Assembly: GCA_030710605.1 (NCBI GenBank)
Contig: CP092863.1
Coordinates: 64,022,438 to 64,086,437, forward strand
DNA from: Cordylochernes scorpioides
Lineage: Eukaryota; Arthropoda; Arachnida; Pseudoscorpiones; Chernetidae
Direction of reading: 5' to 3'
DNA: 64,000 bases
Below, piece by piece: positions 1 through 64,000 of this stretch. The position numbers and the translations under genes were made by a program. The notes beneath the pieces are model-generated. The model saw only the letters and a program-made list of their open reading frames with translations. It searched no databases and had not been told where the DNA came from. Position 1 is the stretch's first letter. Every line of letters begins with the position of its first letter.

Positions 1-299
1 TGAACCTCTCGTGCCTTTCTTCTTGAGCTTCAGGCCTTATCTTCTGGGTTCCAATGAACCTCTCGTGCCTTTCTTCTTGAGCTTCAGGCCTTATCTTCTG
101 GGTTCCGATGAACCTCTCGTGCCTTTCTTCTTGAGCTTCAGGCCTTATCTTCTGGGTTCCAATGAACCTCTCGTGCCTTTCTTCTTGAGCTTCAGGCCTT
201 ATCTTCTGGGTTCCAATGAACCTCTCGTGCCTTTCTTCTTGAGCTTCAGGCCTTATCTTCTGGGTTCCAATGAACCTCTCGTGCCTTTCTTCTTGAGCT
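1..299. repeat. 54-bp tandem array (about 5.5 copies)
   Basis: Units begin at 1, 55, 109, 163, 217 and 271, with a few substitutions between copies. The array runs off the left edge of the window. The 54-bp period is a multiple of three and lacks stops in one + frame, so an 18-residue periodic ORF appears; I read this as a by-product of the period and not as a gene. The array decays after about 299 into unique sequence. Confidence 0.95.
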
Positions 300-654
300 C
301 GAGCTTCTTGATTCGCTCTCCTAATCTGCAGACTCTCTTACTTCCCCGGGCGCTTTTCTTTTTATAGGGTCCCAAGCACGTGACCAAACCACATAAAAAA
401 CTACAAAAATCAAACCTAAACAAATGAATCTTTCTAAAACGAAAAATATGCAAAAACACGCAAAAAACTTATACAAAAAACTATGCAAAAAACTATGCAA
501 ACTAGTCTCAACAAGCCTTTTCGTTTAATATTGATGAAAGCAGTAGAATTTAATAATTTGAGAATAATTATTCAAATATCATCAAACCTTTAAAACAAAT
601 CATATAAATATAATGAAGCAAAGAATATTATGAAGATCTCTTCATTTGGATTGA
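300..654. other. AT-rich spacer without recognisable gene
   Basis: Contains short A-rich repeats (the motif aaaaaactatgc recurs around 455-500). The outer edge of the large inverted duplication lies near 514. No coding, RNA or TE signature is seen. Confidence 0.5.
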
Positions 655-1452
655 AATTGTAAATAATGCAACAAGAAAAATATAACATTTTGAAAATAAT
701 TTGGCTCGAAGTTGTAAAAATAATGAAACAATAAAAATATAACATTTTGAAAGTCATTTGGCTTGAAGTTGTAAAAATAATGAAACAATAAAAATATAAC
801 ATTTTGAAAGTCATTTGGCTTGAAGTTGTAAAAATAATGAAACAATAAAAATATAACATTTTGAAAGTCATTTGGCTTGAAGTTGTAAAAATAATGAAAC
901 AATAAAAATATAACATTTTGAAAGTCATTTGGCTTGAAGTTGTAAAAATAATGAAACAATAAAAATATAACATTTTGAAAATCATTTGGCTTGAAGTTGT
1001 AAAAATAATGAAACAATAAAAATATAACATTTTGAAAGTCATTTGGCTTGAAGTTGTAAAAATAATGAAACAATAAAAATATAACATTTTGAAAATCATT
1101 TGGCTTGAAGTTGTAAAAATAATGAAACAATAAAAATATAACATTTTGAAAATTATTTGGCTTGAAGTTGTAAAAATAATGAAACAATAAAAATATAACA
1201 TTTTGAAAATCATTTGGCTTGTAGTTGTAAAAATAATAAAACAATAAAAATATAACATTTTGAAAGTCATTTGGCTTGAAGTTGTAAAAATAATGAAACA
1301 ATAAAAATATAACATTTTGAAAATCATTTGGCTTGAAGTTGTAAAAATAATGAAACAATAAAAATATAACATTTTGAAAGTCATTTGGCTTGAAGTTGTA
1401 AAAATAATGAAACAATAAAAATATAACATTTTGAAAATCATTTGGCTTGAAG
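655..1452. repeat. 57-bp minisatellite (about 14 copies)
   Basis: About fourteen near-identical 57-bp units, A/T-rich. Because 57 is divisible by three and two minus-strand frames have no stop in the unit, there are two overlapping long repetitive minus ORFs (590-1462 and 642-1481). The mirror arm has only one degenerate unit (about 14005-14090), so the array either expanded in this arm or collapsed in the other. Confidence 0.95.
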
Positions 1453-1648
1453 TAGCTCGCAACTGTGACGTGGGATTCCATAATTCAGAACCAAGAACTT
1501 TAAGCCATCCAATAAACTTTGGATCTTTTTAATTTCTTATATCATCTACAGGTCCAATGATCTTGATAGGAGTATCAGAAATATTCTAATTAATGAAGAA
1601 TTCTTTTTTTTTTAAATTGTGGCAAAGAGAGACCATTGTTATATTTTA

Positions 1649-1829
1649 CAAGGTTGTTCCAAAAGTTCGTAAAGACTTACAAAAAATTGAAATACCAATA
1701 TTATTCGCTGTTATGTATAATGTCTTTGTATTATATATAAAGTAATTGTATTATGTATTATTGTGTATTCGCCGTAATATTATTATTCGCCGAATAATAA
1801 GAAAAACACGAACTTTTGGGACAACCTTC
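1649..1829. mobile_element. Short mariner-like MITE
   Basis: 181 bp with terminal inverted repeats of about 20 bp (AGGTTGTYCCAAAAGTTCGT) flanked by TA at 1647-1648 and 1830-1831. The interior is an AT-rich inverted repeat with no coding capacity. TA target site and terminus suggest a Tc1/mariner derivative. The mirror copy is at 13500-13813. Confidence 0.7.
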
Positions 1830-1959
1830 TATATATAAAAAAGTACATAATCGTGATGCAAAGAGATTCTTGCAAGGTTTTTTTTTTAATTTAACGTAGC
1901 TTTCGAGGTTTTTTCATTCTAAAGAAGTAAAAAATCGATGATACAGACGATTTCCCAAA

Positions 1960-2516
1960 GCTTGGCTTTCATTGATAAGTAAGATGTAACACAAATATCT
2001 ACACAACCTTTCCTTCTAATTATCCATTAAGATTGTTGACCCGATAAACTGGCGATGTCTACACAGACCACAGCCTGGCTTATCACTGATAGATGCTAAG
2101 TACCTAGGTTTGGCTTTCATTGATAAGTAAGATGTAACACAAATGTCTACTTAACCATTCCTTCTAATTATCCATTAAGATTGTCCGACCCGATAAACTG
2201 GCAGTGTCTACACAGACCACAGCCTGACTTATCACTGATAGATGCTAAGTACCTAGGTTTGGCTTTCATTGAACCCTGTAGATAAGGTGTAACACAAATG
2301 TCTACTTAACCTTTCCTTCTAATTATCCATTAAGATTGTCTGACCCGATAAACTGGCAGTGTCTACACAGACCACAGCCTGACTTATCACTGATAGATGC
2401 TAAGTACCTAGGTTTGGCTTTCATTGAACCCTGTAGATAAGATGTAACACAAATGTCTACACAACCTTTGCATCTAATTATCCATTAAGATTGTCTGACC
2501 CGATAAACTGGCGATG
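1960..2516. repeat. ~150-bp tandem repeat (about 4 copies)
   Basis: The motif TTGGCTTTCATTGA recurs at about 1962, 2110, 2259 and 2414, giving periods of 148-155 bp. No ORF. The mirror arm has about 2.3 units (13012-13365). Confidence 0.9.
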
Positions 2517-2639
2517 TCTCAAGAAAGCATGCCAACAAAGTGACTAATACAGAGAATTCATTGTGTAAGTGGATTTGTTAGCTCTTACTTCATTTGCCAT
2601 GTTGAGAGAGCATATTTTAATATAGATATTCATTTTATG

Positions 2640-3092
2640 GCGATCGAACGTTGTGGCCCACTGTACGTATTACATCCCAAACACGATGTGACACCAGCTA
2701 TTTCTGTCTTGAGCTCGATGTACCATCTCGGCGACCGTTAAGCCAGTGAGTTCCTTTAATTGGTCCACGAAGACTATGTTCATAGTATAAATCATTTTAT
2801 TCGCGATCGAACGTTGTGGCCCACTGTACGTATTACATCCCAAACACGATGTGACACCAGCTATTTCTGTCTTGAGCTCGATGTACCATCTCGGCGACCG
2901 TTAAGCCAGTGAGTTACTTTAATTGGTCCACGAAGACTATGTTCATAGTATAAATCATTTTATTCGCGATCGAACGTTGTGGCCCACTATAATAATTACA
3001 TCCAAAACACGATGCCACGCCAGCTATCTCTGTCTTGAGCTCGATGTAACATCTCGACGACCGGTAAGCCAGTGAGTTTCATGTTGCTTCGA
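2640..3092. repeat. 163-bp tandem repeat (3 copies)
   Basis: Units start at about 2641, 2804 and 2967, marked by CGATCGAACGTTGTGG. Period 163 bp. The mirror arm has about six units (11985-12895), so copy number doubled or halved between arms. Function unknown. Confidence 0.9.
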
Positions 3093-3593
3093 CATTCATA
3101 CAATGAGCGTTCATGGGAAAAATAATTCCTATGGTGGGGTCCCTTCTACAGACCTACTGGGACTTAGCTGGGGTGTTCTACTCATCCCCATACGTCTCGG
3201 GAGGAGCCTTCACGTCTTGGGTGGCCCTACCAGTATCCTAGGATACAGACGTACTTTGCTTCCACCCTCCAGGAACACCCCTCACCGCGTTGAGGCGCCC
3301 GTATAGTTTAATATCTAATATAAACAATTCTTCAGCTTTGAATATGATTGTCATATGTTAAAAAAGGCTACAAGCCAGATAGGACGGTTGTAAACTCGTA
3401 CAATGAGTAGAGATAACCTATACGTCCACGAGTTCAGAATCCAAGAAGTTTAAATATCTATGTAATCTAAGTTACACGCCTGTCTCATATCTCTATCTCT
3501 AGGTGTCTGAAAACAGTTATGTAAATATGTTGTTTTGTGATATAGAAAACAATTATATAACTTTATTTCAATCAATATATATGGAATAATAAA
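3093..3593. other. Arm-specific sequence without a recognised gene
   Basis: A GC-richer block (3110-3305) with a 67-codon + ORF, then AT-rich sequence. Both are mirrored at about 11470-11950. No domain is recognised and I do not call a gene. Confidence 0.4.
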
Positions 3594-3988
3594 GCACATG
3601 TGCTCCTGGTCAGGATATGCCTTTTTTATTTTTAATATCAACACCTGACCTTTTTATTTTCTTCTATTATTTATTCATGCGTTAAGCGTATTTATGCAAT
3701 TTTGGCCTTGAATACTTTCTTAGTTTCTCAAGAAGCCTCTGGAACCAAAAATCTTTTTGGTTGCAGTGGTACAGCCTACTCCACGCTGACGAGCGCCAAC
3801 AGCGCGAAACGCGTTCGTGGATGGCTTTTCTTGATTTATCAAGAAATTGGGTTGGCCAAATATCAGGGAACAGGCTATATCAATGTTTAGTTGATTTCTG
3901 TTCCACTAGATGGCGCTCTGCCATCTGTAAAGCACTTTTGCTCCTGGTTAGGAGATGCCTTTTTATTTTTAATATCAACACCTGACCC
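3594..3988 (+). repeat. Hammerhead-bearing repeat, family A, with direct-repeat tails
   Basis: Body about 3657-3988 carries a hammerhead-like core at 3780-3821 and short inverted motifs such as CTTGATTTATCAAG. The tail (CTCCTGGTYAGGAKATGCC plus T-rich stretch and TCAACACCTGACC) occurs twice in the same direction, at about 3600-3656 and 3945-3988, so the unit looks like part of a head-to-tail dimer. Other family A copies are at 11061, 26085, 39655, 46440, 52345 and 60995. Confidence 0.7.
3780..3821 (+). ncRNA. Hammerhead ribozyme-like motif (family A)
   Basis: Stem I TCCACG (3780-3785) pairs with CGTGGA (3816-3821). Then come core CTGACGA (3786-3792), stem II GCGC-CAACA-GCGC (3793-3805), GAAA (3806-3809), a minimal stem III closed by A3809-U3814 with loop CGCG, and the cleavage-site U3815. 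All conserved catalytic positions of a type I hammerhead are present; the cleavage triplet would be GUU. Stem III of one or two pairs is typical of hammerheads in Penelope-like elements, which often need dimers. Activity is inferred, not shown. Confidence 0.7.
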
Positions 3989-4027
3989 ACTTATTATTTT
4001 TTTCTATTGTTTTTTTCATGTGTAAAT

Positions 4028-4051
4028 ATGTCTCTCTCTCTCTCTCTCTTA
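4028..4051. repeat. (TC)n microsatellite
   Basis: About twelve TC dinucleotides, absent at the mirror position in the right arm, where the flanks otherwise match. Confidence 0.9.
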
Positions 4052-4239
4052 CTATAAATATTGTACTTGATTCAAAATAAGTGTGTGAGAGCTAGTTAGT
4101 GTTGTCTTTGTTGTTAGATAGACCTCAGTCAAGAGTAGAAAGACGCCATATAGAGAAAGGTCCCGAGACCTGAAGAAGTTTAGGACGTCTAGGTGAAGCA
4201 GAGCCTGGGTGTAGACACGCTTTACGTGACACTAGGATT

Positions 4240-4432
4240 GATTGATTCGATTCCAAAATCACTTTATTTGGTACCGCTCAACAAGAGCAACCTAGTTTAT
4301 GATAATTGAAACAGTGAATAATATGTGAAGGTTATTCACATATTAAACAAAATGTTAACGCAGGATTCAATCCCGGTTCATGACTGTCGGGAATCGAGGG
4401 TGTTACCCACTTGTCCACCGACTTATTATTAT
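4240..4432 (-). mobile_element. SINE-B: tRNA-derived element, left-arm copy
   Basis: On the minus strand it starts with a tRNA-like head carrying an A-box-like TGGACAAGTGGGT and a B-box-like GGGATTGAATCC. A non-tRNA body ends near the GGTACC-AAATAAAGTGATTTT sequence. The cloverleaf is imperfect, so this is a SINE or tRNA-derived pseudogene and not a tRNA gene. The mirror copy is at 10637-10830. Confidence 0.6.
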
Positions 4433-4554
4433 TTATAGGTTGATTGAAGCTTTAATTCTAATATATCAGCATCTCTACGAACCATCACCTGATAACTTAA
4501 ACTAACCTAACCTTTTCAAGAATAATCAATCAAGGATAAATTTCTTTCAGGCTT

Positions 4555-4680
4555 TTTTCGCCCTTCCACAGATGAATCTTAAATATAAGAGTACCTGTTA
4601 GCAATTCATCAATGGACGCTGTTATATTTAAAATTTCTCCTGTGAAAGGACGAAAGATTATTTTCTTTCTTTACTCCTGT
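4555..4680. repeat. Small fold-back repeat
   Basis: TTCGCCCTTCCACAG near 4558 is an imperfect inverted match to CTGTGAAAGGACGAA near 4640-4655, and the interiors are also complementary. It is mirrored at about 10395-10512. A GAAA follows the second arm hairpin as in the hammerhead families, but the CUGANGA part is not clear. Confidence 0.5.
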
Positions 4681-4736
4681 AATTATTATTTTTTTAAAAG
4701 AAGCTACGCATCAAAAAATATTTCAACCTTCTTATA

Positions 4737-4805
4737 CAAAACCTCCATGAGAGGACACTCACGCTAGAGAACACTTCTCAACAAAGGACAGTTTTCATTA
4801 GCAAA
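4737..4805. mobile_element. Tigger-like MITE remnant (type T1)
   Basis: Matches the left half of the T1 MITE seen at 38054 and elsewhere: AAAACCTCCATGAGAGGACA, then ACAAAGGACAGTTTTCATT. Only one end is left. The mirror remnant is at about 10255-10330. Confidence 0.55.
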
Positions 4806-5012
4806 ATGAACATTCATGTTTAAATGCTTCCATTTATTATCTATAGATGGCACGTAATCTCCATATAGTAATTTCGTGCCCGAAATATTTGTGAATTTAA
4901 ATGTTTTAAAAGAAACTTATATCCCCGCGGAAGCCTGATTTTACATCTTAATTATAGTAGTAAAAATACAGAGACCTTTAAAAATAAATATTACCATAGG
5001 ACAACTATAATT

Positions 5013-5335
5013 AAAGATGGGAATCGGTGAAAGAGAGAGAGATAGGATAGTGTAAACCATTGGTTTTCGACCGTGACGACACGGGATTGAATCCTGCATT
5101 GGGCACTTTTTTATGATAAAAAAAAAAAAATGCTCCAATGGTCACCGATTCTTGGAAAAGTTCAACCTCACCAGCGAGTGCAAGTAACAAAACGGGGCTT
5201 TGGCATATTTGTATGTGCAAAGTCAAACTGCTTTTCACTTGTGTAGACATGTGGTGCGCTTACAGTAAAAGCAGTTGCCTACTTCTACCCACCATGATTA
5301 TCATGGCCTGTACCACGTGTACTAGGGATAATTAA
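5013..5335 (+). mobile_element. SINE-A: tRNA-derived SINE, left-arm copy
   Basis: tRNA-like head about 5020-5108 with B-box-like GGGATTGAATCCTGC, a T/A-rich linker, then the ~200-bp body starting ATGCTCCAATGG and ending CACGTGTACTAGGGATAA. The head is divergent around the A box. The same body occurs at 8238, 9437 (minus), 38578, 40540, 47285 (minus) and 59565, so it is a dispersed family. Confidence 0.75.
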
Positions 5336-5361
5336 AACAAAAAAGACATGTGGTGCACTTA

Positions 5362-5461
5362 NNNNNNNNNNNNNNNNNNNNNNNNNNNNNNNNNNNNNNN
5401 NNNNNNNNNNNNNNNNNNNNNNNNNNNNNNNNNNNNNNNNNNNNNNNNNNNNNNNNNNNNN
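5362..5461. other. Assembly gap (100 N)
   Basis: Exactly 100 N, usually a placeholder for unknown size. It sits just inside the left arm of the inverted duplication and inside SINE-A-like sequence, so the orientation of 1-5361 relative to the rest rests on scaffolding. Confidence 1.
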
Positions 5462-6102
5462 CTTTTTTAAATAAACTTATTTGATGCCTTTTGACTCAGA
5501 GATTAAAGTTTTTGAAAAGATACTTTTTCCTGAAGGTCTGATATTTTTTACTCAATATTGAAACAAGGGATTATTTTTTTTTTATCTTCTTAGTGAGATC
5601 TTTGATAAGCTCTTCCATTTTCAATTCATAATGATTTTCATCATGGAAGACTGTTAGTCATATCTTGGAAGCTTCTTTTGCATACACACATAGCATATTG
5701 TCGTATTCAGTCATAATGAGAAATTACATAGAAACATCTTAAAGTCTTTTGAAACAAGTCTTCATACATATACTTCTATAGGTTTTTAATCAAATATCTT
5801 CTTGTACCATGTCCTGAATACCATTATGAGTAATGGTCGAAGGATAATGGTTGTCTCTATTACCTTAATTCTATGGGACAGCCTCTTGTTCTAAACAAAT
5901 TTGCATAGATGAGAATCTTCATGTTGATCTAGTGTCATCAAAAAAGTAAGAGGAATCTCTTGATCTTTAACTCTTTTAATCTCTAAACTAGATAGTGTTG
6001 AACTATTGCAAGTTTATACATGTGTGCGCTTTCATACTTTGTATTCTATGATATGAATGGAATACCTATGTTTAATACATGAATAGATTATATTGTAATA
6101 TT
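5462..6102. other. AT-rich spacer without recognised features
   Basis: No ORF of note, no tandem array and no terminal repeats that I can see. Confidence 0.4.
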
Positions 6103-7066
6103 ATAAACTCAAAAGGAACTTCTTCTATAGAACATTTATTTTATATACACGAATTTATTGGGTTTAATTTGAGACCTCGAGATATTATTCGACCAGCACG
6201 CATCCTCCACCATGTACGTATATTTACAAAAATTGTTTATAACACACAAAGAATGTAATATATATTTTCTCCACCTTTCAATATAATTAATAATTAAATA
6301 TGTAAAAATTATTTTGTATATAAAAATAGTATATATATCATCAATTTGTTAACCTGATACTCCTGTTGAAGGACTGACAAGTCTGAAAGTTTGAAAATAA
6401 AAATTTGAACAAGAAACATAGCCCTGGGAGCTTTATTTATTTTATAATAAAACATGTTTATTTAGCTAGCTTTCAAACGACATTGTTCTTCAACGGGGGT
6501 AAAGACAAGGTGTGATGTGTGCAATAATATAGACGTACATTGAGAGCCAAGATATATACAATTTTGTAACTAACATGATGGCAGGTAGAATTACAAATTA
6601 AGAAAATTGCATAAGCCGTGGATATGAATAAGCGATAGAACTCTCCCTGTTTAGATAATCAAATAAAGTAAAGCACGAAGGAAGATGAGTTTCTTTTTAA
6701 TAAATGCGAGCGAGCTTTCGGGCCATATTTGCATATCTTAATTGTAATCATAGTTGTATTTTGTTTCTCCGCCTATAAGAAAAAATGTAAATATGCTAAA
6801 ATATTGCTTACCATAGTATAAATAGGCTTGTATCTCTTTGAAGGGCGTGTGGCCCGAAAGCTCGCTCGCGTTTATTAAAAAGAAACTCATCTTCCTTCGT
6901 GCGCGCGCTTTACTTTATTTGAGAAATTTGTATATATCTTGGATCTCAATATTCATCTATATAATTGCACACATCACACCTTGTCTTTACGTCCGTTGAA
7001 GAACGATGTCGTTTGAAAGCTAACAAAATAAACATGTTCTATAGAAGAAGTTCCTTTTGAGTTTAT
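6103..7066. repeat. Large fold-back element, family H
   Basis: Outer arms match as inverted copies: CTCAAAAGGAACTTCTTCTA (about 6110) against TAGAAGAAGTTCCTTTTGAG (about 7042). Inner arms carry GTTTCTTTTTAATAAATGCG and its reverse complement around a loop near 6790. An insertion of about 290 bp (6138-6425) splits the left arm. Near the loop, GGGC-GTGTG-GCCC-GAAAGCTC resembles the stem II/GAAA half of a hammerhead, without a good 5' core. Confidence 0.65.
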
Positions 7067-7177
7067 AATCTTTCAATATAGTTATGGTAATGTTGATGTC
7101 TACATGTATGAATAGATTGTTATAGTTTTCCTTTATTTGAAATATTTGCTGTAAAATTTAATAAATTGTCCATATAT

Positions 7178-7268
7178 AATTATAAAAAAAGACATCTCCT
7201 TATTGTGCAACTGAAAGTTGTTGATGAATTTCAGTTGCAAGATAAGGAGATGTCTTTTTTATAATTTA
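7178..7268. repeat. Near-perfect hairpin, family A arm ends
   Basis: About 39 bp from 7178 (AAAAAGACATCTCCTTATTG) pairs with 7229-7268, with a 12-nt loop. The stem sequence is the terminal part of family A fold-backs (ATCTCCTTATCGTGCAACTG), so this is an internally deleted copy. Confidence 0.8.
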
Positions 7269-7556
7269 TGCACCTTATCCCAGTACAATATCACATTTTT
7301 ACTATTTTTTCACATTGTCCATATATAGTTGTTTTTAGTTTTTGTGTATGCTCTTTATTGGAAAATGAGTGCCGTTGCAATGTTAGTCACCTTGGACCAG
7401 AATTTGGTCAAATATTCCAAGAGTCCAGGGGGAACTGGTGTGGTCAGATTTCACCTTTTCCTCCCCCCCCCCCCCCCTTTTTTTCTAATTTAAACAGAAA
7501 ACATATATGTATGTGTGATACGCGCGTCTCTCTTTATATAATTAAATCTATATATA

Positions 7557-7926
7557 GATGGAAATTTTGCCGGGAGGATATTGATCTAAAGAGGCAAAGT
7601 TCGCCTCTCCCGTCAAAATAGACGTTTAAAACCAGACGCCATCTATTGACTGTCGCCGCAAACTAGCGGCCTCGGGTCGGTAACAAAGCCACAACACCAG
7701 CTTTGGTAAACTGAAAATCGTCCACCTAGAGACCATGGCTTGGCTGACGAGGGCCATTAGCCCGAAACCATGGTCTCTAGGTGGACACTTTTCAGTTTGC
7801 CAAAGCTGGTGTTGTGGCTTTGTCACCGACCCGAGGCCGCTAGTTTGCGGCAACGGTCAATAGATGGCGTCTGGTTTTAGACGTCTATTTTGACGGGAGA
7901 GGCGACCTTTGTCTCTTTAAATCTAT
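7557..7926. repeat. Fold-back element, family D, full copy
   Basis: Arms of about 150 bp (7591-7738 and 7768-7915) are near-perfect inverted copies ending in GGCGACCTTTGTCTCTTTA and its mirror. The short loop contains the hammerhead-like core at 7738-7781. Other copies are 14527-14781, a centre-deleted copy at 47036-47236 and a fragment at 22476-22535. Confidence 0.85.
7738..7781 (+). ncRNA. Hammerhead-like core at the fold-back tip (family D)
   Basis: CTGACGA (7744-7750), stem II GGGC-CATTA-GCCC (7751-7763), GAAA (7764-7767), stem III ACC/GGT (7767-7769 with 7772-7774), C7775 as cleavage base (GUC), then TCTAGG. The 5' strand of stem I is GCTTGG, not CCTAGA, so stem I is weakened; the core itself is intact. 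In the full RNA the 19-bp outer stem would compete with it. Confidence 0.5.
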
Positions 7927-7963
7927 ATACTTCTTAGAGAGAGAATTAGAGATACTTCGATCA

Positions 7964-8141
7964 GTAAATATTTTTATTATCTCAACGTTTGGACAAAATC
8001 TTTTGTAAGGAACATTCTGAGAACGCCTTTGCAATTTTAGAATAAATTTTAATTATTTTCAATTGCTTTAATTTTTATTTGTTCCAGACGAAGACAAAAG
8101 ATCCTTGTCGAAATGTCAAGATAATAAAAAAAGATTTACTG
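7964..8141. repeat. Fold-back element, family E, copy 1
   Basis: Inverted arms (TTTTTATTATCTCAACG at about 7969 against its complement near 8120-8137). The right arm reads AGACGAAGACAAAAGATCCTTG then TCGAAATGTC, a degenerate hammerhead-like core with T4 changed to A. Confidence 0.6.
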
Positions 8142-8237
8142 GCAGAAATATCTTTAATTCTAAGAATCATGGATGGCGGCCAGGCAGCCTCTATATTTAC
8201 GATAAAGTTATATAGTTTCACATTTTGAAAAAAAAAT

Positions 8238-8432
8238 GCTCCAATGGCCCCCGATTCTTGAAAAAGTCCAACCCCACCAGCGAGTGCAAGTAACCAAACG
8301 GGGCTCTGGCATTTGTAAGTGCAAAGTCGAACTGCTTTTCACATGTGTAGACATGTGGTGCGCTTACAGTAAAAGCAGTCGCTAACTACCCACCATGATT
8401 ATCATGGCCTGTACCACGTGTACTAGGGATAA
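8238..8432 (+). mobile_element. SINE-A body, 5'-truncated
   Basis: Begins at ATGCTCCAATGG and ends CACGTGTACTAGGGATAAG. The tRNA-like head is missing. Flanked by A-rich stretches. Confidence 0.7.
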
Positions 8433-8555
8433 GCAAAAAAAAAAAAACATTTTGCGTCAAATTCTTTTTTTTTTTTTTATCCAAAACGAAAAAGATGAAT
8501 TTTCGAAAAATCTTCTTACAATACAATAGTTCTTTGGATTAAAGATACTTTGGCC

Positions 8556-8734
8556 TGTAAATCTTTTTATTATCTCGACGTTTCGACAAATATCTTTTGT
8601 CAGGGACATTCTGAAAATGCTATTTCAACCTTAGAATAATTTTTAATGCTTTGCCAATTGCTTTAAGTTTTATTTGTTCCTTACGAAGACAAAAATTTCT
8701 TGTCGAATTGTCAAGATAATAAAAATATTTACTT
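8556..8734. repeat. Fold-back element, family E, copy 2
   Basis: Arms TTTTTATTATCTCGACG (about 8564) and its complement near 8712-8728. The left arm on the minus strand reads CTGACAA, hairpin, GAAACGTC, a hammerhead-like order with G8 changed to A. Copies 1 and 2 lie 590 bp apart in the same order, suggesting a local duplication. Confidence 0.6.
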
Positions 8735-9017
8735 TTAAGAACTATGAATCAGGCAGGCAACCTCTATCTTTACGGTAAAGTTATATAGTTTCACATTTTG
8801 CGTCAAATTCGTTTATTGATCCAAAACGAAAAAGATGGACGTTCGAAAATTCTTCTTACAATACATCTAATATATAAATATATTCGGATGTTGAAATAGT
8901 ATCTTGACACATAGTACACAATAGACTGGTACTAAGAAGCCTTTTCTTAAAAGCTAAACTTTTTTCTGTCTTGATTCAGTAAAAGAATTTGAGAGACAAA
9001 ATGAAGTTATAGATCTT

Positions 9018-9366
9018 TAGGTTATATACAAGAGCGTACCTGGATCTGTAAAGAAAAAGAAAAACAATTTTTTCTCAAAATATTTCGGGAAATTGCTCCC
9101 TCTTTATCAATTTATTGTACAGTAAACTTAATTTACAAATTCTTGTAGATTATATGAAAACAACCATGTTATTTCCTCACTGTATTATTATCATTAATTA
9201 TTTTTTGACCAATGTGACATGGTTGTTTTCATGTGATCTACAATAATTTGTAAATTAAGTTTACTGTACAATAAATTAATAAAGAGGGAGCAAACTCTCG
9301 AAATATTTTGAGAAAAAATTTGTTGTTTTTTTTTTCTCTACAGATCCAGGTACGTTCTTTTATATA
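9018..9366. repeat. Fold-back element, family G
   Basis: Arms begin CCTGGATCTGTAAAGAAAAA (about 9040) and end at the complement CTCTACAGATCCAGGTACG (about 9340-9356). Inside the arms, on the minus strand of the left arm, TTGATAA, a GGGA/TCCC hairpin and GAAATATT follow the hammerhead order with C3 and G8 substituted. Confidence 0.65.
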
Positions 9367-9436
9367 AACTTAATTGATGGATTGTCTTTTGACTCAAACT
9401 ATAGATCTTTAATTTTTTATTTTATTTTTGCGCTTA

Positions 9437-9720
9437 TCCCCTAGTACACGTTGTACAGGACATGATAATCATGGTGGGTAGACGTTGGCGACTACTTTTT
9501 ACTGTAAGTACACCACATGTCTACACATGTAAAAAGCAGTTCGACTTTGCACTTACAAATGTGCCAGAGCCCTGTTTGGTTACTTGCACTCGCTGGTTCG
9601 GTTGGACTTTTTCAAGAATCGGGGGCCATTGGAGCATTATTTTTTAAATCATAAAAAAGTGCTCAATGCAGGATTTAATCAACAGTTTAGACCATCCTTC
9701 CACTGACCCTTATCTTCAAT
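9437..9720 (-). mobile_element. SINE-A, right-arm copy
   Basis: Minus-strand copy with the body (9440-9640), A-rich linker and a degraded tRNA-like head (about 9660-9715). Mirror of 5013-5335. Confidence 0.7.
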
Positions 9721-10636
9721 TATAGTTGTCCTATGGTAATATTGTTGCGCTGGTGACCTGATGTATTGGGAGAAAACATCCCAGAAGTCTTTTTAATGTT
9801 TATTCACAAACTAAAGGTTTGGAGGAAAATAACCTTTCTAACTAAAGATTATTGTCTTAAATAATCTAAACAAAACAAAAGTATGTAAATTCAACGATAA
9901 AAAAAGTATGCAAATAATTATATAAAACAAAATTAGTTAAAAATAATTATACATGAAAGTTATTAAAAATAAATAGGATGTAAAAAGTTACAATTAAATC
10001 CATAAGAAAAGATTTAGACAGTAAGTTAAAATGTGACATGTATATAAAAGACTCCAGCAGCGTAATAACAGTATTTTTTTATTTTAAAATGTCTTTGTAT
10101 TTTTACTACTATAATTAAGATGAAAAGATCAGGCTTCCGAGGATATAAGTTTCTTTTAAAACTATTAAATTCACAAATATTTCGGGCACGAAATTACAAT
10201 ATGGAGATTACATGCCATCTATAGATAATAAATGGAAGCATTTAAGCATGAATGTTCTTTTTGCAAATGAAAACTGTCCTTTGTTGAGAGGTGTTCTCTA
10301 GCGTGAGTGTCCTCTCATGGAGGTTTTGTATAAGAAAGTTGAAATATTTTTTGATGCGTAGCTTCTTTTAAAAAAGAAAATAATTACAGGAGTATAGAAA
10401 GAAAATAATATTTCGTCCTTTCACAGGAGTAGTTTTGAATATAACAGCGTCCATTGACGAATCGCTATCAGGTACTGTTATATTTAAGATTCTTCTGTGG
10501 AAGGGCGAAAAAAGCCTGAAAGAAATGTATCCCTGATTGAATATGCTTCAAGAGGTTAGGTTAGTTTATCAGGAGAAGGGTCGTAGAGATGCTGATCTAT
10601 TAGAATTAAAGCTTCAATCAACCTATAAATAATAAT
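9721..10636. other. AT-rich arm sequence without a gene
   Basis: Contains the Tigger-like remnant (about 10255-10330) and the small fold-back (about 10395-10512) mirrored from the left arm. 9750-10080 has no counterpart that I could find in the left arm and shows no recognisable feature. Confidence 0.4.
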
Positions 10637-10830
10637 AAGTCGGTGGACAAGTGGGTAACACCCTCGATTCCCGACAGTCATGAACCGGGATTGAATCCCG
10701 CGTTAACATTTTGTTTAACATGTGAATAACTCACATATTATTCACTGTTTCAATTATCATAAACTAGGTTGCTCTTGTTGAGCGGTACCTAATAAAGTGA
10801 TTTTGGAATCGAATCAATAAACCCTAGTGT
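10637..10830 (+). mobile_element. SINE-B: tRNA-derived element, right-arm copy
   Basis: A-box-like TGGACAAGTGGGT near 10644 and B-box-like GGGATTGAATCCCG at 10687-10700 lie at a tRNA-like spacing, followed by a body ending near AAAGTGATTTTGGAATCG. No complete cloverleaf is seen. Confidence 0.6.
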
Positions 10831-11060
10831 CACGTAAAGCGTGTCTACACCCAGGCTCTGCTTCACCTAGACGTCCTGAACTTCTTCAGGTCTCGGGACC
10901 TTTCTCTATATGGCGTCTTTCTACTCCTGACTGAGGTCTATCTAACAACAAAGACAACACTAACTAGCTCTCACACACTTATTTTGAATCAAGTACAATA
11001 TTTATAGTAAGACATATTTACACATGAAAAAAAAAAACAATAGAAAAAAAAATAATAAGT

Positions 11061-11455
11061 GGGTCAGGTGTTGATATTAAAAATAAAAAGGCATATCCTG
11101 ACCAGGAGCAAAAGTGCTTTACAGAAGGCAGAGCGCCATCTAGTGGAACAGAAATCAACTAAACATTGATATAGCCTGTTCCCTGATATTTGGCCAACCC
11201 AATTTCTTGATAAATCAAGAAAAGCCATCCACGAACGCGTTTCGCGCTGTTGGCGCTCGTCAGCGTGGAGTAGGCTGTACCACTGCAACCAAAAAGATTT
11301 TTGGTTCCAGAGGCTTCTTGAGAAACTAAGAAAGTATTCAAGGCCAAAATTGCATAAATACGCTTAACGCATGAATAAATAATAGAAGAAAATAAAAAGG
11401 TCAGGTGTTGATATTAAAAATAAAAAAGGCATATCCTGACCAGGAGCACATGTGC
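11061..11455 (-). repeat. Hammerhead-bearing repeat, family A, mirror copy
   Basis: Exact mirror in organisation of 3594-3988, including two direct-repeat tails (about 11075-11105 and 11400-11450). Confidence 0.75.
11228..11269 (-). ncRNA. Hammerhead ribozyme-like motif (family A, mirror copy)
   Basis: On the minus strand identical to 3780-3821: TCCACG/CGTGGA stem I, CTGACGA, GCGC-CAACA-GCGC, GAAA, CGCG loop, UU. It is not independent evidence, because the whole arm is duplicated. Confidence 0.65.
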
Positions 11456-11984
11456 TTTATTATTCCATATATATTGATTGAAATAAAGTTACATAATTGT
11501 TTTCTATATCACAAAACAACATATTTGCATAACTGTTTTCAGACACCTAGAGATAGAGATATGAGACAGGCGTGTAACTTAGATTACATAGATATTTAAA
11601 CTTCTTGGATTCTGAACTCGTGGACGTATAGGTTATCTCTACTCATTGTACGTGTTTACAACCGTCCTATCTGGCTTGTAGCCTTTTTTAACATATGACA
11701 ATTGATCATATTCAAAACTGAAGAATTGTTTATATTATATATTAAACTATACGGGCGCCTCAACGCGGTGAGAGGTGTTCCTGGAGGGGAGGAAGCGAAG
11801 TACGTCTGGATCCTAAGATCCTGGTAGGATCACTCAAGACGTGAAGGCTCCTCCCGAGATGTGAGGATGAGTAAACCACACCAGCTAAGTTCCAGCAGGT
11901 CTGTGGACCCCACCATAGAATTCCTCTTTCCATGAACACCCATTGTATGAATGTAGAACCAACAACATGAACCAATAAACGGTC

Positions 11985-12895
11985 ACCGAGATGGTACATC
12001 GAGCTCAAGACAGAGATGGCTGGCGTCACATCGTGTTTGGGATGTAATACGTACAGTGGGCCACAACGTTCGATGTGAATAAAATGATTTATACTATGAA
12101 CATAGTCTTCGTGGACCAATAAAAGGAACTCACTGGTTTAACGGTCACCGAGATGGTACATTGAGCTCAAGACAGAGATGGCTGGCGTCACATCGTGTTT
12201 GGGATGTAATACGTACAGTGGGCCACAACGTTCGATGTGAATAAAATGATTTATACTATGAACATAGTCTTCGTGGACCAATAAAAGGAACTCACTGGTT
12301 TAACGGTCGCCGAGATGGTACATTGAGCTCAAGACAGAGATGGCTGGCGTCACATCGTGTTAGGGATGTAATACGTACAGTGGGCCACAACGTTCGATGT
12401 GAATAAAATGATTTATACTATGAACATAGTCTTCGTGGACCAATAAAAGGAACTCACTGGTTTAACGGTCGCCGAGATGGTACATTGAGCTCAAGACAGA
12501 GATGGCTGGCGTCACATCGTGTTTGGGATGTAATACGTACAGTGGGCCACAACGTTCGATGTGAATAAAATGATTTATACTATGAACATAGTCTTCGTGG
12601 ACCAATAAAAGGAACTCACTGGTTTAACGGTCGCCGAGATGGTACATCGAGCTCAAGACAGAGATGGCTGGCGTCACATCGTGTTTGGAATGTAATACGT
12701 AAAGTGAGCCACAACGTTCGATCGTGAATAAAATGATATATACTATGAACATAGTCTTCGTGGACCAATTAAAGGAACTCACTGGTTTAACGGTCACCGA
12801 GATGGTACATCGAGCTCAAGACAGAGATGGCTGGTGTCACATCGTGTTAGGTATGTAATACGTACAGTGGGCCACAACGTTCGATCGCGAATAAA
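11985..12895. repeat. 163-bp tandem repeat (about 6 copies)
   Basis: Six units marked by GATGGTACATYGAGCTCAAG, spaced 163 bp apart. Mirror of 2640-3092 with twice the copies. The long minus ORF ending at 12119 is a shadow of the repeat. Confidence 0.9.
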
Positions 12896-13011
12896 ATGAT
12901 TATATTAAAATATGCTCTCTCAACATGGTAAATGAAGTAAGAGCTAACAAATCCACTTACACAATGAATTCCATGTATTAGTCACTCTGTTGGCATGCTT
13001 TCTTGAGACCT

Positions 13012-13365
13012 CGCCAGTTAATCGGGTCAGACAATCTTAATGGATAATTAGATGGAAAGGTTGTGTAGACATTTGTGTTACATCTTACTTATCAATGAAA
13101 GCCAAACCTAGGTACTTAGTGTCTATCAGTGATAAGTCAGGCTGTGGTCTATGTAGACATCGCCAGTTTATCGGGTCAGACAATCTTAATGGATAAATAG
13201 AAGTAAAGGTTGTGTAGACATTTGTGTTACATCTTACTTATCAATGAAAGCCAAACCTAGGTACTTAGCGTCTATCAGTGATAAGTCAGGCTGTGGTCTG
13301 TGTAGACATCACCAGTTTATCGGGTCAGACAATCTTAATGGATAAATAGAAGCAAGATTAATCAA
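13012..13365. repeat. ~150-bp tandem repeat (about 2.3 copies)
   Basis: Units marked by TCAATGAAAGCCAAACCTAGG. Mirror of 1960-2516 with fewer copies. Confidence 0.85.
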
Positions 13366-13485
13366 GAAACGGTATCTGGCCAATTCTGGAATAATTGAAA
13401 ATCAACGATTAGTTGATATTTATTCCGATAGATGGCGCAAGTCATCAGCAACTTTAAGTTGCACGATCAGGAAATGCCTTTTTTT
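13366..13485 (+). repeat. Family A fragment, inserted only in the right arm
   Basis: Carries the 3' half of a family A fold-back (ATTAATCAAGAA, then TTAGTTGATATTTATTCCGA, then CAACTTTAAGTTGCACGATC). No hammerhead core is left. I do not see it at the matching place in the left arm, so it is an arm-specific difference. Confidence 0.5.
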
Positions 13486-13499
13486 CTTTATATATATAT

Positions 13500-13813
13500 A
13501 AGGTTACCATAAAAGTTCGTGTTTTTCTTATTGCTTGGCGAATAATATTATTACGGCGAATACATAATACAATTACTTTATACATAATACAAAGACATTA
13601 TACATAATGGCGAATAATATTATTACGGCGAATACATAATACAATTACTTTATACATAATACAAAGACATTATACATAATGGCGAATAATATTATTACGG
13701 CGAATACATAATACAATTACTTTATACATAATACAAAGACATTATACATAACAGCGAATAATATTGGTATTTCAATTTTTTGAAAGTGTTTACAAACTTT
13801 CGAAACAACCTTG
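13500..13813. mobile_element. Mariner-like MITE with internal 72-bp triplication
   Basis: Same termini and TA flanks as 1649-1829, but the inner GGCGAATAATATTATTACGG unit is present three times (72-bp period, about 13540-13750) instead of once. Confidence 0.7.
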
Positions 13814-14203
13814 TAAAATATAACAATGGTCTCTCTTTGCCACAATTTTTTTAAAGAATTCCTGATTAATTAGAAAAATTCTGATGCTCCTATCAAGATC
13901 ATTGGACCTGTAGATGATATAAGAAATTTAAAAGATCCAAAGTTTATTGGATGGCTTAAAGTTCTTGGTTCTGAATTATGGAATCCCACGTCACAGTTGC
14001 GAGCTACTTCAAACCAAATGATTTTCAAAATGATATATTTTTATTGTTTCATTATTTTTACAATTACAAGCCAAATGAAGCGTTCTTCATAATATTCTTG
14101 TTTCTTTATATTTATATGATTTGTTTTACAAATTTGATGATATTTTAATAATTATTCAAGTTTTTATATTCTACTGCTTTCATCAATATCAAACGAAAAA
14201 GCT

Positions 14204-14526
14204 GTTCTTCTGTTTAACAGCCAATATGATTACAAATTAATTTTATATCTATACAAATAACAAGTCAATATTCAATATGCATTTTATTAAAATATCAAAA
14301 CTCTTTAAACTACTCATGCTTCCAAATATGTTTATTCAATATAATTTTCAAAATGGATGGAAATAGCTTTCCAAGATCAACTCCTGAATCAACCATCGCT
14401 GATGTCAATTTTCATCATCTGTGAGTATTTAAATTAGAATGTGAACTAAATCATATTTCCTATTACAAACAACAATGTAATTGATTTTATACATTTTGAG
14501 AAACTACTGTTTTTTGTTTGTTTTTT
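14204..14526. other. AT-rich spacer outside the right arm
   Basis: No ORF or repeat recognised. Sequence homology with the left flank ends near 14203. Confidence 0.4.
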
Positions 14527-14781
14527 CTAAAAAGACAACAGTCGCCTCTCCCTTCAAAACTAGTCCGCCCTAGACTGACAAGGGCCATTATCCCGAAACC
14601 ACGGTCTCTAGGTGGACGCTTTTCAGTTTGCCAAAGCTGGTGTTGTGGCTTTGTTACCGAATTAAGGCCGCTAGTTTACGGCGACGTCAATAGATGGCGT
14701 CTAGTTTTGACGTTTATTTTGATGGGAGAGGCGACTTTCGTCTTTTTAGATCAATATCCTCCCGGTAAAATTTCCATTTAG
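14527..14781 (+). repeat. Family D element with hammerhead, single-arm copy
   Basis: Ends with the family D terminus (GAGAGGCGACTTTCGTCTTTT, then AATATCCTCCCGG). The left arm is reduced to about 40 bp, leaving one long arm and the complete hammerhead-like core at 14569-14612. Confidence 0.75.
14569..14612 (+). ncRNA. Hammerhead ribozyme-like motif (family D)
   Basis: Stem I CCTAGA (14569-14574) pairs perfectly with TCTAGG (14607-14612). Core CTGACAA (14575-14581) has A where the catalytic G8 is expected. Stem II is GGG/CCC with loop CCATTAT (14582-14594), then GAAA (14595-14598), stem III ACC/GGT (14598-14600 with 14603-14605) and C14606 as cleavage base, giving the classic GUC. The fold is convincing; the G8 change would probably abolish or strongly reduce activity. 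Confidence 0.65.
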
Positions 14782-15099
14782 TGCTTTTTTTATATATAAT
14801 AACTAATAATTATTAAAAACTACCTTGGTAGACCTTCCTTCTAAGAAATAAAATTCAGAAGTAGGCAAAAGTAACTTTTGGTGATTATAATGAAAAAAAA
14901 AAAACATTTGTGAAAATTATAAATATATTTTATAACGCTATTCTTTTCTTCTAATATATGTGATCAAAATTTATTCAAACAGCTCTTATCCTAAAATGAA
15001 TAAAAATATATGACGCATATATTATATATTTTGTTCTGAAAATAAAGCAATCCATACTTAAATCATTATATAGTTAGATTGTGGAATAATGGCAATGGA

Positions 15100-15215
15100 G
15101 ATTTAAAAGGTATACACCGATAAAATTAATTGCAAGAAATTTATTTTATTGAATAAAATAAAACGGCAAGCTTTCAAGCGTTAGCTCATCATCAGGCCAA
15201 TTATTTCGCAAATTT
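15100..15215 (-). repeat. Family F repeat with hammerhead-like core
   Basis: Minus strand near 15163-15205: stem I GGC/GCC, CTGATGA, one extra T, hairpin GAGC-TAAC-GCTT, GAAA, GCTT. All core residues are present, with a one-base bulge before stem II. Only one copy of this family was recognised. Confidence 0.45.
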
Positions 15216-15479
15216 CTACAATATATATGGAGGTGTGGTAGGTATTTTTGCATATTTACACTTGAAAAAGTTTTAAAATTCTCTCTGAGAAATGCTTTAA
15301 ATATATATATATCCTAAAAATCCTTTACATATAGTAAAAAGACATATATTGGAGCTCCTGGAGCTAATGAATGTAAATATCCGTTGTTGTTGGCGTTAGG
15401 ATGTAAATAAATGTAAATGCCCGTTAAATGATATTTGAGTTCTTGTGTAAAGATAACATTAGAAGGAGAAGGAGTGTTA

Positions 15480-15750
15480 GAAGTCTAGGTGCCGGTTGCT
15501 GTTGTTACCCTCGCCAACATCACAGTCGCTACTGTACTCCATGTTAGGAGCAGCTGCACATGGCATCTGTTCCTCATGTCAGAGGCGGCTATTTCTTTTG
15601 GAGCTAAGCCGGCCTGCCACTGAGTAGTGCTCCCAGTCTTAATGACAAAGGCAGACGCATTCTACTTCACTCAGTCATGATTGTTGTCAAGCTTTACAAG
15701 CTTGATACCCTAATATGATTGAGTGGAGATAAGAAAGAAGAAGACAGTCG
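15480..15750 (+). mobile_element. Non-LTR retrotransposon 3' end with (GAA)n-like tail
   Basis: Shares GTACTCCATGTTAGGAGC, CTCATGTCAGAGGCGGC, CACTGAGTAGTGCTCCCAG and the terminal TGATTGAGTGGAGATAAGAA with copies at 38825 (minus), 40655 (minus), 49325, 54717 (minus), 56104 (minus) and 59850. Fixed 3' ends, variable 5' ends and a GAA-rich tail are typical of 5'-truncated non-LTR elements. Confidence 0.6.
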
Positions 15751-16149
15751 CTACTCTTCTGGTAAGTCTCTTGTGTTCCCCCACCAGTGGTAAGGCTGAG
15801 AGATACTGCCAGAGGAAAGGAGATTCACTTGAGTGGTGGTTCTCGGAGGTCTTTGGGTGGTCTGCAGAGTAGAGCTGCAGAGGTAAAGCAATGGGAGCCT
15901 AGGGTAGGTGATCCACGAAGGAGGAAGCGGCATAGTCGCGAAGAACCGGAGGGGTCACGCGTGACAATATTATATGTACAATAATATATTGTATGCCTCA
16001 TGAAAAAATATATAATCTATACATCTGTATCCATATAGACTGATCAGAATCTAAGTACTTTCAAAATAGCAAGTTTTTTATATATATATACGAAATTTCA
16101 GATGAAAGTAAAAAAAAATCATTATGTTTGAATCAAGAAAAATAATAAA
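15751..16149. other. Spacer, GC-richer then AT-rich, no gene recognised
   Basis: 15780-15965 is purine-rich with short ORFs on both strands that show no domain. The rest is AT-rich. Confidence 0.3.
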
Positions 16150-16459
16150 ATTTAAAAAATCATACGCCGTGGACGTGCGTCGCATCGCTCCTCGATTTCG
16201 GTAAGTGTTTAGATGGTATTATAAGAATCTAAAACACTGAATTGAATTATAGCATTAAGTATAGTCGCCGAAACGCTCATTATTTAATTTTAACTATTTA
16301 CTTTGAATTAAATGGACAAAAGGAAAATAGATTTGCATAAAATTTAATATGGATTTACTAATAAGAACATTGACTGTAAAATTAGATGAAATCTATTAGT
16401 ATTTTGACAATAAGGTCAAACAGAACCAAAAAAAACTCACAAAAAATGATCTGTCCTAT

Positions 16460-17446
16460 TTGTCCACAATGGTAAAGCAGACAAAAGATGGTATTACGGC
16501 CTTGAGGGATATCAATAATCAGGACTTTTTAGATCAGCTTTCTGTGCAAGTGTCTGATGTCCTAGATCAAAAACTGGACAAATCCAAGGGAGAATTCAAG
16601 ACACTGAGGCCCTCTTTTTCAGAGGTTGTGAAAACTCAAACAACGAGAGATACAATAAATAAATAAATAAATTAGTGAAAAAGAATTTGTAATTATAGCG
16701 CAGCCTTTTAATGAGGGAAATAATCAAGATGTACACCACGCTATTGTTAATAAGATCAGAGTGTTAGGAGAGGAAAATAAGAAAGTTCGAGTCAATAAAA
16801 TTATAAACACTAAAAAATCTATTATTATAAAAATGTCGACGAGCGCGAATCTAATTTTCTAAAAGAGGAAATATGCAAATCAACTCAGCTAACAAATATA
16901 TGCAAAACATTTATTCCGACCAAAAGAGATCCGACGATAATGGTTAAAAATGTTAATAAAATCACCGAGGTAAATTCCTTCGAAGAAACAATCTGTCAGA
17001 TGAACGACGAACTAAGGGATATGAAAAGTGAAATTAAGGTATTATTCAGCACTAATCTAACACCCCTACTCACAATATAGTTTTACGGGTTTCTCCTAGG
17101 GTTTATCAAACCATTAGGAAATTAAATAATAAAATCTACACTGATTGTGAACGCTGCGTTGTTGTAGATAAGATTTTTGTGAAACAATGCCAGAAATGTC
17201 TTAAATTTAATCCCTCTCACAAAATGGCAGAATGCCCTAACACCCCAATGTGCCGAATATGTGGAGTTCAGGGAGTTCATGATTGCTCAGGAATTCCCAA
17301 GTGTTTTAATTGCTCTCAACATCCTAAGTATAGAAACAAGCCCTTATCACACAGAGCAAATTCGGAGGAATGCCCTATGTATAAGGCACAAATAGACAGA
17401 ATAATCGAAAGAACAAGTTATTTCCCAACTGAACAATCAGGCAACT
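16460..17446 (+). pseudogene. ORF1 (gag-like, zinc-knuckle) of R1-like element
   Basis: An open piece at 16460-16666 starts at an ATG and stops. Coding similarity continues in other frames, with breaks near 16670 and 16840 and an in-frame stop near 17080. The last open piece, 17179-17446, encodes three cysteine/histidine knuckles: C-x2-C-x6-H-x4-C (CQKC...HKMAEC), CRIC...HDC and CFNC...HRANSEEC. Such knuckles bind the element RNA in the ribonucleoprotein. At least two frameshifts and a stop inactivate it. It ends 28 bp before the ORF2 start. Confidence 0.8.
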
Positions 17447-17473
17447 AACTCATACGAGTCAGGAAAGGATAAA

Positions 17474-20400
17474 ATGCAAGCTCCATTAATTAAGTGTGTG
17501 CAACAAAATTTAAGAAAAAGCATAAACGCAACAAATGAGCTCCTGGCTCAGATAGCTAACGACCCACCAGACATATTATTTATTCAGGAGCCCTACACAG
17601 TGAACAATGTTGTTATTTTTGGCGGAGACGAGCATTCAGTTTTAACAGCTAAAGGAAACAAGATAAACTCGGCAACAATAATTTTAAATAAAGGATTAAA
17701 ATACAATAAGATAGATCAATTCACCAACTCATTTTGTACTACTAGCTCAATACTTTTATCAAAGTCAAATATTATTACAGCGAATTTTTACATTCTCCCC
17801 AATTCTTTTTCAGAAACCCATCAAAAGTTTATTGAGGAAATTTTGGAAACTTTCAAAATTCAACCGATTCTGCTTTGTGGGGATTTTAACTCTAGGCATC
17901 CCGTCTGGTATGATCGAAAGACAAATTCAAATGGTCACAAACTTCATTCAATAGTGAACCAACACAATCTCTTCGTCCATAATATTAAAACTACAACGTG
18001 TCGTAATTCTAGCGTGATCGACTTCACTATCTCCAACAGAAATGCAATCAGTCTATTAAAAAAATGGAATACATCCATAATGACGGACACCTCCGATCAC
18101 GCGACAATAACCTACGAGATCGTTAGTAAAGACAACAGTCATATAGACGGTTATAAATCAAGTGGAAATTCAGCGAAACTGACGCAAACTGGAATGCATT
18201 TTATGAAAAAATTTCCTCCCCGAATACTAAGCCTCGTGGATGAAACAAACCAAATAAAAAATTCCGAAAGTGTAGATAGAGCTGTTTTAAAACTCACAGA
18301 TATTATCAGTGAAGCAGCTTACGCATCCCTCAAGTTAAAATCAACCATAAACAAAAACAAAGTCAAATTCAAGTGGTGGACGAATAAACTTGAAAAAATG
18401 AAAAATGATTTTAATTATATAAGAAATTTATTCTATCGCGCGAGGCAAAATAATTAATGAAAAATTATTTAAAGCTGCTCGTAACAAATATAATAAAGCC
18501 ATTAACAAGGCAAAATTTAAAAGCTGGAGATTCTTTCTCGAAGAAAACGAATCAACTAATCCTTTTGGGAACACTTATAAAACTTTCAAAACCTTAAAAA
18601 GCATCATTTAACACAACAGGGATTCCATTGATAGACAACGCACCGGATTTTGCTAGGACTTCAAAAATGGAAAGTTTATTGAACGATTTTTTCCCGGACG
18701 ATGATATTTCTTCCGAGGAGGAACTTCACAAAGCAACTGGATATTACTCGCCAATTTACAATAATAGAAACAAAGTGAACATAAGCCTAAAAGATATTGA
18801 ATCAATTATTGTATTATTGAAAAATAAGAAAGCACCTGGATCAGATAATATTAGCAATAATATGATAAAATACGCCTACCCTAGGATTTCCATAATCCTC
18901 CATCAAATATTTGAAAAATGTATAAGTTTGGGATATTTCCCAGATTATTGGAAAAACTCTTTTGTGAAAATCATTCCTAAAGTAGATAAAACTAGTTATG
19001 ATGTTAGTAAAAGCTACAGACCAATTTCCTTGCTATCAAACGTTTCAAAAATTTTCGAAAATGTAATTAAAAATAAACTTACTACCTTTTATGACAAAAA
19101 CAATTTGATGAGTCATAGACAACATGGCTTCTCCAGGCATAAATCAACAATTACTGCTATGAAAGAGCTGACTGAAACTATTCTGGAACACAAGCAAAGA
19201 GAACTGACGGCGTTGATCGCAGTGGACTTATCAGGGGCTTTTGATAATGCATGGTGGCCAGCTATAATAAAAAGAATGGACTTAGACAACGTTCCCAGCT
19301 CTCTGATTCAAATCATCCAATCCTATTTGAATAATAAAAGGACAGTTTGTCTGTCATACGGTGGAAAAACGGTCTCCAAAAACCTTACTAAGGGATGTCC
19401 TCAGGGTAGTCCACTGTCACCGTTATTATGGAACATCTTGCCAAACAATATGTTAATGAATTTTAAATCTACAAACGCTGAAATTATTTGCTACGCGGAC
19501 GACATCTCTATTATATGTTGGCATTATAATTTAGAGGGTCTAAAACCTGAGTTAGTGAACACCCTAAACTATGTCACTCAATGGTGTCGCTCAAACAAGT
19601 TAAAAATAAATTCAGAAAAAAACAAACTTGATTCACTTTCACAATTTCCATAGGTTCCAGTTGGAATTTCAAAAAACCGTCATAAAGCCTTCAAATGAAA
19701 TAAAAATTTTGGGAATGAAATTATCTAATCATAGGTTCAGAACAAAAATAAATTTCACCCCGCACATCAATGAGATTTTGCATAAAGCGCATCGCATGAA
19801 AAATCTGCTTTTTTCCCTCAGCGGCAAAATATGGGGTATAAACTCTAATAAAAGGTTAATTTTGTATAAAACGCTAATTAGACCTATTCTAACATATGGA
19901 GCTGAAATTTGGTTTTACCAAATAAATAACCGCTGTAAACAGAAATTAAATTCGATGCAATACCAAATTGTTCTTTGGGCTACTAGATCGTTTAAAACAT
20001 CTTCCTCAAATTGTGTCCACTGTCTGGCAGCGATCCCATTCCTGACTGATTTTATCGAATCAAGATTGATTAAATATGAATTGGACCAACTAAGCGAGGA
20101 AGACCAACGAACGTTCAGTCCACATTCTCCTTCAATAATAAATGGATTTTTAAGAACAAGAATGGAAGATATGCTTTCTAATACAAGTGATCACTTTCGT
20201 CTCTTTTTCCCTTTGGGCATTCCAAAATATTTCCGCCCTGACTTTTACAATGTGCAATTCGTTACTGGTCATGGAAATTTCGGAGATTTTCTGTTTCGAA
20301 TAGGAGCTATAGACGATCCGGGATGTTTATGTGGAAAGAGGAAGCAGGATTCCAGTCATCTGCTTCTTGAGTGCCCAATCTTCCAGAACTACAGAAACCG

Positions 20401-20518
20401 GGAAAACATCGAATACAATGATCTTTTTATGTTTGTAAATAGTAAGGACTCGTATTTTAAATTTAGAAAATTCTGTAAATATATCTATGATTTTCTCTCT
20501 TGGTTAAAAAAACCTTAA
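17474..20518 (+). pseudogene. ORF2 (endonuclease-reverse transcriptase) of R1-like element
   Basis: Starts at ATG 17474. The first open piece (17474-18457) is the APE-like endonuclease: QEPY near residue 38, GDFNSRHPVW, and the C-terminal SDHA. The frame changes near 18450 and again near 18610. The reverse transcriptase (about 18612-19653) has SYRPISLLS, FDNAWW, GCPQGSPLSPLLWN and the catalytic YADD at 19492-19503. Another shift near 19640 leads to the thumb and C-terminal region (19628-20518) with a CLCG...HLLLEC zinc motif. Total length of about 1000 residues is normal for the clade. It would nick the target and prime reverse transcription; three frameshifts make this copy inactive. Confidence 0.9.
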
Positions 20519-20961
20519 TTATTGCCTATTTGTATATATATATATATTTTTTTGGTTTGTTTATTTTGTTGGTTGTGATGTAAAATCAAGAATGATTTTA
20601 ATGTCCTCTTTCTTATCTTTTCAAATCTTGTAATTATTTAGATTTTTTTTCTTTTTTTTTTGTAATATAGTATCTGAATTTAGTGTTGTTTTATTGACGA
20701 AAGCATCCCTTGTAGGGATATCGCGTCTGATTTGATAAATGGATAAATAAAAAATGTGTTAACGTATGTATTCATCGCCAAAGATAATTTTAGTAAATTA
20801 CTCTGTTGACTTTGGCAAAATGACAAACAAATTAATTATTCTCTCTTTGAAATATATTTTCTCTCTCTCTTGATTTATTTTTATATAGTTGTAGGAATTA
20901 ATTGTAAAATATGATACTCACTGACTGCTCGGATAGTTATCTTTGGCATTCCATATCTATA

Positions 20962-21223
20962 CACCAATACCTCGCTTTGCGTTTTTTTCGAAGTTGCGTC
21001 GCTGCTTAATTTTTACTGATTTTCACTGTGCGTCGTTAGATTTTCGAAGTTGCGTTGTTTTGGATTCGAGTCTTTAATTTTTATTTTTTTTATTTTTTTT
21101 TTCCTAAAATATGGCAACACCTTTGTTTTTGATTGCGCCTTCACATATTTTCACTTTGCGTCGTTTCAATTTGCGTCGTGTTTTTTTTGGGACGTAACCC
21201 CGACGCAAAGCGAGGTATGGGTG
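20962..21223. mobile_element. MITE with CACCMATACCTCGCTTTGCG termini
   Basis: Terminal inverted repeats of about 20 bp at 20962-20981 and 21204-21223, each flanked by TA. The interior repeats the phrase TTGCGTCG several times and is T-rich. No coding capacity. TA target suggests a Tc1/mariner/pogo-type transposase supplied in trans. Confidence 0.75.
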
Positions 21224-22249
21224 TACATATATTTTTTATACATACAGCTTCATTAAGACTACTGGTCTTATACAGATTCACCTCAGGAAGAAAGGAATCA
21301 TAGATGGAGCTCCTGTACTCCAGGCAGGGCAGCACCCAACAACAGCCTCCAGGTCTGACGTATGTCCAGTCGCCACACGTTCCTACGTACATACATCAAG
21401 GTTAGCGTATCACTGAAAAAGCTAGTGTAAAATCAGCCGCGTTCTAGTCTTCAACTCATCCAAATGGACCACGACATTCAGCGATTCTATTAATCTCCTC
21501 CGAACGGTGACTGCGGCCTTGTAGAATTTATATAAACCAAAGACCTTGATCAAACGTCATTGCCTTCATCCAGGTATAGATTTGTTGACTATCGGATTGA
21601 GACAAGGATAAATCATTCAAGAGTTCCCCTCTTTGTTTCTCCAAGCAACAGCAACCAAATATGATATACATGATTACATCTTGTATTCTGATATTACACA
21701 TATCACAAGTTAAAGGACAGTCAGTCTTCCAGCGCTTTGATCGATTTTATGGGAATAACACCCATAGGGCATTCCATATCAATATTCTAAGTATCTATTT
21801 TGGTATGTTGTGAGTTGATAGAAATAATGAGTGGTTATTCTTTGATACATATTAATTATTTATTGAATACAAACAGTATTTGAAGTTGGGTGAACATCAT
21901 GGTTTCTAACTAAGAGCATAATGAAAAAGTATCCAAAGGTAGATTATCCAAATATATTCTGTTATAAGAAAAAGAAACATTAAAACACGTAAGTTATTTT
22001 ACACATAAACTTAGACTATATATAAAAGAAACTTGCGTACTTAAATCTTTTCTTATGTATAGATGACGCGTTATTGCCCTATAATTAATTTATGCCTAAC
22101 TGGCTTTGTTCCTATTGTTTGCGGAAGAGCATTGCTCTATACAAATATTTATATGTAATTCTACTGTCCTGAAAGCTTATTTCCATAGTTTAGTTAAAAA
22201 TCATTTCTAAGATTCCACCCTTTAATGTAGCATATATAAGCAGAATCGT
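21224..22249. other. Unique-looking spacer without a supported gene
   Basis: 21270-21560 is less AT-rich and has short ORFs on both strands without recognised domains. 21600-22249 is AT-rich. No tandem or inverted repeats stand out. Confidence 0.4.
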
Positions 22250-22440
22250 TCAATACACTATTAGAGCTCTAAAGAAGTGGTCTGGTAGATTAAATTGACG
22301 AAACCGCTGGGAGGGTTCACCACTGACGAACCAAGCCCTTCCAATATATTTTTCATCGCAGTAAGGACAATAGAAGTTTGTTTTATGTGTAAAAGAGACT
22401 TTCGTGTTTAAATGTTTTATTTTGTTATATATAGATGGCA
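22250..22440 (-). repeat. Dispersed repeat with GAGGGTTCACCACT and TCGCAGTAAGG motifs
   Basis: Shares AACCGCTGGGAGGGTTCACC and CATCGCAGTAAG with 39300-39390 and, as a hairpin, with 37735-37820. Probably a short non-autonomous element; boundaries unclear. The 63-codon minus ORF is not supported by any motif. Confidence 0.4.
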
Positions 22441-22475
22441 CGTTCTGTTATAACATTTTGGCTTCATCTAATCTA

Positions 22476-22535
22476 AAAAGACAAAGGTCGCCTCTCCCGT
22501 CGTCGTTTTAGATCAATATACTCCCGGAAAAAAAT
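22476..22535 (+). repeat. Family D end fragments
   Basis: AAAGACAAAGGTCGCCTCTC followed shortly by TAGATCAATATACTCCCGG: both termini of a family D fold-back joined with the centre deleted. Confidence 0.6.
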
Positions 22536-22669
22536 TTACATCTTCATCTAATCTGTTAATTTAAAAAATCCAACAATATAGTATATTGCAACTTTCCTTA
22601 ATGTAATATCTTTTTAAAACTTTTTGTTTTGTTCCAAGAGGATAACAAGGCATTTTTATTTGGAAAATA

Positions 22670-23813
22670 CGAGGGCCATCCAATAAATAAGTTTCCCTAT
22701 TTTTTTTTCTGCAAACGAAACGTTGTAAAAATTAGTTAGTATGGAAGAAATGGTCACTAGGATGCGTTGGAAGCTGGTGACCTTCAAAATCACGCTACTC
22801 GTACGCGCAAGTCCGTGGCGCTTCAGTTTCCATGGAGCTACCACTGGTGAACGTGTCCACTTGCGAACTCCGTTCTGTAATTCGTTTTTTCACGGCGAAA
22901 AATGAAACTGCGGTCAATATTCATCGCAATTTAGTGTCAGTGTATGGTGAAGAATGTATGAGCATCCAAATGGTTCGCCGATGGCGTTCATGGTTCTTAG
23001 AAGGACGGCAAAACGTGCATGATGACGAGCGAAGCGGCAGGCCTGTTACTGCTACGGACAATGCAGCCGCTGCTGCTGTTCGGAATGTGGTGGAAGCAGA
23101 TCGCCGCGTCACCATTGACGAAATAATGATTCGACTGCCTCCTGGAATCGAAATTGGACGCTCTTCGATTGGAACAATCATGTCAGATATTTTGAATTTT
23201 CGCAAAGTCTGCGCAAGATGAGTCCCACGTTTGCTCTTGGAAAATCACAAGCAACAACGGATGGAGGCAGCCCGAGCTTTCCTGGAAATGCATCAAAGAG
23301 ATGGAGATCAACTGTTCTCCCGTATTGTCACTGGAGATGAAAGCTGGGTGCATCATTCAACTCCAGAAACAAAACGACAAAGCATGGTGTGGAAGAAGCC
23401 TGAGGAAAGTGCACCAAAAAAGGCGAAGGTCGCAATCTCTGCAGGCAAAGTTATGGCTATGGAAAACTTTAAATGGGAAATTTTCACACATCCACCTTAT
23501 TCTCCGGAACTTGCCCCAAGCGACTTCCATCTTTTTCCAGCACTCAAGTGGCACCTTGGAGGCAAGCACTTTGCGAATGATGACGAAGTGCAGGCGGAGG
23601 AGAACCACTGGCTACGAAGACAGGACACGGCTTGGTACAACAGTGGTATCAAAAAATTGCTACAACGGTGCCAAAAATGTTTGGACAGAAATGGTGATTA
23701 TTTAGAGAAGTAGTCTATGAGTTGTATAATGAAAATAAAATAACTGCATAATTGTAAATAATGTGGTTTATTTGTTAAAAAAATAGGGAAACTTATTTAT
23801 TGGATGGCCCTCG
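22670..23813 (+). mobile_element. mariner transposon (internally deleted)
   Basis: 1144 bp with inverted terminal repeats of about 31 bp beginning CGAGGGCCATCCAATAAATA, flanked by TA at 22668-22669 and 23814-23815. Size and termini fit the mariner family of DD34D transposons. It contains a defective transposase gene. Because both termini are intact, it could still be moved in trans. Confidence 0.95.
22832..23713 (+). pseudogene. mariner transposase, inactivated
   Basis: ATG at 22832. The N-terminal helix-turn-helix region (IRFFTAKNETAVN... MVRRWRSWF) binds the terminal repeats. A TGA at 23219-23221 interrupts the reading frame, which continues open in the same frame to the stop at 23711-23713. 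The first catalytic Asp block is present (TGDESWVHHSTPETKRQS), as is the last (PYSPELAPSDFHLFP). The segment between them that should carry the second catalytic Asp is missing, about 50 residues, consistent with 293 codons against about 345 for the family. So there are two independent inactivating lesions. Confidence 0.92.
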
Positions 23814-23815
23814 TA

Positions 23816-24490
23816 TTATTGTTTATCTGTAAAATACAATTATTCAATGTGTAAAATTAAAACCACACAACAGTATACGATATATTTTAAATTCTTTCAT
23901 AAAGCTAATTCTCAACGCGATATAACAGAATCTTTTAAAAGAATATTCTGATGACACGTCACAAAAATTGAAATTTATAATATAGATTCATAAAATATCT
24001 ATTAAGTTGACACTCTGCGCTCCAGGAACCTGGGTTATAAATATCTATCTTTTACTCTTAATAAGAATAATTAAGTCTATCTGTTAGTAATTTAAATGGT
24101 TTCATTTCTTGTGTATAGACAAATTATAAATTAAAATAATTTTATTGATATCTTGTCAATACATTCAAAATTGCACAGTCTGTACTATTTAAAAAGATAA
24201 TTATATATATGACTATATCAATGAATATGACGACTCTACCACCGCTGCAGAGTTTGGTGGAGAATCGCCAGTGGGTCTCCAGCGACACCACGTATTTCGG
24301 GATCACGAAGAAAACGTAGATAACGTGTTTAACCGCTGAAGAGATGGTGATGTCGTGGTCCTCGAGACCAACTGGAAAGATCCAGGACTGCAGGTCCGAC
24401 CGATGATGGAGAACATCTCTCGGATGACAGGACGAACGGTGCTGTAGGATCTTGTGTATAGATGGGGCGTTATTGCCTAGTGCTAAGCGC
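23816..24490. other. Spacer with a GC-rich stretch of unknown origin
   Basis: AT-rich to 24235. 24236-24440 is GC-richer and includes TTTGGTGGAGAATCGCC, similar in form to the primer-binding region of LTR elements at 28310 and 44677, so it may be LTR-retrotransposon leader or gag debris. No ORF is preserved. Confidence 0.3.
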
Positions 24491-24492
24491 TT

Positions 24493-24750
24493 TTACTCGC
24501 GTCCTGTTTTGATTGCTGAGTTGAACCAGTTGACTAGGAAGTTCCATGCTGAGGTTGAGTCTGGAAGTCTGGTCATAGATATAGGATTGAGAATAGCTGT
24601 TTGTATCCTATGTCTTAGGAATCCTGGACAGTTGAAGAGAAGATGATCAACTGTCTGTGGCTCTTCTGAACAGTGGATACAGGTAGGGTCTGTTTCGGGA
24701 TGCACACGTGTAATGTCTGTCAGTACATGACCATGGCTGTGAGGATGCAA
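24493..24750 (-). pseudogene. C-terminal fragment of a non-LTR retrotransposon ORF2
   Basis: 85-codon minus-strand ORF with CIHCSEEPQTVDHLLFNC (C-x2-C-x8-H-x4-C), the zinc motif typical of the C-terminus of R1/Jockey/I-type ORF2 proteins. Upstream RT is absent, as expected for a 5'-truncated insertion. Confidence 0.7.
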
Positions 24751-25385
24751 AACAAATTATAAAATTTATAAAATACGAGAAAGGCAATGAGGGAAGTTTA
24801 CAGAGTAGAAAACTATAACAAAATTGATAATATGTTAATATAAAATAATAAATATTTTGCTATAATATATAGCTCTATATACATTTTTGAAATATCACAT
24901 TTTAAAAAATTGAACTGATTTTATTTTGACGCTAAGTAAAATATTTCTTAAATCTTAGTCTGAAAGAGAGAAATAATTCTAAATAATATTTATCACAGAA
25001 GAACTAAATCATGCTAATAATAAGTAAGCGTAAATAAATATGTCAAAAATAGAAAAAAAACAATTAAAATTTTAAAATAATATAAATACTATCATAAATT
25101 TTCTTATCTTTCATAATAAATATTTTAATTTTTATTTTTAGATAAAATAGTTCGATTCCTTAAAATAGTTTAAATATCCCTTGGTAGATGGCGCCAGCAT
25201 AATGTGGTGGCACACCAAACGTATTCTAAAAATAAAATTTATAAATGGACACAGAAAATGTTAACAATTTTGAATGGTAGAATGTTTGGGTCTGCGCTAT
25301 AAATTATTTTATATTGTTCACATTTTTGATATTGTCACTTTAGAAAATTAGGAAAAAAACTTCATGATGACGCGCGGTCAAAAAC
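24751..25385. other. AT-rich sequence, degraded LTR-like fragments
   Basis: GGCAATGAGGGAAGTTTACA near 24783 resembles an inverted piece of the solo LTR at 25536. The remainder (24900-25380) shows nothing recognisable. Confidence 0.35.
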
Positions 25386-25394
25386 AAATTAAAA

Positions 25395-25535
25395 TATATA
25401 AAGTATTAGAAAAGCAATGCGGCAAGTTTACAGAATAGCAAAATATAAATATCAAAATTATAAAAATCTATTTATAAAATAATAAATGCTATGTATTTCG
25501 CTACAATATTGTAGCAAAGTATTTATTATATTTTA
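25395..25535 (-). repeat. Inverted partial copy of the adjacent solo LTR
   Basis: GCAATGCGGCAAGTTTACAG and the following TAAATATCAAAATTA are the reverse complement of parts of 25536-25687, so the two form an imperfect palindrome centred near 25500. Confidence 0.5.
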
Positions 25536-25687
25536 TGTACAGATTATTAATTTTGATATTTATTTTTGCTACTCTGGAAATTTCCCTCATTGCTTATCTT
25601 GCATCTTTTAAATGTTGATTTTGTTTGTGCCTTAAATAAATTGCTGTGTCATCCTGAAGTTTGTCTTTCCTAATTTTCTAAGTTACA
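25536..25687 (+). mobile_element. Solo LTR related to the short LTR element at 44504-45167
   Basis: Begins TGTACAGATTATT and ends AAGTTACA. Shares ATTAAATAAATTGCTGTGT-like and GAGGTTTGTCTTTCCTAATTT-like blocks with both direct repeats at 44504 and 44999. No internal region follows. Confidence 0.55.
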
Positions 25688-25732
25688 ATATTTAATTTTT
25701 TTTTTAAATAGAGCCATCCATAAATATTTAAT

Positions 25733-25948
25733 TAAAAAGGCATATACTCGTATCGGATCAAAATATTTATTTTACCAATATTTCAGTTGGTTTAACGCCA
25801 ACCTTTATCAAGGTGTTATAACATTTTAAGTTAGTTGTTGACACACTTTAAAATGTTATAACACCTTGATAAAGGTTGGTGTTCAGCCAACTGAAATATT
25901 GGTAAAATAAATATTTTGATCCAATATATGCCTTTTTAATTAAATATT
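25733..25948. repeat. Fold-back element, family B, complete copy
   Basis: Arms of about 95 bp start ATTAAAAAGGCATATACTCG and end at the inverted TATGCCTTTTTAATTAAA. Each arm has a degenerate hammerhead-like core (see 25862-25904). Other copies: 28030-33402 (split by the Gypsy element), 37377-37475 (one arm) and 56690-56930. Confidence 0.85.
25862..25904 (+). ncRNA. Degenerate hammerhead-like motif (family B)
   Basis: CACC/GGTA stem I, TTGATAA in place of CTGATGA (C3 to T, G8 to A), one extra A, hairpin GGTTGGY-GTTCA-GCCAACT, GAAA, TATT. The order and spacing match the hammerheads in families A and D, but two catalytic positions are changed, so activity is unlikely. The opposite arm (25773-25815, minus) has the same form. 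Confidence 0.4.
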
Positions 25949-26084
25949 TAAATTAGAATAATTAAAATTTATATATCGAAAAATAACATTAAAGTGTAAA
26001 AAAAATATTTATTTGTGATGACTGAAGATTTATTCATGCAATAGAAGAAACTATTGTATAGTTTATTTAATTAATATCATATAT

Positions 26085-26460
26085 TAAAATCAAAAAAGGC
26101 CTATCCTGACACCGCTCATATGAGCATTTTAGATGGCAGAGCGCCATCTAGTGGAACAAAAATAAACTAAACGTTTATTTAACTTTTTCCGTGATATTTG
26201 GCCAACCCAATTTCTTAATAAATCAAGAGATTGATACGCCAACCACGTAAGCGTTTCGGGACCAAATTTTGGTCGTAGATGTACAATCTGCCACTCTGAA
26301 GAGGGCCAACAGCCCTAAACGCGTACGTGATTGGCTTTTCTTGATTTATCAAGAAATTGGGTTGGCCAAATATCATGAAACAAGTTAAATAAACGTTTAG
26401 TTGATTTTTGTTCCACTAGATGACGTTCTGAAATCTAAAATGTTCTAGTAAGCGCGGTCA
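26085..26460. repeat. Fold-back element, family A, inverted-dimer copy
   Basis: Both arms contain GGCAGAGCGCCATCTAGTGG or its complement and TTGGCCAACCCAATTTCTT. The right arm has a hammerhead-like core at 26291-26330 (CCACT, CTGAAGA, GGGC-CAACA-GCCC, TAAA, CGCGUA, CGTGA), degraded at G12 and stem I. The left arm keeps only the GAAACGC...CGTGG half on the minus strand. Confidence 0.75.
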
Positions 26461-27640
26461 CGGGAATTAAAGAATTTTTAAATTTTTCAGAAAGAATGCG
26501 CTCTAACGTTCCGCCCTCTAAGTCGCTAACAAAAAACTGCGACTGTTTTCTATAAAAAAAGGAAACATAAGAGATTGCCTATATATCAGGGCAATAGATT
26601 TAATTTTTCATGCTAACAAAATGTTCCTTCATAGCATCAATAAATAATGAGAACATAATTCGAAAGATAAATATTCAATAAAAATTCGGCTTCACAAATT
26701 GAAGAGTGACAAGAATTGAAATTGAAAATCGCAGACATATCGTTGAGCAGGCAAATAAATTCCAGAAGCCACTTTACATACATTCTCTGTTTGTTTACAT
26801 GATATAATTTGATATAATTTGTGAATTAATGCCTGCTTTGGAGAAATTTGGAAATCTGGCTGCTTTGTGATTATTATCTCAAGCACCAGAGTGACATTGC
26901 TATGCTGCAATTCATGGAGAGTGTTAGAGTAGGTCTATTCTCTCCAGAAAGTCTTCAATTAATTGTTGAAACAATACGTGGAAAGACGCCAAGTTTCAAC
27001 GCAATAGCTTTTTTTACTAATTTTTCTATCTTTATATTTCAACAGCTCCACCTTTGCAAATATTCAAAGATAATTTTATATTTCAAAAATGGCCAATTGA
27101 ATAACTGTAGGATAACGTTTGAAAACGAAATTTCTTCATTTTATCATAAACGTAATGCCCCGATTTTACTTTTTAAAGCCTTTCCCATTTTATCATTTTT
27201 CTCTCTGCAAAAATTATTTTTATTGATAATAAGATTTTATTTTGACCAAGATAGGTACAATTTTTATACGGAAAGAAATAGCCTAGAGAACACTTTAACC
27301 ATCCATACCTGGCATGGGAAATATATACTTGTTTAAGGAAAATTATATATATAGAATCCTTTTACTATAATGGTTTGCATGAAATTTTTTTCGAGGATTA
27401 AATTTTTTTCGAATTATATAGAAATTCACAATATTGAAGTTTGATATATGGAGATCTGATTGTATGATAATACAATTTTGCATATAAACACATTCGTAAT
27501 TATTGTATTCAATAGCATTGCGTTTATTTATTTCCGAACCTCTGTTGACGAGGTTTAAACAACCCCTATAAGGAACTGATGATGATATAGTAGCATCCAC
27601 AATGGTGGAAAAATCTTTTTTAAAATGGTATTACTCTACG
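26461..27640. other. AT-rich sequence with an unassigned ORF (26848-27336)
   Basis: The + ORF of 162 codons has no ATG until residue 19. Its first 50 codons are of ordinary composition and the rest is AT-driven. I do not recognise a domain and cannot support a gene call. The remainder has no repeats that I can see. Confidence 0.25.
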
Positions 27641-27659
27641 CTATTAGATTGTCATCATT

Positions 27660-27960
27660 TTATTTTGGGTTATTTAAATATCATCAACATGCCAGTTTAA
27701 CTGGCCAAAGTGTCTATTTTTTAAAGAAATATGAATGCCGGCCAGGCAGCCTCTATTTTTACGATTATTAGCAGGGTTCCTGAAACGCAAAAATTCAATT
27801 CCATTAAAACTTTGATTACGAATGAATACATATTCAGAATTTGGTTGACATATGGACTACACTACTCACACACACACAACATCGATTACCCTCATAACAA
27901 TCTCACGACAATTCCCCAAGACTACAACCACTCATCTACGCCACAACCCTCGCCCCTATC
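27660..27960 (+). repeat. Family E-related half element
   Basis: Contains CCAGTTTAACTGGCCAAAGT, then TGTCTATTTTTTAAAGAAAT and GGCCAGGCAGCCTCTATTTT, shared with 55795-56075 and 8165-8215. No paired arm is found nearby. Confidence 0.45.
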
Positions 27961-28029
27961 TGCAATATAGATTTTACATATATATGTATAACTATTGAAA
28001 ATAGAGCAATCCATAAATAAATCTTCAAT

Positions 28030-28126
28030 TAAAAAGGCATATGTTGGATCAAAAAATCATTTATTTTACCAATATCCCAGTTGGCTGAATGCCAACCTTT
28101 ATCAAGGTATTATAGCACATTAATAT
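28030..28126 (+). repeat. Family B fold-back, left arm (split by Gypsy insertion)
   Basis: ATTAAAAAGGCATATGTTGG through CCTTTATCAAGGTATTATAG. The partner arm lies at 33303-33402, 5.2 kb away, showing that the Gypsy element landed in the loop of a pre-existing fold-back. Confidence 0.85.
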
Positions 28127-28307
28127 TGTCACTGAATAATTATTTTAAATATTCTGTGGTATATCATCATTAATATTTGCATAGTCATCACCCCTTACCT
28201 TTCTTGTATATTATTACTTGTAAATAAATTCTTAGCAATAGTTTGCATTTTATAAATAAATTATTTTTACTTAAACTTTTGTTATACTCGTTATCACTAC
28301 CGTGACA
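28127..28307 (+). repeat. 5' LTR of the Gypsy element
   Basis: 181 bp, from TGTCACTG to CCGTGACA. Contains AATAAA-type signals near its 3' part. Reads the same as 33122-33302. Confidence 0.97.
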
Positions 28308-28309
28308 AC

Positions 28310-28325
28310 TGGTGGAGAAGCTGGA
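28310..28325 (+). promoter_or_regulatory. Primer-binding site
   Basis: TGGTGGAGAAGCTGG starts two bases after the LTR; TGG is the complement of the CCA end of a primer tRNA. The tRNA species was not determined. Confidence 0.7.
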
Positions 28326-28398
28326 ATATTCCCTCGCCGCCCAAGCCGTTAGAAGAAGCCGAAGACTACAAGGACTAGAACCTCAAGAAAACATCGCT

Positions 28399-29553
28399 AT
28401 GATCAAGCAAGAGACACAGACAAAAATGGGTGAGTACCATTTTCAACCTTTTAGAAACCCTTCTATTTTTACTGGAGAACGCAACCAGAATCCAGAAAAA
28501 TGGTTGAAAGAATTCCATCGCGTCGCTCGCTACAACTGCTGGGATGATTCAATGTGCCTCGCAAATGTTTATTTTTTCCTCCAAGGAACAGCGCACAGAT
28601 GGTACGAAAATGTTGAAGAGAAAATTAATTCATGGGATATTTTTGTGAAAATGTTTTCTCAGAATTTCGGACATCATGTCACCCAAAAAGATCAACTCGC
28701 AGAGAACCTCAAAACTCGAGCTCAGGGGAAGGAGGAGACCAGTGATTCTTACATTCAAGATGTTCTCCATCTGTGCAGAGAAGTGAATCCGGCTATGATG
28801 GAAAATGAAATAGTTGCACACTTGACGAAAGGAATATCGGAGGAGATATATCAGTCAATCATCATTTTAGACATTGCAAGTATCGATGAGTTCATCAAAT
28901 GGTGCCGAAAAATTGAGGCTTCAAATAAAAAACGTGTAAAAAAACGTGTAGTATTCGACAGACTACCGAATGTTGCCGCCATCGATTCAGCAGACTCTGA
29001 ATCAATGGAAGACTTAATCCGACGCATCGTGCGTGAAGAAGTTCATCGCGCACTAAATCCGGAGTCAACTACCCCTGAACCATCTTCTCTGAAAGAAATT
29101 ATCCGAGAAGAGATTGAAAAAAACGTAGCTGCAATTTCGAAGCCTATTCAAAGGCCTCCGCCACGACAGTCGTACCCCAACCAAACACGTACATTCAACC
29201 AGGTTCCACGACGTCAGTACCCTACCCAAACGCCCATATATAACCAGATGCCACCACAACGAAGAACGGATGAATGGAGGACGCATGACAACATCCCAAT
29301 ATGTTTTAATTGCGGCCGCCCAGGCCATGTTAAGCGATATTGTAGAGAACGCCGACAATGGACGCAGAGACACGAAGGACATGCACCAAGCACCCAAGTA
29401 CCTCAAATGAGTAACCACCAAGCCATAAGAAGCCAAATCTACCGCAGACAATCGCCGTATCCAAACAGAGGAAGATCCCCAAGACGCCAGTCCATTTCCC
29501 CAGGCCGCCATACAAGCCAATCCTCACGCCGCTACAATCTAGAAAAAAACTAA
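28399..29553 (+). CDS. gag: Gag polyprotein of Gypsy element
   Basis: Structural protein of the retrotransposon particle. The frame is open from about 28312, but the first ATG is at 28399 (a second is at 28426); I chose the first. The N-terminal half is a capsid-like Gag domain (FTGERNQNPEKWLKEF ... FFLQGTAHRWYE ... FG). The C-terminal part is rich in Pro/Arg/Gln and holds one CCHC zinc knuckle, C-F-N-C-x4-H-x4-C, at about 29302-29343, for RNA binding. The stop TAA at 29551-29553 directly follows an A-AAA-AAC heptamer, a classical -1 frameshift site, so pol is probably made as a Gag-Pol fusion. Confidence 0.93.
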   Translation: MIKQETQTKMGEYHFQPFRNPSIFTGERNQNPEKWLKEFHRVARYNCWDDSMCLANVYFFLQGTAHRWYENVEEKINSWDIFVKMFSQNFGHHVTQKDQLAENLKTRAQGKEETSDSYIQDVLHLCREVNPAMMENEIVAHLTKGISEEIYQSIIILDIASIDEFIKWCRKIEASNKKRVKKRVVFDRLPNVAAIDSADSESMEDLIRRIVREEVHRALNPESTTPEPSSLKEIIREEIEKNVAAISKPIQRPPPRQSYPNQTRTFNQVPRRQYPTQTPIYNQMPPQRRTDEWRTHDNIPICFNCGRPGHVKRYCRERRQWTQRHEGHAPSTQVPQMSNHQAIRSQIYRRQSPYPNRGRSPRRQSISPGRHTSQSSRRYNLEKN

Positions 29554-29580
29554 GCGTCGCGTCTTCTTTCGAGGGGGAAG
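29544..29580 (+). promoter_or_regulatory. Predicted -1 ribosomal frameshift signal (gag-pol)
   Basis: Slippery heptamer A-AAA-AAC at 29544-29550, in phase with gag codons AAA AAC, is followed at once by the gag stop. The -1 frame is open across the stop into pol. After a 12-nt spacer, CTTCTT (29563-29568) can pair with GGGAAG (29575-29580). The heptamer matches the X-XXY-YYZ rule; the stem is short, so strength is uncertain. Confidence 0.7.
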
Positions 29581-29588
29581 CCGCGGGT

Positions 29589-31187
29589 GTGAAAAACCCT
29601 CCATCGTCGACAGCCGCTAAATTACAACAAAATTATGTCGAAATCATCATTGATGACATTGCATTTTCTGCTCTGGTCGATTCAGGTTCCTCTTTTTCAG
29701 TTATCTCTGATGGATTAAGACGACAATTAAAAAAGACCATGTTCAAGGATAGCGGAATGACTCTGAAAGTTGCTGATGGCAAGAATGTTACATCGATCGG
29801 CCGATGCACAATCAGCTTGAGCATCAATGGATTGGAACAGCCGCTTGAGTTTATCGTCCTCCCTAATAGTAACCCAAGTATTATCCTCGGATGGGATTTC
29901 CTAGAAGCATCAAATGCCGTGATTGATTGTGGACGCGCCGAAATCAGATTGGAAGAGGCCAAAGATGTACTAAATTCACCAGCTTCCATGGGAAAGGTTG
30001 TGGCTAGCAGAAGCGTCGTAATCCCAGCCGAATCTACCAAACTAATAAATGTTATGAGTGAAGAGCTTAATGGGCAAAATCAGGTACTTTTTGAACCTTC
30101 GAAAAAGGTATTAATAGGAAAAGGGTTAACACTTCCCTGTGCATTATTCAGGCTTTCCCATAATAAAGGAAAACTTTGGATCGTAAATTCTAGCACCACA
30201 GCTCAAATAGTCCCTAAGGGAATGTGCCTGGGAAAAATTCAAAGGGTTGAAGAAAATAACTTGACGGCTATTTCAGAATGTTCTGAATTTAATAAGGAGG
30301 TGAAAAATGCGAATCATGCCAGTCATGCTGATAAAAGTGACTTTAAATTTTTACAAAATTTAATTAGTGATGATTTATCAGAAGAGCAGCAGTCTCAAAT
30401 CTTATCAATTTTAAAACGATATGATAAAATATTTGATAAAAATAATGAACCAGTAAAGCAAACTTCAGTAACCAAACATAAAATTGAAACTGGAAACCAT
30501 CAGCCTATTAAGCATAGACCATATCGAGTCTCCCCTACAGAACGCCAAGCAATCCAAACGGAAGTGGACAAAATGCTAGATGCCGGGATTATACGTCATT
30601 CAGAAAGCCCATGGTCATCGCCGGTTATTTTAGTGAAGAAGAAGGATGGTAACTGGCGTTTCTGTGTGGATTACAGACGACTAAACAAAGTTACTAAAAA
30701 AGACGTTTACCCACTACCCCGAATCGATGATACACTTGACTCCCTGAAAGGAGCTAAATTTTATTCATCAATGGACCTTCGTTCAGGATATTGGCAAATA
30801 GAAGTCGACGAAGCAGATAGAGAAAAAACTGCCTTTATTACCCCTGACGGACTCTACGAATTCCTAGTCATGCCCTTTGGCCTGTGCAATGCCCCTGCAA
30901 CATTCGAGCGCATGATGGACAAGATATTGAAAGGTTTGAAATGGACGATGGCCCTCTGTTATTTAGACGACATCGTGGTGTATTCCAAATCGTTCAACGA
31001 ACATTTACACCGGCTTGAAATCATACTACAATGTCTCGACAAAGCCGAGCTACGCCTCAACCCAAAAAAGTGCCTTTTCGGAACCAAACGAATAAGAGTG
31101 TTTGGACACCTCGTCGATAGTAAAGGTATTTATCCCGATCCAGAAAAGATTGAAGCTATCGCAAGTTCCCGACCCCAAAATCTATAA
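29589..31187 (+). CDS. pol: Pol part 1: protease and reverse transcriptase
   Basis: The frame lies -1 relative to gag and is open upstream across the gag stop; no ATG start is needed. The protease active site DSG is at residues 31-33 counted from 29589 (ALVDSGSSFSVI). Reverse transcriptase follows with KKKDGNWRFCVDYRRLN, MPFGLCNAPATF and the catalytic YLDD at residues 458-461. The ORF ends at TAA 31185-31187, next to a CCCCAAAA run near 31170, where the frame changes relative to the following ORF. That could be a true mutation or a homopolymer error in the assembly. Confidence 0.93.
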   Translation: MKNPPSSTAAKLQQNYVEIIIDDIAFSALVDSGSSFSVISDGLRRQLKKTMFKDSGMTLKVADGKNVTSIGRCTISLSINGLEQPLEFIVLPNSNPSIILGWDFLEASNAVIDCGRAEIRLEEAKDVLNSPASMGKVVASRSVVIPAESTKLINVMSEELNGQNQVLFEPSKKVLIGKGLTLPCALFRLSHNKGKLWIVNSSTTAQIVPKGMCLGKIQRVEENNLTAISECSEFNKEVKNANHASHADKSDFKFLQNLISDDLSEEQQSQILSILKRYDKIFDKNNEPVKQTSVTKHKIETGNHQPIKHRPYRVSPTERQAIQTEVDKMLDAGIIRHSESPWSSPVILVKKKDGNWRFCVDYRRLNKVTKKDVYPLPRIDDTLDSLKGAKFYSSMDLRSGYWQIEVDEADREKTAFITPDGLYEFLVMPFGLCNAPATFERMMDKILKGLKWTMALCYLDDIVVYSKSFNEHLHRLEIILQCLDKAELRLNPKKCLFGTKRIRVFGHLVDSKGIYPDPEKIEAIASSRPQNL

Positions 31188-31192
31188 CAGAT

Positions 31193-33082
31193 GTGAGAAG
31201 CTTCATTGGCCTATGTTCCTATTATCGTAGATTTATTGAAAATTTTGCTGAGAAAGCTGTTCCTTTACATGAAGTACTCAAAAAAGATAATAAATTCACG
31301 TGGAACTCTGACCAACAGGATGCTTTTGATTCCTTGAAAAAAGCATTGATGTCTGAACCTGTTCTTGCCTATTTCGAAGAACAACTGCCAACCGAGCTCC
31401 ATACTGACGCCAGCGGTTATGGAATTGGAGCTGTCCTCGTACAGATCAACGATGGGAAAGAGCGGCCAGTTGGTTATGCTTCAAGAACTTTATCTAAGGC
31501 GGAGAAGAATTACTCAACAACGGAAAGAGAATGCTTGGCCGCAATATGGGCCATCAACAAATTTCGACCGTACCTTTTTGGTCGTGAGTTTGTCATCGTC
31601 ACTGACCACCACGCTCTTTGCTGGTTATCTAACCTGAAGGACCCGACAGGAAGACTAGCAAGATGGGCTTTAAAACTCCAAGAATACAATGTAACGGTTG
31701 TTTATAAAAGTGGACGCAAACACCAAGATGCCGACTGTCTTTCTCGAAATCCTCTCCAACTTGAATCGGAAGAAGCATACAATGATGAGGATGATGATAT
31801 ACCCTCAATAACTGCTCTGACGTGCTTCGAGGCTGAACAAAGAAAAGACCCTAAAATTAGTAAATTGATAGAGGAAACAGAAAGATTTGGTGCCGAATCG
31901 AAAGGTTATGAAATGTTAAAAGGAACCTTATACAAAAAGAATTTCGACCCCCTGGGAAACCAACACCTTTTAGTTATTCCCAAGCACTTACGCTTAGAAC
32001 TACTGAAAAGTTTACATGACGCTCCCACAGCAGGTCATCTTGGATTTTCGAAGACATATGAGAGAGTTAAAAACAAATATTTCTGGCCAGGACTTCTCCG
32101 GGACATACGGAAGTATGTCGCTCATTGTAAAGAGTGTCAAAGAAAGAAACAATCAACTCAAAAGCCACCCGGACTACTTAAAGCCATACCTCCTGCAACC
32201 TCCCCTTTTCAAAGAGTTGGAATGGACCTCCTTGGAAGATTTCCCAAGTCTGATTCTGGTAATAAATGGATCATAGTCTGTACTGACTATCTTACTCGAT
32301 TTGCCGTTACTAAAGCCTTACCCACAGGGGAAGCAAAGGAAGCAGCCAAGTTCTTAATGGAAGATGTTGTTCTCAAGCACGGAGCCCCCAGAGAAATCAT
32401 CACGGACCGAGGACGAGTATTCCAATCCAAGTTGATTGCGGAACTTACCAATCAATGCTCGTCGATACATCGGTTCACGACAGCGTATCATCCCCAGACG
32501 AATGGACTGACAGAGAGGTTAAACAAAACCTTAGCCAACATGATCGCTATGTATGTAAGTGTTGAACAGAAGGACTGGGACGTAATCCTGCCCTACGTCA
32601 CGTTCGCCTACAACACCGCAAAACAAGATACGACAGGTTTTACCCCTTTTAAACTGATTCATGGACGCGAAGCCGAAACAACTGTAGACACTCTTTTCCC
32701 AAATCCGCATGAAGATCTCCAAGAGGATTACAGTCAAAAGATTGCCTCGCGAGTCGAAGAAACTAGGCAGCTAGCAAGATTAGAAACCTTGAAAGCCCAA
32801 GAAAAGGACAAGGCCAGATATGACTCAAAGCACGAGGCAATGGATTACAACGTCGGTGACCTGGTATGGATTTTCATCCCGATAAGAAAGGTGGGACTCT
32901 CAGAAAAACTGATGAAAAGGTACTTCGGGCCATACAGGGTTACTCGGAAACTCTCTGACGTGACCTTCGAAGTTGAACCTGTGGACCAACCAACCAGGAG
33001 ACGCAAAACAAGAGACCTGGTCCATGTACTGAGAATGAAACCCTACCATGACCCTGAGGACCAAGCTGATCTGTTCAAGTAA
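31193..33082 (+). CDS. pol: Pol part 2: RNase H and integrase
   Basis: Continues the RT thumb (VRSFIGLCSYYRRFI) in a different frame from part 1. RNase H: HTDASGYGIGAVL with TERECLA and TDHHAL. Integrase: H-H-C-C zinc domain (H...H...HCKEC), catalytic core with D in GMDLLG, D in ITDRG and E in LTERLNK, and a GPY/F-like module (YFGPYRVTRKL) near the C-terminus. No chromodomain is evident. It integrates the cDNA, producing the 4-bp duplication seen. Confidence 0.93.
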   Translation: MRSFIGLCSYYRRFIENFAEKAVPLHEVLKKDNKFTWNSDQQDAFDSLKKALMSEPVLAYFEEQLPTELHTDASGYGIGAVLVQINDGKERPVGYASRTLSKAEKNYSTTERECLAAIWAINKFRPYLFGREFVIVTDHHALCWLSNLKDPTGRLARWALKLQEYNVTVVYKSGRKHQDADCLSRNPLQLESEEAYNDEDDDIPSITALTCFEAEQRKDPKISKLIEETERFGAESKGYEMLKGTLYKKNFDPLGNQHLLVIPKHLRLELLKSLHDAPTAGHLGFSKTYERVKNKYFWPGLLRDIRKYVAHCKECQRKKQSTQKPPGLLKAIPPATSPFQRVGMDLLGRFPKSDSGNKWIIVCTDYLTRFAVTKALPTGEAKEAAKFLMEDVVLKHGAPREIITDRGRVFQSKLIAELTNQCSSIHRFTTAYHPQTNGLTERLNKTLANMIAMYVSVEQKDWDVILPYVTFAYNTAKQDTTGFTPFKLIHGREAETTVDTLFPNPHEDLQEDYSQKIASRVEETRQLARLETLKAQEKDKARYDSKHEAMDYNVGDLVWIFIPIRKVGLSEKLMKRYFGPYRVTRKLSDVTFEVEPVDQPTRRRKTRDLVHVLRMKPYHDPEDQADLFK

Positions 33083-33108
33083 TAATTACAGCGGGACGCT
33101 GTTCATCT

Positions 33109-33118
33109 AGGAAGGGGG
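33109..33118 (+). promoter_or_regulatory. Polypurine tract
   Basis: AGGAAGGGGG three bases before the 3' LTR; primes plus-strand synthesis in LTR retrotransposons. Confidence 0.8.
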
Positions 33119-33121
33119 CAA

Positions 33122-33302
33122 TGTCACTGAATAATTATTTTAAATATTCTGTGGTATATCATCATTAATATTTGCATAGTCATCACCCCTTACCTTTCTT
33201 GTATATTATTACTTGTAAATAAATTCTTAGCAATAGTTTGCATTTTATAAATAAATTATTTTTACTTAAACTTTTGTTATACTCGTTATCACTACCGTGA
33301 CA
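33122..33302 (+). repeat. 3' LTR of the Gypsy element
   Basis: 181 bp, identical by reading to 28127-28307, followed by the ATAT target duplication. Confidence 0.97.
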
Positions 33303-33402
33303 ATATTTTATAATACCTTGATAAAGGTTGGCGTTCAGCCAACTGAAATATTGGTAAAATAAATAATATTTTGTTCCAATATATGCCTTTTTAATTAAAT
33401 GT
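33303..33402 (+). repeat. Family B fold-back, right arm (split by Gypsy insertion)
   Basis: ACCTTGATAAAGGTTGGCG, TTCAGCCAACTGAAATATTGG-like core and the terminus TATGCCTTTTTAATT. Partner of 28030-28126. Confidence 0.85.
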
Positions 33403-34140
33403 ATAACTATATTTAACATAAAGTTGCGGGAGGATGTTATTTGTGTATAAAAAGTTGCGGAAATATCTTTATTTACGGGGCTGTTAATAAAAACGGATGA
33501 TTTTTTAGCACCAAAGCCGAATATATACAAAGCGCTATATACATTGCACTATTAGAGGGGCCTGGGGATGGGTGGCCAGGGGATCATCGCCGGGTGAGGC
33601 CAGGAGAGCCGGGATATAGTAGAGGAGGATCAGGGGGGCAGGGTGGTGATCCGCGGAGATCAGGGGGAGGCAGAGACCTGTCCAATAGTATGAGTATTGA
33701 GCCCAAGAGTGACACCGTGGGACAAAAAGGGCACCTCTCTCTTTAAAAAATGCATGAAAAGAATGCAAGTGGTTCATCAACCCAGTACAAAACATAATGG
33801 TAGTAACAAAGAATGAGCCACAACACCAGTTTTGGCAATTTAATAAGAAATACGCAACTATGTTATATATAAATTTATTACAAGAAGAAGGGGGTTTTAA
33901 GTAAATAAAAATATTTTCTAAGATGAACCTTCTTGTCTTGAAATATTTAACCATCAAAATTATAAATGAAAACAAACTCAAAATTGTGTCTTTATTTGGT
34001 CATATACTTGTCCAAAAAAAAGTATGAAAAGAACATGTTTTCAATCTAAAAATGTGTTTTAAATTAACATTTAAAAAAAGAAAGATATTTAGATTGCTTT
34101 TTATAAGTTTTAAAATTTTGTTTTTCATTTATAATATACT
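33403..34140. other. Spacer with a G-rich block, no gene recognised
   Basis: 33545-33700 is GC-rich (GGGGCCTGGGGATGGGTGGC). The 148-codon minus ORF (33535-33981) spans this compositional break and shows no domain. The rest is AT-rich. Confidence 0.35.
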
Positions 34141-34694
34141 AGCCGAATTACCCAGCAATGCCCGGTTTTACCTGATTAAATGTCAATGTTTACAATTATA
34201 AATTGGCGCCGTGATGTCACTCTTGGGAAACGTCCGCTCCAAACTTTGTTTTTTAAATATAAAAATGTAAATTTTCACAACAATATTTGAAAATTCTATT
34301 ATTTTGATTTTGATATGAATATATTTTTAATTTGATATATACATAAAATGATAATAGCAAGAGATATCTTGCCCCTACGCCGTCATTACGTCACTCAAGG
34401 TCACTTTTGTGAAACGTCCCGCTCCACCAATCCCCGTCGCTCCACGTCGTCCATCCTTCCACAACTTTACTTCTCGCAGTTGCCAAAGTGAGGCGCTGGT
34501 TACGAGTGAAATAGGGAACAATTTTCTATAATTTGTTCACAACTCCAAGGTTATTCGAGATAGAAGCCTGAAACTTTGCTTATAAGTTTTCCAGATTCAA
34601 CTCTATATACTGTTAAAATTTCAGCCAGATTAGTTACCTATTGTGAACGTTTATAGCCTACAAACATACATACACTGACTTTTATATATAGGGA
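34141..34694 (+). repeat. SINE- or RTE-like dispersed repeat
   Basis: Starts TAGCCGAATTACCCAGCAATG and ends with ACAAACATACATACACTGAC then TTTATATATAGGGAT, a form common to short non-LTR-derived repeats in arthropods. It contains two related blocks with GTGATGTCACTC / CATTACGTCACTC. No coding sequence; identity is tentative. Confidence 0.4.
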
Positions 34695-36890
34695 TTTCAA
34701 AATTCCATTATTTTTTTATTATATTTTAACTTTTAAAAATATAGTAAATACTATATACTTGTAGAATACAAAAATTATACACACACGCACATATATATAT
34801 GTGATATATTAATTTTATCCTGAAGACTGATGATGCTTTTTGTAGTATTTTGTACATTTAGGCAACCTCAATCACAAAATAATATAAATTAGTATTTATT
34901 TATATTTCAAATTATACCTGTGTTTACATTTCTAACCCGCAAGACCTGGATGTCGATTATGATATATATGCGGATACAGAGTACATTTTACAGAGTATTC
35001 ATTTATATATCACATCAACACACAGTGGTAATGGTAAACTGTGGTTGGTTGAATTGATTTAAGGACTATAATAAACTTATTTTCCCAACAGGCCTTCATC
35101 TTTTCGACTAGATGTTCTGTTATAATGCCATGTGGTAGATTTGAGGTTGGCGTTGAGTGGAAGTATACATGATGACCGCAGAGTAGCAAATATCAACTAG
35201 TGTTATCGTGAACAGAGAGAGGGGGAGAAACGGAGATCAGGCAAATAGATCAGGTCCTGGCTGGTGGCATTTTGGGACAATATTAGCGGCTTGAGGATAG
35301 ATCTGATAGAATCTCCACATCCGCCAGAACTGCACCAATGTACTGGCGGCTATATACATGGACTCTGGATATTGACGATCATGGCGCTATGTCCTTCCAC
35401 AGAGGCTGAAGGAATTTCATCTTGGCTTCTGTTGATAGGCCTAAGACCTATTATTTTTCTCTAACTCACTTTATTAAAGCCTAAGATGATCTAGTCTGAG
35501 AGTGTCACAAAAATATTTGCCAACGATATGTATAAAAAACAGAGAATAGAAATTTGGTTTGAGCACAGAGTCAATGAAGATTTTTAAAGACCTTTCAGCA
35601 AAACAATGTCATAATTTTATACTTTATATTTATATTAAAATATAAAGTATGGAATATTTTTGTATTAATATGGTTGAATAGCCCAAATGATATACATTCT
35701 TTTGGATATTAACACTTCAAAAGTGAATACTTTTGTTTTCAAAAGCATAAAAAAGAAGAGAGAGTGAAGTAAAATATAGATTATATAATAGGAGAGAAAT
35801 AGTTATTGTAAAGTAACTTTTAATTTTGGTAGAATAACATTACAACATTATCCCTTTTTAGAGCAGCATCATGAACACATCTCATTTAATATTTCGTAAT
35901 CACAACAAAGTACTTAGTATTTTGATGCGACAATACTATAAAACACTTTTACAGTACTAAATGAATATATGTTAATTTCTGTTGAATTTAATAAAGTTTT
36001 TTTTCATTTTTTTTTTACAATAAAATGGATATAAAAAATGACAAAATGTATAGAGACCTCTCAATATGAAAATTTCATATTAAAAAATCAAATGTTCTTA
36101 TTAAACTTTATGATGTTTTTATTACCTTAAAATGTAATAAAAGTATTATAAAAGCTATGTTTATGGACAAAATGACTTTATTACATTAAAAAAGTACATA
36201 TAAATATAAGATGCTCAATATTTTGGTACTGCGAATTCTCAAAATAATATGAATGCTTTATCAAAAAGGCTGAACAAAAATATAGAAATTAAGAATCTAT
36301 ATATTAAATATTAAGATATTAATGAATTTTTAAAATATTAATTTAATTTAAAAAACAAAACAAATAAAATAAAAAACAACAATGGCGCTAAATATAACCT
36401 GGTTTCTTATTTCGGTGATACTGTCTGATCATCATGTTTATTTTGGTACCACTCGAGCAGTCGACTTAGCCTCTCTTTAACTTGGCGTCTGCTGGAGTGT
36501 TGCACGCTTGGTGCATTTCTAAATGCTTTAATATTTTTCATCGTGTTTCATTTATTCCAAAGCTATGTCAATAAGAAGAATCAGTACTGTTACCTCCATT
36601 TCATCAATAGAGGTAAGTGATTTTATAAAATACGATTCCATATATAAATATATGTAAAACGCCCATTCGTGAGTATTTAGTATTCATTAAAATATTTAAA
36701 TTCATTATCATTTATAAAATAATTGGAATTTTATAATTTACCGAAAATGATATCAATCACTAATTTCAAAATATATATGAAGGAAATACTTTTATCTTAA
36801 ATTTGACTTATCTAAAATGAGGGATATATAAACCAAACGAATTTAAAAGTAGGGTAAAGGATAAATAGCTTTTTTGGAACCTAACAACGA
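34695..36890. other. AT-rich sequence, no supported gene
   Basis: Low-complexity AT stretches. 35100-35460 and 36370-36620 are less AT-rich and might be remnants of older elements or exonic sequence; a GAGGTAAGT near 36610 resembles a splice donor, but no coding exon is recognisable beside it. Confidence 0.35.
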
Positions 36891-36994
36891 TTGGAGAAAT
36901 CAAGATTATTGATCATTGTATTTAGCAGAGAGATATATATTTTTATATTAGGTTCAATAAATATATGTATAATTACATTCATGGGGGGGAGAGA

Positions 36995-37190
36995 GAGACA
37001 AAACATAAGGAAGTTGTACCTTTCAGCATGTATATCTGGATTCAGACAATAACTCTGAAAGATATTACAGTGACCTTTATTGAAGACACACTCATGGACA
37101 AAACTTAAGAAAGTTGTACCTTTCAGCATGTATATCAGGATTCAGACAATAACTCTGAAATATATTACAGTGACCTTTATTAAAGACACA
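36995..37190. repeat. Direct duplication of ~96 bp at a MITE end
   Basis: AGTTGTACCTTTCAGCATGT and the following ~75 bp occur at about 37012 and 37108 in the same direction, so one end of the MITE at 37091-37274 is duplicated. Confidence 0.8.
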
Positions 37191-37274
37191 CAATATAACC
37201 AAGTGTGAACAAAATTGCCTCTGTTTCCTTCAAAAAAACAACAGATAACCAAGCAACTAAGTTTTGTCCATGAG
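37091..37274. mobile_element. Short MITE with CTCATGGACAAAACTTA termini
   Basis: Perfect 17-bp inverted termini at 37091-37107 and 37258-37274. Related ends occur near 37545-37580 and at 42660-42790. Non-coding; a Tc1-like origin is likely but unproven. Confidence 0.65.
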
Positions 37275-37376
37275 TATATATACAATGTCAACTGAAATGT
37301 TTATACGAAATTTGAATCATTTTTGACGCGTATGTTTATATTTAAAATGAATCCATTTTCTACTGCCCCCCCTTGA

Positions 37377-37475
37377 TATGTTATAATACCTTGAAAAAGG
37401 TTGGTGTTCAGCCAACTGAAATATTGTTAAAATAAATGATATTTTGATCCAATATATGCCTTTTTAATTAAAGAT
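37377..37475 (+). repeat. Family B single arm
   Basis: AATACCTTGAAAAAGGTTGGTG then AGCCAACTGAAATATTG and the family B terminus. Only one arm. The CTGATGA-equivalent is further degraded (TTGAAAA). Confidence 0.7.
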
Positions 37476-37734
37476 TTATTTATGGATTGCTCTATTTTCA
37501 AAATGTATAGCAAATATCATTCAGAGTTAGTCTGAATCTCGATATACATGCTAAAATGTAAAAATTCTAAAGTTTTGTTCATGAGTGTATATATTGTATA
37601 TACAGTAAATATATAATATTATTATATATAATAATATTTGCATACTCAGGTGTGTTTATAATATCAACTTAAATGGAATGTCCATTGTACTGTGCTATGG
37701 TTGTTGAGAAAGATAATTGATGAGGAGGTTCTCT

Positions 37735-37820
37735 TACTGCAATGATGAAATAATGGGAGGGCTTGGCTCATCAGTGATGACCCTCCCAGATCTACCATTA
37801 TTTTATCATTGCAGTAAGGG
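37735..37820. repeat. Hairpin repeat with CTTACTGCAATGATGAAATA ends
   Basis: CTTACTGCAATGATGAAATA (37735) pairs with TATTTTATCATTGCAGTAAG-type sequence ending at about 37819; the inner GGGAGGG/CCCTCCC also pair. Same family as 22250-22440 and 39300-39390. Confidence 0.65.
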
Positions 37821-38053
37821 CAGTAAAAAATTGATTTATTAAAAATAATCATACGTGTCAAAAATGGTTCAAATTTCTTGTAACAAATGACGTCCTATTC
37901 CATCATATTAAAATGTTTATAATAAGATAGCATTGACATCGGGAAAAATCAATGAATTGAATTTTGAAGTTTGTAAACAATTTTGGACAATAATGAAATG
38001 GTTTTTCTGGTGAATTTTGAATCAATATTTAGAAGTTTTAGTGAATAGGAGTA

Positions 38054-38232
38054 CAGTAGAACCTCCCTTTAGTGGACACTCAAAATAGAGGACATCTCTC
38101 TACAAAGGACAGTTTTCATTGTCAAAATTTCAATTTTTACTATCTAGCAACTCTCCGGTAAGAGGACCTCGCTCCCTTAAGGATACTTTGGCTCTGTAAT
38201 TAGGTGTTGTCCTTTACAGGGAGGTTCTACTG
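38054..38232. mobile_element. Tigger-like MITE, type T1
   Basis: CAGTAGAACCTCC termini flanked by TA on both sides. 179 bp, near-palindromic interior with GGACAGTTTTCATTG and GAGAGTT blocks. TA target and CAGT ends are the hallmark of pogo/Tigger elements. Other copies at 43289, 47533, 50703, 51991, 56990 and 62610. Confidence 0.85.
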
Positions 38233-38326
38233 TATATATTAATATCTATCTAGTATGTTGATTTATACCTGAAACATGGCTATGTCGTAAGCTATATATA
38301 GGTCAGATCTTATCAAAATGAATATA

Positions 38327-38487
38327 CAGTTAAACCTTTCTATAACGCCCCTTCTTGGGACTCACCAAAATAGGGTGCTCTAGACAGGTCACTTTTAATG
38401 TAAATCACATGGTACTACGTATTTAAAATTGAGCGCTATAGAGAGGAAGGCGCTATTTAGAGGGGGTGCTATAGACAGGTTTAACTG
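38327..38487. mobile_element. Tigger-like MITE, type T2
   Basis: CAGTTAAACCT termini flanked by TA. Interior contains GGGACTCACCAAAATAGGGT and GAGCGCTATAGAGAGG. Other T2 copies at 39410, 43821 and 51767. Confidence 0.85.
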
Positions 38488-38577
38488 TATATATTTTAAA
38501 AGCAAACAACAAAAAAAGGCATTTCTGATGGCTCACATGAACATTTTAGATTGCAGAATGCCATCTAGTGGAACAAA

Positions 38578-38742
38578 ACCCCACCAGCGAATACAAGTAA
38601 CCAAATGGGGGCTCTGGCACATTTGTAAATGCAAAAGTCAAACTGCTTTTCACATGTGTAGACATGTGGTGTACTTACAGTAAAGGTAGTCGCCTTCTTC
38701 TACCCACAATGATTATCTTGGCTCGTACCACATGTACTAGGG
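38578..38742 (+). mobile_element. SINE-A body fragment
   Basis: CCCCACCAGCGAATACAAGT to CACATGTACTAGGGATAATA. It directly follows a truncated family A stretch (38525-38575, AGATTGCAGAATGCCATCTA). Confidence 0.7.
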
Positions 38743-38824
38743 ATAATAATAATAATAAAAAGATCATATGATAAAGTACAATTTGGGCTATAACTTAGAA
38801 ACACAAAGTAATAAGACCAAATCT

Positions 38825-39151
38825 TCTTCTTCTTTCTTATCTCTACTCAATCATATTAGGGTATTGGGTGAAGTAGAATGCGTCTGCCTTTGTCATTAAG
38901 ACTGGGAGCACTACTCAGTGGCAGGCCGACTTAGCTACAAAAGAAATGGCCTCCTCTGACATGAGGAACAGATGCCATGTGCAGCCGCTCCTAAAATGGA
39001 GTACAAATGCTGCTCATCCTGTATCCCTGGATTAGGAGCCCTTACAGGGTACTATCAGCCGGGCCAGCTGAGCCCAGGTTTTTTAGTGAGCTTGTTACTG
39101 CTTCCCCTCCTCCTTTTTCATCCAGGCTTGGGACCGGCAAAGGCGGAGTTG
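38825..39151 (-). mobile_element. Non-LTR 3' end (GAA-tail family), minus strand
   Basis: On the minus strand it runs from TGCCGGTCCCAAGCC to the TGATTGAGTAGAGATAAG tail. About 325 bp. It lacks the AAGCTTTACAAGCTTGATAC segment of the longer copies, so it is internally deleted. Confidence 0.65.
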
Positions 39152-39255
39152 GACCAAATCTATATAAATAGTGTGTGGCATTTCAGTAACAACACTGTTA
39201 TCCAAATGTCACACACTATTTATTCAGATTTGGTCTTATTACCTTGTGTTTATAA
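39148..39255. repeat. Fold-back element, family C
   Basis: Arms ACCAAATCTATATAAATAG... and ...CTATTTATTCAGATTTGGT around GTGTGTGGCATTTCAGTAAC. Short copy with the centre deleted. Confidence 0.75.
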
Positions 39256-39299
39256 TGATAATATTTATCGCTAACATTTCTCCATTTCACTCTTTCAAT

Positions 39300-39392
39300 T
39301 AATTTGGCGAAACCGCTGAGAGGGTTCACCACTAGATGAACCAAGCCCTCTCATTTAATAACTCTTATCATTGCAGTAAGGTCTGTAGAGAT
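39300..39392. repeat. Copy of the GCAGTAAGG dispersed repeat
   Basis: AACCGCTGAGAGGGTTCACC, CAAGCCCTCTCATTTAATAA and TCATTGCAGTAAGGTCTGTA shared with 22250-22440. Confidence 0.5.
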
Positions 39393-39409
39393 TATATTTT
39401 GTTATAATA

Positions 39410-39586
39410 CAGTTAAACCTGTCTATAGTGCCCCCTCTAAATAGTGTCTCCCTCTCTATAGCGCCCGATTTTAAACATTAAAATGTAAACATTTTACATT
39501 AAAAGTGACCTGTCTATAGCACCCCCTCTCTTTAGCACCCTATTTTGGTGAGTCCCAAGAGGGGGCGCTATAGACAGGTTTAACTG
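39410..39586. mobile_element. Tigger-like MITE, type T2
   Basis: 177 bp, CAGTTAAACCTGTCTATAG at both ends in inverted orientation, TA flanks. Confidence 0.88.
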
Positions 39587-39654
39587 TATTAAAAAAAAAG
39601 AAACACATTGTCAGCAAATTTAATTGTTACAAACTCTTAATTAAAAAAAAAAGA

Positions 39655-40020
39655 AAAAAATGCATCTCCTTATCGAGCAACTGAAAGTTGCTGATGGCTT
39701 GCACCATCATTTGTACTATTTTTTTCACATTAATTCACATTCTCACACAATTCTGGCCTTAACTACCCATTTCATGGTTTTTCAAGATGCCTGAATGACC
39801 AGTTTTTGGTCGTTGAGGTACAGCTTGCACCACGCTGATGAGAGCCAACAGCCCGAAACGTGTATGTGGTTAGCTTTTCTTGATTAATCAAGAATGGGTA
39901 TTTGGCCAATTCTGGAATAATTAAAAATCAACGAATAGTTGATATTTATTCCAATAGATGGTGAAAGCCATCATCAACTTTAAGTTGCCCGATAAGGAGA
40001 TGTCTTTTTTCTTTTCTTTT
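39655..40020 (+). repeat. Fold-back element, family A, with hammerhead
   Basis: Outer arms ATGCATCTCCTTATCGAGCA and the inverted CGATAAGGAGATGTC. One hammerhead-like core at 39829-39870 on the plus strand. Confidence 0.8.
39829..39870 (+). ncRNA. Hammerhead ribozyme-like motif (family A)
   Basis: Stem I ACCACG (39829-39834) pairs with TGTGGT (39865-39870), one G-U. CTGATGA (39835-39841) is the full consensus core. Stem II GAGC-CAACA-GCCC (39842-39854) has one mismatch. GAAA is at 39855-39858, stem III is A39858-U39863 around CGTG, and cleavage base is A39864. Only the stem II mismatch is unfavourable. Confidence 0.7.
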
Positions 40021-40201
40021 AGATTTATGCACCTTATCTCAGTACAATATCACATTTGTACAATTTTTTCTCATAAACTCTTAATTGTTATTCATCCCAT
40101 TATTGAAGCTTAGAAGCTAAATTCAGCTCTTATTGTCTAATGTTTGAAGGAAGCCTTACTTAGTGTCAAACTCAAGGTAAAATTAACAAAGTTACCTTTA
40201 A

Positions 40202-40421
40202 TGATAAGGCACAATTTGGATTATAGATTATAAACACAAGGTAATAAGACCAAATCCAAATAAAGTGTGTGATGTTTCAGTAACAGCATTTATACCATCT
40301 TCAGACAAAAGTACTGAAACATGAAACTCTTTCAGTACTTTTGTCTGAAGATGGTAACAACGCTGAAACGTCACACACAATTTATTTATTTGGATTTGGT
40401 CTTATTACTTTGTGTTTAAAG
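40202..40421. repeat. Fold-back element, family C
   Basis: ATAAGGCACAATTTGGATTA...ATAAGACCAAATCCAAATAA and the inverted TTGGATTTGGTCTTATTAC. The arms contain TCTGAAGATGGTAACAAC; the right-arm hairpin is shortened. Confidence 0.8.
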
Positions 40422-40539
40422 TTGCCTATAGAAGAAGGAAGACCAAATGATTGCAATGTACAAGACAATGGCTTGATTCTGACTAAGACAAAAGGAAAGC
40501 AATGATTAAAGAAAGACAGTCACAATCTGAAATCAAATC

Positions 40540-41108
40540 CCGCATTGGGAACTTTTTTTCTGTAGAAAAATAAATTTCCTCAAATGGCCTCGATTGTTGA
40601 AAAATCCAATCCCACTAGTGAGTGCAAGTAACTAAATGGCAATAAAGACACATTCTCTTCGTCTTCTTCTTTCTTATCTCCACTCAATCACACTAAGGTA
40701 TCAAGCTTGTAAAGCTTGAGATTTTTGATGGTGTCTGCCGGGGAAGAGTAGAGCTCATCAATGGATGAGTCAATAATGTATTTTGGGGTTGCAGGCTGAG
40801 AATTGCACTTAGTACATAGTGGGAAAACCTTGCAACCATTCTGGAAAGTCATTGTCCGTAGATGACCAGACTTAAGTCTGGAAATCAAAGACTGTTGTTC
40901 TCTTGGGAGGACAGAACTGGTGCTTGTCCCTCCTGCTCTGTACCAGTCATGTGCAGCATCAGATTTCCATTCCTGCAGGCATTGGGTTTTGATGGTTTCG
41001 ACTTGTAAGTTGAACTGCTTTCTACAGGTGTAAACATGTGGTGCACTTACAGTAAAGCAGTCTCTAACTCTACCCACCATGGTTATCATGACCACATGTA
41101 CTAAGGAT
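40540..41108 (+). mobile_element. SINE-A interrupted by a non-LTR insertion
   Basis: 40540-40640 is the 5' part (ATCCCGCATTGGGAACTTT, CCACTAGTGAGTGCAAGTAA). 41005-41108 is the 3' part (AGTTGAACTGCTTTCTACAG to CACATGTACTAAGGATA). Between them lies the minus-strand non-LTR fragment, so the SINE is older. Confidence 0.65.
40655..41000 (-). pseudogene. C-terminal ORF2 fragment of the GAA-tail non-LTR family
   Basis: The minus ORF contains LPREQQSLISRLKSGHLRTM, then CTKCNSQPATPKYIID with the zinc-motif spacing found at the C-terminus of RNase H-bearing non-LTR ORF2s, then a stretch ending ...YKLDTLV and the GAGTGGAGATAAG tail. The insertion is 5'-truncated and sits inside a SINE-A. Confidence 0.7.
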
Positions 41109-41151
41109 ATGTACCATCCACCACATGGAGATGGCAGAAAGTCTCACTTAT

Positions 41152-41350
41152 ACTACAAGAAAATAAGACCAAATAATTTATTAGTGTGTGATGTTTTGGC
41201 AACAGCATTGTCACCATGATCAGACAAAAGAATAAATTATTTTTATTCTTTTGTCTGATGATGGTGACAATGCTGTTACCCAAACGTCACACACTAATAA
41301 ATTATTTGGTCTTATTTTCTTGTATTATAATCTATAATTGTGCTTTATCA
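41152..41350. repeat. Fold-back element, family C, long perfect arms
   Basis: Arms of about 90 bp: CAAGAAAATAAGACCAAATA and inverted ATTTGGTCTTATTTTCTTG, tip TTTGTCTGATGATGGTGACA. The hammerhead-like order (CTGATGA, T, GGTGACA/TGTTACC, then CAAA) has GAAA changed to CAAA. Confidence 0.85.
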
Positions 41351-41612
41351 AAGTTTCACTTAATATCAAACTCAATGCAATATTAGAATATTAACAAAGT
41401 TACCTATAGAAGAAGAAAAGCTAAATGAAGGTAATGTATAAGACACTGTCTAGATCTGGCAAAGACAAAGGGAAAGCAATGATTGAAGAAAAGTTAATAC
41501 ACACAACACTTATACAACCTACACAAAAAGATAAGAATAATTAGTATTTTATATCATTCAATAACTTATATCATTGCAGTAAGGTCTGTAGAGATAATAT
41601 TTGATGATATCA

Positions 41613-41723
41613 CAGTAGAACTTGGATAATTCAAATGTCTTTAATTCAAATATTTATCTTGGTTCCTAGAATTTCCTATAAATAGAATTTACGTTTTTGC
41701 TTCGAATTATCCAAGTTTGACTG
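41613..41723. mobile_element. Tigger-like MITE, type T3
   Basis: CAGTAGAACTTGGATAATTC and the inverted GAATTATCCAAGTTTGACTG. 111 bp. Confidence 0.65.
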
Positions 41724-41761
41724 TTAAGTAGAATTAAGTAGAACTGCTCTTCACTGAAAGT

Positions 41762-41885
41762 TAATAACGAGTTTTACCAAGTGGGAAGAGGAGCTTCTTT
41801 TTATTAGCATGCACAGTGTGCATGCTAATAAAAAGAAGCTCCTCTTCCCACTTGGTAAACTCGTTATCAAGTTTGACTGTATTAA
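41762..41885. repeat. Near-perfect hairpin, stem of about 48 bp
   Basis: AACGAGTTTTACCAAGTGGG...AGCATGCACA pairs with TGTGCATGCT...CCCACTTGGTAAACTCGTT; the loop is minimal. The outer TTTGACTGT resembles the T3 terminus, so this is probably a deleted Tigger-type MITE. Confidence 0.8.
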
Positions 41886-42236
41886 GAAAAAAAAAAACAC
41901 ATTTCCACTAAATTTAATTGTTACAAACTCCTATTGTTATAGACTCTATTATTGAAGTCTAACAGCTAAATTCAGGTCCTATATGCTTTCGTTGTCCATT
42001 GTTTGAAGAAAGCCTTACTTAGTGTCAAACTCAAGGTAATATTAACAAAGTTACCTTTAGAAGAAGAAAAGCCAAATGAAGCTAATGTGTAAGACACTGT
42101 CTAGATTCTGTCTGAGACAAAGGGAAAGGAATGATTGAAGAAAAGTTCATGCATACAATACTTATATAAGCTTAGAATAATTAGTATTTTATATACTTTC
42201 ATAGAAAAACTTGAGAAAATTTCATATTTGATGTAA

Positions 42237-42459
42237 TGATAAAGCACAATTTGGATTATAGATTAGAGATACAAGAAAATAAGACCTAAACCAAATAATA
42301 TAATAGTGTGTGACATTTCGGTAATAGCATTGTTACCATCATTAGACAAAAAAATTAATGTTACATGTATTCTTTTGTCTGAAGATGGTAACAACACTGT
42401 TACCAAAATGTCACACACTATAAAATTATTTGGATTTGGTCTTATTTTCTTGTATCTAT
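42237..42459. repeat. Fold-back element, family C
   Basis: ATAAAGCACAATTTGGATTA and the inverted ATTTGGTCTTATTTTCTTG; tips carry TCTGAAGATGGTAACAAC...GTTACC-AAAA (GAAA lost). Confidence 0.8.
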
Positions 42460-42639
42460 TCGATGTAATATATGGATCTGCATGGTTAGGGGTGCAAAAA
42501 AACTCTATTCAGCAATTTTTTTGTGCTTGCGAAAGAGGATGGCATGCTCACATCTGGGAAAGAATATTAGAATATTAACTTATATAAGTATATTTGATGT
42601 ATGTCTCCAGTTGTATATTTTTTTGAAGGAGACAGAGGC

Positions 42640-42860
42640 AATTTTGTTCATACTTGTTTATATCGTGGGTCTTCAATAAAGGTCACTGTAATATCTTTCA
42701 GAGAGATTGTTTGAATCCCGATATACATGCTAAAAGGTACAATTATATTTGATACACAGTGACCTTTATTGAAGACACACAAGATAAACAAGTATGAACA
42801 AAATTGCCTCTGTATCCTTCAAAAATATATAAAACCGAAGACATACATCAAATATAAGTT
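42640..42860. repeat. Inverted copies of the 37091-type MITE ends
   Basis: GTCTTCAATAAAGGTCACTG (about 42668) and its inverse CAGTGACCTTTATTGAAGAC (about 42757-42776) with GATATACATGCTAAAAGGTA between; same family as 36995-37274. Confidence 0.6.
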
Positions 42861-42965
42861 AATATTATTTCCCAGATGTAAGTAAGCCATGCTCAATAGT
42901 AAACATGTCTACTTACAGAATTCAGTAAAAACTTGTTCATTTACTGAACCCTCTGAGAATATAGA

Positions 42966-43070
42966 GCATTGGTGACAATGCTGTTGCCGAAACGTCACAT
43001 ACTATTAAATTATTTGGATTAGGTCTTATTTTCTTGTATTATAATCTATAATCCAAATTTTGCTTTATCA
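42966..43070 (+). repeat. Family C single arm
   Basis: TTGGTGACAATGCTGTTGCC, GAAACGTC, then ATTTGGATTAGGTCTTATTTT. GAAACGUC is intact, but the CTGATGA half is replaced by unrelated sequence. Confidence 0.65.
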
Positions 43071-43288
43071 TGTTTTAACTATAGTTATGACAGTCTGAAA
43101 ATTATCTTGGTCTCTAGTTTATATTGTTATAAGGAGATAGGTTGGACTGTATATTGATTGGAATTGACACGGCTCTCAATATTATTGTTGAAATGTCGGA
43201 TGTGGTATTTATAGCCTTGGCCTATCCTGGCACCTGGCAGCATTCCCAGCCATACTGGACGGCGTACCTTCATTCATACTATGTGCTA

Positions 43289-43706
43289 CAGTAGAACTAC
43301 CTCCATTAGAGGACACTCACGTTAGAGGACACCTCTCTACAAAGGATAGTTTTTCATTTACAAAATAACCATTTTTACTATTTAGCAACTCTCCTGATAA
43401 AGCACAATTTGGATTATAGATTATAATAAAAGAAAATAAAACCTAATCCGAATAATTTATTAGTGTGTGACATTTCGGCAACATTGTCACCATCATCAGA
43501 CAAAAGAATAACATTTTTTGGATTCGGTCTTATTTTCTTTTATTATCAACTCCCCGTTAAGAGAACACATCTCTAAAAAGGACAGTTTTTCATTTACAAA
43601 ATGATCATTTTCACTATTTAGCAACTCTCCAGTAAGAGGACACCTCTCCCTAAAGGACACTATAGCTCTGCAACTAGGTGTTATCCTTAACAGAGAAGTC
43701 CTACTG
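43289..43706. mobile_element. T1 MITE split by a family C fold-back (nested)
   Basis: T1 left part 43289-43392, family C element 43393-43534, T1 right part 43547-43706. It shows the family C repeat is younger than this T1 copy. Confidence 0.8.
43393..43534. repeat. Fold-back element, family C, nested in T1
   Basis: ATAAAGCACAATTTGGATTA at the start; TTCGGTCTTATTTTCTTTTA at the end. The second arm is shortened. Confidence 0.7.
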
Positions 43707-43820
43707 TATTCCCAACAAGAGTGAATCAATTTATTTAAGGATCAAAATAAGGATATGGTTGAATAGGCATGGTATTCAGATATTATGGAGTAGAATACAG
43801 ATTATGTTGATTCCATTATA

Positions 43821-43991
43821 CAGTTAAACCTGTCTATAGCACCCCCTCTTGGGACTCACCAAAATTGGGTGCTATAGAGAGGGGGTGCTAGGTCACTTTT
43901 AATGTAAATCGCATCGTACTATGTATTTAAAATCGGGCGCTATAGAGAGGGAGGCGCTATTTAGAGGGGACGCTATAGACAGGATTAACTG
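43821..43991. mobile_element. Tigger-like MITE, type T2
   Basis: 171 bp, CAGTTAAACCTGTCTATAG and the inverted CTATAGACAGGATTAACTG, TA flanks. A small central deletion relative to 39410. Confidence 0.85.
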
Positions 43992-44142
43992 TATCTTGGT
44001 ATAAAGCCATTTTATCATTTATTTTATAAATCTCTAGCTTTCGGACACAAAAACCCTTCTACAGGAGAAACATTTTGATATTGAACTAAGGGATAACTTT
44101 TTTTGGAACAAGTACAATAATACGTCAAATTACTTTTGATTA

Positions 44143-44272
44143 TGATAAGGCACACAATTAGGATTATAGATTATAAACACAAGGTAATAAGACCAAATCC
44201 AAATTAATAAATAGTGTGTATAACCCCAACAACTATTTATTTATTTGGATTTGGTCTTATTACCTTGTGTTT
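44143..44272. repeat. Fold-back element, family C, centre deleted
   Basis: ATAAGACCAAATCCAAATTA and inverted ATTTGGATTTGGTCTTATT with only about 30 bp between arms; no ribozyme core is left. Confidence 0.75.
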
Positions 44273-44503
44273 ACTTCTGATTTTTAGAAAAAATTCTAAA
44301 GAACTTGAAAAAGTGAATAAAATAAATAACAAGCGATTATTTTTTTGAACAAGTATGTAAATACACCAAATTACTTCTGATTATTACAAAACATTCTAAA
44401 GGACTTGGAAAAAATTAATAAAATACCGAAATTTGTAAAATGTCAAATATTAATTGGCACCTTACATGAGATACAATTAACTATATAATAATATATATAC
44501 TCT

Positions 44504-45167
44504 AGCAGAATATTTATTATTTTATGAAAATATTTTTTTTTCGGTGTTTGGATTTTGATATACAGTAAATTTTCTCATTGCTTCTCTGCTATTTTATTAG
44601 TTTAATTTGGTTTTACATTAAATAAATTTCTGTGTAATTCTGAGGTTTGTATTTCCTAATTTTCTACGTTACATTTTGGTGGAGATGCTGGGTAGATTAG
44701 AGAAGACAAACTGAAGATCGCTGAGAAGACCTTGAGGCAATGGCTGCTATGATCTTCATTTTCAGAGATTGGCTCCAGGATTCCACCGCCGTGTCAAAGC
44801 CAAGACTTCCCTCTAAGATGACAATGCCCCTATAGACCATAAAGTCGTTCTTTACGCCGAAAGAGAAAGTACGCAAAGCTACTAGGGACAGACGTCCAAG
44901 ACTTAGAGGGAATACTTGACAGAAACACGTCAGATCCATGTCAGTAGCAACAAGATTTTAAATCTGTGGGTCACAGCTCCCATAGGGAAGGATCTATGTA
45001 GCAGATTATTATTCGATATGAAAAGATTTTTTTTCAATATTTGGATTTTGATATACGGTGAATTTTCTCATTTATTCTCTGCTATTTTATTATTTCAAAT
45101 TTGGCTTTACATTAAATAAATTGCTGTGTAATTCTGAGGTTTGTCTTTCCTAATTTACTATGTTACA
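44504..45167 (+). mobile_element. Short LTR element (TRIM-like or deletion derivative)
   Basis: Two direct repeats of about 170 bp (44504-44673, 44999-45167) share TGGATTTTGATATACRGTRA, TTCTCTGCTATTTTATTA and TTCTGAGGTTTGTMTTTCCT. The first is followed by a primer-binding-like TGGTGGAGATGCTGG at 44677. A purine run AGGGAAGGA precedes the second repeat. The interior is 325 bp with no retroviral domain. LTRs have diverged, so it is old. Confidence 0.7.
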
Positions 45168-45509
45168 ATACCTCAAATTTGTGTTGAAACCAGTTAAAAT
45201 TAAAAAAATATATATAAATTCATACTATTCCAGCCAATAAGAGCAAATTTATAATAGTTGCATATCAATAGGAGGCATATTTGGGTTATGCAACTTAGAC
45301 ACTTATGACCATACCATATTCCAACACTGTGGATAAGAGTGGCATCTTATGGGTTCTTTTTTTTTTTCAAACAAAAGAATGGTCCTCTCTATGAATCAAC
45401 CTTTCTTCAAATATTTATAATGTCTCAGGGGAAAATAAACCTGGGGAACCTTTTTGAGGTCAGGACTTCCAAATATAAAACTTGGGGTAGAAGATCTTGA
45501 GACCTCCAG

Positions 45510-46355
45510 TGACTTACTTGTTTCATGATCTGGGGCCCTCTGTCACCAGTGACTTACTTGTTCAATGATCTGGGGGTCTTCTGCCACTGGTAACTTACTT
45601 GTACCATGATCTGGGGGTCTTCTGTCATCAGTAACTTACTTATTCCATGATCTGGGGGTCTTCTGTCATCAGTAACTTACTTATTCCATGATCTGGGGGT
45701 CTTCTGTCATCAGTAACTTACTTATTCCATGATCTGGGGGTCTTCTGTCATCAGTAACTTACTTGTTCCATGATCTGGGGGTCTTCTGTCATCAGTAACT
45801 TATTTGTTCCATGATCTGGGGGCATTCTTCCACCAGTGACTTACTTGTTCCATGATCTGGGGGCATTCTGCCACCAGTGACTTACTTGTTCCATGATCTG
45901 GGGGCATTCTGCCACCAGTAACTTACTTGTTCCATGATCTGGGGGTCTTCTGTCATCAGTAATTTACTTGTTCCATGATCTGGGGGTCTTCTGTCATCAG
46001 TAACTTGTTCCATGATCTAGGGGTCTTCTGTCATCAGTAACTTACTTGTTCCATGATCTGGGGGTCTTCTGTCATCAGTAACTTACTTATTCCATGATCT
46101 GGGGGTCTTCTGTCATCAGTAACTTACTTGTTCCATGATCTGGGGGTCTTCTGTCATCAGTAACTTACTTATTCCATGATCTAGGGGTCTTCTGTCATCA
46201 GTAACTTACTGTTCCATGATCTGGGCTCTTCTGTCTTCTGTCATCAGTAACTTACTTGTTCCAATAATGGGGGGCTTCTGTCACCGGTAACTTACTTGTT
46301 CCATGATCTGGGGGGCTTCTGTCACCGGTAACTTACTTGTTCCATGATCTGGGGG
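45510..46355. repeat. 41-bp minisatellite (about 20 copies)
   Basis: Unit CATGATCTGGGGGTCTTCTG + TCATCAGTAACTTACTTGTTC. Variants GGGGGCATTCTGCCACCAG and GGGGGGCTTCTGTCACCGG cluster in sub-blocks, showing local expansion. Confidence 0.95.
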
Positions 46356-46439
46356 TTGTCAATGTGTGACCTTGTATAAAACTAAGATAAAAATGTGAAA
46401 AAGTAGTAAAAATTTGGAATTGTACTGGGATAAGGTGCA

Positions 46440-46920
46440 TAAATTGTGAAAAAGGCATCTCCTTATCGTGCAACTGAAAGTTGCTGATGGCTTGCGCCAT
46501 CTATCGGAATAAATTTCAACTATTCTGTTATTTATTATTAGAAATCAATGAGAATAGTTGATATTTATTCCGATTGATGGCACAAGCCATCAGCAACTTT
46601 CAGTTGCACGATAAGGAGAGATTCCTTTTTCATAATCAACTATTCTGTTGATTTCTAATTATTACAGAATTGTCTAAATACCCATTCTTTATTAATCAAG
46701 AAAAGCTAACCACATATGTGTTTCGGGCTGTTGGCACTTGTCAGTGTGGTGCAGACTGTACTTCAACAACCAATAAATTGGTCATTCAGACATCCTGAAA
46801 AATCATGAAACGGGTAGTTAAGGCCAGAAGTGCTTGAGAATTCGGAACAATGTGAAAATAACAGCACAAATGTGATATTGTACTGGGATATAAGGTAAAT
46901 AAATTAAGAAAATGGCATCT
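46440..46920. repeat. Family A composite fold-back
   Basis: 46450-46630 is a hairpin of two family A ends (GCATCTCCTTATCGTGCAAC and inverse). It is followed by a stretch with the minus-strand hammerhead (46709-46750) and another family A terminus at 46905-46950. Confidence 0.75.
46709..46750 (-). ncRNA. Hammerhead ribozyme-like motif (family A)
   Basis: Minus strand: stem I ACCACA/TGTGGT, six perfect pairs. Core CTGACAA (A at the G8 position), stem II GTGC-CAACA-GCCC (one mismatch), GAAA, CACA loop closed by A-U, cleavage base A. The perfect stem I with different sequence from the copy at 3780 (TCCACG/CGTGGA) is a compensatory change and supports a selected or ancestral fold. Confidence 0.65.
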
Positions 46921-47035
46921 CCTTATCGTGCAACTGAAAGTTTCTGATGGTTTGACCCATCTGTTGGAATAAATATCAACTATTCTGTTGATTTTTTACG
47001 AGATAGATATTGATTTGATGAGATAGAAATGTAAA

Positions 47036-47236
47036 TATAGATGGAAACTTTGCCGGGAGGATATTGATCTAAAGAGACAAAGGTCACCTCTCCCATCAAA
47101 ATTGACGTCAAAGCCAGATTACATCTATTGATTGTTGCCACAAACTAGCGGCCTCGGGTCAGTGACAAACCCACAACACTGGCGTCTAGCTTTGACATCT
47201 ATTTTGATGGGAAAGGCGACCTTTGTCTTTTTAGAA
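47036..47236. repeat. Family D fold-back, centre deleted
   Basis: TTTGCCGGGAGGATATTGAT and AAAGGTCACCTCTCCCATCA at the left, inverted TGATGGGAAAGGCGACCTTT at the right. The hammerhead tip is lost. Confidence 0.75.
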
Positions 47237-47284
47237 ATGTAAATATTAAATCTATAGTGTTGGTATATGTATCCTATTAATAGG

Positions 47285-47480
47285 AAATTAACTTTTATTG
47301 GCAGTGACCCCCAGTTTACACATGTAGAAAGCAGTTCCACTTTTTGCACCTACAAGTGTACTAGAATCCGGTTGGATTACTTGCGTTCAGTTGTGTGGTT
47401 GGACTTTTGAAAGAATTGAGGAACATTGAAGCAATATTTTTCGTTAGAAGAAAGTGTCCAATGTGGGATCCTAAGTTGTG
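47285..47480 (-). mobile_element. SINE-A copy, minus strand
   Basis: CCAGTTTACACATGTAGAAAG to GTGTCCAATGTGGGATCC; diverged. Part of the tRNA-like head remains at the right end. Confidence 0.6.
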
Positions 47481-47532
47481 GCTGCTGAAAATAAATGCTT
47501 TATAACACTTCTTCACCCCAATCTCATATATA

Positions 47533-47709
47533 CAGTAAAACCTCCATGAGAGGACAGTCACGCTAGAAGACGCCTCTCTATAAAGGACAGTTCTCATTGT
47601 CAAAATTACCATTTTTACTATTTAACAACTCTCAGGTAAGAGGACACCTTTCCTAAAGGACACTTTGGCTCTGCAATTAGGTGTTGTCCTTTACAAGGAA
47701 GTTCTACTG
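47533..47709. mobile_element. Tigger-like MITE, type T1
   Basis: CAGTAAAACCTCCATGAGAG to AAGGAAGTTCTACTG, TA flanks. Confidence 0.85.
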
Positions 47710-47857
47710 TATTGTTAAGACAGAAAGGCGGGGATAGTAAATATTTTTAAAAATCAACTCGACATGAAGCCCTTTCCTTGACTCCCTATTCTTGTTATTA
47801 GAGTACATATTTATTTTTTTTGGAGAATAGACAAATAAATAGAATATCAGTACAATT

Positions 47858-48122
47858 GTGTACAAGGTAATAAGACCATGTCTAAATAAATAAATAGTGT
47901 GCGACGTTTCTGTAACAACATTGTTATCATCTTCAGTCACAAAAGTACTGAATCAAATTACCATCTGATGATGGTAACAACACTGTTACCGAAAGGTCAC
48001 ACACTATTTATTTATTTGTATTTGGGGATCACGAGTTTTGGCATCTTTTTGAGATAAGAAAGAAGGATTTGGTCTTATTACCTTGTGTTTCTAATCTATA
48101 ATCCAAATTGTGCTTCATCAAT
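47858..48122. repeat. Fold-back element, family C, with inserted 40 bp
   Basis: Arms ATAGTGTGCGACGTTTCTGT and inverted GAAAGGTCACACACTATTTA. About 45 bp of unrelated sequence (48025-48068) interrupts the right outer arm. Confidence 0.8.
47965..48003 (+). ncRNA. Hammerhead-like motif (family C, best core)
   Basis: CTGATGA (47965-47971), one extra T, seven-bp hairpin GGTAACA-ACAC-TGTTACC (47973-47990), GAAA (47991-47994), GGTC, then ACACAC. All core bases are present and the cleavage triplet would be GUC. Stem I here is poor (CAT before the core against ACA). The one-base bulge between A9 and stem II is shared by families B, E and F. Confidence 0.4.
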
Positions 48123-48369
48123 TGTCCTTGAAAATTACAGAACCGGTATTGTTGTGAACCAGTATTGTTGTGTGTTAGGGCCAAGTAGGAAATATCAGCA
48201 TTTTGACAGATTGCTCTCTGGCCACAATCCAACCTGGTATTTTGGAAGACACAGTCAGCGGTTAATTGCTTTGTTTTTTGTTCAACCCGACTAACCTGCC
48301 AGTGTTTTGTGCTTCATATTTACTGGTAGCATTGGTTATATAGTGTAGAAACTCAGTATATTTCAACTG

Positions 48370-49330
48370 CTGTAATAGAGATGTATGGAGACATCTGAGG
48401 CTCTTCATTGGACACGACAACAACAACACAGGTACCTCTATACAACAACTTTACACACCCAAGATAGAGGACATTTCAAATGCTGTAATAGAGATGTATG
48501 GAGACATCTGAGGCTCTTCATTGGACACGACAACAACAACACAGGTACCTCTATACAACAACTTTACACACCCAAGATAGAGGACATTTCAAATGCTGTA
48601 ATAGAGATGTATGGAGACATCTGAGGCTCTTCATTGGACACAACAACACAGGTACCTCTATACAACAACTTTACACACCCAAGATAGAGGACATTTCAAA
48701 TGCTGTAATAGAGATGTATGGAGACATCTGAGGCTCTTCATTGGACACAACAACAACAACACAGGTACCTCTATACAACAACTTTACACACCCAAGATAG
48801 AGGACATTTCAAATGCTGTAATAGAGATGTATGGAGACATCTGAGGCTCTTCATTGGACACAACAACAACAACAACACAGGTACCTCTATACAACAACTT
48901 TACACACCCAAGATAGAGGACATTTCAAATGCTGTAATAGAGATGTATGGAGACATCTGAGGCTCTTCATTGGACACGACAACAACAACACAGGTACCTC
49001 TATACAACAACTTTACACACCCAAGATAGAGGACATTTCAAATGCTGTAATAGAGATGTATGGAGACATCTGAGGCTCTTCATTGGACACAACAACAACA
49101 ACACAGGTACCTCTATACAACAACTTTACACACCCAAGATAGAGAACATTTCAAATGCTGTAATAGAGATGTATGGAGACATCTGAGGCTCTTCATTGGA
49201 CACAACAACAACAACACAGGTACCTCTATACAACAGCTTTACACACCCAAGATAGAGGACATTTCAAATGCTGTAATAGAGATGTATGGAGACATCTGAG
49301 GCTCTTCATTGGACACAACAACAACAGCTC
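48370..49330 (+). repeat. 113-bp tandem array made of a non-LTR retrotransposon 3' end
   Basis: Nine units starting about every 113 bp (107-116), differing mainly in CAA-triplet number. Each unit encodes QLYTPKIEDISNAVIEMYGD-I-stop, the C-terminus of the non-LTR protein seen at 51127-51330, followed by its short 3' UTR and (CAA)n tail. So the array is a head-to-tail multiplication of one retrotransposon terminus. The chained short ORFs across the units are by-products. Confidence 0.9.
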
Positions 49331-49496
49331 ATTTGAAATGTTTCCTTCTCAACCTGCAACCCCAAAACACATTATTGACTGTATTAACTCATCCATTGAT
49401 GAGCTCTACTCTTCCCCCGGCATACACCATCAAAAGTCTCAAGCTTTACAAGCTTGATACCTTAGTGTGATTGAGTGGAGATAAGTAAGAAGAAGA
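49325..49496 (+). mobile_element. Non-LTR 3' end (GAA-tail family)
   Basis: Encodes PATPKHIIDCINSSIDELYSS and ends TGATTGAGTGGAGATAAGTA plus GAA repeats. It abuts the last 113-bp unit directly. Confidence 0.65.
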
Positions 49497-49573
49497 GAAG
49501 AAGAGAAATATTTCCTTTATTACAGCAACATGGTTTTATTTCTTTGTTCCCAAGTCTCAATTATTTGAAATTA

Positions 49574-49672
49574 TGATAAGACACAATTTGGATTATAGAT
49601 TATAGCTACAAGAAAATAAGACCTAATCCAAATAAATCAATAGTGTGTGACCTTTCGGTAACAGCATTGTTA
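49574..49672 (+). repeat. Family C single arm
   Basis: ATAAGACACAATTTGGATTA, AATAAGACCTAATCCAAATA, GTGTGACCTTTCGGTAACAG. Truncated at the tip. Confidence 0.6.
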
Positions 49673-49845
49673 CCTTATTTTTATTTATTCTGTCCCTATT
49701 TACAGGTGTTACATTCGAGTTACCTTGTCCTGGCTATTTACATTTGGCTTGTTGGGGGAGTAGAGGTGCCCCCCCCTAGACCTTGGAAGAGGGCAGTGGT
49801 TGGGTGATGAGCTCCAAAATAAGTGTTAGGGTCAGGTCGTCAGAA

Positions 49846-50455
49846 TCAGGGATAGATATCTCCTTTATTTTGTAGAATATCTTGTATAGTTGGATTTGAT
49901 GAATTTTGTAGTTGAAGGTATAATTTATTAACGGAAGTTTGGTACATATCTTCTAGATCAGGTTGGTTCAAGTCCTCCTTCAGTATCTTGTTTGATAGGT
50001 TGAATGGAGCTCCTATACTTGTCTGAAGACAAATTCTCATGAATGCATTTATCCTATTTTTGTCTGTGGTTGTAATATATTTGCACCAAACTGGGAGTGC
50101 GTATGTTACTATTGGGAGGATACAACTTCTGTATAGAGTAAACTTTTGTTTTGTAGATAATTTGCTTCTATAGTTAAACAGACTTGATAGCATTATTTTT
50201 GTGATCTTTGCTTTCCTTATGGTATTTTTCACATGCATGTTCAATTTCAACTTGGAGTCTAAGGTAACTCCAAGATATTTAACATGGTCAGTCTAGTTAA
50301 TAGGACTTGAGTTTACTTTTAGAATGGATTGTGGCTTGAATTCTTTATATTGTCCAGTGGGGAAAAATTATTGCCTGAGACTTTTTTTGGGTTGATGTCT
50401 AATTTCTAATCATCACACCATTTGGTTATAATGTTTATGTAATTTTGGAGTTGTG
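49846..50455 (-). pseudogene. Jockey-like non-LTR reverse transcriptase fragment
   Basis: On the minus strand, about 200 codons from the C-terminal side of RT: INPKKSQAIIF-like block and KYLGVTLDSKLKLNMHVK (the conserved YLG block), then YRSCILPIVTYALPVWC and NRINAFMRICLQTSIGAPF. At least two in-frame stops lie upstream of 50250. Shape and order match Jockey/CR1-group elements. Confidence 0.75.
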
Positions 50456-50702
50456 TGGGTGTAGGAATGCATCAATGATGCATAAATCATATGATAGGAG
50501 AAACTGAAATAACAATTTGCCAAAATCAGAATTTTTAATTGAAATAGAGAATTTTGCGCTTGAAAACAACATATTCAATTTCCCTTTCTGATTTTTTGCC
50601 TTATAGTAAGGACTGACAGGAACTTTGGGTTGGCATAATTACCTCTTCAGTAACCATATTTTTCCAAACTTGCCTTGGAATTTGGTAATACATTGTGATT
50701 TA

Positions 50703-50880
50703 CAGTAGAATCTCCCTTTAGCTGACACCCTGCTAGAGGACACCTCTCCACAAAGGACAGTTTTCATTTGCAAAATTACCATTTTTACTATTTAGCAACT
50801 CTCCGGTAAGAGGACACATATCCCTAAAGAACACTTTGGTTCTGCAATAATGTCTTGTCCTTTACTGGGAGGTTCTACTC
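50703..50880. mobile_element. Tigger-like MITE, type T1
   Basis: CAGTAGAATCTCCCTTTAGC to GGGAGGTTCTACTC. The right terminus is mutated. Confidence 0.8.
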
Positions 50881-50984
50881 TACTACAATTTCGGCGATGG
50901 TCAATAGATGGCGTATAGTTTGATGTTTATTCTATAGAAGAATTTTATCTGTTTAATAATTTATTTTCTCATAAATGATATTGT

Positions 50985-51330
50985 TGTTTTTGTGTCCAAT
51001 GAAGAGCCTCAGATGTCTCCATACATCTCTATCACAGCAGTGTCAATGTTCTCTATCTTGGGTGTGTAAAGCTGCTGTTCTGGGTCCATGTCAATTTTCT
51101 GTTGTTGTCGTGTCCAATGAAGAGCCTCAGATGTCTCCATACATCTCTATCACAGCAGCAGCAATGTCCTCTATCTTGGGTGTGTAAAGCTGCTGCTCTG
51201 CGTCCATGTCAATTTTCTGCAAGGCTGCGGCCATTGCTGGGCATGAGAATATGTGGGTAGGTGTTAGTTCCACACCAGGACAGTTGTTACATGTCCTATA
51301 GGTTCTTGTGCCATCTGGATGTATTGTCAT
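50985..51330 (-). pseudogene. Non-LTR ORF2 C-terminus, source type of the 113-bp array
   Basis: Minus-strand ORF 51127-51330 has TCNNCPGVELTPTHIFSC, the C-terminal zinc motif, and ends AAAVIEMYGDI-stop. Downstream are 3' UTR, a TTGTTGTCG run (CAA tail) and then a second partial copy of the same end (50990-51115), so even this unit is a tandem dimer. It lies on the strand opposite to the 48370 array. Confidence 0.75.
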
Positions 51331-51681
51331 TCCTTTATAGTGTTTTGTTCTAAGTCTTGTTATAGTTTTTGTCAGTTTTCTCTCAGAGTTTATTTCACAT
51401 ATTTGATCTTTCTTTTTTATTGAATTATCTTGTATTTTGCCAAAGCATTAGCGCCAAATACTGACATTTGTTCTTTCCTTTGGCTCAACTTTCTGGATTC
51501 CTTTGCTAATTCATCCGACATAAATGTTGTTGTAAAAGTGCTAACAGAACTAGAGAATGTGGAAATCGGAAGATGGAAAATCTTCAGATAAAGTTAAATG
51601 ACAAATACTTCCCTATCTTATTGCTACCAGAGTTGGAGATTTCAAAATATCTTTATTGACCAGAAATAAAAATCAATGGTA

Positions 51682-51946
51682 CAGTTAAACCTGTTGCCCC
51701 CTCTTGGGACTCACCAAAATAGGGTGCTATAGACAGGTCACTTTTAATGTAAATCGCATCATACTACAGTTATACCTGTTTATAGTGCCTCCTCTTAGGG
51801 GCACTCACCAAAATAGGGTGCTATAGAGAGGGGGTGCTATAGACAGGACACTTTTAATGTAAATCGCATCGTACTACGTATTTAAAATCGGGCGCTATAG
51901 AGAGGAAGGCGTTATTTAGAAGGGGCGCTATAGACAGGTTTAACTG
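51682..51946. mobile_element. Two T2 Tigger-like MITEs in tandem
   Basis: Truncated T2 at 51682-51766 followed by a full T2 at 51767-51946 (CAGTTATACCTG to CAGGTTTAACTG). Confidence 0.75.
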
Positions 51947-51990
51947 TATGTGATTAGGTACAATTTGGATTATAGATTAAAACTGTTGTA

Positions 51991-52165
51991 CAGTAGAACC
52001 TCCATGACAGGACCCTCATGCTAGAGGAAATCTCTCTATAAAGGACAGCTTTCATTTGCAAAATTACCATTTTTACTCTATAGAAACTCTCTGGTAAGAG
52101 GACACCTCTCCTTAAAGGACACTTTGGCTCTGCAATTAGGTGTCTTTTACAGGGAGGTTCTACTG
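51991..52165. mobile_element. Tigger-like MITE, type T1
   Basis: CAGTAGAACCTCCATGACAG to AGGGAGGTTCTACTG, TA flanks. A partial T1 with one end is at 53950-54032. Confidence 0.85.
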
Positions 52166-52344
52166 TATATATATTTTAGGTTTAATTAATGAATTGTTCC
52201 CACAGAGTATATATGTAAGATCACAAGTAAATAGGAGCTAACAGTAAGAAGATAAGTTTGTTTACTATGTTATATTTTGTTCTCTCTCTTGTAAATCTAA
52301 AATGTTTGATTAATATTCTTGGAATCAGTTTCTTTAAAAAGTAT

Positions 52345-52610
52345 AAGTAAAAAATAGTACAAATGTGATATTGTACTGGGATAAGGTGCATAAATTAAGA
52401 AAAAGGCATCTCCTTATCGTGTAACTGAAAGTTGCTGATGGTTTGCTCCATCTATTGGAATAAATATCAACTATTCTCGTTGATTTTTAATTATTACAGA
52501 ATTGGCCAAATACCCATTCTTGATTAATCAAGAAAAGCTAACCACATACGCATTTCGGGCTGTTGGCCCTCATCAGCGTGGTGCAAGCTGTACCTTACAG
52601 CACGAATCTT
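52345..52610 (-). repeat. Family A element with hammerhead, single arm
   Basis: GCATCTCCTTATCGTGTAAC at 52406, TCAACTATTCTCGTTGATTT, TTGATTAATCAAG and the hammerhead core at 52541-52582, ending at GCAAGCTGTACC. Confidence 0.75.
52541..52582 (-). ncRNA. Hammerhead ribozyme-like motif with full consensus core
   Basis: Minus strand: stem I ACCACG/TGTGGT (six pairs, one G-U), CTGATGA, stem II GGGC-CAACA-GCCC (four perfect pairs), GAAA, TGCG loop closed by A-U, cleavage base A. Every conserved hammerhead position is intact. It is the best candidate in the window for in vitro self-cleavage, probably as a dimer because of the one- or two-pair stem III. Confidence 0.75.
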
Positions 52611-52832
52611 GTCTCCATTTTAGATGATTCCTGTTTCTTGTCCTCTTTCAGAACCTATAACAAAAAAAAACGGTTAGTTGTAGAAACTTAAAAATTTATA
52701 TATCTTTATACAAGGCTTTAAGGTATATATGGTAAAATTTATTAGTTTCTAATATTTTGTTCTCATGTTCGGGCCACAAACTTATGGGACACCCCTCGTA
52801 TTACCTTATGTTTCTAATTATAATCCAAACAA

Positions 52833-53808
52833 GTAGAAAGGCCCGTCCAAGGACGGGATCGGCTAGAGCAGGTGGATTCCTAATTTTATTTCTCACATTC
52901 CTTTTTGATACTTAATAATATGTAATCGGAAGCGTTCGAGGTAAAATAACGTTCATGGTCCGGCAGGGATCGATCCCCTTCCGAGCGTTGCAACATTTTA
53001 CCTTTCGGGTCATTTTATTGATATTTTTTTTAATTAACATTTTTACTTTAAAAGAGGTGAACTTACAATGAATAAATTTCTTTGTAAACAACATTTTTGG
53101 TGAAGCAAGCTGAACTATTTTCAAGAAGCCTTCCTTGCTTGCTTCCGTGGATTATTTTTATTTTAACACACTTAGAGTTTTACTGTATGTCGTTTGTTCC
53201 AATTCGAAATACTTTGCTCTACATTTTGGGCAAACTTGATCAAGTTGGCCACAAAAGTGCAGGGGAATTTGATCTTCCTCGAAACATGTCCCTGTTGGCA
53301 AAGGTAGATTATCTCCCTGTCGAATTCTTTGCATCCTCAGCCTACTGTTTTCCCTTTGAAGGGCTCTTTGATTTTCGCTCATATTCATTCGGTATTGCCG
53401 TTGTTGTTCATTATGCCGTTCTCTTACGGGTGAATTTAAACGTCTTTGTCGCTGCTGTTCAATACGGCGTTGCTTTGCTTCGATGGCCTCAACAATAGAA
53501 AGGGCTCTTTTAGGAGACATTGTTTATAAAGAAAAAATAATCAAGCTAAATTAAAAAAATAAAATTATTTAAAAATATTATTCCTCAAATATTCACCGAA
53601 TAAATTGCCGAAAGCAAAAAATGACTAATATGGTCAGAATAGAATAAAATAAAGGATGAAAACAAAAACCAAACAGACCTACAGCCGGCCACGTCACTTA
53701 ACTACGTAACTTGAACACGTGACACAGAATGGACCAATCCTATTCGGCTTCAACGAACAAACGCTTTATTATATGTGATTGTACCTTAGCAACTAGTGCT
53801 AGAAAGGA
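52833..53808 (-). mobile_element. Helitron, truncated
   Basis: On the minus strand it would start TCCTTTCTAGCACTAGTTGC at 53808, after an A, and end near 52833 with hairpin CCCGTCC-TT-GGACGGG (about 52838-52858) followed by CCTTTCTAC and T. Hairpin close to the 3' end, insertion between A and T, and a Helitron-type N-terminal ORF support the call. The end is CTAC and not the usual CTRR. About 976 bp, so Rep/helicase is missing. Confidence 0.65.
53158..53520 (-). pseudogene. Helitron-encoded protein, N-terminal fragment
   Basis: 120-codon minus ORF beginning MSPKRALSIVEA, with a charged Arg/Gln-rich region (QQRQRRLNSPVRERHNEQQR) and then HFCGQLDQVCPKCRAKYFEL, the cysteine motif found near the N-terminus of Helitron helicase polyproteins. 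The match stops after EQTT and a stop follows, so only about the first 110 residues are left. The + ORF over the same bases is a shadow. Confidence 0.7.
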
Positions 53809-54119
53809 TATTTCAATCAAATATCTCTTCGATTGGCTTCTTTGCAGATTCAAAAGCCAGTGAAAGAGCCATTTATTTGCTCAAAAATTCACAGAATTTA
53901 TTATCTTTTAATAAAGCTATACATTGCTAGTAGATCATTTTTTATTATATAGTTAACTCTCTGGTTAGAGGACACCTCTTCATAAAGGACACTTTGGCTC
54001 TGCAATTAGATGTCTTTTTCAAGGAGCTTCTACTGTAATAAAATTATTTAAAATAAATTTATCCCATTGAACGATTTTTTGACGAATATTAGAACACAAC
54101 AGATTATAATTTTCAAACC

Positions 54120-54250
54120 TAATCTTACCAAACCTTTATAAAAGCATAGGGCGCCTCTTCAGTTATAAAAAAAACGTTTAAAACAAGACCCCAGTTTTGA
54201 TGGGAGAGACACCCTATGCTTTTATAGATCAATTTTTTCCTCCTGTTCTA
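54120..54250. repeat. Fold-back fragment related to the 166-bp tandem
   Basis: ATAAAAGCATAGGGCGCCTC and the inverted GACACCCTATGCTTTTATAG; TTTTGATGGGAGAG is shared with family D and with 54905-55495. Confidence 0.6.
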
Positions 54251-54716
54251 GATGTAACATTAGCCTAGGCCATTCTGATTGGTTGAGATGTGGATTTGGT
54301 CAAAAAGTAACCATTTCCATTCTTAAGAAAAACTTTCGAGTTATGGAAATACTGATCCCCTTATCTCCCCTTTTTTTCCAAATAGCCACATGTAACCTTC
54401 AAGAGGAATTAGGTCCCCCTCTCAGTTATCAAAGATCTATTCCCCACAAATGTCTGTGATATTCCACAGGGGAAATAAAACTTATTTCTCTATACAGTCG
54501 CAATCATTAGCAGCAATTTATAGCTGGATGAGGCGGCAATGTTGGCCCAATCATCTGTTGAGGGAGACAGAGTTATATTTAAACCTTTTGTTTGTCTGGC
54601 ATTTGATGGTGTCCCCATCTTCCATCTTCCTTTTGTCCACATCTACTGCTCTAGATCTGTCTAGCCATCAGCAAGGAACTGGAGATGGAAATTTTGATAT
54701 GGGACACAATTGATCT
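54251..54716. other. Spacer without a supported gene
   Basis: Contains an 87-codon + ORF (54450-54713) with no recognised domain. No repeat structure. Confidence 0.3.
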
Positions 54717-54905
54717 ATCTTCTTCTTCTTCTTTCTTCTTTCTTATCTCCATTCAATCATATTAGGGTATCAAGCTTGTAAAGCTTGCTGATGGTTTCTG
54801 CCGGGAAGAGTAGAGCTCATCAATGGATGAGTCAATACAGTCAATAATGTGTTTTGGGGTTGTAGGTTGACACTTAGTACATAGTGGGAAAACCTTGCAA
54901 CCATT
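54717..54905 (-). mobile_element. Non-LTR 3' end (GAA-tail family), minus strand
   Basis: TTCTTCTTCTTTC tail, TCTCCATTCAATCATATTAG, then minus-strand coding for PKHIIDCIDSSIDELYSS. Confidence 0.65.
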
Positions 54906-55495
54906 CATTTGATCTATAAAAATATAGAGCATCTAGGTTTGATGTTTATTTTGATGGGAGAGTTATCTTATGTTTTTATAGATTATAAACACAAGGTAAT
55001 AAGACTTGCTCTAGATCTATCCAACCATCAGCAAGGAACTGAAGATGGAATTTTTGATGGGAGACAATTGTATAAAATTATATAAAAATATAGAGCATCT
55101 AGGTTTGATGTTTATTTTGATGGGAGAGGGCATCTTATGTTTTTATAGATTAAAAACACAAGGTAATAAGACATGCTCTAGATCTGTCTAACCATCAGCA
55201 AGGAACTGAAGATGGAATTTTTGATGGGAGACAATTGTATAAAATTATATAAAAATATAGAGCATCTAGGTTTGATGTTTATTTTGATGGGAGAGGGCAT
55301 CTTATGTTTTTATAGATTAAAAACACAAGGTAATAAGACATGCTCTAGATCTGTCTAACCATCAGCAAGGAACTGGAGATGGAAATTTTGACGGGAGACA
55401 ATTGTTCTATAATAGTATAGGACATCTAGGTTTGATGTTTATTTTGATGGGAGAGGGCATCTTATGTTTTGATAGATTAAAAACACAAGGTGTAA
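54905..55495. repeat. ~166-bp tandem repeat (about 3.5 copies)
   Basis: CATCTAGGTTTGATGTTTAT recurs at about 54930, 55096, 55263 and 55423. Each unit joins a family D-like end (TTTTGATGGGAGAG), a family C-like outer arm (AAACACAAGGTAATAAGACA) and CAACCATCAGCAAGGAACTG-type sequence. Confidence 0.85.
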
Positions 55496-55765
55496 AAAGA
55501 ACAAATATAAATAAATAAATAGTGTGTGACGTTTCAGTAACAGCGTTGTTACCGAAATGCCACACACTATTTATTTATTTATATTTGGTTTAGTTCTAAT
55601 TTATAATCCAAATTGTGCCTTATCATAGTACATTTTCTTTAGTTGATGTCTGATGATGGTAAAAACACCGTTACTGAAACATCACACACTATTAACTTAT
55701 TTGGATTTGATCTTATTACCTTGTATTTTTAATCTATAATCCAAATTGTGCATTATCATTTTTAT
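55484..55765. repeat. Fold-back element(s), family C
   Basis: A complete small hairpin (55505-55620) followed by a further arm (55640-55765) with CTGATGATGGTAAAAACACC, GTTACTGAAACATC. The latter keeps CTGATGA and GAAAC. Confidence 0.75.
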
Positions 55766-55833
55766 AGATTAAGGAACTGTATCCTGAAAATAAGAGGTTG
55801 CCTGGCCGACATTCATATTTATTTTTTAAAAAT

Positions 55834-56075
55834 GGACACTCCGGCCAGTTAAAATGTCATTTTCATTGAAACATTTCAACAAAAATCTTTTGTCTTCGTC
55901 AGGAGAAATAAAAATAAAGCATTTGGCAAGGGCGTTAAAAATTGTTCTCTTTTTTAAACAATTTTTAAAACACCCTTGCCAAATGATTTATTTTTAATTC
56001 TCCTGACAAAGATTTTTGTTGAAGCGTTGAAAAAATGACCCTTTAACTGGCTGAAGTGTCTATTTTTTAAAAATA
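55834..56075. repeat. Fold-back element, family E
   Basis: Outer arms AATGGACACTCCGGCCAGTT and inverse AACTGGCTGAAGTGTC. Left arm, minus strand: CTCCTGACGAAGACAAAAGA, then TTGTTGAAATGTT, a hammerhead-like order with intact CTGACGA and GAAA but poor stem I. Confidence 0.75.
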
Positions 56076-56103
56076 AATAAAGAAATGTAGTTGTTCCAGG
56101 GTC

Positions 56104-56470
56104 TTTCTTCTTCTTTCTTATCTCCACTCAATCATATTAGGGTATCAAGCTTGTAAAGCTTGAAACCATCATGAATGGGTGAAGTATAATGCGTCTGCCT
56201 TTGTCATTAAGACTGGGAGCACTACTCAGTGGCAGGCCGACTTAGCTCCAAAAGAAATGGCCGCCTCTGACATGAGGAACAGACGCCATGTGCAGCCGCT
56301 CCTAACATGGAGTACAAACGCTGCGTATCCTGTATCCCTGGATCAGGAGCCCTTACATGGTACTATCAGCGGGGCCTGCTGAGCCCAGGTCTTTAACGAG
56401 CTTGTTACTTATCCCCCTCCTTCTTTTTCATCCGGGCTTGGGACCGGCAAAGGCGGAGTTCCAGGGTTGA
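56104..56470 (-). mobile_element. Non-LTR 3' end (GAA-tail family), longest minus copy
   Basis: From the TTCTTCTTTCTTATCTCCAC tail to CGGGCTTGGGACCGGCAAAG. A 67-codon + ORF across it is antisense and not supported. This copy retains AAGCTTGTAAAGCTTG, a short palindrome near the 3' end. Confidence 0.65.
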
Positions 56471-56689
56471 AACACCAAGTAGGCTGAAAATTTCATGGGT
56501 ATCACTATATCTGAACAAAATGTTCTATAAACATAATTTAAAAACTAGCTTCTTTTTCTAATTAAACTTTTTAATCATGCATCAGTGCAAACAAAGAGAG
56601 TGTCAAAGATAGATTTATATTTTTAAAATTCAATTGCCATCTATCGTTAAAATTTGTATTTTTAGGCGATGTATTTCTTTTCACATAAA

Positions 56690-56930
56690 TCTTTAAATAA
56701 AAAGGCATATATTGGATCAAAATATCATTTATTTTACCAATATTTCAGTTGGCTGAACACCAACCTTTATCAAGGTATTAGATTAATATAATATGTTATA
56801 ATACCTTGATAAAGATTGCCGTTCAGCCAACTGAAATATTGGTAAAATGAATGATATTTTGATCCAATATATGCCTTTTTATTTAAAGATTTATTTATGG
56901 ATTGCTTTATTTTCAAAACGATATCAAATC
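56690..56930. repeat. Fold-back element, family B, complete copy
   Basis: AAAAGGCATATATTGGATCA and inverted TGATCCAATATATGCCTTTTT. Both arms carry the TTGATAA...GAAATATT degenerate core; in the right arm the hairpin reads AGATTGCCGTTCAGCCAACT. Confidence 0.85.
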
Positions 56931-56989
56931 ATATCTCTACAGACTTTACTGCGATGATAAAAGTTATTGATGAAATAGATATAGATATA

Positions 56990-57167
56990 CAGTAGAACCT
57001 CCATGAGAGGACACTCACGCTAGAGGACAACTCTCTACAAAGGACAGTTTTCATTGTCAAAATTACCATTTTTACTATTTAACAACTCTCCGGTAAGAGG
57101 ACACCTCTCCCTAAAGGACACTTTGTCTCTGCAATTAGGTGGTGTCTTTTACAAGGAGGTTCTACTG
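56990..57167. mobile_element. Tigger-like MITE, type T1
   Basis: CAGTAGAACCTCCATGAGAG to ACAAGGAGGTTCTACTG, TA flanks, inserted close to a family B copy. Confidence 0.87.
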
Positions 57168-57676
57168 TATATATATGTTATATTAAAATATTATTATTTT
57201 TTAAAATTATATTTCATAGATTCAAATACTTCTGTTAAACGACCGCCAGAGGTCATGCTTCCCCTATAAAAACTCGTTGTTGTTGTTTCCCGATGGCCAA
57301 CTCAAACTTTTGTAAATTATGTAAATAAGTTTTTCATTTTTTTATTCTTACGCCTTAAGCCAGGCAGTATTTTTATCAAATTGTTTTTTATGTATTCCTT
57401 AAGCTCAATTAAAGCTATTTTTGATAACTATTTTTATTAATATTATTCCCACGACTGCAAAACAGTATCATAATGGATCAAACAACCCTCTCAACATACC
57501 AAAATCAGCAGAAATAAATTTTAAATAATATTTATATATATTTCATTTTTTAACAATATCTGACTTTTTGAGATGGAGACTGAAGTTTGTTTAGGGTTTT
57601 AAATTGATTCCTACTTTTATATCTACACAATGAGAATTTTATAAAGTCTTGATCATTTATTCCATTATGTATCATA
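57168..57676. other. AT-rich spacer, nothing recognised
   Basis: No ORF with a domain, no tandem or inverted repeats of note. Confidence 0.4.
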
Positions 57677-57950
57677 AGTAATTAGATCCAATTTGTATTA
57701 TAGATTAGAACTACAAGATAATAAGACTAAATCGAAATAAATAGTGTGGGACATTTTGGTAATAGTGTTGTTACCATCATCAGACAATCTTTGTCTTTGA
57801 TGATGGCAACAACGCAGTTACAGAAACGTTGCACACTATTTGGATTTGGTCGATCATCTTTTATCTCTCAACTAATGGCAGCAAAGTCTATCATGGATAT
57901 CCTTTATATCTTTTTTTTCTAATCTATAATCCAAATTGTACCTCATCCTG
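57677..57950. repeat. Fold-back element, family C, with insertion
   Basis: Left arm AATTTGTATTATAGATTAGA...GTGTGGGACATTTTGGTAAT. The right arm is split by about 60 bp (57855-57915). Core reads TGATGATGGCAACAACGCAG, TTACAGAAACGTT. Confidence 0.7.
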
Positions 57951-58039
57951 TTATAATATTGGGAATGTATAGTCAAACCTTACATTATAACACCGCCACT
58001 TGGGACCAATATTTTTATCATATCAAAAGAATTGTTGGA

Positions 58040-59000
58040 AATATATAGTTTTAAATTGTGATTCGGGAAAACGGCTCTAGATGGCGTGCATCGCGGGATG
58101 CGCCACCGAGTAAAGCCACAGCGTAAATCCACAGAGTCCGTCCACGTGACCCTCTATACGACTATAAAAGTCGCGGCGAGAAAGAGGTCGGGGAGAGTGA
58201 GAGTGTGGAGATTAGGAGAGGATAGGGCATAGTCACAGGAGAAGAGAGGACAGGGCATAGGCGCGCGGAGAGGAGAAGGAATCAGATCGGAGTTAGGTGT
58301 GTGACTGAAGGTGGATCAAGTGAAGCTAATGTTTGAAGAAGTAAAGTTTAAAGAAGTGAAGCTAGAGTTTAAAGAAGTGAAGCTAGAGTTTAAAGAAGTG
58401 AAGCTAGAGTTTAAAGAAGTGAAGCTAAAGTTTGAAGAAGTAAAGTTTAAAGAAGTGAAGGTAGAGTTTAAAGAAGTGAAGCTAGAGTTTAAAGAAGTGA
58501 AGCTAGAGTTTAAAGAAGTGAAGCTAGAGTTTAAAGAAGTGAAGCTAGAGTTTAAAGAAGTGAAGCTAAAGTTTGAAGAAGTAAAGTTTAAAGAAGTGAA
58601 GCTAAAGTTTAAAGAAGTGAAGCTAGAGTTTAAAGAAGTGAAGCTAAAGTTTGAAGAAGTAAAGTTTAAAGAAGTGAAGCTAGAGTTTAAAGAAGTGAAG
58701 CTAGAGTTTAAAGAAGTGAAGCTAAAGTTTGAAGAAGTAAAGTTTAAAGAAGTGAAGTGTGAGGAGTGTGGCGGTAGGTGAAGAAACTCAAGGAAGTTAA
58801 GGAACTCAAGGAAGATAAGGAGCTCAAGGAGGTTAAAGATAAAGTCTTTAAAGAAGAGTTAAAGTCAAAGTAGAAGAAGTTAAGAATTGAATATATATAT
58901 GTAAGTAAAACCTGTTACGAACAAGATTTGCAAATAAGAAAATAAAAGTTATATTTTATGTCAATTTTGGTCTACTTTACATTTCCTCGAATTGCGCGAA
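58040..59000 (+). other. Promoter-like to polyA-like unit enclosing a KE-rich repeat ORF (possible LTR)
   Basis: TATAAAAG at 58163-58170, a purine-rich leader, the 7-residue repeat ORF (58329-58781), more Lys/Glu repeats, AATAAA at 58940-58945 and T-rich sequence after it. About 100 bp further, GGCTGGTGAAACACG has a TGG that could be a primer-binding start, so the unit may be an LTR or leader of an unidentified retroelement. No paired LTR is visible in the window. Confidence 0.35.
58329..58781 (+). CDS. Lys/Glu 7-residue repeat ORF
   Basis: First ATG at 58329 gives 150 codons. The protein is almost entirely the repeat V-K-L-E-F-K-E with variants KLKFEE and KFKE, from a 21-bp DNA repeat GTGAAGCTAGAGTTTAAAGAA. 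Charge alternates with hydrophobic V/L/F every 3-4 residues, so amphipathic helix or coiled coil is possible. It ends CEECGGR. Either a true low-complexity protein or an in-frame minisatellite; no homologue is recognised. Confidence 0.35.
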   Translation: MFEEVKFKEVKLEFKEVKLEFKEVKLEFKEVKLKFEEVKFKEVKVEFKEVKLEFKEVKLEFKEVKLEFKEVKLEFKEVKLKFEEVKFKEVKLKFKEVKLEFKEVKLKFEEVKFKEVKLEFKEVKLEFKEVKLKFEEVKFKEVKCEECGGR

Positions 59001-59139
59001 CACGGCTGGTGAAACACGATTATTTTTAAAAAAATTTTTTCTTTTCAACAAGCATGTTATGTGTTTATGCACAGCATAAATAAGTGTGACTTTGGAATTA
59101 TGGATACCCAGCATCTCCAACATGTGATGAGACAAGGGC

Positions 59140-59260
59140 GGGGATGTAAGGCTCAGTTGGTTTATTTGGTGCAGTGCTGGACTTATGGTCCGGTCCAGGA
59201 AGGTCGTTAAGTTCTGGGTCTGTTCAGACCGGTTGTAGGAGGGGTTGGAGCATTTCTCAA
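59140..59260 (+). repeat. Possible tRNA-derived SINE head
   Basis: GGCTCAGTTGGTTTATTTGG resembles a tRNA A-box region, followed by TGCTGGACTTATGGTCC like an anticodon arm. The B box is not convincing. Confidence 0.3.
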
Positions 59261-59564
59261 TCGCTAGTTAAGAACTAAACAGGACGAAAATTAATTGATA
59301 ATGGGCACGTTGTATTCAACAAATTGCCACAAAATGGTGGTCAATGGTCAAATACAATTTATACCCCCCATCTCTCTGGTGCCATTTCTCTCTGATAACT
59401 TAAATAATTAAATTTTTAAAAAATAAACAAAAAATAAAATAATTTTTATTGGCCATGTGTACAATTGGTTGACTACTTGTTGATACACAACAATATATAG
59501 AACTTAGAAGCTATTATATTGAAGTTTCACTGGAGGCGCAACTAGGACCAAAGTGGGGGTCGGT

Positions 59565-59800
59565 GGAAGGATGGTATAAACTGTTGGTTTTCGACCACTA
59601 TGACCCGTGTTCAATTCCCATATTAGGCAATTTTTTTCTCAAAATGCTCCAATAGCCCCTGATTCTTGCAAAATTCCAACCCCACCAGCTCATGCAAGTA
59701 ACCAATTGGGGCTCTAGCACCTTTGTAAGTGCAAAGTCGAACTGCTTTTCACATGTGTAGACATGTGGTGTACTTACAGTAAAAGCAGTCGCTAACTATA
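59565..59800 (+). mobile_element. SINE-A, near full-length copy
   Basis: tRNA-like head with GGTCGGTGGAAGGATGGT (A-box side) and GTGTTCAATTCCC (B box), linker, then body ATGCTCCAATAGCCCCTGAT to AGCAGTCGCTAACTA. Confidence 0.75.
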
Positions 59801-59849
59801 AACCAATAAAGGTGGTATATTAAAAGGCGTACATGGTATACAGAAGGTA

Positions 59850-60392
59850 TATCTACCTTTGCCAGTCCCAAGCCCGGATGAAAAAGGAGGTAGGAGCAGT
59901 AACAAGCTCTCTAAAAAACTGAACACAGCTGGCTTGGCTGATAGTACCCTGTAAAGGCCATTCAGGGATACAGGATGAGCAGTTTCTGTAATTCATGTTA
60001 GGAGCGGCTGTACATAACATCTGTTCCTCATGTCAGAGGCGGCCATTTCATATTGGAGCTAATTCGACCTGCTACTGAGTAGTGCTCTCAGTCTTAATGA
60101 CAAAAGCAGATGTATTCTACTTCACCCAGTCATGATGGTTGTCAACTCTACTTTGATGAGCTCTACTCATCCCCGGCAAATACCATCAACAAGCTCTACA
60201 GGCTTGATACCCTGATATGATTGAGCAGAGATAAGAAAGAGGACTCATCCCCAGAAGACACCATCAACAAGCTCTACAAGCTTGATACCCTGATATGATT
60301 GAGCAGAAATAAGAAAGAGGACTCATCCCCAGAAGACACCATCAACAAGCTCTACAAGCTTTATACCCTGATATGATTGTTGAGTAAGAAAG
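59850..60392 (+). mobile_element. Non-LTR 3' end (GAA-tail family) with 66-bp tail triplication
   Basis: Starts TTGCCAGTCCCAAGCCCGG and includes GTTCCTCATGTCAGAGGCGG and CTACTGAGTAGTGCTCTCAG. The last part, CATCAACAAGCTCTACARGC with TGATATGATTGAGCAGAGAT, is repeated three times (about 60180, 60245, 60310; period about 65 bp). Confidence 0.7.
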
Positions 60393-60904
60393 AAGAAGAA
60401 ATTACAGTAGCTAGTGCATCCCTATTATGGTAAATCTTGATTTTTTTCTACCTTCTTGTTGATGCTGGTGTTGTTTTCAGTATGAGGTTGTCACCAACGA
60501 CACAACCCATCTCTCTTGTGATTCAACTTTTTAAACATTTTTCTATGAATAAGAAAACTCTGCATTGATTTTAAAAACCTTTCAGAAAGCCAACACACAT
60601 GTATAAACTTGCAAAAATAGACTAACTTTCTCTTAGTAGCAATGTGCTGCCATTAATATAGGTACTGTAGTTAGAGTTGTATAGTAGATCAATACTATAA
60701 CACACTATGGGCTGCTTCTCTGTAACCCATTTGGTGTTAACTAATTATTATAACCATCTAGTTAGGAGCCAAGTTTAGTTTGTGCGGTGCTACTAATCAA
60801 CACTATTGTTGGATGTTTTGAACCTCTTCCATCTAGCTGATGGTAGCCTCAGCCAGGTTACATGACAACTTTTAGCCACAATGTGTACCACATATATATA
60901 TGTA
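60393..60904. other. Spacer, no supported gene
   Basis: No domain-bearing ORF or repeat recognised. Confidence 0.4.
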
Positions 60905-60929
60905 TATAAGATCAAAGAACTTGCGCATA

Positions 60930-60994
60930 AAATTAAATCCAAAAGACAAAAAACCTCTGATTGCGAGAGGTTTTTTGTCTTTTGGATTTAATAT
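60930..60994. repeat. Perfect 27-bp hairpin
   Basis: ATTAAATCCAAAAGACAAAA plus AACCTCT pairs perfectly with its inverse across a 7-nt loop (GATTGCG). Likely a minimal fold-back element or MITE relic. Confidence 0.85.
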
Positions 60995-61425
60995 ATGTAT
61001 ATGGCATATCCTGACCAGGAGCACATGTGCTTTATAGAAGGCAGAGCTCCATCTGGTGGAACAGAAATCAACTTATCATTGATTTAGCCTGTTCCATGAT
61101 ATTTGGCCAACCCAATTTCTTGATAAATCAAGAAAAGCCATCCACGAACGCGTTTCGCACTTTTGGAGCTCGTCAGGATGGAGTAGGCTGTACTGCGACC
61201 AAAAAGATTTTTTGGTGCCAGTTGCTTCTTGAATAACCAAGAAATGGGTATTTAAGGCCAAACTTGATTCATCAAGAAATTGGTTTGGCCAAATATCAGG
61301 GAACAGGCTAAATCAATGTTTAGTTGATTTCTGTTCCACCAGATGGCGCTCTGCCTTCTGTAAAGCACATGTGCTCCTGGTCAGGATATGCCATTTTTAT
61401 TTTAGATTTCAACACCGGACTTTTT
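60995..61425. repeat. Fold-back element, family A, with degenerate hammerhead
   Basis: Arms GCATATCCTGACCAGGAGCA and the inverted TGCTCCTGGTCAGGATATGC. The left arm has a minus-strand core at 61142-61182: CTGACGA and GAAACGCG intact, stem II broken, stem I with a mismatch at its inner end. Confidence 0.85.
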
Positions 61426-61479
61426 TTATCTTTTATTTTTTTCTTTCGTTTTTTCATAAATATGTATGTATTAAAAATA

Positions 61480-61725
61480 AAGAAGGCATATCATGACCAG
61501 GAGCATATGTGCTTTTTAGATGGCAGAGCGCCATCTAGTGGAACAGAAATCAACTAAACATTGATTTAGCCTGTTCCCTGATATTTGGCCAACCCATTTT
61601 CTTGATTAATGATATTTCTTGATATGCTAAATCAACATTTAATTGATTTCTGTTCCACTAGATGGCGTTCTGCCATATAAAAAGCACATGTGCTTGTGGT
61701 CAGGATATGCCTTTTTTTATTTTTA
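61480..61725. repeat. Fold-back element, family A, core-less
   Basis: GCATATCATGACCAGGAGCA to GTGGTCAGGATATGCC; the loop with the hammerhead is deleted. A third partial copy follows at 61795-61900 (CATATCCTGACCATGCTCAC). Confidence 0.8.
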
Positions 61726-61912
61726 ATATCAACACCTGACCTTTTTATTTTATTTTTTCTATCATTTTTTCACATATATGTATATATCAAAAACAAAAAA
61801 AAAAAGACATATCCTGACCATGCTCACATGAGAATTTTAGATGGCAGAGCGCCATCTAGTGGAACAAAAATTATTTAACTTTTTCAGTGATATTTGGCCG
61901 ACCATATATATA

Positions 61913-62240
61913 TGATACCCAAAAGGTAATTAGACTAAATCCAAATAAATAAATAGTGTGTGATGTTTCTGTAACAGTGTTGTTACCATCATCAGACAAA
62001 AGTACTCAATGATAAATAGTATTGCAACATGTGTTTTTAAATAGTTAGTATTAATTATCAAGTGTAATCAAGTACTGTTACCAAGTAACTATTTAAGAAC
62101 ATGCTGTGATATTATTTCTCATTCACTACTTTTGTCTGATGATGGTAACAATACCATTACCAAAACATCACACACTATTTGGATTTGGACTTATTACCTT
62201 ATGTTTATAATCTATAAATCAAATTGTGTCTTATCATTAT
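61913..62240. repeat. Fold-back element, family C, long spacer
   Basis: Arms with AGTGTGTGATGTTTCTGTAA and inverse; the spacer (62000-62130) is itself an imperfect palindrome. Right arm: CTGATGATGGTAACAATACC, ATTACC, AAAAC (GAAA lost). Confidence 0.8.
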
Positions 62241-62369
62241 ATCTCTAAATGAAAGGTGCAACAATGGGAAATCCAATATCACCAAATGTAGCTTGTATTC
62301 ATACACACAGACCAATTAGAAATCAAATCTCTGAATAAACACAAGGTTTTCATCCATAGCTATGATTAA

Positions 62370-62525
62370 TCACCATTTTGAATTATAGATTAGAAACATA
62401 AGGTAAAACAGAACCATATCCAAATTAATAAATTAGATGTGACGTTTCACTTACAATATTGTTATCCTAACATCATATATAATTTTTTAATTGGATGTAG
62501 TCATGTTACCCTATGTATCTAATAC
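62370..62525. repeat. Fold-back element, family C, degraded
   Basis: TTTGAATTATAGATTAGAAAC..., GATGTGACGTTTCACTTACA and inverted TTGGATGTAGTCATGTTACC. Confidence 0.55.
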
Positions 62526-62609
62526 ATCATGAATAGACCCTTTGGGTAGAGCTGAATATTTCCAGTATCCACTCTGAGGCCTTCAGAAAGTTGAAACATT
62601 TCTTTGATA

Positions 62610-62779
62610 CAGTAGAACCTCCCTTTCATGGACACCCCACTAGCAGACACCTCTCTACAAAGTTTTCATTTGCAAAATTACCATTTATACTATTTAGTAA
62701 CTCTCCAGTAAGAAGACACCTATCCCTAAAGGACATTTTGGCTCTGCAATAAGGTGTCTTTTACAGGGAGGTTCTACTG
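62610..62779. mobile_element. Tigger-like MITE, type T1
   Basis: CAGTAGAACCTCCCTTTCAT to ACAGGGAGGTTCTACTG, TA flanks. Confidence 0.85.
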
Positions 62780-63019
62780 TATTATTGAAAAGAAACACAT
62801 TACCAGTAAATTTATCTGTTACAAAAAATATATAAACTATAAAAGTTTCTTATAAACACACAGTGAATGCAATTTTAACCATATTCTCTGCTTTTACAAA
62901 TCTGATTTCCAACACATTCCCAAAGGCAACCAGTTATTATATTTCTATCTTTCTTTATTGGGAAGTTCTACTGTATATAAGGCAACAATAATGTTCTTTT
63001 TCTTTATAAAAGAAGAAAG

Positions 63020-63180
63020 ACAAGTCGGGGAGAAGAGCATCTTTTATAAGAGAATGATTGTACAAGCTTTAAGACAAAATGCTTTTCTACAATTTTTTTT
63101 TTGTACCCATAGAAAGATGACTTTCTCAAAAGCTTGTACGATCATCCTCTTATAAAAGAATCTCTTCTCCCTGACTTTCT
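63020..63180. repeat. Fold-back repeat
   Basis: TCGGGGAGAAGAGCATCTTT...ACAAGCTTTAAG pairs with CTTGTACGATCATCCTCTTA...AGAATCTCTTCTCCCTGAC across a T-rich loop. No hammerhead core is seen. Confidence 0.75.
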
Positions 63181-63499
63181 TTTTCTATTTGGACTTACAA
63201 TTTGAACAGATTTCTTCCCCACATTCCATATACATGATATTCAGCATTACTCTAAAGAAATAGGTCAATTTAGGGAATTAAGACAAAGTGACCATTATTA
63301 AGTGGTTGCCTTTTCCTGTTTGTATGGCTGTTTTTTAATTATATGGTCTAAAAATTTAGAAAGTTAAAAAAAAATGGCCAAACCGTGGCTATAGTGAACC
63401 AAAAGCTCTGTCCCATTAGGGTTCACTATAGAGGGATTTTACTGTATATATATGAAGTAATACCTTATGTAAAAAGGTATGTAAACTAAACAGTTGATC

Positions 63500-63599
63500 N
63501 NNNNNNNNNNNNNNNNNNNNNNNNNNNNNNNNNNNNNNNNNNNNNNNNNNNNNNNNNNNNNNNNNNNNNNNNNNNNNNNNNNNNNNNNNNNNNNNNNNN
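63500..63599. other. Assembly gap (100 N)
   Basis: 100 N, placeholder size. Confidence 1.
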
Positions 63600-64000
63600 G
63601 TTCGAAGGGATTGCAGCTAATGTTAGCGCTTTATTGTATCTCACTTAACAGAAGGAATACAACAGTGGGACTTGTCTTCAACCTCCTCGTCAAAAGAATT
63701 CTTTGCGCCGTTGATGTCCTCTTGTGAAGCTTCCCGCTCCACACTATACACATGCAGCCTGGACTACACCGTCTTGTAGACCGCTCCGATGTCAGTGTCT
63801 CCTGGTACCGCCTTGTAGGATCATCCACACGCCCGGAGGCAAGTCGCCACGTCTTCTCCTCGCCTCGGATGTGACCAGACTCTGTCCTCCTCCACACAGG
63901 AATGCTGTTTTTAGCGCTTGCCACATGGCAGCGGGGGCAGCTTGAGTCCACCCCTCTTTCCCCAACTTTACTCTGGTATCTTGGCCTTGTCATCTATGTA
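63600..64000. other. GC-richer sequence after the gap, unassigned
   Basis: Compositionally unlike the preceding 25 kb. A 120-codon minus ORF and a 73-codon + ORF overlap without recognised domains. AATAAA-like and splice-like signals are too weak to call a gene. Confidence 0.3.

Follow-up and report, generated by a model that had tools for sequence, protein, structure and literature searches.

Hammerhead-bearing repeats of the pseudoscorpion Cordylochernes scorpioides pair head to head with unlike ends, a pattern resembling Penelope-like insertion

Introduction

A stretch of 64,000 nucleotides from the genome of C. scorpioides (contig CP092863.1, positions 64,022,438 to 64,086,437; hereafter the window) holds short fold-back repeats that an earlier note assigned to at least five to eight families, all sharing one hammerhead-like architecture with covarying stems and together suggesting a superfamily of ribozyme-bearing, non-autonomous elements. 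The locus thus raises two questions: which of these families, labelled A to F below, carry hammerheads, and how short elements of this kind come to lie as fold-backs.

Known relatives suggest where answers might be sought. Metazoan non-LTR retrozymes have been described (Cervera and de la Pena 2020, PMC7229834; review PMC7761336), and the 2020 paper names Penelope-like elements (PLEs) as candidate movers of repeats that carry no motif revealing what moves them. PAc, a PLE, cuts both strands of AT-rich DNA and extends both. Its reverse transcription begins at either of two neighbouring internal sites, by which a 'tail' is defined, with no bulk difference between strands in the sites used (PMC11167929).

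Results

Motifs of the order stem I, (C/T)TGANRA, hairpin, GAAA, a short spacer, UH and stem I were present at every place named for families A to F when the window coordinates were checked. A strict descriptor (CTGANGA, stem II, GAAA, 2-8 nt, UH and at least five of six stem I pairs) matched the window six times, whereas 100 dinucleotide shuffles, which do not model palindromic DNA, averaged 0.01 matches; pairing in family A is far above that of shuffled sequence. Five of the matches were family A copies (3786, 11263, 39835, 52576 and 61176), and one, at 27576 on the plus strand, looks spurious and involves a U tract. A loose version with a YTGANRA core gave eight matches (shuffled mean 0.29), adding 46744 in family A and 14575, the second D copy (D2), both with the core CTGACAA, in which position 8 is changed.

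The A1-type hammerhead at 3773..3826 (+) pairs AGCC/GGCT and TCCACG/CGTGGA around CTGACGA, stem II GCGC/GCGC, GAAA and U16.1-U17, and lies in a partial direct tandem of a unit of about 349 nt (3591..4026, +; direct repeats of 49 and 43 nt at a spacing of 337-338). Its duplicate at 11223..11276 (-), absent from the earlier list, belongs to a large inverted segmental duplication (2630-4988 / 12411-10078, 93%) containing both copies. A3-type hammerheads occupy 39822..39875 (+; ACCACG/TGTGGT, one stem II mismatch), 46704..46757 (-; ACCACA/TGTGGT, loose descriptor) and 52536..52589 (-; stem II GGGC/GCCC, strict and relaxed descriptors), and a further A hammerhead, at 61136..61189 (-), has one mismatch in each of stems I and II. 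Inspection of the copy at 26283..26336 (+; core at 26296) showed decay, with TAAA replacing GAAA. Both window D copies are damaged, so that no fully canonical D hammerhead occurs there: D1 (core 7744..7786, +) lacks the 5′ strand of its stem I, lost at an inverted junction, and D2 (14563..14617, +; GTCC/GGAC and CCTAGA/TCTAGG, with GTC preceding the predicted cleavage point) has the altered core. Canonical D copies are present elsewhere. The core CUGANGA...GAAA, with UH before stem I, was thus found for A in the window and for D in copies elsewhere; stems I and II form in both, stem III spans just 1-2 bp, with III-2 pairing in 94 of 98, and the predicted folds of two loci (L095, L030) include stem II and a stem I with an internal loop. 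As judged from sequence, A and D carry canonical type I hammerhead motifs in which stem III is nearly lacking, and they may cleave.

A pattern search of the 2.62-Gb genome found the A core with at most 3 mismatches at 27489 + 27603 places (about 55,000) and the D core with at most 2 mismatches at 13714 + 13995 (about 28,000), both reversed-pattern controls giving 0; a pattern free of stem II gave 43306 places (control 1). The viral contigs scanned had no match to the A core. No hammerhead family reached its gathering score in an Rfam scan: the best library match of A, Hammerhead_HH9 (RF02275), scored 27.9 bits at 3770-3835 against a gathering score of 52, and the hammerhead families in the sources scanned gave no match at B, C, D or E. 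The stem changes quoted as covariation are real: of the 14 stem pairs compared between A1 and D, 7 changed on both strands and none on one strand only, and all majority stem changes among A1, A3 and D keep pairing. In a tree-aware, R-scape-like test, however, no pair reached significance, II-2 being the best of the structural pairs with an E of about 1.4.

Families B, C, E and F were rejected by the strict descriptor, which was dropped as a judge of all families once E proved to lie 3′ of a GIY-YIG ORF. The relaxed descriptor that replaced it was drafted post hoc, after inspection of these four families; it asks for an inner stem of 3 bp, an internal loop and an outer stem, allows one stem II bulge, and has positions 3 and 8 pair. 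It matched the window 11 times, 200 shuffles giving 0.05 matches on average, and the matches comprised four B copies, three A copies, three C copies (43499, 55650, 61995) and one F (15195). It misses 39835, 46744, 61176, both window D copies, all window E copies and the C copy at 47965. The hammerhead core, stem I and stem II are formed in the E copy of locus L115 and in five further copies outside the window; copies in L054, L076 (two), L083, L100 and L115 carry CTGACGAG-GACAAAAG...TTTGTC-GAAACGTC. The E fold has a z of -2.15 with an inner stem I helix of just 3 bp, and the window copies are decayed. By its sequence E is a hammerhead family too, its motif lying 3′ of the GIY-YIG ORF (about 0.3 kb beyond the ORF end in L115). 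Family B has U3/A8 in 10 of 10 matches to a pattern that permitted C or T at position 3 and A or G at position 8; it lacks the C3 and G8 required of a type I hammerhead, although the two positions still pair. Both B and C are plausible hammerhead variants, and F, a single fold at 15150..15216 (-) with a z of -0.74 and a nearby palindrome of just 23 bp, makes a weak candidate. The earlier account proved largely right, though the fold-backs seem to have a different cause; its families G and H, named weakly, came without coordinates.

Head-to-head pairs occurred in 57 of 86 mapped loci (41 of 70 without loci chosen as pairs or tandems), and (-,+) order in 66 of 77 adjacent same-family segment pairs of A and D, 48 of them outside the 16 chosen loci; these A and D loci were retrieved through intact cores and are not a random sample. 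Among the matches listed in sets of 100 places, distinct core neighbours within 1 kb were (-,+) in 20 cases, same-strand in 12 and (+,-) in none. Across families A-E, 73 of 81 scorable elements end at different sites, combining a short with a long 3′ end, as binned from the observed end distributions, and 8 have two like ends. Differing ends were seen in 22 of 25 A and 28 of 29 D elements (19/21 and 18/18 without chosen loci) and in 9/10 B, 9/12 C and 5/5 E elements (8/9, 8/11 and 6/6 in an earlier count), three of the nine asymmetric C pairs being units of one array (L102). Among the A/D pairs, 12 of 66 could not be scored or were cut, as were 10 of the 37 in B, C and E.

The same arrangement recurs in the window. 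For A, the element at 61469..61772 has its short end at m190 and its long end at m237, that at 61003..61457 reaches the long site on its right (m238) with a left match to m174, at no named site, and that at 26081..26440 has its left end at m191 and a right match stopping at m145, again at no named site. D1 (7552..7911) ends at m209 and m166 with the flank word TTAAATCTAT near both ends. Long and short ends were mapped for E at 55793..56071 (decayed cores 55902(-) and 56003(+)) and 7944..8193, E copies at 8526..8733 being in head-to-head order with a right end at no named site; for B at 25706..25950 (TTGATAA cores 25811(-) and 25866(+)) and 56685..56917 (cores 56773(-) and 56806(+), the latter matching the relaxed descriptor); and for C at 41155..41350, 42234..42459, 44142..44273 (arms matched without the hammerhead region) and 61907..62239 (core 61995(-), satisfying the relaxed descriptor). 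C copies at 47862..48025 are also head to head, with a right end at no named site and a core (47965) that fails the descriptor. In every family the sequence about the short start site suggested a hairpin to the eye, but the idea was dropped: a stem as long as the longest one arose in 7 of 500 shuffles for C, 37 for A1, 135 for D, 126 for E and 363 for B, so that shuffles were clearly beaten for C alone and weakly for A1.

Elements of A and D sit in AT-rich targets (84% AT in the 15+15 flanking bases vs 65% in the window), and (TA)4 adjoins an end in 47% of 64 such elements vs 1.2% of random window sites. Flank words common to both sides were found in 34 of the 64 (shuffled-flank mean 18.4, maximum 24), half of them uninformative (TA)n; words other than pure TA were found in 17 (mean 5.6, maximum 12). 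Their length varies. Direct tandems of the A and D units (349 and 319 nt) also occur (L029, L030). Since such tandems exist and the two arms share neither their starts nor their ends, the fold-back is not intrinsic to the ribozyme design. The hallmarks of PLE insertion, namely two adjacent 3′ starts, an inverted copy, an AT-rich target and a short duplication, are all present in A and D.

A possible mover was suggested by family E. GIY-YIG matches were found in 146 of 150 scored candidates, and all 11 GIY-YIG neighbours within 6 kb were in (-,+) order. The position of the E motif 3′ of the ORF means that this family has a coding relative; the earlier description of ribozyme-bearing, mostly non-autonomous repeats is supported for A and D. 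Neither L114 (Pfam: GIY-YIG only) nor 801 bases of L115 contained an RT domain, so the Penelope-like nature of both, including the GIY-YIG ORF upstream of the E motif, is something we infer. The search for a helper of A and D brought up none, since the units of both match L114 and L115 through short AT-rich stretches only, and a search with the L114 frame found no Penelope coding relics at E < 0.2 in the window and loci. Units of 319-349 nt are too short for an RT plus GIY-YIG ORF, and A and D are therefore better described as probably moved by a PLE than as PLEs.

Discussion

The reading that we favor, and consider probable, is that A and D are hammerhead retroelements moved by PLEs, that E is the 3′ region of a PLE, and that B and C share the type of insertion while bearing altered hammerheads. 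What unites the proposed superfamily is a common mode of insertion (head-to-head order with a short and a long end, and AT-rich targets for A and D) rather than a common sequence.

Insertion might proceed as follows. A PLE RT/GIY-YIG protein would bind multimeric or circular element RNA and make staggered cuts, about 6-12 bp apart, in the two strands of AT-rich DNA, as target composition and common flank words suggest. Each cut 3′ end would then prime reverse transcription, and a separate fixed internal site of the RNA, out of two, would serve each DNA end. This would account for the ends observed, and perhaps one start site serves each DNA strand, although PAc shows no such difference in bulk. 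Synthesis would run upstream, often through the hammerhead, and segment lengths indicate that it can circle the unit repeatedly (42 of 201 segments are longer than one unit). Joining of the two cDNAs, facing away from each other, at variable points would yield the head-to-head fold-back that is seen as the product. Hammerhead cleavage presumably yields unit RNAs that are then circularised, or may be idle during insertion.

That last point bears on the strongest alternative, which we regard as rather unlikely: the hammerheads may be relics without a role, the RT-start region alone mattering. The U3/A8 core of B and the several broken window copies accord with it, as do PAc hammerhead mutants, which still inserted, without cleavage (PMC11167929). 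Templates also read through the cleavage site (130 of 201 segments); of the 185 segments of at least 60 nt only 1 begins no more than 4 nt from it, where uniform starts would give about 5, and mapped segments showed no excess of 5′ ends there. Copied templates thus do not preferentially stop at the hammerhead site, and the data show only that. Against a relic stands the pairing preserved by all majority stem changes among A1, A3 and D.

A second alternative, improbable in our judgment, is that a single primed cDNA copies itself by snap-back or on an antisense template. This was proposed for Penelope copies in rotifers (PMC3846280), with which the present elements share palindromic junctions and a head-to-head order. 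Self-priming predicts identical arm ends, but these lie within 5 nt of each other in just 4 of 66 A/D pairs (median arm difference 115 nt), the extra piece of the long arm cannot derive from the short arm, and arms may differ in unit number (481 and 846 nt in L029). A shade less probable still is that a LINE moves A and D and that the link to E is coincidental. LINE-like ORFs do occur in the window, and PMC7229834 proposes LINEs or PLEs as candidate movers of animal retrozymes; yet two internal starts with both-strand priming are reported for a PLE in contrast to R2 and L1 (PMC11167929), and E, next to its GIY-YIG ORF, displays the identical end pattern. Plain MITEs derived from DNA transposons, with hammerhead-like motifs as chance or decoration, we consider very improbable: strong palindromes, (TA)n-rich targets and AT-rich sequence recall them, but a fixed extra piece separates the ends, arms rarely match, direct tandems occur, flank words vary in length, A hammerheads far exceed shuffles and stem changes are double-sided. 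Neither matching terminal inverted repeats nor a fixed-length target duplication was found, and the fold-backs have the look of products of insertion, not of the arms of a MITE.

Several known systems resemble these elements. Like metazoan retrozymes, A and D have tandem units within about 170-400 nt, type I hammerheads and low GC; unlike them, they often lie head to head with one short and one long end, and nearly lack stem III. PLEs and Terminons reportedly carry minimal hammerheads of type I (Cervera and de la Pena 2014; Luense et al. 2017). These share the core, type I topology and near-zero stem III, and E shares their place 3′ of a GIY-YIG ORF, whereas A and D are free-standing short units and B has the U3/A8 core. 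With PAc of Anolis (PMC11167929) and Penelope of Adineta (PMC3846280), the elements appear to share two adjacent RT-start sites, cutting and extension of both strands, AT-rich targets and short target duplications, as well as pLTRs in inverted order, of which one bears the tail; A and D differ in having no room for an ORF, and the rule of one end of each kind has been counted here over 81 elements. MITEs are likewise short and palindromic and have AT-rich targets, but the present elements are set apart by unequal ends, junctions that vary, the ribozyme motif and the existence of tandem forms.

The match between our end pattern and the reported tail supports PLEs as probable movers of animal retrozyme-like elements. 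Fixed two-site ends would be a candidate signature of a PLE mover, present on very many copies, and the retrozyme papers report none. The rule that each DNA end has its own start site would open the PLE insertion step to tests, in genomes and with the purified protein of PMC11167929. Should B cleave, the 3-8 pair could be tested in nature through its U3/A8 core. With somewhat less than even confidence, we propose that every insertion is one event carried out by a PLE RT/endonuclease dimer, each subunit cutting one strand and using a different start site. If so, a long-ended and a short-ended cDNA would be laid back to back, the fold-back would be the regular product of insertion, and animal retrozymes would be parasites of this two-start mechanism.

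Hammerhead motifs and their conservation

Fold-back families A and D are predicted to be retrozyme-like elements containing minimal hammerhead motifs. In both, the motif opens with the outer part of stem I, which a short internal loop separates from a 6-bp inner part; CTGANGA follows, then a 4-bp stem II whose 5-nt loop reads CAACA in A and CATTA in D, GAAA, a stem III remnant of 4 or 6 nt, UH and stem I again. A strict descriptor matched the window six times, where shuffles gave 0.01 matches on average; five of the six were A copies, and the match at 27576 was set aside as a chance occurrence. The predicted folds of two A copies contained stem II and a stem I with its internal loop, at energies that were not unusual (z of -0.67 and -0.90), and the corresponding values were -2.95 for D, -2.15 for E, -1.20 for C and -1.09 for B. 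Both D copies in the window are damaged, D1 being without the 5′ strand of stem I and D2 having CTGACAA as its core; intact D hammerheads came from the genome beyond the window. The earlier note had attributed one hammerhead-like architecture to all of these families. Judged by sequence, this holds for A, D and E, the last a predicted hammerhead linked to a GIY-YIG gene, while B and C, which appear to have their insertion mode in common with the other families, would carry a variant or decayed form, and F (z of -0.74) is weak.

The core of A1, a subtype of A, occurs at 55,092 places in the 2.62-Gb source genome (24 contigs) with up to 3 mismatches and the D core at 27,709 with up to 2, the reversed-pattern control being 0 for each; a pattern leaving stem II free found 43,306 places (control, 1). 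Direct tandems of A or D units lie at L030:1004-1539 and L029:1135-1980, two loci beyond the window, and at G000:C1:5965536-5966911, and such tandems include five A cores spaced at 338 bp.

From the window and 113 loci (without L114 and L115, two GIY-YIG loci), 139 cores were extracted. Excluding 41 with a truncated, foreign or junk 5′ part (window copies of A or D accounted for five) left 98, 65 of them distinct. Each of 15 pairs kept its pairing in 88-97 of the 98 cores, with stem II biased in A because many A loci had been found via a fixed stem II. A comparison of the majority letters in A1 with those in D showed 7 of 14 pairs altered on both strands, none altered on one side and none broken; between A1 and a second subtype, A3, the two-sided changes numbered 3 of 14. 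A rough chance figure for the two-sided changes, 1e-7, assumes equally likely letters, and one gap was used in aligning the outer stem. When relatedness among the 98 cores was simulated on a tree, no pair covaried significantly, probably because most changes fall on a few deep branches. The stem covariation read from the window is therefore present in the letters, but the test proposed for it returned no significant pairs.

Arm orientation, ends and targets

The window and 86 loci (88 minus two duplicates) were mapped against two real units, that of A being 349 nt long (from L030) and that of D 319 nt (from L029). Adjacent segments of the same family were head to head in 66 of 77 pairs, 18 of the 66 coming from 16 loci picked because they were listed as close pairs or tandems. 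Of the remaining 70 loci, 41 held at least one such pair. Every A and D locus had been retrieved via an intact core. Among the genome matches listed, close distinct neighbours were head to head (-,+) in 20 cases, same-strand in 12 and (+,-) in none. Seven (+,-) neighbours were seen among A segments within 40 bp, and these are perhaps separate insertions.

Outer ends cluster at two sites in each family, m191 and m238 along the A reference unit and about m166-173 and m209 along that of D. With end bins derived from the observed end distributions, and with elements scored when both ends lay at a named site (short or long 3′ end), A elements had two different sites in 22 of 25 cases and D elements in 28 of 29, or 19 of 21 and 18 of 18 with the picked loci removed. 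The same was found for B (9/10), C (9/12, three from one array) and E (5/5), giving 73 of 81 for A-E; unscorable or cut pairs numbered 9/34 in A, 3/32 in D, 1/11 in B, 7/19 in C and 2/7 in E. In each of families A-E the short RT-start site may sit inside a hairpin, which is clearly above chance only in C (7/500 shuffles).

The flanks of A and D are 84% AT, and 47% of 64 A/D elements touch a (TA)4 run, versus 1.2% of random window sites. Words shared at both flanks included GAGGTAACTTTG (locus L023), AAATATTTCT (locus L021) and TTAAATCTAT (D1 of the window), and, by eye, GACCTTACTGC (locus L103) and GTCTTACAT (locus L102).

Among 201 segments of A and D, 130 read through the cleavage site and 42 exceeded one unit, and 1 of 185 segment starts fell within 4 nt of the cleavage site, versus about 5 expected; the RNAs that were copied were thus apparently circular or uncut multimeric molecules rather than linear hammerhead-cut units. 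Self-copying would derive one arm from the other, but the two arms differ in both ends and lengths, which speaks for two separate cDNAs.

Genomic setting of the window

The window spans G000:C1:64022438-64086437. Its gypsy ORF (31154-33079) is 98% identical, over 54% of its length, to a protein of the pseudoscorpion Cordylochernes scorpioides, so the host is probably this species or one closely related to it. Minisatellites occupy 642-1453 (57-bp units), 45507-46356 (41-bp) and 48360-49326 (113-bp), and a large inverted duplication of 93% identity (2630-4988 and 10078-12411) carries one A element in each arm. Two Twister-P1 motifs on the minus strand (39101-39155, 42.3 bits; 56413-56465, 34.3 bits), both below the gathering score of 67.2, lie at the edge of one repeat, a further copy of which (15533-15747) is upstream of LINE-like ORFs (17056-20518); truncated twisters are mentioned for the 5′ end of RTE elements in PMC7761336. 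Beyond the window, a tRNA-family match (L010:2359-2429, plus strand, 53.3 bits) has a D element nearby.

A proposed link to Penelope-like elements

A GIY-YIG profile search yielded 17,015 candidates. Of the 150 that were scored, 146 matched, the longest open frame being 828 aa, and neighbours within 6 kb were (-,+) in 11 of 11 cases (16 contigs scored). Locus L114 consists of inverted 2.6-kb arms (L114:11-2638 and 3003-5601), 98% alike, that hold an open frame whose GIY-YIG domain is close to the start; the domain order resembles that of Naiad elements, and no RT domain was called in L114. Locus L115 covers the end of a GIY-YIG ORF, and the E hammerhead lies about 0.3 kb 3′ of it. Similarity to A or D in both loci was limited to short AT-rich stretches. 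That these GIY-YIG genes are Penelope-like is inferred from the domain itself, from the hammerhead and from how the copies are inserted.

Frangieh et al. 2024 (PMC11167929) reported that the protein of a Penelope-like element (PLE) cleaves AT-rich DNA on both strands and extends each of them. Its RT began at either of two neighbouring internal sites, which bound the genomic 'tail', with no difference in start site between strands observed in bulk, and insertion still occurred with hammerhead mutants. Arkhipova et al. 2013 (PMC3846280) describe inverted pLTRs, one of which bears a tail, a head-to-head order, and duplications of 8-10 bp as well as cases without them, and propose self-priming. 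Animal retrozymes have been described, with PLEs suspected as their movers, by Cervera and de la Pena (PMC7229834, PMC7761336). No earlier description of hammerhead fold-backs of the A-E kind was found in the open-access collection searched, which did not cover key papers. The fold-backs would be best explained, on present sequence comparisons, by a common cause, namely PLE-driven priming on two strands.
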